This document shows, piece after piece, positions 1 to 39,809 of a stretch of DNA of 39,809 nucleotides. How positions within the stretch are numbered: position 1 is the first letter of the stretch; each line of letters starts with the position of its first letter. Below the pieces are notes generated by a model. That model searched no databases. It had not been told where the DNA came from and saw only the letters and a program-made list of their open reading frames with translations. Position numbers and translations under genes: made by a program. This DNA is from Flavobacteriales bacterium (lineage in GTDB: Bacteria; Bacteroidota; Bacteroidia; Flavobacteriales_E; Vicingaceae): contig JAESST010000410.1 of NCBI GenBank assembly GCA_016763995.1, forward strand, positions 1-39,809, given 5' to 3'.

Positions 1-25
1 AGAAATAGACTCATAGATTAGTAAA

Positions 26-76
26 AGTTGCTGGCCCTCGCTTATAAGTAATACTTGTTTCCGAGAACCAGCAACT
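26..76. repeat. Imperfect inverted repeat upstream of the histidine kinase
   Basis: The arms at 27-40 and 62-75 pair over 12 of 14 positions: GTTGCTGG plus CTCG against CGAG plus CCAGCAAC, with a CC/AA internal mismatch. One more A-T pair closes it at 26/76. The 21-base loop contains small palindromes of its own. No T-tract follows on either strand, so it is not a textbook intrinsic terminator. It lies 39 bases before the kinase start and could be an operator, a leader structure, or the end of an upstream transcript. The upstream gene is outside the window. Confidence 0.5.
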
Positions 77-114
77 AATCCTAAGATGTTTAAATTAAAC
101 TAGAAGAAATTAAA

Positions 115-1143
115 ATGAGCTGGTTACAGAAAAATAAAAAGACATTATTGTTGGCAACATTAGGAGCATTGGGGAGTTGTTTTTTATTTAATTCAGAAGC
201 TACTCTGTCTCTTAAAGGATTCTTACTTCGCTTTATTTGGAGTTGGGTAATATGGACAACTCAATGGTTTGGGAATGGGTACCTAGGTGACTTTTTGACT
301 AAAAAAATATCATGGACTGAAAAACCATTACTTCGTGCTGTCGCGGGTATAGCTGGATTGGTTGTTTACTCCCTATTGGCTTTTTCAGTCGTGCATGTTA
401 TGATGAGCTTTATTATGCTCGATGCCTCGATTATGGAATCTATCAAATGGTTAGGAGTTAATGCTATTAAATATGTATTGATATTTTCAGGTTCAATTGG
501 ATTAGTTGTGCATACTATTTGGTTTTTTATGAATTGGAAAGAGTCAAAGATAGAGGCGGAGAAATTGCGAGCAGAAATGAAAACCTATCAATATGACGCC
601 CTACGTAATCAAATAAACCCGCATTTTCTATTTAATAGTTTTAATGTGTTAAGCGAACTGGTTTATGAAGACCAAGACCTTGCTGTTAAATTCATTCGAC
701 AATTGAGTGATCTTTATCGATATGTATTAGATAGCAAAGATTTAGAATTGGTTTCACTTCAAGATGAAATTGACTTTATAAAAAAATTTAGTTTTTTATT
801 ACAAACCCGATTTGAGAAAAACTTAGAAATTGATATTCGGGTAGAAGCTGCTCATGATGAATTAATTGTTCCAATGTCATTACAACTCTTATTAGAAAAT
901 GCTGTAAAGCACAACGAAATATCGAATGAATATCCTTTGAAGGTGGATATTCATCGAAATGCTGATTCAATTCAAGTTAAGAATTCATTGAAGAAAAAGA
1001 CCAATCCAGAGTCAAGCACAAAAACTGGTTTGCAAAACATTATTAAACGATACAAATACCTATCAGAAAAGAAAATTCTAATTGAAGAAACGAAAGATGA
1101 GTTTATTGTTGAGATTCCCGTTTTAAAAGGCGATTTATCATGA
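115..1143 (+). CDS. LytS/YehU-type sensor histidine kinase
   Basis: This is a membrane sensor kinase of the LytS/YehU class (His_kinase, PF06580), 342 residues. Four hydrophobic segments fill roughly residues 10-140. A short coiled linker (about 140-165) leads into the motif QINPHFLFN, in which His170 is the expected phospho-acceptor. The N-box is LLLENAVKHN (258-267) and the glycine-containing ATP-lid motif is TGLQNIIKRY (304-313). There is no separate extracellular domain, so any signal is probably sensed in or near the membrane. The stop codon overlaps the start of the LytTR regulator gene by ATGA, which indicates a translationally coupled pair. The signal and the regulon cannot be read from the sequence. 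Confidence 0.93.
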   Translation: MSWLQKNKKTLLLATLGALGSCFLFNSEATLSLKGFLLRFIWSWVIWTTQWFGNGYLGDFLTKKISWTEKPLLRAVAGIAGLVVYSLLAFSVVHVMMSFIMLDASIMESIKWLGVNAIKYVLIFSGSIGLVVHTIWFFMNWKESKIEAEKLRAEMKTYQYDALRNQINPHFLFNSFNVLSELVYEDQDLAVKFIRQLSDLYRYVLDSKDLELVSLQDEIDFIKKFSFLLQTRFEKNLEIDIRVEAAHDELIVPMSLQLLLENAVKHNEISNEYPLKVDIHRNADSIQVKNSLKKKTNPESSTKTGLQNIIKRYKYLSEKKILIEETKDEFIVEIPVLKGDLS

Positions 1144-1895
1144 AAATTTTAATAATTGAAGATGAAAATAGATCTGCTAATCGATTAGAGAAATTACTTT
1201 TGGAATTAGATCCATCTTTTGAGATAGTGGAAAAGATTGAATCGGTGAGAAAGGCTCTTTCATTTTTTCAACAAGGTCATAAAGTAAATTTAATTTTTGC
1301 TGACATTCAACTATCCGATGGATTGAGTTTTGAAATTTTCGAACAAGCAAAAATTGATGTCCCAATTGTATTCACTACAGCTTATGATCAGTATGCCATA
1401 CGAGCCTTTAAAGTAAACGGAATTGATTACTTACTGAAACCCATAGACCCGAAAGAACTAGAAAAGTCTATTGATAAGTTTAAATCATTTACAAAAAATA
1501 ATCAAACAGCAGATTTATCAAAATTGCTTGGTCTGATCAAAGAGAAAGAGAGTGATTATAAAACTAGATTTTTGATAAAAGTTGGTGACCGAATCAAAAG
1601 TGTTTTTGTATCAGATATTGCTGCAATGCTAAGTGAAGATAAAGGTACCTACTTAATAGATAAAAATGGAGGAAGGCATCTTATAGATAGTAGTTTAGAT
1701 AAGATTTATTTGATGATCGACCCACGTCAATTTTTTCGAATAAACCGTAAATACATTGTGAATATTGACTCCATTTCTGAAATTTATAGTTGGAGGAATT
1801 CACGATTAAAGATTTTGATTAAAAATCATAATGACAAAATGATAATTGTAGCAAGAGAGAAAGCCGCTGAATTTAAATTGTGGCTGGACAGATAA
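1140..1895 (+). CDS. LytTR-family response regulator
   Basis: The protein has an N-terminal receiver domain (about 1-118) and a C-terminal LytTR DNA-binding domain (about 143-247), 251 residues, the usual length. Receiver residues present are the acidic pair Glu7-Asp8, the phospho-acceptor Asp55 (in FADIQLSDG), Thr79/Thr80 and Lys100 (LLKPID). The LytTR part shows the family signature FFRINRKYIVNID (198-210). It is expected to be phosphorylated by the kinase encoded immediately upstream and to bind direct repeats in target promoters. The start codon overlaps the kinase stop. No clear terminator follows. Confidence 0.94.
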   Translation: MKILIIEDENRSANRLEKLLLELDPSFEIVEKIESVRKALSFFQQGHKVNLIFADIQLSDGLSFEIFEQAKIDVPIVFTTAYDQYAIRAFKVNGIDYLLKPIDPKELEKSIDKFKSFTKNNQTADLSKLLGLIKEKESDYKTRFLIKVGDRIKSVFVSDIAAMLSEDKGTYLIDKNGGRHLIDSSLDKIYLMIDPRQFFRINRKYIVNIDSISEIYSWRNSRLKILIKNHNDKMIIVAREKAAEFKLWLDR

Positions 1896-1970
1896 ACCTC
1901 ATTTTGAGTAATTGATATAACGAATAAGACAATATGACTTTATATGTTTGAAATATCTACTCCCTTTGAA

Positions 1971-2002
1971 TTGAAATCTAAAGGCTTTGTTTTTTACAAT
2001 GC
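1971..2002 (+). repeat. Direct repeat, copy 1 of 2 (32 bases)
   Basis: The copy begins TTGAAATCTAAAGGCTTTG and ends ACAATGC. It matches copy 2 at 2269-2300 in 29 of 32 positions (differences at repeat positions 14, 20 and 28). The two copies sit either side of the MITE-like element, 89 and 74 bases from its ends. They may be the scar of a duplication or a dispersed intergenic repeat. Confidence 0.7.
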
Positions 2003-2013
2003 TTTTCAACAGT

Positions 2014-2054
2014 CGATTAACTTAGATAATGGTGTTTATTTTCTTAGTTAATCG
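2014..2054. repeat. Hairpin with 9-base-pair stem
   Basis: CGATTAACT at 2014-2022 is perfectly complementary to AGTTAATCG at 2046-2054, with a 23-base AT-rich loop. No T-tract follows. Its role is unknown; it forms part of the palindrome-rich gap. Confidence 0.45.
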
Positions 2055-2091
2055 AAGAAAATGAAACACAATCAGTTAAAATAGTAAAGCA

Positions 2092-2194
2092 GTAATTCGG
2101 ACACTTCGATAAAAAAAATCTGGACACTGAGTGGTCTTGGCTTTGCCAAGATTGTATCGAAGTACCTTGATTTTTCACTCAGTGTCCGAATTAC
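2092..2194. mobile_element. MITE-like palindromic element, 103 bases
   Basis: Perfect 14-base terminal inverted repeats, GTAATTCGGACACT (2092-2105) and AGTGTCCGAATTAC (2181-2194), bound the element. Inside are a 12-base inverted pair, GGACACTGAGTG (2122-2133) with CACTCAGTGTCC (2176-2187), a second pair ACTTCGATA (2103-2111) with TATCGAAGT (2155-2163), and a central hairpin TCTTGGC-TTT-GCCAAGA (2135-2151). The first two pairings share bases 2181-2187, so they are mutually exclusive. There is no room for a transposase. No target-site duplication is obvious in the flanks. This fits a non-autonomous insertion or a REP-like element; the parent transposase is not identified. Confidence 0.6.
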
Positions 2195-2268
2195 GAATCA
2201 TTTAATGGAGAAAAGAAAAACTCATCATTTCTAACACCTCTCTTCCTTCATTTCAGCATACGGGTAGT

Positions 2269-2300
2269 TTGAAATCTAAAGACTTTGATTTTTACTATGC
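2269..2300 (+). repeat. Direct repeat, copy 2 of 2 (32 bases)
   Basis: The copy begins TTGAAATCTAAAGACTTTG and ends ACTATGC, 29 of 32 identical to copy 1 at 1971-2002. It is followed at once by a short hairpin at 2304-2318. Confidence 0.7.
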
Positions 2301-2347
2301 AGACGCTTCACAGAAGCGCCCGAGTAAGGAAAAGTGAAGAAGAGGAG

Positions 2348-2386
2348 AAAAAGCAGGGCACATGTGCTTTTTGTGCCTCGCTTTTT
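2348..2386 (+). terminator. Intrinsic terminator-like hairpin
   Basis: AAAAAGC (2348-2354) pairs with GCTTTTT (2380-2386) and GGCACA (2357-2362) with TGTGCC (2372-2377), separated by one mismatch and a G-T pair. The loop is 9 bases. A T-run ends the structure on the plus strand and an A-run (T-run on minus) on the other side, so it could work in both directions. It lies 95 bases before the TPR gene and would insulate it from upstream transcription. Confidence 0.55.
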
Positions 2387-2480
2387 AGATAAAGTATTAG
2401 TAAAACATTCTATTTTTTGCTCCATAAACCCTATCAACTTTCTTAAATTGGCCTCATAAGTCATTTTTTATTAAAACGTT

Positions 2481-4379
2481 ATGGGTGTTTCAAGTGATGA
2501 AAAGAAGATTTTAAATGAGGTTACGATTTTAAATAATTCAAATGGTTACAGAAAAGTTTTACGAATACTTACACAAGAAACCTTGCAGAAGTATTCAAAT
2601 GCCAACTTGTATACTGAAAAATCAAAAGCAGCTTACGGATTAAGGAAAGATAAAGCATGTAAAAAAGCTACAGAAGAAGCGCTTAAAATAGATAAGAATA
2701 ATACATCAGCAAACCATTATCTAGCTAATATATTATTAATTGAAGAGGATTATGAAATGGCACAAACCCATTACAATATTGCAATTAATAATTATGAAAA
2801 GGTAGGAGAAAAAAATAAAGAATGGGCTAGTTCCCTTTGCAATATTGGTCTAATATATAAGAATCAAAAAAAATACGATCAAGCTATTATATTTTATAAT
2901 AAGGCATTAGATATTGAATCTATGCACTTATGCGCTCATATCAAGATGGGAACACTATATGCTAATTTAAAGCAAATAGATTTGAGCTTATCATATTTCA
3001 AAAAGGCAATTGAAATTGATAATACAAGTATAGAGGCAAACACTGGAATTGGTTCGATTTATTATGAGCTTCAGAATTATGATAAGGCGGAATCTTTTTT
3101 CCAGATAGCTATAGAGACTGACAAAAACTATGAACATGCACTTAACTTCTTAGGTAACATTTCATTATCACGAAATAGACTTAAGGTAGCAAAAGATTTT
3201 TTTAGAAGAGCTCTTAATTCGAATAAAAAATATGCTGAAGCATATAATAATCTTGCTATTACTTATAAAAAGGAAAAAGAGCATGAAGAGGCATTATCAA
3301 ATTTCAATAAAGCGATATCACTTAATAATGCTAACCCTCAATTCTATTTTAATAGAGCAGAGTTAAAATGCGAAACACAGAACTTTGGTAAGGCAAAATC
3401 TGATTTCCAAAATTGCATTAACCATTCAAAAGAGATCAATTACAATATAGCTAGAATAGCAAAAATTAAAATAAAAGAAATTGATATTATTGAAGAAAAT
3501 GGAACAATAAAGCAACTTGATGAAATAATTAAAAAGATAAAAAAATTGCTTTCATTTAAAAATAATACAGTTGTTCATTATACCTCAATGAGCACCCTTA
3601 AATCATTAATATTGGATAACAGTCCATTTAGATTATCAGAGGGTAGTTTTATGAATGATACTTCTGAAGGGGACATTCTATTTAATTATATTGGAGTAAG
3701 GAAGCAACACACAGAAGAACGGCCAGAGCAATTTGTAAAACATCCATTTATTGGCAGTTTTGTCTCAGAAAAAAACTTTGATGATTTGAATCATTGGAGA
3801 ATGTATGGTAAAGAGAATAATCGTGAAGCTACAGGTTGTTCATTTGTAGTATCTCTACCCGAATTAAAAAAGGAGATAAAGAATTCAATAGATAGTTCAT
3901 CAAATAAAATTTCTCCAGATTTAAATGTTTTTAGAATAGCTTATATGAATGTTAAAAATAAAACTTTTAATGTTCCAGGATTATCAAAAGCTAAAGTTCT
4001 ATCATTGAATTCCGAGATGAAGCAATTACTTCTAACAATAAACAAATTTCTTACGCAAAGCATAAAGAAGGAAGAAGAAGTACATGAAATAATCAAACTC
4101 TTATCAGAAATAAAATATCTCTTTAAAAGTTCAGTTTATGAATATGAGAAAGAATTGAGGTTAATTATTTTAGGTGAAAAGTATAAGAAATCAAGTATTA
4201 TAATAAATGATCAACCGAGAGTATTCATTGAAATTGCGCCATTAAGAAAATCGATCACTAAAATAACGCTCGGACCTAAGGTTGATAAAGCTGAAGAATG
4301 GTCTGCTTTATTTTTCTATAATATGCAAAGTGAGAATCTGGATGACAAAATTTATATTTCTAAACAACCATTTAAATAG
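2481..4379 (+). CDS. TPR-repeat protein with C-terminal DUF2971 domain
   Basis: A 632-residue cytosolic protein with no signal peptide. Residues about 50-330 are a row of tetratricopeptide repeats, recognisable from recurring G.(I/L)Y....(Y/N)..A...(F/Y)..A(I/L) patterns, which normally bind a protein partner. A lysine-rich linker (about 325-360) leads to a DUF2971 domain with HYTS (366-369), MNDTSEG (391-397), HWRMYG (438-443) and YEYEKELRLI (553-562). The spacing of an early His, a middle Tyr/Asn and a late Glu is reminiscent of ADP-ribosyltransferase-like folds, but that is a guess and no activity can be assigned. The gene stands alone between repeat-rich DNA and its own terminator and looks more AT-rich than its neighbours, which suggests an accessory, possibly transferred gene. 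The start is the first ATG of the frame. Confidence 0.82.
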   Translation: MGVSSDEKKILNEVTILNNSNGYRKVLRILTQETLQKYSNANLYTEKSKAAYGLRKDKACKKATEEALKIDKNNTSANHYLANILLIEEDYEMAQTHYNIAINNYEKVGEKNKEWASSLCNIGLIYKNQKKYDQAIIFYNKALDIESMHLCAHIKMGTLYANLKQIDLSLSYFKKAIEIDNTSIEANTGIGSIYYELQNYDKAESFFQIAIETDKNYEHALNFLGNISLSRNRLKVAKDFFRRALNSNKKYAEAYNNLAITYKKEKEHEEALSNFNKAISLNNANPQFYFNRAELKCETQNFGKAKSDFQNCINHSKEINYNIARIAKIKIKEIDIIEENGTIKQLDEIIKKIKKLLSFKNNTVVHYTSMSTLKSLILDNSPFRLSEGSFMNDTSEGDILFNYIGVRKQHTEERPEQFVKHPFIGSFVSEKNFDDLNHWRMYGKENNREATGCSFVVSLPELKKEIKNSIDSSSNKISPDLNVFRIAYMNVKNKTFNVPGLSKAKVLSLNSEMKQLLLTINKFLTQSIKKEEEVHEIIKLLSEIKYLFKSSVYEYEKELRLIILGEKYKKSSIIINDQPRVFIEIAPLRKSITKITLGPKVDKAEEWSALFFYNMQSENLDDKIYISKQPFK

Positions 4380-4680
4380 TTGAATTCGTTCAATAATTTT
4401 AACCCTGATTCGTAGTGAGTCCACGAGGGGGAGCAAAAAAGTCACACGAAAGTGTGGCCTTTTTTATGCTTAAGATTTTAGAGATAGAAGTATCTCTCCC
4501 TTTTGTAGTTAATCTATCAAATCATAATAAGATTGACGAAGGAACCGAAGTAAGTCAAATCTACATTTGAGTAAGCAAAAAAAGAATCGTGTTTAACATC
4601 ACTTTATTACACTCATAACAATTTCAATTGATAATATTGTATGCTAGTTTATTAGCTCTATTTCAATAAGAAAAAAATTT
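4380..4680. other. Gene-free stretch of 301 bases
   Basis: It holds the terminator of the TPR gene (4435-4465), a second perfect hairpin AGAGATA-GAAG-TATCTCT (4480-4497) and then an AT-rich region before the cyclotransferase gene. A box TAATATTG (4632-4639) matches the Bacteroidota -7 consensus TAnnTTTG except at one position, but no good -33 box accompanies it. Nothing else was recognised. Confidence 0.6.
4435..4465 (+). terminator. Intrinsic terminator of the TPR-DUF2971 gene
   Basis: A CACAC-GAAA-GTGTG hairpin (stem 4443-4447 with 4452-4456, tetraloop GAAA) is flanked by an A-run (4435-4440) and a T-run (4460-4465), so the stem can extend into A-T pairs. It lies 56 bases after the stop codon. 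Confidence 0.82.
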
Positions 4681-5763
4681 ATGAGATTCCTGATTATTTT
4701 TATTCTATGCTTTAGTATCGCCTGTAAAAATGAAAGCAAAAAAGTAAAAGAGAGTAGTAAACCCATTTCGAATAAGATTGAACGACCAAAGGAGTATTTT
4801 AAAGTCAAGACTCAGAGTCAAATCAATACATTCGCAGCGAATGAACAGATTAACTTTGACATCAGCTTAATTGACTCTCTTCAACAAATAGACTCCATTC
4901 AAATATTTCTAAATGATAACCCGCTTCACGTAGAAAATCAACTTCGTTTTTCATTAACCATCAATCCGCAACATGTTGGCAAAAACAAAATAACCTGTAC
5001 TGCCTTTTTTAGAGATGGATCAAATTCAAGCAAAAGTAGTTACTTCACTTTCCTGTCAGACATAGATCCTAAAAACATAGAGTATTCCCTCATCAAAACT
5101 CACCCCCATTCAACTGATCATTTTACACAAGGAATAGTATATGAAGAGGGTTTTCTATATGAAGGCACAGGAGAATTTGGATTTTCAACCCTCGTAAAAA
5201 CTAAGCTAGAAACTTCAGAAATCATTCAAAGTTTGAGTTTAGCATCAAATCGCTTTGGAGAAGGGATTGCTTTGTTCAATAATAAAATTGTGCAAATAAC
5301 CTATAAGGCTAAGGAAGGTTATGTTTATGACAAAACCAGCTTTGAAAAAATATGGAAATTCGATTACCCATACTCGAAAGAAGGCTGGGGACTAACTGCA
5401 ACTGAAAGTGAATTATTAATGAGTAATGGCACTAACAAAATTATTTCATTGGATACTTCAAACTTCTCTTTCTTAAAAGAAATTCAAGTGTATGATAACA
5501 AAACTGCCGTTAATAATTTAAACGAATTAGAATATATAGATGGTTTGCTTTATGCAAATATTTGGATGGATAATAGGATTGCTCAAATTGATCCTAAAAC
5601 GGGCAAAGTTCTAGGATATATTGATTGCACCCAATTAATTCCTAACAGGTATAAATCTCATCATTCACATGTATTGAATGGAATTGCGGTAATTCCTAAA
5701 AATGGACACCTTCTGCTAACAGGCAAAAGATGGGATATTATTTATGAGATAGAGCTTAAATAA
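4681..5763 (+). CDS. Glutamine cyclotransferase (glutaminyl-peptide cyclase), lipoprotein
   Basis: The protein belongs to the beta-propeller glutamine cyclotransferase family (Glu_cyclase_2, PF05096), which converts N-terminal glutamine of proteins to pyroglutamate. A lipoprotein signal ends in SIAC with the lipidated cysteine at residue 15, so the enzyme should be anchored in the envelope facing the periplasm. An Ig-like N-terminal domain (about 36-125) precedes the propeller (about 130-360). Family motifs visible are THPHSTDHFTQGI (140-152), FGEGIALF (192-199), EGWGLT (234-239) and NELEYIDGLLYANIW (281-295). In many Bacteroidota, secreted proteins carry N-terminal pyroglutamate, which fits this enzyme. 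It appears monocistronic and converges on the GT26 gene. The start is the only ATG giving a complete signal peptide. Confidence 0.9.
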   Translation: MRFLIIFILCFSIACKNESKKVKESSKPISNKIERPKEYFKVKTQSQINTFAANEQINFDISLIDSLQQIDSIQIFLNDNPLHVENQLRFSLTINPQHVGKNKITCTAFFRDGSNSSKSSYFTFLSDIDPKNIEYSLIKTHPHSTDHFTQGIVYEEGFLYEGTGEFGFSTLVKTKLETSEIIQSLSLASNRFGEGIALFNNKIVQITYKAKEGYVYDKTSFEKIWKFDYPYSKEGWGLTATESELLMSNGTNKIISLDTSNFSFLKEIQVYDNKTAVNNLNELEYIDGLLYANIWMDNRIAQIDPKTGKVLGYIDCTQLIPNRYKSHHSHVLNGIAVIPKNGHLLLTGKRWDIIYEIELK

Positions 5764-5824
5764 CAGCATTGAATTGTTATTCAAGAGTGATAAAGAATTT
5801 AATCGAATTCAAGCTCTTTGAAAA

Positions 5825-6553
5825 TCAACGATCAATTATAGAATAGAAAACAAATTGCGGGACCACCTTTAAGTATCTTTTAGCCAAACGTCCAGGTTCT
5901 TTTAACAGACGGTAAAACCATTCCATTCCTGAGCTTTCAATCCATGAAGGTGCTTTCTGAACAGTTCCTACATGAAAATCAAATGCTGCACCAATGGTAA
6001 CAATAAGTTTCACATTGGTATACTTTGCAATGTTGTGCGCAAAATATAATTGTTTCGGAGCTCCAAGGCCTACCCATAACACAGTTGTGTTTTGTTGGTT
6101 AATCTTTTCAGCTATCTCCTTTAATTCTTCCTCACTCAATTCCTCTTTGTAAGGAGGACTTAAGGTTCCACACACATTAGAATTTCCCCAACTTTCACAT
6201 ACTCCTTTTAATTTTTCTGCTACACCTAGATTTCCTCCACATAGAAAATGTTGCACCGAAGTGTCAGATGTTTTTTTAATTAGTTCTTCAAAAAAGGCAT
6301 AGCCACTTATTCTAGTAGCTTTCTTCGCTCCTTTCCATTTTAACATCCAAACAGAAGGCATTCCATCTGGTAGATTCCAGTAGAATTTAGTAACTATTTC
6401 GTTCAAGTTCGCATTGGTACGTGCACTAACCAATACATTCGCATCAGAAGGACTGATAATTAGATTTTTGACTCCGTTTTTTAAGAGTCCTAATGCATCT
6501 GAAATCGCTGATTGAAATCCTTTATCGTATAACTCTGTGTTTAATACCTTCAT
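5825..6553 (-). CDS. WecG/TagA/CpsF family glycosyltransferase (GT26)
   Basis: A 242-residue enzyme of the GT26 family, which transfers a sugar from a nucleotide sugar to polyprenyl-diphosphate-linked sugar at the inner face of the membrane. Motifs are LPDGMPSVW with the conserved Asp63, VGLGAPKQ (161-168), IGAAFDFHVGTVQKAPSW (187-204) and the basic C-terminal membrane-contact segment EWFYRLLKEPGRLAKRYL (211-228). It is the last gene of the left glycan block, 5 bases after the GT4 gene. In typical pathways a GT26 enzyme adds the second sugar to a lipid carrier primed by a phosphoglycosyltransferase. No such initiating enzyme is present in this window. The precise sugar cannot be predicted. 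Confidence 0.93.
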   Translation of the reverse strand: MKVLNTELYDKGFQSAISDALGLLKNGVKNLIISPSDANVLVSARTNANLNEIVTKFYWNLPDGMPSVWMLKWKGAKKATRISGYAFFEELIKKTSDTSVQHFLCGGNLGVAEKLKGVCESWGNSNVCGTLSPPYKEELSEEELKEIAEKINQQNTTVLWVGLGAPKQLYFAHNIAKYTNVKLIVTIGAAFDFHVGTVQKAPSWIESSGMEWFYRLLKEPGRLAKRYLKVVPQFVFYSIIDR

Positions 6554-6558
6554 TCTTT

Positions 6559-7701
6559 CTACTTACAAACCTCTTGGTATAACAAGTTAAGCATTCGATA
6601 GTTTGATTCTTTACTATACTTCAACTTAAATTCTTCGTAGGCAAAATTAGAAATTTCTTTCATCTTATTTTCATTCTCCAAAATAAACTTAATTGCTTCT
6701 AGAAATGCATTTTGAGAGTTCAATGGAAACAATAATCCAGTTCTTTGATGTTCAATCATGCTCTTCATTGCACCAATATCAGTTGCAATGACTGGAGTAT
6801 TCACAGAAAATGCTTCTAGTATCGTCATGGGCATTCCTTCATATAAAATTGATGGAAATAAAAGTGCTTTTGCATTCGCTATATAATCTACTGTTTCTGC
6901 ATGTGCTTTCTGCCCGATCAATTCAACATTAGAAATTCGGCTCAATTCAGAGGCAAGAACTCCTTCTCCAAGCATCTTAATTTTAATGCTTACAGAAGCT
7001 GCTATCTTCATAATTAAATCTACTCCCTTCTCTTTCTCCAACCTACCTACATACACCAAGTAATCTTCTTTCTTCTCTTTTACAAGACGAGTAGAAACAA
7101 AGTTTGGTTTCACAGACAGTTTACTTTCTGGTATGCCATGTTGAATGAATTTGTTTTTTGCAAATTCTGTTACACAGATGAATTTGTCAACTTTGTTAGA
7201 CCAAGTTCCTTTCTTATTATGCTGTAATAGCATATTCGCAACGATGTAGGTTTGTAAAGCGGAATTTCGGTAACACTTTTTCATCACCGAGCCCATAGGC
7301 GATTGAGTCAAGCAATCTTCACATACTTTTCCTTCTCTGGAGAATAAACCATTGGCACAAATTAGTCGATAATTATGTAAGGTTTGTACAACAGGAACAT
7401 CATTCTTGATGCAAGCATCATAAATGGATGGAGAAATGAGTGGTAAAAAATTATGGACATGACAAACGTCTGGTTTGTATTCCTTCAAAAGTGCATCCAT
7501 TTCATTGAAAGTAGCCTTAGACCAGCTCGTGCTATTAATTAGTTTTAGCTTCTCTTTAAAAGAACCCTTCAATAGGTTATTGTGCTTATAATAAGGAATA
7601 ACTTGATGCCCTTTTTCCTCGAGTAATGCTCGTTCTCCCGCTACCACCGTATCTTCTCCTCCTGAAAGCTGGTAAAAGTTATGTGCTTGTATTATTTTCA
7701 T
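6559..7701 (-). CDS. Glycosyltransferase family 4 (GT-B fold)
   Basis: A 380-residue retaining glycosyltransferase. The N-terminal Rossmann domain opens with MKIIQAHNFY and a GGED motif (14-17), and contains HNFLPLISPS and TLHNYRLICANGLF. A cysteine-rich insert follows (Cys115, Cys127, Cys130, Cys143), as is usual for one GT4 subgroup. The C-terminal domain has VGRLEKEKGVDLI (218-230) and the donor-site EX7E motif from Glu288 to Glu296 (EGMPMTILE), then a GLLFPL motif. The gene overlaps the upstream polymerase/ligase gene by 23 bases. It probably extends the repeat unit assembled in the cytoplasm; donor and acceptor are unknown. Confidence 0.93.
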   Translation of the reverse strand: MKIIQAHNFYQLSGGEDTVVAGERALLEEKGHQVIPYYKHNNLLKGSFKEKLKLINSTSWSKATFNEMDALLKEYKPDVCHVHNFLPLISPSIYDACIKNDVPVVQTLHNYRLICANGLFSREGKVCEDCLTQSPMGSVMKKCYRNSALQTYIVANMLLQHNKKGTWSNKVDKFICVTEFAKNKFIQHGIPESKLSVKPNFVSTRLVKEKKEDYLVYVGRLEKEKGVDLIMKIAASVSIKIKMLGEGVLASELSRISNVELIGQKAHAETVDYIANAKALLFPSILYEGMPMTILEAFSVNTPVIATDIGAMKSMIEHQRTGLLFPLNSQNAFLEAIKFILENENKMKEISNFAYEEFKLKYSKESNYRMLNLLYQEVCK

Positions 7702-8965
7702 CAGCGTTTGAAGCGGGTAATTTCCAACAATTTGGATCAGTCATAAATAAAAAAGCAAAGAACACGAAAAAAACTATGCCTTTTTGCTTTAACATAGTAG
7801 ATTCAGTAAGGGAAAAAAAAGAATAAAAGAGCGTAAATGCAAAGAATAGAAAATTTCGATGTTGAACTGCTTTTATAAAAAGTACCGTTAGAAAAACCAC
7901 AAAAAGCAGCAGCATTAAAATCCCATTACTAATCCAATATTGCAGATACATATTGTGTGCATTAAAATTATTCTTTTCGCCTATTGCAAAATGAACTCTC
8001 TTGTATTCATTCATAAGTTCATCTTGAGCATCGCCCGTTCCAACTCCTAAAAACACTTGTTCTTGAACTACTTCCCAAGCAGAAGTCCACATTGCCAACC
8101 TCATGGCTAAAGGCCTAATTGATTGATCTTCAAAATTAAATGTAGTTTCAAAATTATCTAGCTTAGAACGAACTCCTTTGTATGAAAAAAAAGCTGTGAT
8201 GATACAAATCAATATGAAAGCAATCGAATATTTTGGCTGTTGCAATTGATTCTTAAACTTGATAAAAACCAACAATAGACAACTTAATGGAAATATGAAG
8301 GCAAAAAGTGATGATTTAAGTAAGTAAATTAACCCAATAAAGAAGAGGATTAGAAAAACATTTCCCACCTGAGTTAGCCTACTGTTATTATTGGCGAATA
8401 ATACTTTTTGCAATACCGCAATGGCGGCAAATGAACAATAAAAAGAGAAATATATAGCATGTATTCCTAGTGCAGAACTCAATTGATGATGCATAAATCT
8501 GTTATAGATAAAGTGCCCCGTTTGTCCTGTAGGGTATGCTGTTCCTGTTTCCAAAAATGCATAGCTAGCAAAGCCAATACAATAGAGTCCTGCTAAAAAA
8601 GCTGATAGAATAAACCCGTTTAACAGCAAGCGCTTTTGTGCTGTGTTGAACAATCGAAATGGAATAATTAAAAAAGGAATAATCAAAAGGGAGAGGCTAC
8701 GCTCAATAATTGCAAGCCCTTCCTCTTTATTCTCTGAATAAGTGATTCCCAAACAGAGTACAAAAAACAAGAGAAAGGAAACGACACTTCCTTTATGAAG
8801 GAAATTTTTTCTGTTTCTTACTGCCGGAAGAAAACTTAGTATTCCAAAAATCAACAGGGCAATACTGTTGACTCTATTCGGTAAAAAAAAGGAAACAAGC
8901 ACCAAGCCATATGCCAAAAGCAACAGACGGTTTTGCTCTTTCAACGTATTAATCAACCGCATCAT
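7679..8965 (-). CDS. O-antigen polymerase/ligase family membrane protein (first of two)
   Basis: A 428-residue integral membrane protein with about ten to twelve hydrophobic segments and a large periplasmic loop in the second half, the plan of the Wzy/WaaL superfamily (O-antigen ligase domain, PF04932). Signature parts are RLAMWTSAW (289-297), GVGTGD (307-312) and HNMYLQYWISNG (337-348), with His337 in the usual position before a transmembrane segment. Such proteins polymerise lipid-linked repeat units or ligate glycans to an acceptor on the periplasmic side. Which of the two roles applies cannot be told from sequence alone. It overlaps genes on both sides (17 and 23 bases). The start has two consecutive ATG codons. 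Confidence 0.87.
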   Translation of the reverse strand: MMRLINTLKEQNRLLLLAYGLVLVSFFLPNRVNSIALLIFGILSFLPAVRNRKNFLHKGSVVSFLLFFVLCLGITYSENKEEGLAIIERSLSLLIIPFLIIPFRLFNTAQKRLLLNGFILSAFLAGLYCIGFASYAFLETGTAYPTGQTGHFIYNRFMHHQLSSALGIHAIYFSFYCSFAAIAVLQKVLFANNNSRLTQVGNVFLILFFIGLIYLLKSSLFAFIFPLSCLLLVFIKFKNQLQQPKYSIAFILICIITAFFSYKGVRSKLDNFETTFNFEDQSIRPLAMRLAMWTSAWEVVQEQVFLGVGTGDAQDELMNEYKRVHFAIGEKNNFNAHNMYLQYWISNGILMLLLFVVFLTVLFIKAVQHRNFLFFAFTLFYSFFSLTESTMLKQKGIVFFVFFAFLFMTDPNCWKLPASNADENNTST

Positions 8966-10226
8966 TTTCTTGTGTTGAAAAAAACCATCTGTAAAAAACG
9001 AAACCTATGCATGGCCAAATAATAGCCATTTCATAAAAATTTATGGTGACTCCAATGGTCATTAAAGGAATAATGAAAACTGCTATAAATACTTTTTTAT
9101 TCCATAGAGCCGTAGGTTTCCAAGTTTTTATTTGGGTATAAATCATCTTAAAGATAAAACTGATGAAAAGAAGGCCAATTAACCCACTGTTAACGAATAT
9201 GCTTAAAATAGCATTATGTGTATCATAAACTACTCCTAACTCGCTTTTCTTCACTAAAGGATAAAAGTTCTCTGAAGTGGCTTGTTCTTTAAAGATTTCA
9301 AATGCTGACCCCATGCCATTACCAACTAAATGATTCCACCAGCTAAATTCTTTAATTCCTGAAAGGTATATGTTCCATATAGATCCTCGCCCAGTTAACA
9401 TTTGGGGTGGGAAATAGTTTCCTGTATAAAAATACACCATGCTCGAATACTGAACTGCAAAACAGATTCCAATTACTATGAGAACTCCTCCGTACCAAAA
9501 TATTCGAGCCTTTGAAATTACCTGAAACCTTGAAAGGACACCCCTATTAACAAAAATTAGATAATATAAAAACAAGAGGGTTATGCACCCCAAGATTGCT
9601 TTAAAATAGGTTGCCAAGCAAATGAATATTAAAAAAACCAACATCCAAAAGCTTTCACGTTCCTTTTTAAAATATTGGAAAAGCGCTGTAAAACATAGTA
9701 TTATGGATAATTCAGAACCGTGATATAAAAATCCATTTGGGCGAGGAATATCTACCCCATCAACTAGTACGTAATTTACATAGCTTGCATTCCAAAAAGT
9801 AACAGGTAAAATCTCGAAAAATTGTAACACAGCGATACTGATAGGGATCCATAGTAAATGGTAGAATCGTTGTTCATATTTTTTTAACAACTTGGTAGGA
9901 ATGCGCTTATTAACCAGCAAATCCACTAAAATGACCAAAACGAATGGCCCAAAGAAAAAGTCAATCCAGCTTTTTAGGTCCCAGTAATCAAAGGTAAATT
10001 GAATCAGAAGGTATCCGAATGCAACATATAACACCCATTTTTTACTCGCTTGCGTGACTAAAATCCACAACGAACAAAGAAAAATTATCCCAAAAGCAAT
10101 GAAGTGAATTTTAAGCGGAATAAATGGAATAGGAGGCACTATATTCCCAATTAAAATAAATAATGGAGTAAGGCTTAACAATTCTAAAAATATAAGTTGC
10201 GCTATGTTATTTCTATCAAACACCAT
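8949..10226 (-). CDS. O-antigen polymerase/ligase family membrane protein (second of two)
   Basis: A 425-residue multi-pass membrane protein with the same architecture as its downstream neighbour but little visible sequence identity. Recognisable are RPNGFLYHGSELS (162-174), LTGRGSIW (277-284), GNGMGS (302-307) and HNAILSIFVNSGLIG (337-351), again with a His at 337 in the large periplasmic loop region. The pair may divide the work, one polymerase and one ligase, or may act on two different glycans. The start overlaps the flippase gene by 11 bases and the end overlaps the next gene by 17, so the genes are probably translationally coupled. Confidence 0.85.
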   Translation of the reverse strand: MVFDRNNIAQLIFLELLSLTPLFILIGNIVPPIPFIPLKIHFIAFGIIFLCSLWILVTQASKKWVLYVAFGYLLIQFTFDYWDLKSWIDFFFGPFVLVILVDLLVNKRIPTKLLKKYEQRFYHLLWIPISIAVLQFFEILPVTFWNASYVNYVLVDGVDIPRPNGFLYHGSELSIILCFTALFQYFKKERESFWMLVFLIFICLATYFKAILGCITLLFLYYLIFVNRGVLSRFQVISKARIFWYGGVLIVIGICFAVQYSSMVYFYTGNYFPPQMLTGRGSIWNIYLSGIKEFSWWNHLVGNGMGSAFEIFKEQATSENFYPLVKKSELGVVYDTHNAILSIFVNSGLIGLLFISFIFKMIYTQIKTWKPTALWNKKVFIAVFIIPLMTIGVTINFYEMAIIWPCIGFVFYRWFFSTQENDAVD

Positions 10227-11544
10227 CTTTATTGCTCATCTTTTGAATGACACTCCTATATTCTATTGGCAAGAATATAGCCTGAGGAAATAAAGAAATA
10301 CATGTTGCCATAATTACTCCTGCCGCATCATACCCTTGAATTAAATAAATCGAGAGGGGAATATTAATCAAAGCTGCAAACACTAGCAATTTGGTTTGAA
10401 GTTGCGTTCTTGATACGCTGTTTAAGAAATAGGCAAAAATACTGTTCCATGCGGTTAATAAGATAGATAGAAGCATGAATAACAATAGATCTAAGCTTAT
10501 TGTTAGCTCCTTTCCAATCCATGCCTTTAATGCCCACGGGGAGAAGATCAGCATTACTATACCGAGCAATCCAATTCCTAAGCTAAAGCGCATTAATTTT
10601 TTCATATGTCTCAAAATCCATACCTTATCTCCCTTTCCATAAGCATCAGTAAAAGATGCCCAATATGGTAGCAATACTAGATTAAATAAAATTATTAATA
10701 AGTTAAAGTATTTAAAAGTGACATTATAGACCGTTACTTCATAACTTCCTATATAATTTACTATGATGATATTATCTGTTGAAAAAAGAATTAAAGTACA
10801 AAACTGAATGATAAAAAAATTCTTGTTCAAGCCTTGAAAAGCCTTGACCTTTTTATCAAAAATTTCAGAAAGCTTCGGTCCAAATTGTTGGAATGATGTA
10901 TTGTAAAAATAGACACTAGAGAACAACCAAATAAACAAAGGAAGTGAAGAAAACCAGATACAAAAAAGCATCAAGGAGGGAGTATAGTTCCAATAATAAC
11001 AGAACACGAGGCCTAACAATAGCAAAGCATTTTGAATAGCAACAATTAAATAAATATATTTTGTATGGTGGGTGGCCAACAGTGCATTATGAAGGAAAAA
11101 TAAAACAAAATGCGCAAAATATAACACCAAACACCACTGAAAAGTGACATTAAACGATTCAAAATTTCCAACTTCAGGCAATATCAATTGACTAAATTCA
11201 GATTGAGAAGAAAGGATCAACAAAATGGAAATCAATCCAAAATAGAGGATAAATAAAGTTTTGTATCCTTTGTGAATCAGTTGCTTTATTTGTTCAAACT
11301 TGTTTTCGGAAAAAAGATGTGTAATTGAATTTCTTAAGCTATTACTTACTCCAACTTCAAAGGCTGAGAACCATGTAAAAAATGAAAGCAAAGCCAACCA
11401 GATCCCGTATCTTTCCTCTCCCATGATTTGAATGGAAAAGCGGACAATTAATAAACTAAATAGGATATTGATTCCTTTGTACAACCCAGAACCTAACACA
11501 TTGTTCAAAAGCTCCTTGCTCCTTGAATGGCTTTCACTAAGCAT
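10216..11544 (-). CDS. Wzx-type oligosaccharide flippase (first of two)
   Basis: A 442-residue protein of the MOP superfamily (polysaccharide transporter, Wzx type) with about 12-14 hydrophobic helices. The N-terminus has the typical pattern: a short polar start, a first helix, then IQIMGEERYGIWLALLSFF (38-56) with the G..(Y/F)G.W motif of Wzx proteins. It should flip polyprenyl-diphosphate-linked repeat units across the inner membrane for the polymerase encoded next to it. It overlaps the chain-length gene by 8 bases and the polymerase gene by 11. A second, dissimilar flippase gene lies at 24638-25828. Confidence 0.9.
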   Translation of the reverse strand: MLSESHSRSKELLNNVLGSGLYKGINILFSLLIVRFSIQIMGEERYGIWLALLSFFTWFSAFEVGVSNSLRNSITHLFSENKFEQIKQLIHKGYKTLFILYFGLISILLILSSQSEFSQLILPEVGNFESFNVTFQWCLVLYFAHFVLFFLHNALLATHHTKYIYLIVAIQNALLLLGLVFCYYWNYTPSLMLFCIWFSSLPLFIWLFSSVYFYNTSFQQFGPKLSEIFDKKVKAFQGLNKNFFIIQFCTLILFSTDNIIIVNYIGSYEVTVYNVTFKYFNLLIILFNLVLLPYWASFTDAYGKGDKVWILRHMKKLMRFSLGIGLLGIVMLIFSPWALKAWIGKELTISLDLLLFMLLSILLTAWNSIFAYFLNSVSRTQLQTKLLVFAALINIPLSIYLIQGYDAAGVIMATCISLFPQAIFLPIEYRSVIQKMSNKDGV

Positions 11545-12580
11545 CTCTCCTTTTGATAGCGCTTAGTGCGTTTACGATTTCTAAAAGAATTAGTGTTAAA
11601 ACGAATAAAGCTCCACCACCAATAAGGGCTCTCTTCAATTTCCCAGTTCCTTTATGAATTCCGTATTCACTAAACCTGGAATATATTTTATAGCAAGTCG
11701 TTAAGTCAAAAAGTTTGCTCTCAGTCGATACGATTTCACTGAAAAATTCATTTGAACGATCATACACTTCTAATATATTTATCGTTTCTGCTCTCTGTTG
11801 AGAACCTAGAGAGATAGATGTAGTAGTGGTTAATGTAGTTTTATTTGCCTCTGCAAGCTTAACGGTATTGATGACTTTCTTCAAAGTATCCAAATCACTT
11901 AACTGCTTCAAATAAAATTTCTTTTGATATTGCAGTAACTTTATTGCTGCCTTTCTTTTGGCTTGAAGTTCTGGCACTCGCTCCAGAAACTGCAGAAACT
12001 TAGGCTCTAATTTTGAGAACACTGTTGGGTCAACCCCGTAAACACTGATGCCAAACTTCTTACCATATATTTCATCTCCCTCATTTAACAGGCGTGAAAG
12101 ACTAAAATTATTCTTTGTAGCAGTATCTAGCTTCTTATAGAAATCATCAATATAACGAAGTTTCTCCATCTCAGAAGTAACCATCATTACTTTCATCCTA
12201 TTAAGAGATTTTGCATCATCAACAGTTATATCCAGTAAGTTGGTTAAGGTTTCAATCTCTTCCTTTTGGATTAGAGAGTTAATGTAATTCACATCATTAT
12301 GCAATTGCGCCTTCGCATTCACACTAGGTTTCACAATTATAGTTGACACGTAATTTCTTGGAAAAAAGCCCTCACTAAAGAATCCGGCTATGCCTCCAAC
12401 AATGCTTACAAGAGCAAGTAGCACAAAATATTTAAGCCCTAGTTGTACGGATTTTATCAATCTTTTAACTAAAAAAAAGATACTTGATTTTATAAAAGCA
12501 AAAAGTCGGAGAGTTAATCGTTCAACATCTCTAATTACAGGTGTAATGGTAACTTCTTCGGGAATGTTACTTTTTTCCAT
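11537..12580 (-). CDS. Wzz-like chain-length determinant protein
   Basis: A 347-residue polysaccharide co-polymerase of Wzz type: a cytoplasmic N-terminal stretch (1-45), transmembrane helix 1 (about 48-68), a periplasmic domain with predicted long alpha-helical parts (about 80-315) and transmembrane helix 2 (about 318-339) with a short basic tail. The N-terminal tail is longer than in classical Wzz. No C-terminal tyrosine-kinase domain is fused, and no separate kinase or Wza-like exporter gene is present in the window. It is the first gene of the left glycan block and divergent from the GT4 gene at 12654. It should set the modal length of the glycan. Confidence 0.82.
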   Translation of the reverse strand: MEKSNIPEEVTITPVIRDVERLTLRLFAFIKSSIFFLVKRLIKSVQLGLKYFVLLALVSIVGGIAGFFSEGFFPRNYVSTIIVKPSVNAKAQLHNDVNYINSLIQKEEIETLTNLLDITVDDAKSLNRMKVMMVTSEMEKLRYIDDFYKKLDTATKNNFSLSRLLNEGDEIYGKKFGISVYGVDPTVFSKLEPKFLQFLERVPELQAKRKAAIKLLQYQKKFYLKQLSDLDTLKKVINTVKLAEANKTTLTTTTSISLGSQQRAETINILEVYDRSNEFFSEIVSTESKLFDLTTCYKIYSRFSEYGIHKGTGKLKRALIGGGALFVLTLILLEIVNALSAIKRRDA

Positions 12581-12598
12581 TCAGGGAGGATTTTCAAA

Positions 12599-12624
12599 CA
12601 AATATAATTTTAAAATTCGACCAA
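12599..12624 (-). promoter_or_regulatory. Possible promoter of the left glycan block
   Basis: On the minus strand the box TATATTTG (12606 to 12599) matches the Bacteroidota -7 consensus TAnnTTTG exactly. The nearest TTG (12624 to 12622) is 15 bases away, shorter than the usual 17-23, so the -33 part is weak. Transcription would start about 14 bases before the chain-length gene. On the opposite strand TAGGTTTA (12626-12633) is a one-mismatch -7 box for the divergent GT4 gene. Confidence 0.35.
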
Positions 12625-12653
12625 CTAGGTTTATTTTCACCAAAACATTAAAG

Positions 12654-13790
12654 GTGAAGCTTGTCCTATTAACTAATTTTATCCCCCCTTATCGACTTTC
12701 ATTGTATCAAGGAATAGATCAAATCTTTGACGATTTTGAGATTCTTATTTCAACAGGAATGGAAAAAAACAGAAACTGGGAAGTCAATCACGAAGCACTC
12801 CAGGTAAGTATTCAAAAATCCATTAGCTACAGTAAAAATTGGAAGAATGAATTGGGCTTCTCTGAAAAGACAAGTATTCAACTCCCTTGGGACACTATAG
12901 GGCTATTAAAAAGAATCGATGCCGATGTTGTTATATCAGGTGAAATGGGCATTCGATCCTTTCTCTCTGCGCTCTATTGTAGTTGGTATAAAAAACCACT
13001 CATTCTTTGGTTAACACTTTCTGAACATACAGAGACTAATAAAAAAGGTGTGAGGATTTTATTGCGGAAATTTTTATTAAAAAAATCAACTACTGTATTA
13101 TGCAATGGAAAAAGTGGAGAAAGGTATTTACAAGCATTAGGCTATCAGAATAAAGTTTTTTATGCTCCTTATACTTCTGATTATAAAATAAATTCTAAAT
13201 CCTCTTTTCACTCAAAGAAGAAAATCTTATTCTCAGGACAGCTCATTCAAAGGAAAGGTATATCAGAAATGATAGACGCCATTGATCTCTTATTCCACAA
13301 TAACAAAGACCTGAAATTTGAATTAGTTGTCGCTGGAAGCGGTCCTCAAGAAGCCTTGTTTTATGCTTTATCAAAATGGGAAAAACAACTCACACTCACT
13401 ATGCTTGGAGCTTTGAAGTATGATGATTTAAAAAAGGTCTATCAAGACATTGATCTTTTCTTATTCCCAACTTTAGCCGACGAATGGGGTGTAGTTGTTA
13501 ATGAAGCCTTGTCTTCAGGAGTGCCTATATTGGGTAGCAAGTATAGCCAGGCTGTAGAGGAATTACTTGTTGAAAATCAAAATGGGTGGATTTTTGACCC
13601 GCTTGACACTAATGAGTTTGCTCAAAAATTAAAGACTGCGATTCACACAGAAAGTGCTAAACTTTTAAGCATGTCTCGTTTTGCTGCAGAAAGCATAAAA
13701 GACATTACGCCGAATAAAATTGCTCAAAACATTTACGATGCTGCGTTGTTTGCTACAAAAACATCTATTTCTGACAAACAGCATACTTAA
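12654..13790 (+). CDS. Glycosyltransferase family 4
   Basis: A 378-residue GT-B glycosyltransferase. The reading frame is open further upstream, but that part lies antisense over the chain-length gene and does not resemble the family. The GTG at 12654 yields the expected opening MKLVLLTNFIPPYRLSLY and is the preferred start. The C-terminal half has LFSGQLIQRKG (192-202), VVAGSGPQE (225-233) and the donor-site motif DEWGVVVNE (276-284), an EX7E variant that begins with Asp276. A GWIFDP motif follows at 311-316. It is the first gene of the plus-strand glycan block, divergent from the chain-length gene with 73 bases between them. The sugar transferred is unknown. Confidence 0.88.
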   Translation: MKLVLLTNFIPPYRLSLYQGIDQIFDDFEILISTGMEKNRNWEVNHEALQVSIQKSISYSKNWKNELGFSEKTSIQLPWDTIGLLKRIDADVVISGEMGIRSFLSALYCSWYKKPLILWLTLSEHTETNKKGVRILLRKFLLKKSTTVLCNGKSGERYLQALGYQNKVFYAPYTSDYKINSKSSFHSKKKILFSGQLIQRKGISEMIDAIDLLFHNNKDLKFELVVAGSGPQEALFYALSKWEKQLTLTMLGALKYDDLKKVYQDIDLFLFPTLADEWGVVVNEALSSGVPILGSKYSQAVEELLVENQNGWIFDPLDTNEFAQKLKTAIHTESAKLLSMSRFAAESIKDITPNKIAQNIYDAALFATKTSISDKQHT

Positions 13791-13859
13791 ATAGATTGTT
13801 TTCCTAGGCAAAAACTATCTTGGTTTCACTAATTTTACTATTCACGTTGATCTAAGCTT

Positions 13860-14765
13860 TTGAAGATTCCCATTCTAAAATCCCTTTGCTATTTTGATAT
13901 TTTTAATCATCCTCTAAAGAAGGAAGAACTCTTTAGATTATGTGGTTCCAATGGAGAAAGAGCTGATTTCGATAAGGCAATTCAGATCTTACTTCAAGAA
14001 CAAGCTTGTTTCGAATATAAAAACTTTTATGGCATCAGTCCCTCTATAAAAGAACAAATTAAAGAAAGGATAAAGAAAGAAGAATTCGCTAAATCCTATA
14101 TTGAGAAACTTCCTTTTTATACTCGAATTATAAAATCATTTCCTTTTGTGAGAGGGGTTTCCATTTCCGGATCCTTATCGAAAGGAGTGATGTATGAAAA
14201 AGGAGACATCGATTATTTTATTATTACTAAGAAAAATAGGTTATGGATTTGTAGAAGTTTATTAGTTGTATTTAAAAAAGTGTTTTTGCTAAACTCACGC
14301 AAATACTTTTGTGTGAATTATTTTGTTGATGAAGACAATACTCAGATAATCGATAAAAATATCTTTACAGCAGTTGAAGTCAGCCATCTTATTCCGACTT
14401 ATAATGAGGCTGTTATTCAAAAAATGAAAGATAACAATTCTTGGATTCAAGATTATTTTCCCAACTATTCCCCTTCCCCTTTCTTTCCTTCTTTAAAGGG
14501 GGAGGGACTTTTAAAACGAATATTAGAAGGCATTCTTGTAGGGCAACTTGCTGAACGATTAGATTTATTTCTAATGAGAGTCACCTATAAGAGGTGGACC
14601 AAGAAATTTAAAAACTTTAACCCTGAAAAGATGGAATTAACCATGCGTTCTAATCGTGGAATTTCAAAACATCACCCAAGCGACTATCAAACCAAAGTAC
14701 TTGCAGCTTATAAAGAAAGAACAGAAAAACTTAATATCGGAGATGAAGGTTTTATTTACTCATAG
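13860..14765 (+). CDS. Nucleotidyltransferase-fold protein of the glycan locus
   Basis: A 301-residue protein with a polymerase-beta-type nucleotidyltransferase core. An N-terminal winged-helix-like region (about 5-60) leads to SISGSLSKGVMYEKGDIDYF (101-120). Here Gly104-Ser105 and the pair Asp116/Asp118 match the GS...DxD metal-binding signature. The C-terminal half is helical and ends in a conserved-looking SKHHPSDYQTKVL segment. The only usable start is TTG at 13860, since the next ATG would remove the N-terminal domain. The last 23 bases overlap the start of the B12-type radical SAM gene. Possible roles are nucleotidyl transfer to a small molecule or protein; the substrate is unknown, and the context ties it to the neighbouring radical SAM enzyme. 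Confidence 0.78.
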   Translation: MKIPILKSLCYFDIFNHPLKKEELFRLCGSNGERADFDKAIQILLQEQACFEYKNFYGISPSIKEQIKERIKKEEFAKSYIEKLPFYTRIIKSFPFVRGVSISGSLSKGVMYEKGDIDYFIITKKNRLWICRSLLVVFKKVFLLNSRKYFCVNYFVDEDNTQIIDKNIFTAVEVSHLIPTYNEAVIQKMKDNNSWIQDYFPNYSPSPFFPSLKGEGLLKRILEGILVGQLAERLDLFLMRVTYKRWTKKFKNFNPEKMELTMRSNRGISKHHPSDYQTKVLAAYKERTEKLNIGDEGFIYS

Positions 14766-16164
14766 TTATTTCTTACGTTTTGACAAGAAACAATGGAAAC
14801 AACGGAAGCCCTATCCACCTTTGGCCACGATTCAAGCAGCATCTAATTTAAGAAAGGAAGGACATGAGGTTTCTCTATTTGATACCAACTTTGCTCATGG
14901 AGCTAATGAAGTAAGCCCTTATTTAAATGAAAAGCCTGATTTTCTGGTGCTTTACGATGATGGGTTTAATTACCTGACCAAAATGTGCTTGACCAATATG
15001 CGAGAAGCGGCTTTTGAGATGATTCAAATGGCTAAAAAGCAAGGTATAAAGGTTTTTGTTTCGAGTAGCGACTCTACCGATCATTTTGAACAATACCTGC
15101 AAAAGGGTGCTGATGCAATTATCCTAGGTGAGGCAGATGAAACTCTATTAGAATTGGTTAAGAGTCGAGAAAACTGGAAAACTTGCAAAGGTATTGCATA
15201 TCGGGAAGACGATTCTTTTGAAAAAACAGCCCCAAGAGCAAGCCTTACTAACTTAAGTGAATTACCCCTTCCTGCTTGGGATTTAATCAATATTAGACCG
15301 TACCAAGAAGCTTGGTCAATTCATGGATATTTTTCCATCAACTTGGCGACAACTAGAGGTTGTCCTTTTAAATGTAATTGGTGTGCTAAACCCATCTATG
15401 GTAATCGCTACAACAGTCGTTCTCCGGAACATGTAGTAAAAGAAATTCAGTTGATTCGTTCTTTATTTGAGTTCGACCATATATGGTTTTGCGATGATAT
15501 TTTTGGTTTAAAACCGAACTGGATTCAAGAATTCAATCAGGTTTTAATGAAAGAAAGTATCGTCATTCGTTATAAGATACAATCTAGAGCAGACCTTCTG
15601 GTAAAGGATGACACTGTTAAAAGTTTAGCAGAGTCAGGCTGTGATGAAGTATGGATTGGTGCAGAAATCGGTTCACAAAAAATATTGGATGCCATGGACA
15701 AAGGCACTTCCGTTGAACAAATTGAAGAAAGCACCTTACTCATGAAAAATCATAAAATTAAGCCCTGCTTCTTTTTACAATTTGGATATTTATCAGAGGA
15801 TTGGAACGACATCATGGCAACCAAAAACATGCTTTTCAAGTTGCTGCCTGCCGATATCGGAGTTTCTGTTTCTTACCCTCTGCCAGGGACTAAATTTTAC
15901 GACAAAGTAAAATCTGAACTGAACCAAAAAGCAAATTGGAAGGATTCTGATGAACTTCTATTGATGTATAAGGGAAGTTTCTCTCCTGAGTTTTATAAAA
16001 AATTACATCGATATATTCATAAGCTTTTCCGTGGGAAGCAGGCCTTATTGCAACTTCAGAAGGGGAAATTAATATATATATTCCGTTACAGTTATTTTAA
16101 GCTTTTCTCGACCTTTGATTACTTCCAAGTTCTTAGGATGAAAAATTCTGGAAAGGAATCATGA
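14743..16164 (+). CDS. B12-binding-type radical SAM protein (1 of 5)
   Basis: A 473-residue protein with an N-terminal cobalamin-binding-like Rossmann domain (about 1-140), a linker, and a radical SAM barrel with the cluster motif CPFKCNWC (Cys207, Cys211, Cys214). The SAM-contact region GAEIGSQ and a YPLPGTKFY motif, typical of BchE-like enzymes, follow. The B12 domain has GEADETLLEL but lacks the usual double glycine and any DxHxxG motif, so cobalamin, if bound, would not have a protein histidine ligand. The ATG at 14743 is chosen because it gives the opening MKVLFTHSYF shared with the paralogue at 21389. It overlaps the nucleotidyltransferase gene by 23 bases. Reactions in the family include methylation at unreactive carbons and ring formation; the substrate here is unknown. 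Confidence 0.9.
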   Translation: MKVLFTHSYFLRFDKKQWKQRKPYPPLATIQAASNLRKEGHEVSLFDTNFAHGANEVSPYLNEKPDFLVLYDDGFNYLTKMCLTNMREAAFEMIQMAKKQGIKVFVSSSDSTDHFEQYLQKGADAIILGEADETLLELVKSRENWKTCKGIAYREDDSFEKTAPRASLTNLSELPLPAWDLINIRPYQEAWSIHGYFSINLATTRGCPFKCNWCAKPIYGNRYNSRSPEHVVKEIQLIRSLFEFDHIWFCDDIFGLKPNWIQEFNQVLMKESIVIRYKIQSRADLLVKDDTVKSLAESGCDEVWIGAEIGSQKILDAMDKGTSVEQIEESTLLMKNHKIKPCFFLQFGYLSEDWNDIMATKNMLFKLLPADIGVSVSYPLPGTKFYDKVKSELNQKANWKDSDELLLMYKGSFSPEFYKKLHRYIHKLFRGKQALLQLQKGKLIYIFRYSYFKLFSTFDYFQVLRMKNSGKES

Positions 16165-16181
16165 TTCTTTAAGGTTTCACC

Positions 16182-17309
16182 ATGAGATTCAAATTAAAAT
16201 TTTGGCAATCAAAGATTCTTCTCGTGCTGGCGAGTTCTATATTTTCGTTATTGTTTGCAGAATTAGTTTTAAGGTTTATTAGCCCTCATGAAGTATATCT
16301 TTGTTCAGTCCCAGAAGTTGAAATGGAACGAAATAATAAGTTTCACAATTTCTTCAGTAGTATCGATTCTAGTTATCACTACTCCGTCAATGAATTTGGG
16401 TACCGATCATCCACATTATTTGCCAAAAATAGATATGGTATTTTAGCTGTAGGAGGTAGTACAACTGATTGCATCGGTTTAGCAGATAAGGAGACTTGGC
16501 CGTGGCTGTTAGAACAACAGCTTAATGAATCGTCGCCCAATGAAAAATTTACGGTTGGAAGTATTGGAGTCCCTGCTTTTAATTCCTTTCACCATGTTTT
16601 GCAAGTCAAGCATATTATTCCCCAATTGGATAACATTAAGATGGTAGTTCTGTTAGTCGGAATAAACGATTTTTTGCGATTCTTACAATTGGAGAAGGAC
16701 GATTTAATCCCAGATGAGAAAACGTTACTGCATCAAACTTTTGTGAGGCACCCAAGAAAAACCCATGAACATTGGTTTCAACAAACTGAATTATGGGCTC
16801 ATCTAAGAGATGCTGTTAACCTTATTAGAAAAGTTTACGAAGTGGAAAATATGGAATTTGACTTATCCACGAAACTTGCTGAATATGAGACTGCGATTAA
16901 AATAAATTCACTCCCAGACCTTGAGCCTGCAATGAAAGTCATGTCAAATAACATTCTTAAGATCAACAAAATATGTGCCGAAAGAAAAATAAAATTAGTA
17001 GTCATCACCCAGCCTGTTCTATGGCACAAAAACATGAGCAAAGAAGAAATTAAAGTTTCTAGTTATGGCAAACCTATTAAAAATCGGAAAAGTTATTCTG
17101 ATGAAACCATGGAAGAAGGCATGAACATTTTTAATCAGCAACTTTTAAAAATCGCAGATCAAAACAACATTTATTCCATCGATTTAGCGAATCAATATCC
17201 TAAAAACACCACAGTATTCTTTGATCATTGTCACTATAATAAAAATGGATCAACTTTGGTATCAGAACTTATATTCAAAGAATTAAAAAATATATTAGCC
17301 CAAGAATAA
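16182..17309 (+). CDS. Membrane-anchored SGNH/GDSL hydrolase-fold protein
   Basis: A 375-residue protein with one N-terminal transmembrane helix (about 11-31) that probably anchors a periplasmic catalytic domain. SGNH blocks are visible: GGSTTD with nucleophile Ser93, GVPAFNS (block II region), VGIND (159-163) with Asn162, and DHCH (348-351) with catalytic Asp348 and His351. Family members remove or transfer acyl groups on carbohydrates, so O-acetylation or deacetylation of the glycan is likely. It starts 17 bases after the radical SAM gene and closes the plus-strand block; its stop codon is 1 base from the stop codon of the convergent methyltransferase gene. Confidence 0.87.
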   Translation: MRFKLKFWQSKILLVLASSIFSLLFAELVLRFISPHEVYLCSVPEVEMERNNKFHNFFSSIDSSYHYSVNEFGYRSSTLFAKNRYGILAVGGSTTDCIGLADKETWPWLLEQQLNESSPNEKFTVGSIGVPAFNSFHHVLQVKHIIPQLDNIKMVVLLVGINDFLRFLQLEKDDLIPDEKTLLHQTFVRHPRKTHEHWFQQTELWAHLRDAVNLIRKVYEVENMEFDLSTKLAEYETAIKINSLPDLEPAMKVMSNNILKINKICAERKIKLVVITQPVLWHKNMSKEEIKVSSYGKPIKNRKSYSDETMEEGMNIFNQQLLKIADQNNIYSIDLANQYPKNTTVFFDHCHYNKNGSTLVSELIFKELKNILAQE

Positions 17310-17310
17310 C

Positions 17311-17976
17311 TCACTTCCTCCGAATTCTAAAAATATAGTTTTCTTCTCCTCGTTTCTTAACCTGGAGCTCCAAATCGAAGACAAATTGCTTACAGTCAGC
17401 CATGCCTTTAATATGTTCTATTTCGCAATCTTCTGACAAAATCATATATACCTCCGACCTGCCATCAAGATAATCACCTAACTGACTAAAAAGTTTTTCA
17501 AAATAGTCAAAATTGACTCCACAAAACCAAGCCTCTTCTGCTCTATTTTTAGGAGCCTTAGGATAATAAGGGGGATTAATAATGATGTAATCGAAAGTTT
17601 GTTGCGATATCTTTTCAAAGAGATCTGAAAGGATAAGCTCTAGTTTTACTGCATTCTTTGTTGCATTTAATCCAACATTTTCAATTGCTGCTGGATTAAT
17701 GTCTGAAGCCAGTACCTTCGCTCCCTTTTTTGCCGCTAAGGTGCTAATCATTCCTGTACCACAACCCAGCTCTAATAAGCTTTTCCCTCTTAAGTCTAAG
17801 TCCTCTATAAATTCTAATAAAAGCTTCGTACTAATTGTGAAATAGGGATAAAATACTCCAGGTAAAATAATCCCCTTAATCTGTCGGTAATTGTATTTCC
17901 TTGGCTTTTCGAAATACCATTTCGCCCAAATTTGAAGTGGTTTAGATATAATTCTTTTAAATATTTTTCTTAGCAA
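17311..17976 (-). CDS. Class I SAM-dependent methyltransferase with NPPY motif
   Basis: A 221-residue methyltransferase of the MTS/PrmC-like type. The SAM-binding motif is LLELGCGTG (67-75), the acidic SAM-ribose contact is in ASDINPAA (90-97), and NPPYY (134-138) is the motif used by enzymes that methylate planar nitrogen atoms. A basic N-terminal extension (1-35) may contact membrane or acceptor. The start is TTG at 17976, preceded by AAGGA, because no ATG occurs before the fold begins. It is the last gene of the right glycan block, 81 bases after the radical SAM gene. The substrate is unknown; a sugar amine or a protein glutamine is possible. Confidence 0.82.
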   Translation of the reverse strand: MLRKIFKRIISKPLQIWAKWYFEKPRKYNYRQIKGIILPGVFYPYFTISTKLLLEFIEDLDLRGKSLLELGCGTGMISTLAAKKGAKVLASDINPAAIENVGLNATKNAVKLELILSDLFEKISQQTFDYIIINPPYYPKAPKNRAEEAWFCGVNFDYFEKLFSQLGDYLDGRSEVYMILSEDCEIEHIKGMADCKQFVFDLELQVKKRGEENYIFRIRRK

Positions 17977-18057
17977 AATTTCCTTTTCAACATTTACAAA
18001 TATCTCTAGCTAAATGGACCCCTAAATATTTCGAAGCTCTCGAATTCAATATTCATT

Positions 18058-19572
18058 CTATTCTCCATAAAACCCTTCTATTTCAGGTTGACGGTATTTC
18101 CAAATCTTATGCATCGCTTTGATTTCATATGGAAAATGATAAAAGCCTGTTTTATACCTCCATCTAGCAGCTGTTCGCAACATTGTCTTCTTCAACCCCT
18201 TTATTCGATAATCAGAATTTGTTGGATAATAGCCATTTAATACTACTTCAAAGTTTTTAATCTTATTAATCATTTTAGCTGTTAACCAAGGAGTTAACGG
18301 ATTTTTCCTTAAATCAAAATTTTCCCAAGAGGGATTTAACCAATCTTCTAATTTTTCTGGAAATTCAAATCCTGCCTTTGTGATTTGCTCAAACAATTCT
18401 GAGCCTTCAGATGGAACTGGGCTATATAAATAAATAATAATTTCTGTATTGGGATTCAATACTTTTATCTCTTTTATAAAAGCAATATCCGAATCAATCT
18501 GCGCCATCACTTTCTCCTCACTTTCTCCTGGCATTCCCAAAACAAAAGAGTATTCAGGTATAATTCCTACTTCACCCATTCGAACTGCAAAAGATTTAAT
18601 TTGAGCTGCCGTCTGAGTGCCTCCCTTATCCATTTGCTTTAACACCTCATCACTTCCAGTTTCAGCTCCAAAGAAAATCATTTCACAACCTGCTTCCTTC
18701 ATTAGCTGCAAGTCTTCATCACTATATTTATCGATTGTATCAATTCTTCCTTCTCCCCACCACCTGATGTTGTCGTTTAGCACCAATTTAGAAAACTCTA
18801 CTACTCGTTTTTTTGAAGTAAAAAAATTATTATCGTGAAACTCAATCGCATCTAGTCCATAATTCTCTTTCAGCCATTTTACATCTTTGTAAATGTTCTC
18901 CGCAGACTTCCCCTTCCATCTGGCGTTATAAATCGGCACTACTGCGCAAAAAGAACAAGTAAATGGACACCCTAAACTTGAATGATAAGCCATGGTTTTA
19001 TTTCCCATAAACGTTTTTTGCAAATAATCATCTATGCCATAGAATTGATCATAATATTTATAGGGAAGTTGTGGTAAACCATCCTGATCTTGTAGCTCCT
19101 CTTTTCTTGTTTTATGAATTAATCCTTCTTTTAGATAAATAAGATTCTTGATCTCTTCAACTGAAGTATTACTTTCTAGAGCATCTAGTAATTGAGGAAA
19201 TGTATTGTCTCCGGGCCCACTAACAACATAATCTACATATCCGCTTTTTAATACAACTGGATGTTGATTTGTTGCAAAATATCCGCCCCAAATAACTGTT
19301 ACATCAGGAAACATTTCTTTTACCTTTCTGCTAATCGGAATCGCTTGTTTTAATTGAGGGCCTGGCATTACAGTTACTCCAAAATATTTTACACCACCTT
19401 CAAGGTATCCCTTAATCTTTTCCCAAGGATCTTCTTCTAGATTCCCATCGACAAAAATAACCTCATAATTTTCATGAATAGAGGCTCCTACTTGCAATAT
19501 AGAATTAGGAATACGATGCTTCCACTTAGCACTACGGGGGTTAAATAGAAGGACTTTATTATTCTTATTCAT
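18058..19572 (-). CDS. B12-binding-type radical SAM protein (2 of 5)
   Basis: A 504-residue protein from the ATG at 19572, preceded by AAAGAG; a longer frame to 19635 exists but would add 21 residues and overlap the upstream gene by 71 bases. The N-terminal B12-type domain (about 5-150) has VIWGGYFAT and the GPGDNTFPQLL variant of the GEGE motif. The radical SAM cluster motif is CPFTCSFC (Cys202, Cys206, Cys209), followed by FGAETGSDE and a SPVPSEGS motif in place of the usual PxPGT. The ATG overlaps the stop of the upstream membrane-protein gene by 8 bases. The C-terminal extension of about 100 residues is rich in Trp, Tyr and Lys and may bind a lipid-linked substrate. Confidence 0.9.
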   Translation of the reverse strand: MNKNNKVLLFNPRSAKWKHRIPNSILQVGASIHENYEVIFVDGNLEEDPWEKIKGYLEGGVKYFGVTVMPGPQLKQAIPISRKVKEMFPDVTVIWGGYFATNQHPVVLKSGYVDYVVSGPGDNTFPQLLDALESNTSVEEIKNLIYLKEGLIHKTRKEELQDQDGLPQLPYKYYDQFYGIDDYLQKTFMGNKTMAYHSSLGCPFTCSFCAVVPIYNARWKGKSAENIYKDVKWLKENYGLDAIEFHDNNFFTSKKRVVEFSKLVLNDNIRWWGEGRIDTIDKYSDEDLQLMKEAGCEMIFFGAETGSDEVLKQMDKGGTQTAAQIKSFAVRMGEVGIIPEYSFVLGMPGESEEKVMAQIDSDIAFIKEIKVLNPNTEIIIYLYSPVPSEGSELFEQITKAGFEFPEKLEDWLNPSWENFDLRKNPLTPWLTAKMINKIKNFEVVLNGYYPTNSDYRIKGLKKTMLRTAARWRYKTGFYHFPYEIKAMHKIWKYRQPEIEGFYGE

Positions 19573-21316
19573 AAAACTCTTTCGTAAAATAGATAGGAGT
19601 GGTCCAGATTCGATTTGCACCTTTATATTGTCCAATTAATAATTCTTGTAATTCAAACTTTGGTAATTTTATTTTCAATATCTCCTTTTCCTTGGGGAAA
19701 ACAAAATCATTATTTATAAAACTGATCTCTTCCCCTTTATTATTCAACATCTCCTTATCTCTAGGAATATAATGCATAAAAAAATTAACCGTTTTGTCTC
19801 CAGAAATATTTTCTATGATAATACTTTTCGTCTCCTTCTCAAAATAAAATTCAAACCCTCCAAACTTATTTACACCGTTTAGAGATTCCGCCTTTCCTCT
19901 ATATTCCCTAACCGTAAGTGATTGATTTATTGATACACTCTCTTTATTAAAAAAGGTAGCCAAATGCTTGTTAGTCCAACTATTTGAATTTGAATTCCAG
20001 TCAGGAACCATGAATGTTTTAGGATGTATTGTTAACCTTGGTAAAACTGCATTTTTTTCTTCCATATCAGCTAAGTATTTGAACCTCCAAATAGATTCTT
20101 CTTGCATTTGTTTTGCTTTTCCCTCTAACAAATCTGAATAAACAATTTTAAGATTTTCAGATTTTGCAAATATTAAAAAAACTAGCCCAACCCAAAAAAT
20201 AATTTTCCTATTTGATTCTAAAATCGAATCAATAAATATTTGATTTAAATATAAGCCTGTGACAATTAAAGATAAAAGGAATAAAATAAAATATATATTT
20301 AAAACCCTAGGCAATACTGTTCCTAGAGTTCCAAACGAATATAAATAAATGAACAAACCTCCAATAATAAGAGATAAAATAAATGAAATAGTCAACAAAT
20401 ATGATTTCCTAGAAATTTTCAAATCAGGAGATTTAAAAAAGTTTACCCCAAGAGTTATCAATATGGGAATCATAATCATTCCTTTTATGAATAACCAATC
20501 CCACATTAAATTGAATGTTGTAGGCAAGATTGACGCAACTACATTTTCAAGGTGATTTTCTAAATACCTAAAGGACTCTCCAGTTATTCTTCTAGTAGTT
20601 CCTGGACTTGTAATGACTAAATAGTTTGAATAAGCTGCAACTGCTAAAAATAAAAAAGACCAATATTTTTTTGATTTATTCCCTAACATTTTGAAAACAC
20701 AAAACACTATTGATCCATAAAGTACAAAAACCATAAAAATTTCGTTACTCCCGCAAACAGCAAATATTAATATGCACAATACTACTCTCTCATAAAGATT
20801 AAGACTTTTTAAATAGCCTTTCACAAAAAGTGCATAAACCCATATTAAACCTGAAAGTGGAAAAATATAAACCGTAGATCCTGAATACCAATAAATGATG
20901 TTTACCTGTGGAATAAATAGTAAAATGAGACCAATAATTATTAAAGTCAATTTCCAAATATTGTCCCTTTGGAAGAGGTTACTTATTAAAACCAGATAAC
21001 GAATAGAAAAAGTCAATAAAAGAAGATCAACTATTGGGTGCAACTTAGCAAACCAAACCTTCATGAAAATATCAGGTGAAATTGAAAAGAAGAATGCATT
21101 AAAGTAACGACCTATATAATTGTTATATGAATAAATAATCTTATCAAGATATCCAAGATGAGTGTTATAAGTAGCAAAAAACAAATCATCTGCTGCTCCC
21201 GAAAAATTGAAAAGGGAGATATAAAAAAAAGGTAGAATAAAGAGAATGAAAAAAACGAAATAGAAAATAGAATCGCTTTTAAAAAAGCTATTTTTTATTC
21301 TAGAAATTATAGCCAT
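19565..21316 (-). CDS. Multi-pass membrane protein, probable GT-C type glycosyltransferase (DUF6056-like)
   Basis: A 583-residue protein with about ten to twelve hydrophobic helices in residues 18-400 and a soluble C-terminal part (about 400-583). The first periplasmic loop has GAADDLFFA with Asp43-Asp44 and then GRYFNAFF (69-76). This layout is that of GT-C glycosyltransferases that use polyprenyl-phosphate sugars, and the pattern resembles DUF6056 proteins. If so, it would add a sugar on the periplasmic side after flipping. The assignment rests on topology and the acidic loop only. The gene is 72 bases after the preceding radical SAM gene and overlaps the following one by 8 bases. Confidence 0.75.
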   Translation of the reverse strand: MAIISRIKNSFFKSDSIFYFVFFILFILPFFYISLFNFSGAADDLFFATYNTHLGYLDKIIYSYNNYIGRYFNAFFFSISPDIFMKVWFAKLHPIVDLLLLTFSIRYLVLISNLFQRDNIWKLTLIIIGLILLFIPQVNIIYWYSGSTVYIFPLSGLIWVYALFVKGYLKSLNLYERVVLCILIFAVCGSNEIFMVFVLYGSIVFCVFKMLGNKSKKYWSFLFLAVAAYSNYLVITSPGTTRRITGESFRYLENHLENVVASILPTTFNLMWDWLFIKGMIMIPILITLGVNFFKSPDLKISRKSYLLTISFILSLIIGGLFIYLYSFGTLGTVLPRVLNIYFILFLLSLIVTGLYLNQIFIDSILESNRKIIFWVGLVFLIFAKSENLKIVYSDLLEGKAKQMQEESIWRFKYLADMEEKNAVLPRLTIHPKTFMVPDWNSNSNSWTNKHLATFFNKESVSINQSLTVREYRGKAESLNGVNKFGGFEFYFEKETKSIIIENISGDKTVNFFMHYIPRDKEMLNNKGEEISFINNDFVFPKEKEILKIKLPKFELQELLIGQYKGANRIWTTPIYFTKEFYE

Positions 21317-21388
21317 TGATTTTAATCCTTTTAAATCTCATACAAAAGAAAGTAAATTAACACATTTTGAAAAAACCTAAACACTCAA

Positions 21389-22774
21389 TTATTCAATAAA
21401 TTTCATCTTATAATTACAAATTAAAGATTTCAATTTAAAAGACAACGCCTTTTTAGAGTACAAATTCCCATGTAGTTTTACCTTATGGAAATTCACTTCA
21501 TTCACAATTTTTCTCACAGCATAATCATAATACTTTCTCGGATAAGTTCTTTGGAAGTCAATTTCTCTGTCTGTGCTCCTACTCCATTCGGGTTGCTCTG
21601 TAATTAAAGGCTTTATTTGGTTAAACAAACCTGTTCCTTTTATCGGATATGCAACTGTGATAGTAAAACTATCAGGGTTCGCATCCTTTAAATAATCAAT
21701 CGTTAAATCAATATCTTCTTTTGTTTCTGTGGGATAACCTACCATAATAAACGTCCCAGTCTCTATCCCATGAGATTTCGTCAGCTTCATCATTTCAGCA
21801 ACCTTGTTAATGTCCACTTGCCGTTTCATTAAATCAATTATTCGCTGCGATCCACTCTCTGCTCCAATCCAAACTCGAAAACAACCTGCAGCTTTTAATT
21901 GTTGAATAACCGCTTCGTTCATTCGCTCTGCCCTTGTAATGCATTCAAACGGAATGCTAATTTTTCTTCTTTGCATTTCTGCTGAAAAAGCAGCAAGCCA
22001 TTTATGGCTAACCGTAAACACATCATCTACAAACCACAATGCATCAGGCTTATATTCTTTTATTAAGTATTCAATCTCATCTACCACCAATTCTGGGCTT
22101 CTGCGTCTGTAGCTTTGACCATACACTGCGGTGCTACACCATTGGCAAGTATAAGGACATCCCCTCTGCGTGGATATATTTAAAGTACTTTTCCCATGGT
22201 GATCTTTCCACGTTTTTAGGTAAAGAGATAAGTCTATCTTTTTACGATTTGGAAAAGACAGTTGATCGACTTCTTTGATTTTAATTCTCGGTTTATTTTT
22301 AACGAATCCTCCATTCTCATTCCTAAATGCTAAACCTGGAACGGATTCATAATCTTGATCTCCATTCAGTTCTCTAATGAATTCTAAAAAGGTTTCTTCT
22401 CCTTCTCCAATAACCAAAAAGTCTGCACCATGCTTTAGATAAGCCTCCCAATTATAGGTCACATCAGGGCCTCCCATTAAAATCTTAATGTCTTTTAAGC
22501 TTTCGCTTGATTTCAATTTCTTAATGATTTCCAAAAGTTTGACCTTGGTCATTAAGTTGGTGTACAACGCAATTACTTTAGGTTGGAACTGTTCAACAAA
22601 ATTAAACCACTTTCTTTCTGAAGAAAAAGTTGAATCAAACACTTCATGTTGAATTCCTTGTTGTTCCAGGTATCCAGAGATGTATAACAAACCCAATGGT
22701 GGATAAGGACGCATGATCTCTTGCTCCTTCTCATCCTCTTCTATAAAATAACCGTGGGTCAGTAGTATACTCAT
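21389..22774 (-). CDS. B12-binding-type radical SAM protein (3 of 5)
   Basis: A 461-residue protein. The B12-type domain (about 1-140) contains ILMGGPDVT (98-106) and VIGEGEETFLEF (121-132). The cluster motif is CPYTCQWC (Cys206, Cys210, Cys213), followed by GAESGSQ and YPIKGTGLF. It is the closest relative in the window of the protein at 14743: both open with an L(F/L)TH(S/G)YF motif and (K/R)PYPPL, and both have WC....YG..Y..RSPE after the cluster. No DxHxxG motif is present. The start codon overlaps the upstream methyltransferase gene by ATGA. The substrate is unknown. Confidence 0.92.
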   Translation of the reverse strand: MSILLTHGYFIEEDEKEQEIMRPYPPLGLLYISGYLEQQGIQHEVFDSTFSSERKWFNFVEQFQPKVIALYTNLMTKVKLLEIIKKLKSSESLKDIKILMGGPDVTYNWEAYLKHGADFLVIGEGEETFLEFIRELNGDQDYESVPGLAFRNENGGFVKNKPRIKIKEVDQLSFPNRKKIDLSLYLKTWKDHHGKSTLNISTQRGCPYTCQWCSTAVYGQSYRRRSPELVVDEIEYLIKEYKPDALWFVDDVFTVSHKWLAAFSAEMQRRKISIPFECITRAERMNEAVIQQLKAAGCFRVWIGAESGSQRIIDLMKRQVDINKVAEMMKLTKSHGIETGTFIMVGYPTETKEDIDLTIDYLKDANPDSFTITVAYPIKGTGLFNQIKPLITEQPEWSRSTDREIDFQRTYPRKYYDYAVRKIVNEVNFHKVKLHGNLYSKKALSFKLKSLICNYKMKFIE

Positions 22775-23565
22775 TTCCGCTCTGCAACTATTATGTAATG
22801 ATCTGCCTTCGATGAAAGAAAACTTAGATTACCAAAAATACGTTCTAAAAGATATAAGCCTTTTAAAGCCCATTTGTTTCTCTTAAAAAATAATTCTGTG
22901 TAAGATGGAGGCAAAAAAATAGCAATTGGCTTCTTCAACAAGACTTTATAATTGCTGTATAATAATTTACTAACAGTTGCTGGGTGATGATAATAGGTCC
23001 TAATCGATTCTCCATTTACATTAACCTCCAAAAATTCTTCCCTATTCCTTCTTCTTATCTGATTGAATTTCCCGGTTAAGAAATGAAACAAATCTGCTAT
23101 AAAACAATGATTCGGCATAATAACAGAAATGAGTAAATCTCCTACTTTCTGTTGCGCCGCAGTTTCATTAATAAAACAAAGCAACTGCTCTTCTGAAAGA
23201 CAGTTTAATCCTCCAAAATTTGAAAACACCGCTTCAGACTTGCCTATATTGTCATCAATTGATATATCAATAAATTTTCTTTGATAAATATCTAATTCCG
23301 GATTTCGTTTCTGAGCAACTTCAAGCATTTTCTCAGAACCATCTGTTGCAGTTACTTGATGTCCTCGCTCTGTAAATAATTTAGCATCATAACCTGTTCC
23401 ACAGTTAACTTCAAATACTCGCTTCGGCTTCTTAAAAAAATTGATTTTATTCAACCAGAAATAAACTCGATCTCGTTGAAGTTTTCCGATCTCCGAAAAG
23501 GTAAATTCATTATCGTATAGCTTTGCTGCGGAATCAAAAGAAGGATCCATAGTGCGATTCCCCAT
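22771..23565 (-). CDS. Class I SAM-dependent methyltransferase
   Basis: A 264-residue methyltransferase. The SAM-binding motif is FEVNCGTGYD (51-60), with Asn in place of the more common Gly/Ala, and the acidic contact is in TATDGS (72-77). The second half (about 130-260) holds the acceptor-binding region with hydrophobic and aromatic stretches. This type methylates small molecules or sugar hydroxyls. The ATG at 23565 starts 3 bases after the stop of the SPASM gene; a second in-frame ATG lies at 23550. It overlaps the radical SAM gene that follows by 4 bases, so the two are likely co-translated. Confidence 0.88.
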   Translation of the reverse strand: MGNRTMDPSFDSAAKLYDNEFTFSEIGKLQRDRVYFWLNKINFFKKPKRVFEVNCGTGYDAKLFTERGHQVTATDGSEKMLEVAQKRNPELDIYQRKFIDISIDDNIGKSEAVFSNFGGLNCLSEEQLLCFINETAAQQKVGDLLISVIMPNHCFIADLFHFLTGKFNQIRRRNREEFLEVNVNGESIRTYYHHPATVSKLLYSNYKVLLKKPIAIFLPPSYTELFFKRNKWALKGLYLLERIFGNLSFLSSKADHYIIVAERK

Positions 23566-23568
23566 CTT

Positions 23569-24654
23569 CTAAAAAGCGCTACAACATCTTGAACATCCAT
23601 CGAAAAGCCCTCCATCTTTCATCAAATTTTTCCTGAATGTTGAAAAAGAATTGGAGTTCCAGATCTGTGGCAAATCTTCCTGATATAAATTGCCAACCGT
23701 TAAGTTAAAACATCTACCATGTGCTGGAATAACCGACCCATCGGACTTCACCATCAAACTTGAAAAAACAGCATTGCAATGAGTGCCCAATAACTTTTCA
23801 GGTTGAAGATAAAATTCATCCAGTCCTTCTGCATCATTGATTTCAGGAGAAAAACTAACATCAAATGAATACTTGTTCTGCTTTATATTTTTAATTTCTC
23901 CTAATAATTTCGACAAATTCATTTGAGATAAATCTATCTCTTCCAAATTAGAAGAGGTAGCTGGGTATAAATGGCCCCATTTCTCATTGTGTTTATCAGC
24001 CATTCCATTGTCAGCAAACTGAGTATGCATGAAGGAGGCTTCATTGATATTTAGCATCAATAGCTCATTCAAAAATTCTTCAAGGAAACCAACATTCCAT
24101 TGTGTTATAGCACAGATGATATCAATCGTTGGTGGGTTTTCATATTGCTGAATTTCTTTGATTCCTTCTATTGCCTTCTGGAATGATTTCTTGTTTCCAC
24201 GAATTTCATTGTGAACATCTTGCGGCCCATCTAAAGAAATATACATGTGCTTCACTCCTGCTTCAGCTAAGCCTTTTGCTTTCTGTCTTAATGTTAACGC
24301 ATTTGTCGTAATAGTTGTATAAATCCCACGATTCGTTGCATAAGCAATCGATTCAATTAAATGAGGGTATATGAGAGGCTCAGTAAATGCATAAGCTAAT
24401 TTGCTTCCTGGAAAGTGATTAGCACATTGATCAATTACTTTTAGAATTAAGTCCAAAGGCATATTAATAGGATGTGTTCCAACTAGGTTTTGTGCAGAGT
24501 TGCTTTCCAAATTTTGGACCCCAACATCGCACATTTTACAATGTAAATTGCAAATATTATTCACACCTAAAACAATCCACTTAGGCTGCTGAAAAACACG
24601 TGCAGGATAAAGTCGCGCGTTTACAGTTCTCAGTTTTTCAGCTATCATTGTCAT
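23569..24654 (-). CDS. Radical SAM/SPASM domain protein
   Basis: A 361-residue radical SAM enzyme without a B12 domain. The cluster motif CNLHCKMC (Cys35, Cys39, Cys42) is near the N-terminus. The barrel contains YAFTEPLIYPHL in place of the usual GGEPLL and SLDGPQDVHNEIRG. The C-terminal SPASM-type region has Cys293, Cys315, Cys354, Cys357 and Cys358, which could hold at least one auxiliary Fe-S cluster. SPASM enzymes modify peptides, oxidise alcohols on sugars or sulfatases, or act in cofactor synthesis; here a sugar or lipid-linked glycan is the likely target by context. The start overlaps the flippase gene by 17 bases; a second ATG at 24648 is equally possible. Confidence 0.9.
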   Translation of the reverse strand: MTMIAEKLRTVNARLYPARVFQQPKWIVLGVNNICNLHCKMCDVGVQNLESNSAQNLVGTHPINMPLDLILKVIDQCANHFPGSKLAYAFTEPLIYPHLIESIAYATNRGIYTTITTNALTLRQKAKGLAEAGVKHMYISLDGPQDVHNEIRGNKKSFQKAIEGIKEIQQYENPPTIDIICAITQWNVGFLEEFLNELLMLNINEASFMHTQFADNGMADKHNEKWGHLYPATSSNLEEIDLSQMNLSKLLGEIKNIKQNKYSFDVSFSPEINDAEGLDEFYLQPEKLLGTHCNAVFSSLMVKSDGSVIPAHGRCFNLTVGNLYQEDLPQIWNSNSFSTFRKNLMKDGGLFDGCSRCCSAF

Positions 24655-25828
24655 TTATAATCTTTTTAGACCTACTTACCACTAGTTTTGCTAATATCAA
24701 TCTACATACTATTCCACCCAACAAAGCTCCTACGATTCCATACATGCTCACTAGTAATAATGATATTACAATATTACAGACGGCAGCAATTACATTATAA
24801 CGTAACAGTTGTTTTTCGTTTTTGTGCTTTAAAAGAATTTGACTCTCTATAAAATAGGCATACAAAGGATAAAGATAGGCGAAAAACAAGGCTATATAAA
24901 CTAAAGGTAACTCAATTAAATAGACGTATTTCAAGCCATAATAAAGGATAATAGAAAACACAATGGTCGCTACAAAACCGACTTGAAGGTACAATTTTTT
25001 TAATTTTTGGATGTTCTTTCCCTGCCAGCGATAGATGTTTTTTTGAAAGGGACCCAATAATATTGCGGAAAAGCTTTGCCCTAATAGTAAAAAACTAAGT
25101 ATAATTTGATAGCTAGCTAAGTCTTCTTCTTGAAGAAGGTAGGTTACCACATATAAATCTCCTTTTGTTTGTAACAAGCCTGCGATGGATAGTCCAAAAA
25201 ATGGAAAGGCAAGTAAAAGTTCTGTCCGCAACATTTTTAATGAGAATGAAGTCCTTTCCCATTCGTTAAGTAGAGGTAATAGTACAAGACATTTAACTCC
25301 TGAAGAAAGCACAAAAAGATAAATAAGATCTGTCAATACCATCTCTTCAGAGAAGAACAAAACACAACTTATGGCTGTTGTTATTGCAGCCATTTCAGAA
25401 ATAATCGACCAAGTATATTTCCTATAGAATTGAATAATGGGCTCAAATAAAAAGCTAAACCACTTAAAGAAGACCCAAAGTAATAACGGAAAGAAATGGA
25501 CTTGAAATACTGGGATCAACATCAATAGAATTACGATCAGAATCAAGAAGGGAAGGCGAGCGTAACTTGCTCTTGACCACTGTTCCCCAATGGTATTAGG
25601 GCTTAATGAAAATTCTCTTAATAAAAAGGGCTTTTGTCCCCAATTGAAAAGGCTTGTCAACAACTCAACACCCACCAAGAGAACAACAAAACTTCCCCAC
25701 AAGTCCACATCAAAGAGTCGAATAATGAGTAAAGATACAAGGCTAGTGTGTATTGGTCGGAGCAAAAAACTAATAGTCTCTAATCCAACATATTTAGACC
25801 TTCTTATTGCCTTTTTTCGAGTCTTCAA
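24638..25828 (-). CDS. Wzx-type flippase, MOP superfamily (second of two)
   Basis: A 396-residue protein with about 12 transmembrane helices. The opening pattern, a basic N-terminus, a first helix and then RLFDVDLWGSFVVLLVGVEL (37-56), is that of polysaccharide flippases of the MOP superfamily. It is shorter than the flippase at 10216 and shares little visible sequence with it. Its place in the middle of the radical SAM block suggests that it exports the product made there, either the same lipid-linked glycan or a second one. It overlaps the lipoprotein gene upstream by ATGA and the SPASM gene downstream by 17 bases. Confidence 0.87.
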   Translation of the reverse strand: MKTRKKAIRRSKYVGLETISFLLRPIHTSLVSLLIIRLFDVDLWGSFVVLLVGVELLTSLFNWGQKPFLLREFSLSPNTIGEQWSRASYARLPFLILIVILLMLIPVFQVHFFPLLLWVFFKWFSFLFEPIIQFYRKYTWSIISEMAAITTAISCVLFFSEEMVLTDLIYLFVLSSGVKCLVLLPLLNEWERTSFSLKMLRTELLLAFPFFGLSIAGLLQTKGDLYVVTYLLQEEDLASYQIILSFLLLGQSFSAILLGPFQKNIYRWQGKNIQKLKKLYLQVGFVATIVFSIILYYGLKYVYLIELPLVYIALFFAYLYPLYAYFIESQILLKHKNEKQLLRYNVIAAVCNIVISLLLVSMYGIVGALLGGIVCRLILAKLVVSRSKKIINDNDS

Positions 25829-26988
25829 AGCAGCAAGTTGGGTTCATTCAATACAGTTTCTCTAGCACTAGATGTACTTCGTATAACTTGATAAGGAGAA
25901 TACGTTTCTACTTCAGTCCTGTGATATAAGTTCCCAAGTTCTGGAAACTCATGATTTATATGGGTTGAAAGATTAGATAATCTCGACTTCACTTCTTGCT
26001 CAGTTATGCTCCACTCTCCTGATAATCTCTTTGTAGAAGGCTCCATAAAACGAATGTAGAGTTTTTCTAATTCAGCATGTTGCGAAATATCATTGAAATC
26101 AATTTCTGTATTTAAACTCGCTCTATACGCTTCTAAGATTGTTCTGTTCTGATTGATAACACTATCAAACTGAGGGGGAGAATAATAGCCAGGAATAGCT
26201 GTAAGTGCCGCAATAGCAGTTTGAATGTTAACTTCATGACACCACAAACACTTCGCTGGTTTACCGGCAATGGACAGTGTCGTATCTGCTCCAGTAATTA
26301 ACTCTTTATTCGCATTGTAAATACCAAAACGCAGTTGCCCATTTGGCATAATGTCCATTACTTCATTTTCCTTAACAACATGGCTCGAATCAGAAAGAGA
26401 TCCTATTATTTCTTCCGCTAGATAACCCAATGAATGAATGTTTCCATCCTCTTGAGGTATATTAATTATTCGCTCTCCAAAAGCAACTGCAGATTCAATG
26501 ATAGCTGCCTTTTTTTGCAAAAAAGTATAATCAGACACAAAATTATTTAGTACGGAAGGCATCCCTACTATCTTATAATAATGGTTCGAATTATTAAAAA
26601 TACTGACGACAAATCTGCCTGCATCAATTCCTCCTGTTACGCTATACTCTTCGCTTTGCTTGTAAATACTAATAAGTTCTTTTAAAGATTGAAGAGCAGT
26701 TTGATCAAAGCCAAATTCTTCTACATCGATTTGAATTCTTTGGGTGTCCAACCAACTTGTCCCTTTTGCCCAAGAACCTTTCTCTAATTGTGCCCCTAAA
26801 TAAGAAAAGCACCATTGAAGCCCAGTTTCAAACTCAGCCTTAATCTCCACATCATTTTGATATTGATAGAGAATAATTTCATAGTCTAAATTGGGTGCTA
26901 TCGCAGGTTCTTCTTTCTCATCTTCACAAGAACTTATGAGTATCGAAAAAATCATTAACAGAGTAAGCAGTTTTAATGAAATTCTCAT
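25825..26988 (-). CDS. Lipoprotein with a single CxxCH motif, function unknown
   Basis: A 387-residue lipoprotein whose signal ends in LISSC with Cys21 as the lipidated residue. It contains one CLWCH motif (Cys247, Cys250, His251), which would be a covalent c-type haem site if used. There is no typical cytochrome c fold around it that I can recognise: the expected downstream Met ligand is not obvious. The remainder is mixed alpha/beta with many Asn and Glu residues. The gene is locked into the right glycan block, overlapping by 4 bases both the radical SAM gene upstream and the flippase gene downstream. It could be an electron-transfer partner or a structural factor at the periplasmic face; neither is shown by sequence. 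Confidence 0.8.
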   Translation of the reverse strand: MRISLKLLTLLMIFSILISSCEDEKEEPAIAPNLDYEIILYQYQNDVEIKAEFETGLQWCFSYLGAQLEKGSWAKGTSWLDTQRIQIDVEEFGFDQTALQSLKELISIYKQSEEYSVTGGIDAGRFVVSIFNNSNHYYKIVGMPSVLNNFVSDYTFLQKKAAIIESAVAFGERIINIPQEDGNIHSLGYLAEEIIGSLSDSSHVVKENEVMDIMPNGQLRFGIYNANKELITGADTTLSIAGKPAKCLWCHEVNIQTAIAALTAIPGYYSPPQFDSVINQNRTILEAYRASLNTEIDFNDISQHAELEKLYIRFMEPSTKRLSGEWSITEQEVKSRLSNLSTHINHEFPELGNLYHRTEVETYSPYQVIRSTSSARETVLNEPNLLL

Positions 26989-28412
26989 TCTTTTGCTAAA
27001 ACATGTTTGTAATTTCCCAATGCAAATTTAAGCGTTTCCCAAAAATTTCTTTTTTCAGACTTGATATAAACGTGGAAATAAATCAAGCCAAACCAAGCGC
27101 GAAACAATAAGTTTGGAGGTAAATTGATCAATTTTTTAATCAAAGGAAAGGTCCAAGGCCAAAGCACTGCAGTTTGGAAGAATTTCTGCAAATTTTGCAT
27201 TTCTTTAATGTTAGGCAACTCCAATTGCGACGAAAGAAAGAAAGATTTATCTAGTTCTTCTACATTAAACGTTGGACTTAAATACCCCTTTGCATAGGCA
27301 TACTCTGACAACTCTGTTCCTGGAAAGGGAGAAAAAATAGAACACCATGGATAATCTGCCTTAATTTTTATGTTGAGTTCTACTGTGGAAAAAGCATCTT
27401 CCAAGGTTTCGTCGGGTAAGCCCAAAATGTTGTAGGTTCTGAAACTAATGCCTGCTTCATGCAATAGCTCAGCCGCATTTACAATTTGATCATTGTCCAA
27501 TTGCTTCTTCAACACCTGATTTCTCAAATCTTCGTTTCCTGATTCTACACCAAAAAAGACTGACTTACAACCTGCTTTAGCCAAATTGAACGCATAATCT
27601 CTATCGGCCGCCACCAAATCAGCACGAACTAAGCAAATGAATTCTAAGCCCACCTTTTCCTTGTAGACCTCTAAAAATTCATATAGCCACTTCCGCTTCA
27701 TTCCAAAGACATCGTCTGCAAAATAGAGAACTTCTGTATTCGTCTGTTCTTTTAATCGAATGCATTCTTCAATCACCTCATCAATCTCTCTAATTCGAAC
27801 ATACTTCCCTTTGCCGTCATACAATTCACGCATGGCATCTTCAAAACAAAAAGAACAGTGGAATGGGCATCCTCTTGAAGTGATTACATTTCGAACCTTT
27901 CCGCTTCCTTTATTTATTAATTTAGCATATAATTCTCTATCTGGAAACGGATAATCATCTAATCGATCGGCTAAGTTTCGTAATGAGTTATGAGTGGTCT
28001 CCTTCCCAGTAGTAAATGATAAATTAGGAACATGATGAAAACCTTTACCATCATCTATTAAATTCATGATTTCTAATAAGGATTCTTCTCCTTCTCCTCG
28101 AATCAAATAATCTACTCCTTCTTCTAACACAAACTTTGGGAAAAAAGTAGGGTGTGCTCCTCCAAAAATATTCTTTATGTCAAATTTCTCTTTGATTTCT
28201 CTCGCTATTTTCAATGCCCAAGAATGACTCCCACTCATGATAGAAAAGCCAACAAAATCAGGTTTAAATTTCTCAATCTTTTCTGCAAAATCGCTAAGAG
28301 CATGACCTATAACAAGGTCGCATTGATGACCATGTGGCTTGAGCATAGACGATAAATACATCGGCCCAACGAACTCATAATCCATATTTTGAAGAAAAAG
28401 AAGCTTAGCCAT
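26985..28412 (-). CDS. B12-binding-type radical SAM protein (4 of 5)
   Basis: A 475-residue protein. The B12-type domain (about 1-130) has the clearest signature of the five: NIFGGAHPTFFP (81-92) and IRGEGEESLLEIM (104-116). The cluster motif is CPFHCSFC (Cys182, Cys186, Cys189), followed by FGVESGNED and SPFPGTELSEY, a classic BchE-like set. A C-terminal helical extension (about 390-475) has hydrophobic and aromatic stretches that could meet a membrane. No DxHxxG motif is present. The stop overlaps the lipoprotein gene start by 4 bases, and the start overlaps the GT87 gene stop by 8 bases. The reaction is unknown. Confidence 0.92.
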   Translation of the reverse strand: MAKLLFLQNMDYEFVGPMYLSSMLKPHGHQCDLVIGHALSDFAEKIEKFKPDFVGFSIMSGSHSWALKIAREIKEKFDIKNIFGGAHPTFFPKFVLEEGVDYLIRGEGEESLLEIMNLIDDGKGFHHVPNLSFTTGKETTHNSLRNLADRLDDYPFPDRELYAKLINKGSGKVRNVITSRGCPFHCSFCFEDAMRELYDGKGKYVRIREIDEVIEECIRLKEQTNTEVLYFADDVFGMKRKWLYEFLEVYKEKVGLEFICLVRADLVAADRDYAFNLAKAGCKSVFFGVESGNEDLRNQVLKKQLDNDQIVNAAELLHEAGISFRTYNILGLPDETLEDAFSTVELNIKIKADYPWCSIFSPFPGTELSEYAYAKGYLSPTFNVEELDKSFFLSSQLELPNIKEMQNLQKFFQTAVLWPWTFPLIKKLINLPPNLLFRAWFGLIYFHVYIKSEKRNFWETLKFALGNYKHVLAKE

Positions 28413-29643
28413 TTGCCTGTAAATATCGTTTTTGTAAAACTAATAAGAATACGAATAGCCCTGTTAAACCATATAAACGGGGAAAATGAATCAAAGTGTT
28501 AATAGCATGACTATTTGTGAAATTTGGGATATGATGTGGCAATACATTACAAGTCAAAAAACTGAGCAACACAAGAATTGAAATTTCTCTTTTAAAGTCG
28601 CCTTCCTTTCTCAAAAAATCAATAATCAGCATAACTGCAGGAAGAAGCAATAATAAATGATAGCTGGCACTCGCTGGTATCAGTAAAGAAGCACCAATAA
28701 TGCACGTTCCAATGGATAATTCTTTGGCCTTCTGATAACCCTTCTGATAAATTCGAATAGAAAAAAGAAGCACCAAAATCGAAAATAGCATCTTAATCGT
28801 TCCTTTTAAAAAGGGCCTATTAAATGTTGCTTGAGAGTTGAACTCCGAATCATAAATGAAAAAATTTGCCAAGAGTGCATCTATCGACTGAAAGGTGTAA
28901 GAGAATTGACCTTGACCAGATAAATTCCCATTCGCATGGTTCCAAAATTCACCTAGAAATACTGTATAAGAGGATATTCCACCTACAAAAACTGGAAGTA
29001 AACAAACAATAGCTATGCCCATTAAAAGACCCACAACCAGCTTCTTTTTCAAATTAGGGAGCGCATACAACACATAAACAATGGGGAAGTATTTAAAAGA
29101 TGCAGCAATGCCTAGAATTCCTCCACTTAAAGAGTTCTTCCCATTTTTCAGCGTATTTATAAAGGAAAGCAATAGAACAGAAAATAACAGATAGCTCTGC
29201 CCTAAGCGAATATTTGAAGTAATGGGAATCATGAATAGGCTCACTATAAAAGCAATTTCTAAAAAGCTGAACGAACTGACTTTCTTCAATTGAAAAATGA
29301 GGACAAGTAATAAAAACGCATTGCATATCAGCCAAACTCGTTTCGCTTGCAGGGGTGGAAAGAAGCTAAGTGGTAAATACAAAAATGCAGTAGCCGGTGG
29401 AAAAGGAGAGAATTTAGCTCCCTCTTTCACTCCAATATCGACAGTACGTTCTGTAAACCAATCGTTATCGTAAAATTGAGCGATAGACTCTCCATTTTTT
29501 TGTAAAGTAGCCGAAGAATAATAATTTAAGAAATCACTTGGCCCTTCTTGCCAACCAGGAAAAACACCCTTTAAGCCAATAAAAATAATGCAGGCAGTTA
29601 TCCAAATGGAAATCAATATAGGCCTGAAAGATTTATTCATCAT
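28405..29643 (-). CDS. GT87 (DUF2029) polyprenyl-phosphate-sugar-dependent glycosyltransferase
   Basis: A 412-residue multi-pass membrane protein of the DUF2029/GT87 family, whose best-known members are alpha-mannosyltransferases with a GT-C fold. About ten hydrophobic helices are visible. The first periplasmic loop has the catalytic-type Asp37 in SDFLNYY. FSPFPPATAFLYLP (78-91) and LGQSYLLF (147-154) are the other family motifs. The enzyme would add a sugar from a lipid-phosphate donor on the periplasmic side. The start has two adjacent ATG codons. It lies 66 bases after the preceding radical SAM gene and overlaps the next by 8 bases. Confidence 0.9.
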   Translation of the reverse strand: MMNKSFRPILISIWITACIIFIGLKGVFPGWQEGPSDFLNYYSSATLQKNGESIAQFYDNDWFTERTVDIGVKEGAKFSPFPPATAFLYLPLSFFPPLQAKRVWLICNAFLLLVLIFQLKKVSSFSFLEIAFIVSLFMIPITSNIRLGQSYLLFSVLLLSFINTLKNGKNSLSGGILGIAASFKYFPIVYVLYALPNLKKKLVVGLLMGIAIVCLLPVFVGGISSYTVFLGEFWNHANGNLSGQGQFSYTFQSIDALLANFFIYDSEFNSQATFNRPFLKGTIKMLFSILVLLFSIRIYQKGYQKAKELSIGTCIIGASLLIPASASYHLLLLLPAVMLIIDFLRKEGDFKREISILVLLSFLTCNVLPHHIPNFTNSHAINTLIHFPRLYGLTGLFVFLLVLQKRYLQANG

Positions 29644-29709
29644 TGCAAAAGAACTAAGAATTTGAGTTAATACGCTTTTCTTTTTCGTTAAGTGAATTCA
29701 TGACAATAC

Positions 29710-31095
29710 TTATTTGAGAATAAAATAAGCTTCTCTCAAGTGCATCTTAAATTCAGTCCTGTTGCGAATCCTAAACAAGATTTTTAAAAGATAACTCGGA
29801 CGAAAATAAAAAGAGAGATAGGCTTTTCGCTTCAGCTTTTGCAATTCTTCTCGTGATATTTTTCCAGTTCCCATGGTTACTTCATCTCCTGATTGGTCCA
29901 TAATCTTAACCGAATCATCAATGATTCCTTGTTCAATTGCTTGTTCCCTAAACGAAGTATTTGAACGTGGAACAGCCACATTAAAGGAGGCATAATCTGC
30001 CTTGATTTCTTTAGCAAATTTTAGCGTTCTTAAAATGGACTCCTCGCTTTGTCCTGGTACTCCAATTAAGAAAGTTCCCAATCGTTTTATTCCTGCTTTT
30101 GCTGTTAAGTCGAAAGTTTCACGGATCTGATCTAAGGTGTAGTTCTTTTTGTACTCGTTTAAATATTCCTCATCTGCGAACTCTACCCCAAACATAATCA
30201 GATTGCAACCAGATTTTTTCATCAATGTAATCTCTTCCTCGCCTAAAACATCCACTCTCGAAAAACACATCCAAGAAAGCCCGTAGTCGGCTTCAATCAT
30301 CCAGTTCAACACTTCTCGTGTTACTGCTTTTGATTGAAAAAAGGTTTGATCAGAAAAGTAGATGTATTTATAATTTAAGCGTTTCAGTTCTTTTAGCTCT
30401 AAAATGATACTTTCTGCGGAACGGGTAATGTAGGGCATCGTAGACATGATGCAAAAAGTGCAAGGGTAAGGACAGGCATAGTTGGTTAACACTGTAGCCA
30501 TTGGCATTGCATTCGCAAATGGCATTCTGTAATTTCCTTGTATAAATAAATCGTGACGCGGAACTTCCAACTCAAGCTTCACTGTTCTTTTTTCTGATTT
30601 CGTTTCTGTTCCGTTCTCACCTCTATAAACAATACCTGCTGCGGCTTCAAAATCTTTCTCTATCCACTTTTTTGCTCCATCATTAAAGAAATTTGTAACG
30701 ATTACATCTAACCAAGAATAGATCTTAAACAGTTCTTCGTGATCTTCAAGAAGGGCATCTCCACTTGCTATTATTTTCACAGAAGGGAGTGTTGATTTCA
30801 CTTGTGTAAAAAACGCAACATCTTCAACCAAAGAAACAGAGCCTACCTGCGTAATAATAAAATCAGGATGAAAATCGACAAGCTTTTCTAAAGCTTCTGT
30901 TTTATTAATATTCTCAGCAATACAATCCATTGCTTTTAATTCATACTCCTCTCTTTCAAAAAAACTACTTTGAATTAGTAGGTCTATAGGTTGCGGAAGA
31001 TAATATGCTTTAGAGACTTTCGAACAATAGTAATCCCGAATGTATATTTTCCTTCCGGGAGGATTAATCAATAAGATTTTCTTCTTATTCAGCAT
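29710..31095 (-). CDS. Radical SAM protein with degenerate B12-type domain (5 of 5)
   Basis: A 461-residue protein. The radical SAM cluster motif is CPYPCTFC (Cys208, Cys212, Cys215), with FGVEFADEE where the others have GxE(S/T)G and VPRSNTSF where the others have a PxPGT-like motif. The N-terminal domain has the Rossmann opening ILLINPPGRK and the general strand order of B12-binding domains, but the GEGE motif is replaced by VTNFFNDGAKKWI and the GG loop by IASGDAL. Cobalamin binding is therefore doubtful. It may act as a cobalamin-independent radical SAM enzyme. It overlaps the GT9 gene by 11 bases. Confidence 0.88.
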   Translation of the reverse strand: MLNKKKILLINPPGRKIYIRDYYCSKVSKAYYLPQPIDLLIQSSFFEREEYELKAMDCIAENINKTEALEKLVDFHPDFIITQVGSVSLVEDVAFFTQVKSTLPSVKIIASGDALLEDHEELFKIYSWLDVIVTNFFNDGAKKWIEKDFEAAAGIVYRGENGTETKSEKRTVKLELEVPRHDLFIQGNYRMPFANAMPMATVLTNYACPYPCTFCIMSTMPYITRSAESIILELKELKRLNYKYIYFSDQTFFQSKAVTREVLNWMIEADYGLSWMCFSRVDVLGEEEITLMKKSGCNLIMFGVEFADEEYLNEYKKNYTLDQIRETFDLTAKAGIKRLGTFLIGVPGQSEESILRTLKFAKEIKADYASFNVAVPRSNTSFREQAIEQGIIDDSVKIMDQSGDEVTMGTGKISREELQKLKRKAYLSFYFRPSYLLKILFRIRNRTEFKMHLREAYFILK

Positions 31096-32197
31096 TGCTT
31101 GCTAATTTAAGAGATCGAGATAACATGAATGCGGCCTCTACAACTCTATTTTTATCCAATCCATGCAAGCAATCTATTCTATTAGAACAGGCTCTTGCTA
31201 CTTTTGATTTAGGATGAATAAAACAAGGGGAGCATTCCATTTTCGTACTAATGTTTACCATTCTATAAGAATCAGAATAGCCTACTAATTTTGCTGAAGT
31301 TGGCCCCCAAATAGCAACTGTAGGAACGTTAAAGTAATGAGCCAAATGTAAAGGACCAGAGTCATTTGTAATTAACATTTGGCAATTCTTTAATACATGA
31401 ATAAGGCCTTCCAACGATAATTTCCCGGCAGTATTTTCATAAGATACTCCCAATTCATCTAGCATTTTTGCTAATTGATTTGTGTAGGCTAATTCCTTTT
31501 GCAAGCCTGTCAATAAAAACTCAAAAGCTGAGTCTCTTTGTTGGAGTTGTTGAATGATTTCTGCAACGTATTCTATTGGATATTTCCTTTGGGGCAAATA
31601 CTCTCCTGCATTCACGTTGATCACGATCTTTTCCCCTTCGCGAATTGTTTCAGGTTGAGATACAGTTTGCTTATTCAATTCAAATATTTCAGCTATCGCC
31701 TGTATCGCAGGCTTATTCTCTAATGAAATAAATTTTTGATTTTTTTTACTCCTATTTTCTTTCTCAAAAGTAAAAGAAGAGCATGACTTTCCAATGCTGC
31801 AAATCAATCGAAAAGTTCCCGAAAAATTAGAAATCCTTTCTAGGTCAATAATCTTAATTCCTTTCATCTTCCAAACACGGAATACCGTTGTAATTAAGTC
31901 TAATAGCATGTAGAAAAGGTTCTCACTTCGAACGCAATGTGCCTTTATTCCCAGCAGTTCACATATTTTTTTATCCTTGGAAAGAGTAATCAATTCAATA
32001 TTTGACAAAGGGAGATCAGTATTTTTCAAAGTACTCGCCAATCGAACAATACTACCCATTCCAAAAAACTTGATAGCTATAACTTTATCGTTTGAATCTT
32101 TTTGATTGAAAAACCATGGAACAATCCAAGAACAAATGCGGTAGATTGGAGAAAATAAACCATCTAGTAAAATAAGATTTGAAATTTTTCTCGCCAT
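31085..32197 (-). CDS. Glycosyltransferase family 9 (heptosyltransferase-like)
   Basis: A 370-residue GT-B enzyme of the ADP-heptose:LPS heptosyltransferase family. The N-terminal loop IKFFGMGSIVRLAS (42-55) replaces the usual (R/K)xx.GD(V/L) acceptor loop. The donor-site signature is TNDSGPLHLA (277-286) followed by VPTVAIWGPTS. A C-terminal cysteine group (Cys322, Cys325, Cys337, Cys343) is common in this family. It is the first gene of the twelve-gene right glycan block; 58 bases separate it from the lipoprotein gene upstream. The donor may be heptose or another sugar. Its presence hints that the block acts on a lipid-A-core-like or other lipid-linked acceptor. Confidence 0.9.
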   Translation of the reverse strand: MARKISNLILLDGLFSPIYRICSWIVPWFFNQKDSNDKVIAIKFFGMGSIVRLASTLKNTDLPLSNIELITLSKDKKICELLGIKAHCVRSENLFYMLLDLITTVFRVWKMKGIKIIDLERISNFSGTFRLICSIGKSCSSFTFEKENRSKKNQKFISLENKPAIQAIAEIFELNKQTVSQPETIREGEKIVINVNAGEYLPQRKYPIEYVAEIIQQLQQRDSAFEFLLTGLQKELAYTNQLAKMLDELGVSYENTAGKLSLEGLIHVLKNCQMLITNDSGPLHLAHYFNVPTVAIWGPTSAKLVGYSDSYRMVNISTKMECSPCFIHPKSKVARACSNRIDCLHGLDKNRVVEAAFMLSRSLKLASNAE

Positions 32198-32255
32198 TCG
32201 TTTTGTATCAACTATCCAATGAATATGCCCTCATTTCAAGAGATCTCAAAATACT

Positions 32256-32963
32256 TTAAACAACTTTAACATGCATCACCCCTGAATCATTAAAAGGCCC
32301 TGAAATTAATTGTCCTTTATGATTAACCAACTGAATTCTTAGGTTGTGGGTCTCTTTTGATAAACCAACCAGCTTGAAAGCCTTTTCATAAGGCAATAGG
32401 AAATTGATCCCGTCTATCATAAACTTTACCTGACAGCCTCTTAATTGCGGCACATTGTTCAAATAAAATCCCATAATAAAGTCAGCGCTATCCACCTCTT
32501 CAGGAATGTGATGAAACAAATGTGGGACTAAAGAATTAAACCCAGATTTATCTTCCCCCACATAAAAGTTTCGAATAAAAACAGTAGAATCAGAAGGTAA
32601 TCTAAGCCCATTCTTTAGCGAAAGATAAGCCATCAAAACATTGTTTCCTTCTAAGAAATCGAGTTCAAATTCAGCAGTATTACACTTGTGAATCTCCCCA
32701 TTGTTAATTGAATAATGAATCTCAATTTCTTCAGATAAGTCTACATCAAAGCTTAATTTTGCCTTTCTAGCTTTATCCAAATATTCATATTCGGCTAAAG
32801 CAAACCCTTTTTCCTCTAGTTCATTCAAAATTGGAATTAATGTTACTCCTCCTTCTTCAATTGCATTCTCCTCTTCTAAGTGAATAGCAGAAGTTCCATC
32901 TCCACTGTTACAAGCAAAAAGCAGAAAACCCATAATAATTAATACACTCCCGAGTCGTTTCAT
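32256..32963 (-). CDS. Two-domain lipoprotein of unknown function
   Basis: A 235-residue lipoprotein with the signal ending in LFAC and Cys18 lipidated. Two beta-rich units are visible: about 70-130, ending FIRNFYVG, with an EGNNVLMAYLS segment typical of Ig-like domains; and about 148-235, with FIMGFYLNNVPQLRGCQVKF and a closing QLISGPFNDSG. The second unit is of the same general style as the DUF4399 domain in the next lipoprotein (charged loops and a conserved late G-rich turn). It precedes the GT9 gene by 58 bases and could be cotranscribed with it or end its own unit. I do not recognise a function. Confidence 0.7.
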   Translation of the reverse strand: MKRLGSVLIIMGFLLFACNSGDGTSAIHLEEENAIEEGGVTLIPILNELEEKGFALAEYEYLDKARKAKLSFDVDLSEEIEIHYSINNGEIHKCNTAEFELDFLEGNNVLMAYLSLKNGLRLPSDSTVFIRNFYVGEDKSGFNSLVPHLFHHIPEEVDSADFIMGFYLNNVPQLRGCQVKFMIDGINFLLPYEKAFKLVGLSKETHNLRIQLVNHKGQLISGPFNDSGVMHVKVV

Positions 32964-33063
32964 ATTCCTAAAATTTCATCTGTTCAATTTTATTATTTTC
33001 TAATGGTCAGATGCGATTCGCCATTTAGTTCCAAAATTGAGACTATCCTATTGCTCATTTCAC

Positions 33064-33092
33064 AAAAAAGGCTGCACCAATCGGCACAGCCT
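33064..33092 (-). terminator. Intrinsic terminator of the DUF4399/biotinyl-carrier transcript
   Basis: Read on the minus strand, AGGCTG pairs with CAGCCT (33087-33092 with 33069-33074), an inner GCC/GGT-type pairing extends the stem, the loop is GATT, and a run of six T residues (33069-33064) follows. It lies 33 bases after the stop of the DUF4399 gene. Confidence 0.82.
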
Positions 33093-33124
33093 ATAATGAT
33101 TTAATTTTATGAATTATTCAACAG

Positions 33125-33640
33125 TTATAGTATGGTAGCACTCATTTGCTCGCCATAACTTTGATGATAACCATCAGCAAATTGCATAGTTAATGTGTGT
33201 TCTCCAGCAACTAATTCTAACTCTGTTTCCAACTGCCCTTTTCCAAAATGAATATTCGTTTCATTTGCAGGAACAATAACTCCTCCTTCCAAAGAAGAGC
33301 CATTTATGATAATGTGATGATGTCCTTTTCCTTCAGTTAGTTCTCCAGCAGGCTCTACTTCCATTCCTTCAACACCAAATTCTACTTTTAATGGAGAAGT
33401 AACCGTTTGTCCATCTTTCAAATTGGCAAAGAAAACCTTTGCTCCTTCTGGAATCACAACTGCTTCTGCAGCTTCTTCCATTGCATCGTGATCATGGTCA
33501 TGCCCATCATCTTCATGCCCAGCACCCTCATCATGCATTTCATCATGTTTCATCTCCTTTACTTCGGTTGTTTTAGGAGCTTCTCCACATGAAGCCAAAA
33601 CAAATCCGATAGCAATTGCTAGTATACTTAATTTTCTCAT
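33125..33640 (-). CDS. DUF4399 lipoprotein with His/Asp-rich linker
   Basis: A 171-residue lipoprotein (signal ending LASC, Cys18 lipidated). A linker rich in His, Asp and Glu (about 32-54, including GHDHDHDAMEE) could bind divalent metal ions. The C-terminal part (about 68-171) is a DUF4399 domain, recognisable by GHHHIIINGSSLEGG and ADGYHQSYGEQMSATI. The role of DUF4399 is not known. It is 14 bases after the biotinyl-carrier gene, so the two are probably cotranscribed, although no functional link is obvious. A terminator follows. Confidence 0.87.
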   Translation of the reverse strand: MRKLSILAIAIGFVLASCGEAPKTTEVKEMKHDEMHDEGAGHEDDGHDHDHDAMEEAAEAVVIPEGAKVFFANLKDGQTVTSPLKVEFGVEGMEVEPAGELTEGKGHHHIIINGSSLEGGVIVPANETNIHFGKGQLETELELVAGEHTLTMQFADGYHQSYGEQMSATIL

Positions 33641-33654
33641 TTTATTTAATTTAA

Positions 33655-34167
33655 TTAGGATTCAAATTCAATTAATAGTTCATTCTTTTCTACCGCTATG
33701 CCCTTTTTTACGGCGATTGACTTAATCACTACATCAGCAGGCGATTTTAATACGTTTTCCATTTTCATGGCTTCTAAAACAACTAAGGCATCTCCTTCCT
33801 TCACTTCTTGACCTGCTTCTACCTCAATATTCAACACCATTCCCGGCATAGGAGCTTTTAACTCACTTACCGCGGTACTGCCCAAATTATCCATTCCAAG
33901 TTGCTGAAGTAACAGGTCAAAACGGTCTTCTACTTTCGTTTTATAAGGAGAATTGTTCACTTTTAATTCAAAGGTCTTATTGGCTGCATCTGCATTTACT
34001 ACTTCAACAGAATAAGATTGACTTCCCTTGATAATGTGAAATTTCCCATCCTTTACCTGATAACTATCCCAAGTAACTTGCTTGCCATCTAATAGGGCTT
34101 CATTTTCCTTTAAATCTTCAATGGAATAGGTGTTTCCGTTCTCTACTTCAACTTTTAATTCACTCAT
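33655..34167 (-). CDS. Biotin/lipoyl carrier protein (biotin carboxyl carrier type)
   Basis: A 170-residue protein with a C-terminal biotinyl domain (about 98-170) holding EAMKMENVL, with Lys135 as the biotin attachment site. The N-terminal part (1-90) is the beta-rich segment typical of carrier subunits of propionyl-CoA or methylmalonyl-CoA type carboxylases in Bacteroidota. A longer frame to 34257 adds 30 residues unlike the family, so the ATG at 34167 is preferred. It would carry carboxyl groups between a biotin carboxylase and a carboxyltransferase, neither of which is in the window. The start lies just 7 bases after a strong -7 box, so the leader is almost absent. Confidence 0.9.
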   Translation of the reverse strand: MSELKVEVENGNTYSIEDLKENEALLDGKQVTWDSYQVKDGKFHIIKGSQSYSVEVVNADAANKTFELKVNNSPYKTKVEDRFDLLLQQLGMDNLGSTAVSELKAPMPGMVLNIEVEAGQEVKEGDALVVLEAMKMENVLKSPADVVIKSIAVKKGIAVEKNELLIEFES

Positions 34168-34174
34168 AGCAGAA

Positions 34175-34206
34175 CAAAGATACAGTTTACCTCTTATAAC
34201 ATCCAA
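34175..34206 (-). promoter_or_regulatory. Promoter of the biotinyl-carrier/DUF4399 operon
   Basis: On the minus strand a TTG (-33) at 34206 to 34204 is followed after 21 bases by TATCTTTG (34182 to 34175), an exact match to the Bacteroidota -7 consensus TAnnTTTG. The expected transcription start is only about 3 bases before the ATG. Confidence 0.6.
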
Positions 34207-34238
34207 TTTGATATTTAATAGTTTTAAGTTCACTTTTG
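34207..34238 (+). promoter_or_regulatory. Probable promoter of the M1 aminopeptidase gene
   Basis: TTTG (34207-34210) is followed after 20 bases by CACTTTTG (34231-34238), which matches TAnnTTTG except at the first base. The -33 box directly abuts the -33 box of the divergent operon, so the two promoters share one short segment. A second CAATTTTG at 34244-34251 is an alternative -7 box but would leave almost no leader. Confidence 0.45.
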
Positions 34239-34255
34239 CGATCCAATTTTGTAAC

Positions 34256-36898
34256 ATGAAAACAACTTACAGACTACTTATCATTTTTCTAGCTTTTATA
34301 TTTATTCAAGCTTGTAAAACAACTATTCCTGTAATACAGGCAGATGAATTTGTAACATTGGACACCGTACAAGTAAATTCAAACTCCGAAAGAGAAATTT
34401 ACAGAGCTTCTGAAACCAGGGTTAATGATTTACTGCACACTAAACTTGAAGTGACATTTGGTTGGGATAGCGCTTTTTTATATGGTAAAGCTCATTTACA
34501 ATTCGTTCCTTATTTCTATGCAACAGATAGTTTGACTCTTGACGCTAAGGGATTTCAAATTCATAAGGTCGCTTTAGTAGATAAGATTGGGAAACGAACT
34601 CCTTTAACGTACTCTTACGACCAATCATTTTTGAAAATTGATTTGGGCAAAACATATACTCGAAAAGACACTTATAACATATTTGTTGACTACACCGCAA
34701 TGCCCAATAAGCTAAAAGCTGGTGGGAGTTTAGCCATCACTCAGGCGAAAGGTCTATACTTTATTAATCCAGACGGAAGTGATCCTGACAAGCCAAAACA
34801 AATTTGGACACAAGGAGAAACAGAAGCAAGCTCTTGCTGGTTTCCGACAATTGATGCTCCAAACGAAAAAACAACACAAGAAATTTACATAACAGTAGAT
34901 TCTCAGTATGTGACCTTATCCAACGGAGAATTAATGTTTCAATCTGAAAACCCTGACGGAACTAGAACGGATTACTGGATGCAAAGTTTACCACATGCAC
35001 CTTATTTATTTATGATGGCAGTTGGAGAGTTTGCTGTAGCAAAGGATGAATGGAGAGGGAAGCCTGTTCATTATTATGTAGAACCAAAATATGCAGATGT
35101 AGCAAGGGATATCTATCCAAATACAGTTGAAATGTTAGAGTTTTTCTCTACTAAATTAGGGTATGAATACCCTTGGGATAAATACCATCAAATTGTGGTT
35201 AGAGATTACGTTTCAGGAGCAATGGAAAATACAGGTGCCGTTATTTTTGGAGATTTTGTTCAAGGTAACGAGCGTTTTTTGATCGACAATGCAGCAGAAG
35301 ATATTGTAGCACATGAACTATTTCACCATTGGTTTGGAGATCTTGTTACTTGTGAATCTTGGTCAAATTTACCCTTGAACGAATCGTTTGCTACTTATGG
35401 AGAATATTTATGGAATGAACATAAGTATGGAAAAGACCAAGCAGATCTTCATGGTAGAGGAAATTTAAGAACTTACTTGGGCCAGTCCAGAATCAATAAG
35501 AAAAAATTGATCCGTTTCAACTATGGAGATGAAATGGAAATGTTCGATTCTCATTCTTATCAAAAAGGAGGAAGAGTTCTACACCTATTGAGAAATCATG
35601 TAGGAGATGATGCCTTTTTTGCATTATTAAAATTATACTTGGAAAGCAACGAATTCCAGTCCGTAGAAATACACCAATTAAGACTCGCTTTCGAAAAAGT
35701 GACCGGTGAAGACCTCAACTGGTTTTTTAATCAGTGGTTCTTCGGTGCAGGGCATCCAATCCTAGAAATAGAGAAAAGCTTTACAAATGATACCCTAAGC
35801 ATTACAGTAAAACAAACGCAAGACGGCGCAGGTGTTGCAAAAATTTTTCTACTTCCAACGACCATAGGAATTGTACAAGCAAATGGCTTACTGTTAGAGA
35901 AAAAAGTAACAATATCTGAGAGAACTCAAACCATCAAAATAAAACAAAACTCCGCTCCATTATTGGTCAATTTTGATATTGAAAAAGTACTTATTGGAGT
36001 AATCAATCAAGCAATCGAAAGGAATGAAGCGATTACTTTATATAATAACAGTTATACTTATCTAGACAAGTATGATGCTATAAAAATGTTGAAGAACAAA
36101 AAGGATTCTAGCTCATTAGATATTATTTCAGGTGCCATGAACGATGATTTCTGGTACATTAGAAAAACGGCTATTGATAACACTAAAAAACTTGCAAAAA
36201 TTCGTCCTGAGTCAACTTTGGCGAAGCTAAAGTTGCTAGCAGAAAAAGATCCGAAATCATCTGTAAGAGCTGCTGCAATTAATGCCATCTCCAAGAATTT
36301 TGAAGAAACAATAGACCTAGCTTTCCTTGATAGAGGAATTGAAGATCTTTCATTTAAAGTAGTTTCTGCTAGTTTAGATGCCATTTATAAAAAAAACAAG
36401 GAAGCGGGCGTAATAAAGGCGCATCAATTAGAAAACGAGGAGAATGCTTCGATTCTACTCACGATTGCTAGTATTTATGCAATTGACGGTAAGCCTGAAC
36501 AAAAGGCTTTCTTTAATAACACACTAAAGAAAACAAGTGGGTTTAATAAGTATCCGTTATTGATCAGCTACGGAGAGTTTTTAGAAAAACAAGATAACCC
36601 AACTATTGAATCTGCGATTCCAAGCTTAGCCGAAAATGCAAAAGGAGATGGAACGTGGTTTATTCGCATGGCTGCCGTTAATTCTTTGATTAAATTGAAA
36701 CAAAACAAAGAAGAAGAACAATCTTCCATAGCAACTGAAATAGAAAAAGAGGAGGACATCGCTGAGAAAGCAAAACTTACGACTCAAAAAACTTCTGTAG
36801 AACAGTTGACTCAAAAACTCATTGCTTCATTAAAAGAGATTCGAGAAGAAGAGACAAATTCAAGACTTAAAAACTTAATCGAAGGAGAGTTAGAATAG
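34256..36898 (+). CDS. M1 family zinc aminopeptidase, lipoprotein
   Basis: An 880-residue aminopeptidase of family M1 with a lipoprotein signal (FIQAC, Cys20 lipidated). Active-site elements are GAMEN (321-325) for substrate N-terminus binding and HELFH (353-357), with zinc ligands His353, His357 and Glu376 (in LNESF, 18 residues after the second His) and catalytic Glu354. The C-terminal part (about 600-860) consists of helical, HEAT-like repeats with a lysine/glutamate-rich end. The ATG at 34256 is used because the longer frame would lie over the divergent promoter. It probably trims peptides in the periplasm. Its 3' end overlaps the convergent rnhA by 9 bases. Confidence 0.93.
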   Translation: MKTTYRLLIIFLAFIFIQACKTTIPVIQADEFVTLDTVQVNSNSEREIYRASETRVNDLLHTKLEVTFGWDSAFLYGKAHLQFVPYFYATDSLTLDAKGFQIHKVALVDKIGKRTPLTYSYDQSFLKIDLGKTYTRKDTYNIFVDYTAMPNKLKAGGSLAITQAKGLYFINPDGSDPDKPKQIWTQGETEASSCWFPTIDAPNEKTTQEIYITVDSQYVTLSNGELMFQSENPDGTRTDYWMQSLPHAPYLFMMAVGEFAVAKDEWRGKPVHYYVEPKYADVARDIYPNTVEMLEFFSTKLGYEYPWDKYHQIVVRDYVSGAMENTGAVIFGDFVQGNERFLIDNAAEDIVAHELFHHWFGDLVTCESWSNLPLNESFATYGEYLWNEHKYGKDQADLHGRGNLRTYLGQSRINKKKLIRFNYGDEMEMFDSHSYQKGGRVLHLLRNHVGDDAFFALLKLYLESNEFQSVEIHQLRLAFEKVTGEDLNWFFNQWFFGAGHPILEIEKSFTNDTLSITVKQTQDGAGVAKIFLLPTTIGIVQANGLLLEKKVTISERTQTIKIKQNSAPLLVNFDIEKVLIGVINQAIERNEAITLYNNSYTYLDKYDAIKMLKNKKDSSSLDIISGAMNDDFWYIRKTAIDNTKKLAKIRPESTLAKLKLLAEKDPKSSVRAAAINAISKNFEETIDLAFLDRGIEDLSFKVVSASLDAIYKKNKEAGVIKAHQLENEENASILLTIASIYAIDGKPEQKAFFNNTLKKTSGFNKYPLLISYGEFLEKQDNPTIESAIPSLAENAKGDGTWFIRMAAVNSLIKLKQNKEEEQSSIATEIEKEEDIAEKAKLTTQKTSVEQLTQKLIASLKEIREEETNSRLKNLIEGELE

Positions 36899-37372
36899 CC
36901 CTTCGCCTTTCTTTTTAGCTTGCTCTTCGAATCCTGCGTCGGGTTTTAAATTGCCCCCCGTTGCTGCTGCCACAGCCAATTGATCACAACGCTCATTTAG
37001 CTCATTGCCTGCATGACCTTTTACCCATTGAAGTTTGACTTGATGCTTTCTGTAAATTATTAAAAACCGTTTCCACAGGTCAATATTTTTCTTTTTTAGG
37101 AATCCTTTCTTTTCCCAATTAAAGACCCAGCCCTTCTCAACAGAGTCCACAACGTATTTAGAGTCTGAAAAAACAGTGACTTGAGAATTTTCATTTTTTA
37201 ATTGCTCCAATGCAACAATCACGCTCAACAATTCCATTCGGTTATTAGTCGTTTTTATAAAGCCTTCAGATAGTTCTTTTCGATACTTTCCTGACAACAA
37301 AACAGCCCCATATCCTCCATTTCCGGGGTTACCTTTTGCTGCTCCATCCGTGTAAATTTTGATTTGACTCAT
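36890..37372 (-). CDS. rnhA: Ribonuclease HI
   Basis: A 160-residue RNase HI that cleaves the RNA strand of RNA-DNA hybrids. The catalytic residues are all present: Asp9 in IYTDGAAKGNPG, Glu47 in NNRMEL, Asp70 in FSDSKYVV, and Asp130 in ELNERCDQLA, with His120 in VKGHAGN. The basic handle region is present in GWVFNWEKKGFLKKKN (81-96). A short Lys-rich C-terminal tail extends beyond the usual fold. It is divergent from lipB, with 71 bases between the starts, and overlaps the M1 peptidase gene tail to tail. Confidence 0.96.
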   Translation of the reverse strand: MSQIKIYTDGAAKGNPGNGGYGAVLLSGKYRKELSEGFIKTTNNRMELLSVIVALEQLKNENSQVTVFSDSKYVVDSVEKGWVFNWEKKGFLKKKNIDLWKRFLIIYRKHQVKLQWVKGHAGNELNERCDQLAVAAATGGNLKPDAGFEEQAKKKGEGLF

Positions 37373-37408
37373 TGAGTTTCAGAAAATATAGACGAAAATA
37401 AGAAGAAC

Positions 37409-37439
37409 TTTATAGCTACGAAGTTTATTATTAGATTTG
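37409..37439 (+). promoter_or_regulatory. Promoter of lipB
   Basis: TAGATTTG (37432-37439) matches TAnnTTTG exactly; TTTA (37409-37412) stands 19 bases upstream as a weak -33 box. The -7 box ends 4 bases before the ATG, so transcription should start at or next to the start codon. Confidence 0.55.
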
Positions 37440-37443
37440 TCCT

Positions 37444-38094
37444 ATGAGTTTTACACTAATTACTCTAGAGCCTACCGGTTATCTTGATGCTCTGATGCTT
37501 CAAGAAAACTTTTTCAATGCTCAATTGGAGAAAAAAGCTAAAGGCAAAAAAACTAATAATACTTTGATTCTATTGCAGCATACTCCTGTCTACACTTTAG
37601 GTAAATCAGGAGATGCTAAAAACTTGAAGGTTCCTATAAGCGAGACAGGAGCAGAGTTTTTCAAAACAAAGCGTGGTGGAGATATTACTTTCCATGGCCC
37701 AGGACAATTGGTAGCTTATCCTATTTTCGACATTGATAGTTTTAAGATGAACACCAGGCAATATGTTGAGACATTAGAACAATGTATTATTGATTGTATT
37801 GCAGAATATGGACTAATTGGAACAAGAATTAGTGAAGCTAGCGGAGTTTGGTTAGATGCTGATGGAGAGAATCCAAGAAAAATTTGTGCTGTAGGTTTAA
37901 AAATTAGCCGTCATATTAGCATGCATGGTTTTGCTTTTAACATCAATACAGACCTTAGTTTTTTCGACAACATTGTTCCTTGTGGCTTAGAAGATAAGGC
38001 AGTCACTTCATTGTCTAAAGAATTAGGAAAAGAGATGGATTTTTACGCCGTTCAGGAGAAAATCTTAAGCACTTTTACAAAATACTTCCAGTAA
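37444..38094 (+). CDS. lipB: Octanoyltransferase (lipoyl-ACP transferase)
   Basis: A 216-residue LipB that moves octanoyl from acyl carrier protein to the lipoyl domains of 2-oxo-acid dehydrogenases and the glycine cleavage system. Motifs are LQHTPVYTLGKSG (44-56), RGGDITFHGPGQLVAYPI (77-94), KICAVGLKI (146-154) with Lys146, and NIVPCGL with Cys180 as the acyl-thioester nucleophile. Length and start agree with the family. A strong -7 box lies immediately upstream, so the mRNA may be leaderless. A weak hairpin (38110-38128) follows. Confidence 0.96.
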   Translation: MSFTLITLEPTGYLDALMLQENFFNAQLEKKAKGKKTNNTLILLQHTPVYTLGKSGDAKNLKVPISETGAEFFKTKRGGDITFHGPGQLVAYPIFDIDSFKMNTRQYVETLEQCIIDCIAEYGLIGTRISEASGVWLDADGENPRKICAVGLKISRHISMHGFAFNINTDLSFFDNIVPCGLEDKAVTSLSKELGKEMDFYAVQEKILSTFTKYFQ

Positions 38095-38345
38095 ATAAAT
38101 GAGAACTTTCATCCTTTCTAATAGGATGTTATTGCTATGCTCAAGAATTTCAAAAAATTGGGCAAACAGCAATAATTAATAAGTTTTCTTTTCTCAATTA
38201 CAAGGCGTAGGGCGAATGGCAATTAAAAAAGACAAACATCCTAAGCGTAAAAAGCTATTAGTAAAGTCGGCCTTTTTATAGGTGAGTTTTATGCGGAGAA
38301 AGAGGTGTATCAATAGCCGTTATACTCATCAATTTTCTTATTCTT

Positions 38346-38368
38346 AAAAAGTCCTTACTAGGACTTTT
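38346..38368. terminator. Bidirectional intrinsic terminator
   Basis: AAAAGTCC (38347-38354) and GGACTTTT (38361-38368) form a perfect 8-base-pair stem with a TTACTA loop. T-runs end it in both directions. It separates lipB from the surface-protein gene. Confidence 0.7.
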
Positions 38369-38494
38369 CCCCATTTTTCACGTTCTCATTTTAAATCAGA
38401 CATAAATCCATATATATAGCTTATCCAAGGCTTTAACCTCGCCCCCTTCCCGCAGCCCAATAAAATAAAGTAAAAAAACAGGTATTTGTACGTG

Positions 38495-38525
38495 TTTTAT
38501 TAAAGAATCATTATGTGTAGTTTTG
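38495..38525 (+). promoter_or_regulatory. Promoter of the surface-protein gene
   Basis: TAGTTTTG (38518-38525) is an exact TAnnTTTG -7 box; TTTT (38495-38498) stands 19 bases upstream as a weak -33. The predicted leader is about 23 bases. Confidence 0.55.
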
Positions 38526-38552
38526 TGGACATTATTAGCCAAAAGAAATACA

Positions 38553-39221
38553 ATGAAAACAAAAACAATTTTATTATTAGCAGTAGCAATCTTCACTAAT
38601 CTTAGCCTGCGTGCGGCGGGGGGAGAAGAAGGAGAGGGAACTAGTTGCGAAACAGCTATTACTATCTTTTCGAATACAACTGAAAATTTTACATTTATTG
38701 AAGGGCAAAATGAACTTTATTTGCAGTTTACAGCAGGAACAAATGATGAGTCCTTTGCTATCTCAGATGATTTGCAATTGCACTCAGAAATTATCTCAGA
38801 GATTTCATTGTACGAAAAGGGAGCTTGCGAAGAAGTCATATTTATTAAGAATATCAGCTATTTATCATATGCTCCAGCTAATAATATGTTACTCGATAAT
38901 TTACAGAATGGAACGGAGTATCTGATTAAACTAAAAAAGAATGTAGCACTCTATCCAGGCAATATTTCATTTTACGTCTCTTTGCGACAAATTGTGATTG
39001 TAACTACTTGTCCAGTGTCTGCTGGAACACCATGTGAATCTCTGACACAAAATCCAGAGTTTTCATATGTCAAGAATTCTAATTTGGCTAATGTAAATTA
39101 TAGGGCCTTTCTTGACAATCATATCTGTCATTGGGGAGATGCAGCTCCAAGTGCTGATTTTTATGTAAATGGAACGAATACATATGCAGGACTTCTAGGG
39201 CAAAATTATTCTTCAAATTAA
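38553..39221 (+). CDS. Secreted surface protein, N-terminal part, ending at an apparent frameshift
   Basis: The frame starts at ATG 38553 with a clear signal peptide (MKTKTILLLAVAIFTNLSLRA). A TTG 30 bases upstream overlaps the promoter and is not the start. The mature part begins with a Gly/Glu-rich segment and a Cys-containing beta-rich domain (about 30-150: GTSCETAITIF, then SLYEKGACEEV), followed by a second domain (about 150-220) with NYRAFLDNHICHWGDAAPS. The frame stops at 39219-39221, but similar coding sequence resumes in another frame at once. One additional A in the AAA at 39215-39217 would join the two frames. The style is that of Bacteroidota surface proteins exported by the type IX system; its C-terminal sorting domain would lie beyond the window. 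Confidence 0.72.
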   Translation: MKTKTILLLAVAIFTNLSLRAAGGEEGEGTSCETAITIFSNTTENFTFIEGQNELYLQFTAGTNDESFAISDDLQLHSEIISEISLYEKGACEEVIFIKNISYLSYAPANNMLLDNLQNGTEYLIKLKKNVALYPGNISFYVSLRQIVIVTTCPVSAGTPCESLTQNPEFSYVKNSNLANVNYRAFLDNHICHWGDAAPSADFYVNGTNTYAGLLGQNYSSN

Positions 39222-39809
39222 CAGAGCATTTATTATTAATTGGAAATCATTATGATTTGCCCAGTAGGATAAAGGTCTGGTTAACAGACGATGCTACCAT
39301 TGCAAGTATACCGCAAGGAACACATCCTGCTCATCCAGGGAACCATGTTCATGCAACACTGAACAATAGCTCAAATGCACAATTAATAGCCACCGTTTTG
39401 GGTTCACAGGTTTCTACCACCTATCCAAATTTTCAAAATTTTCAGTTTAACAACATTTTAGTAGGTGGGGTCTATAATAGATTAGTGATACTAACAGAAA
39501 ACGATTTAACTGGAACATTTTATTATGTTTTGTTAGATGATATTTATTTAAGAGGAACTCATCCTGCCACTACTATCCCCGACAACGAAGACGTTACTTG
39601 GTTAAAAGCTAACGTATCTTCAGGTAGTAGCACCATTTCAAATGAAGCCTTCTTTGTAGAAGGGCTCTTTACTGTGAATGAGAATATCAATTTTGTCAAT
39701 TGCGATTTTTACATGAATGAAGATGCACGGATAGACATTAATTCGGGAAGTCAATTTGACTTTAAGAGCACCAATAGCACCAATAATGTTATTAAATCCT
39801 GTGACCCTA
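39218..39809 (+). pseudogene. Continuation of the surface protein in a shifted frame, cut by the window end
   Basis: From 39218 the frame reads LTEHLLLIGNHYDLPSRIKV and stays open to the last base of the window (about 197 codons), without a plausible own start or promoter. It contains HPAHPGNHVHATLNN, GGVYNRLVILTEND, and later a beta-helix-like segment (about 39650-39809) with regularly spaced Asn and Asp residues. Composition and style match the upstream frame, so it is most simply the same gene after a one-base loss. It may be a true pseudogene, a phase-variation state or a sequencing error. The 3' end is not visible. Confidence 0.65.

What the first reader, a model, noticed from the sequence alone, without database searches (positions are those of the whole stretch)
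12654..32197. Five B12-type radical SAM proteins and one SPASM enzyme in a single surface-glycan locus
Proteins at 14743, 18058, 21389, 26985 and 29710 each have a CxxxCxxC cluster motif preceded by a B12-type Rossmann domain, and 23569 adds a SPASM enzyme. They are interleaved, mostly with overlapping genes, with GT9, GT87, a GT-C-like protein, a flippase and two methyltransferases. B12-dependent radical SAM enzymes are known to methylate unreactive carbon atoms or to close rings. A glycan or glycolipid with several such modifications would be unusual. The linkage is from gene order and overlap; the product is inferred.
Basis: partly seen in the sequence, partly recalled or inferred. Interest (0 to 1): 0.85.

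Follow-up and report, generated by a model that had tools for sequence, protein, structure and literature searches.

The report
Modular radical-SAM surface-glycan locus in Bacteroidota
A bacterium related to Flavobacteria carries a gene set, also found in many other Bacteroidota, in which several vitamin-B12-type radical enzymes are built into what looks like a surface-sugar assembly line, suggesting a widespread but still unidentified, chemically unusual cell-surface glycan or glycolipid.

Summary
Six radical SAM genes (five of cobalamin type, one SPASM) are interleaved with glycosyltransferases, a flippase-like protein and two methyltransferases. R2, R3 and R4 pass Pfam's B12-binding cut-off. 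R1 is sub-threshold, and R5 is supported only by full-length alignment to HpnJ and OxsB. The five share only 22-30% identity, so they are not recent tandem copies.
The locus is not a one-off. Related loci occur across Bacteroidota and show layers. Second, R2 and R3, found only in genomes that also have R1. Third, optional cassettes: SPASM, and GT9-R5-GT87-(R4). Fourth, interchangeable glycan genes, with a MOP-type or an ABC exporter but never both. Also missed was a lipoprotein with an invariant C-x-W-C-H haem-c motif (25 of 25 homologues).
Most likely reading: assembly and export of a lipid-linked surface glycan or glycolipid whose building block is carbon-modified by cobalamin-type radical SAM chemistry. 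Substrate and product are unknown. Minimal loci without nearby glycosyltransferases leave a modified-lipid reading open. No description was found in the paper library searched.

The parts
12654..13790 (+). GT4-type glycosyltransferase (GT4b)
   Evidence: Pfam Glycos_transf_1 89.5 bits on the 12390 ORF; a relative sits next to the same cluster in L049
13860..14765 (+). NT: winged-helix plus MNT-fold nucleotidyltransferase, near-obligate partner of R1
   Evidence: Pfam NTP_transf_2 in 20 of 28 family members (window copy E=0.016); D116 and D118 invariant; AF2 pLDDT 90.7; Foldseek prob 0.99 to MntA, also AadA/ANT; present in exactly the 24 R1 genomes plus one weak hit
14743..16164 (+). R1: cobalamin-type radical SAM protein, the nucleus of the system
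   Evidence: Radical_SAM 66.8 bits, B12-binding sub-threshold; CPFKCNWC; PDB relatives 9ccb, AprD4, OxsB, CysS
16182..17309 (+). GDSL/SGNH-type hydrolase or O-acyl transferase-like, optional
   Evidence: Lipase_GDSL_2 31.0 bits, just under cut-off; homologues in 13 of 80 loci
17311..17976 (-). MTa: class I SAM methyltransferase, usually paired with R2
   Evidence: Pfam MTS 63.3 bits; next to R2 in most complete loci
18058..19635 (-). R2: cobalamin-type radical SAM protein (likely true start at the internal ATG near 19572)
   Evidence: Radical_SAM 62.2 and B12-binding 35.2 bits; 74-86% identity in relatives; found only in R1 genomes
19565..21316 (-). GTC: multi-TM membrane protein, GT-C-like (unproven)
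   Evidence: no Pfam or NCBIfam hit; 9 predicted TM segments
21389..22774 (-). R3: cobalamin-type radical SAM protein
   Evidence: Radical_SAM 82.7 and B12-binding 57.1 bits; AprD4, OxsB, TokK, CysS relatives; 51-83% identity orthologues; 11 of 11 genomes with R3 outside an R1 locus carry R1 elsewhere
22771..23565 (-). MTb: class I SAM methyltransferase, usually between R1 and R3 in relatives
   Evidence: Methyltransf_25 38.3 bits; in 70 of 80 R3 loci
23569..24654 (-). SPASM radical SAM enzyme, optional
   Evidence: Radical_SAM 77.7 and SPASM 37.7 bits; orthologues over 50% identity in 14 of 80 loci
24638..25828 (-). Flip2: MOP-type flippase-like membrane protein
   Evidence: 11 predicted TM; no hit of its own, 2 of 16 homologues hit Polysacc_synt; never together with the ABC exporter in complete loci
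25825..26988 (-). CytLP: lipoprotein with invariant C-x-W-C-H haem-c motif
   Evidence: motif in 25 of 25 homologues, lipobox Cys and CxWCHE invariant; AF2 pLDDT 88, no significant PDB fold match
26985..28412 (-). R4: cobalamin-type radical SAM protein, optional
   Evidence: Radical_SAM 82.7 and B12-binding 72.4 bits; AprD4, OxsB relatives; full-length orthologues in L036 and L066
28405..29643 (-). GT87 membrane glycosyltransferase
   Evidence: Pfam GT87 67.7 bits
29710..31095 (-). R5: HpnJ/AprD4-like radical SAM protein, optional
   Evidence: Radical_SAM 75.5 bits; HpnJ 163 bits, AprD4 model 92 bits; PDB AprD4 E=7e-32; sits in a GT9-R5-GT87 cassette in L036, L047, L049, L066
31085..32197 (-). 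GT9 (heptosyltransferase-type) glycosyltransferase
   Evidence: Pfam Glyco_transf_9 73.9 bits

Best explanation
This is a member of a widespread, modular Bacteroidota pathway that builds and exports a lipid-linked surface glycan or glycolipid containing one or more carbon-modified residues. Shown: the gene families, the layered co-occurrence, and the association with glycosyltransferases and exporters. Inferred: NT nucleotidylates a sugar or other small precursor. R1 then alters an unreactive carbon of that activated substrate (C-methylation, deoxygenation or ring change), and MTb and MTa methylate heteroatoms. R3 and R2 add further carbon modifications, and in this genome SPASM, R4 and the sugar-deoxygenase-like R5 add more. 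GT4, GT9 and others extend the unit on a lipid carrier, a MOP-type or ABC exporter moves it across the inner membrane, and GT87-like enzymes may add sugars on the outer face. CytLP acts in the periplasm as a haem-c redox or binding protein in the MOP-flippase version.
For: In 296 sampled Bacteroidota genomes R1 occurs in 24, NT in exactly those 24 plus one weak hit, R2 (over 500 bits) in 14, all within the 24, and R3 (over 450 bits) in 6, all within the 24 (Fisher p=2e-34 for NT/R1 and 6e-18 for R2/R1, not corrected for kinship). R1-bearing genomes span 13 family codes. Genomes whose R3 sits outside an R1 locus carry R1 elsewhere in 11 of 11. In 45 loci with R1, MTb and R2 in one stretch, 33 have a recognised GT and 31 an exporter, and MOP and ABC never occur together (0 of 31, p=0.0026). 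On an R1 tree the exporter type changed at least 8 times (4 in complete loci) while the core stayed, and CytLP follows the MOP type in independent pairs (median p=0.004; 0.031 in complete loci). Variable cargo is glycan decoration. Precedents: GenK, GenD1 and AprD4 act on sugar carbons in aminoglycosides (PMC5461906); Fom3 methylates a cytidylylated substrate (PMC8158854).
Against: No substrate or product is known. L042 and L044 hold the core without a recognised glycosyltransferase, and several R1-MTb or R3 loci have no glycan genes in the stretch read. Flip2 and GTC have no confident family assignment. The nearest NCBIfam models include lipid and tetrapyrrole enzymes (BchE, HpnJ, ladderane). 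R1 and R5 lack an over-threshold B12-binding hit. The nucleotidylation step rests on analogy; NT's fold also resembles protein-AMPylating MntA.
Confidence: 0.58

Rival explanations
1. The radical SAM core modifies a lipid or terpenoid (a carrier lipid, or a hopanoid- or ladderane-like membrane lipid), and the glycosyltransferases only decorate or anchor it. The conserved product is a lipid; the sugars vary.
For: Best NCBIfam resemblances include HpnJ (R5 163 bits), BchE (R3 160 bits) and the ladderane lipid model TIGR04072 (R3 142 bits). Minimal loci L042 and L044 lack recognised glycosyltransferases. In some Saprospirales R1-MTb and R3 are unlinked to glycan genes. A constant core with variable GTs fits a constant aglycone.
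Against: All scores are far below those models' cut-offs. No terpene cyclase, squalene or ladderane-type genes were seen in the locus by Pfam. HpnJ and AprD4 themselves are linked to sugar or cyclitol moieties. The exporters and decorations fit glycans.
Confidence: 0.22
2. The locus makes a secreted small glycoside (a specialised metabolite, aminoglycoside- or nucleoside-like) rather than a surface glycan; NT could be a self-protection enzyme like the aminoglycoside nucleotidyltransferases.
For: Sugar-acting radical SAM relatives (AprD4, and GenK/GenD1 from the literature) belong to aminoglycosides; NT's fold resembles AadA and ANT.
Against: Flippase-like protein, GT9, GT87, PMT_2, Wzy_C in G020 and polysaccharide deacetylase belong to surface glycans. 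No polyketide, peptide-synthase or 2-deoxystreptamine genes were recognised. NT is a near-perfect partner of R1 even in minimal R1-MTb loci, more like a pathway enzyme.
Confidence: 0.08
3. The radical SAM genes have several unrelated roles and are together only because glycan loci collect passenger genes.
For: R4, R5 and SPASM are sporadic (2, 4 and 14 of 80 loci) and the five R proteins are distant from one another.
Against: NT, R1, R2 and R3 track each other across the phylum and even when unlinked; R5 sits in a repeated GT9-R5-GT87 cassette.
Confidence: 0.07

Closest known systems
Aminoglycoside radical SAM enzymes (GenD1, GenK, AprD4)
   Same: Several radical SAM enzymes acting on sugar carbons within glycoside pathways; AprD4 is the best solved relative of R5 and R4 (PMC5461906).
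   Different: Soluble antibiotics, no flippase or lipid carrier; R proteins score far below the AprD4 model (R5 92 vs 500 bits).
Fom1/Fom3 (fosfomycin)
   Same: A cytidylylation step makes the activated substrate on which a B12 radical SAM methylase works (PMC8158854), a possible logic for NT-R1.
   Different: NT is an MNT-fold protein with a winged helix (relation to Fom1 not tested); no phosphonate gene was seen in the locus; the analogy is untested.
Hopanoid HpnI/HpnK/HpnJ (cyclitol ether)
   Same: Genes required for a cyclitol-ether headgroup on a lipid (PMC5462960); R5 aligns to HpnJ almost full length (163 bits).
   Different: R5 is far below the HpnJ cut-off of 577.6 bits; no hopanoid genes seen here.
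Wzx/Wzy and PglK-type glycan loci
   Same: GTs plus MOP-type or ABC exporter; here also a neighbouring divergent operon with a MatE-family exporter and two Wzy_C proteins.
   Different: Such loci are not defined by cobalamin radical SAM enzymes, an MNT nucleotidyltransferase or a haem-c lipoprotein.

Membership tests
Radical SAM superfamily | CX3CX2C cluster motif in a Radical_SAM domain | tested here: met
   six proteins over Pfam cut-off, motifs
Cobalamin-dependent radical SAM subgroup (R2, R3, R4) | N-terminal B12-binding domain | tested here: met
   35.2, 57.1 and 72.4 bits against 32.1; OxsB/TokK/CysS relatives for R3 and R4
Cobalamin-dependent radical SAM subgroup (R1, R5) | N-terminal B12-binding domain | tested here: inconclusive
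   R1 19.8 bits, R5 none; aligned to OxsB over the N-terminal half
Class B methyltransferases | methyl transfer via methylcobalamin | not testable with these tools
   no substrate known
HpnJ (TIGR03471) | score over the curated cut-off | tested here: not met
   R5 163 vs 577.6 bits
BchE (TIGR02026) | score over the curated cut-off | tested here: not met
   R3 160 vs 481 bits
Ladderane-type lipid rSAM (TIGR04072) | score over the curated cut-off | tested here: not met
   R3 142 vs 360 bits
AprD4 (NF033070) | score over the curated cut-off | tested here: not met
   R5 92 vs 500 bits
B12_rSAM_oligo (TIGR04295) | score over the curated cut-off | tested here: not met
   R1 93 vs 400 bits
SPASM-domain radical SAM | C-terminal SPASM domain over cut-off | tested here: met
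   PF13186 37.7 vs 21.5 bits
MNT-fold nucleotidyltransferase (NT) | NTP_transf_2 / Pol-beta fold with DxD | tested here: met
   Pfam in 20 of 28 members, D116/D118 invariant, Foldseek prob 0.99 to MntA though E=0.014
MOP flippase (Flip2) | Polysacc_synt/MatE family match | tested here: inconclusive
   2 of 16 homologues at best E=2.5e-4, window copy none
c-type haem protein (CytLP) | CXXCH in an exported protein | tested here: met
   25 of 25 homologues, lipobox Cys invariant; Cytochrom_C_asm genes present in the genome; haem itself not testable
Cytochrome P460 | sequence or fold match | tested here: inconclusive
   fold match E=1.2; hhalign prob 2 against P460 and 36 against a sub-threshold P460-like pair

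The most novel reading that the evidence does not exclude
A previously undescribed class of surface glycan or glycolipid, shared by many Bacteroidota, whose core residue is made by a dedicated nucleotidyltransferase plus serial cobalamin radical SAM enzymes and in one version handled by a haem-c lipoprotein in the periplasm. Radical carbon chemistry would then be a standing part of bacterial cell-surface assembly rather than of antibiotics and cofactors alone.
Probability: 0.4. Interest if true: 0.88.

Novelty: new variant of a known kind. Interest (0 to 1): 0.7.

Why it matters
If true, carbon-modified sugars made by B12 radical SAM enzymes are a recurring feature of the surfaces of a major phylum, would tie surface chemistry to cobalamin supply, and would give a tractable set of orthologues in cultured species for discovering new radical SAM reactions. 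The near-perfect NT-R1 pairing names a minimal enzyme pair to test first.

Tried and rejected
Recent tandem duplication of the radical SAM genes: rejected, 22-30% identity. Known NCBIfam equivalogs: all far below cut-off. The five as one fixed unit: rejected by synteny. CytLP as cytochrome P460: only weak signals. CytLP, NT and Flip2 sequence profiles against the PDB: nothing significant. Literature searches for this gene set or for B12 radical SAM in surface glycans found no description in the library held.
Full report
OBSERVATION. All six proteins carry a Radical_SAM domain well over the Pfam cut-off and a CX3CX2C motif. B12-binding is over cut-off in R2 (18058), R3 (21389) and R4 (26985), sub-threshold in R1 (14743) and absent by Pfam in R5 (29710). 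R1 and R5 still align over their N-terminal half to OxsB, and R5 to HpnJ. The SPASM domain of 23569 is over cut-off. The R proteins are 22-30% identical to each other, so they are distinct families rather than recent copies. Genes mostly overlap or lie a few bases apart. Six of the genome's 27 Radical_SAM matches lie here.

Upstream of R1, overlapping it by 23 bases, is a winged-helix plus nucleotidyltransferase protein (NT, 13860-14765). Pfam NTP_transf_2 is found in 20 of 28 family members, the DxD residues are invariant, the AF2 model has pLDDT 90.7, and the best folds are MntA and aminoglycoside adenylyltransferases (Foldseek E-values 0.014 and above, probability 0.99 for MntA). The protein at 25825 is a lipoprotein whose C-x-W-C-H haem-c motif is present in 25 of 25 homologues. 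Its AF2 model is confident (pLDDT 88) but matches no solved fold significantly; a P460-like relation is only hinted at. The genome has cytochrome c assembly genes. Haem binding itself is not shown.

DISTRIBUTION. In the window's own GTDB family R3 orthologues over 50% identity occur in 6 of 46 genomes, a patchy pattern. A scan of 84,980 species genomes with R3 returned 424 relatives; the best 80 loci were kept and read. They come almost wholly from Bacteroidota: Flavobacterium, Kordia, Aquimarina, Winogradskyella, Tenacibaculum, Roseivirga, Marinoscillum, Aureispira, Chitinophaga and others. Around R3 the usual order is NT-R1-MTb-R3, then variable genes, then R2-MTa. NT is in 63, R1 in 68, MTb in 70, R2 in 41, Flip2 in 32, MTa in 32, CytLP in 25, SPASM in 14, R5 in 4 and R4 in 2 of the 80 loci; flanks are cut at 10 kb, so genes at the far end are undercounted.

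CO-OCCURRENCE. In a sample of 296 genomes of the phylum, nearly all over 90% complete, R1 is in 24 and NT in exactly those 24 plus one weak hit. R2 (over 500 bits) is in 14, all inside the 24. R3 (over 450 bits) is in 6, all inside the 24. CytLP is in 2, both with R3. Fisher p-values are 2e-34 (NT/R1) and 6e-18 (R2/R1), uncorrected for kinship, though the R1-bearing genomes span 13 family codes. In eleven genomes where R3 sits outside an R1 locus, all eleven carry R1 elsewhere, so the dependence is not just linkage. R2 is missing from some genomes with R1 and R3.

MODULES. In 45 loci with R1, MTb and R2 in one stretch, 33 have a recognised glycosyltransferase and 31 an exporter inside. The MOP-type flippase and the ABC exporter never occur together (p=0.0026). 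CytLP goes with R3 (21 of 21), Flip2 (19 of 21) and GT87 (15 of 21) and never with the ABC exporter. On an R1 tree the exporter type changes at least 8 times, and CytLP follows the MOP type in independent pairs (median p=0.004; complete loci only: p=0.031). Loci cut by contig ends add noise to the first figure. R5 recurs as GT9-R5-GT87, with R4 behind it in L036 and L066. A further B12 radical SAM family, 27-29% identical to R2, appears in Kordia, Aquimarina and G020 loci. The variable genes are GT2, GT4, GT9, PMT_2, polysaccharide deacetylase, GNAT, FkbM, sulfotransferases and acyltransferases.

HOW IT MOST LIKELY WORKS. Shown: families, layering, association with glycan genes. Inferred: NT activates a small precursor by nucleotidylation; R1 alters an unreactive carbon; R2, R3 and the optional enzymes add more; MTa and MTb methylate heteroatoms; GTs extend; the exporter flips a lipid-linked unit; membrane GTs may add sugars outside; CytLP works in the periplasm. 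Precedents for the parts exist: GenD1, GenK and AprD4 on sugar carbons (PMC5461906), Fom3 on a cytidylylated substrate (PMC8158854), and hpnI/K/J required for a lipid cyclitol ether (PMC5462960). R5 and R4 have AprD4 as best solved relative, so deoxygenation is as plausible as methylation for them.

WHAT SPEAKS AGAINST IT. L042 holds NT-R1-MTb-R3-CytLP-R2-Flip2-MTa and L044 an even smaller set, with no recognised GT. In Saprospirales MAGs R1-MTb and R3 lie apart from GTs in the stretches read; in G046 the pathway is split over three contigs, one with R2, CytLP, Flip2 and GT87. A modified lipid or aglycone therefore stays possible. Flip2 and GTC lack confident assignments.

NOVELTY. None of the R proteins passes an NCBIfam equivalog cut-off, and no paper in the library searched describes the set; most subscription papers are not in that library. 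The chemistry class is known; its use as a conserved, modular part of Bacteroidota surface-glycan loci appears undescribed. Filed as a new variant of a known kind, because the product is unknown.

Noticed in passing
5825-12580 (-): Divergent operon next to the finding: WecG, GT4, two Wzy_C (O-antigen ligase/polymerase-type) proteins, a MatE-family exporter and a Wzz-like protein with 2 predicted TM segments; related genes in the same order sit beside the radical SAM cluster in L049.
   Followed up: partly
L027:3161-4579; L070, L071, L072, L073, L079, L098, L102: A further B12 radical SAM family, 27-29% identical to R2, in glycan loci of Kordia, Aquimarina and G020; the G020 copy is in a stretch with a Wzy_C protein.
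   Followed up: no
L046 4003-6840 and about 20 other loci, mostly Flavobacterium: The cluster lies just downstream of a conserved 945-957 aa gene that looks like DNA polymerase I (by its start, from memory), suggesting one stable chromosomal site in that group.
   Followed up: no
   Followed up: no
L139/L140 (G331) and L137 (G315): Distant Bacteroidota families carry R3 with R1 in rearranged orders, in G331 spread over about 18 kb.
   Followed up: no
G183:C28:23095-23811: The only NT-profile hit in a genome without R1 in the phylum sample, weak (E=2.7e-21) and within a 669 aa frame.
   Followed up: no
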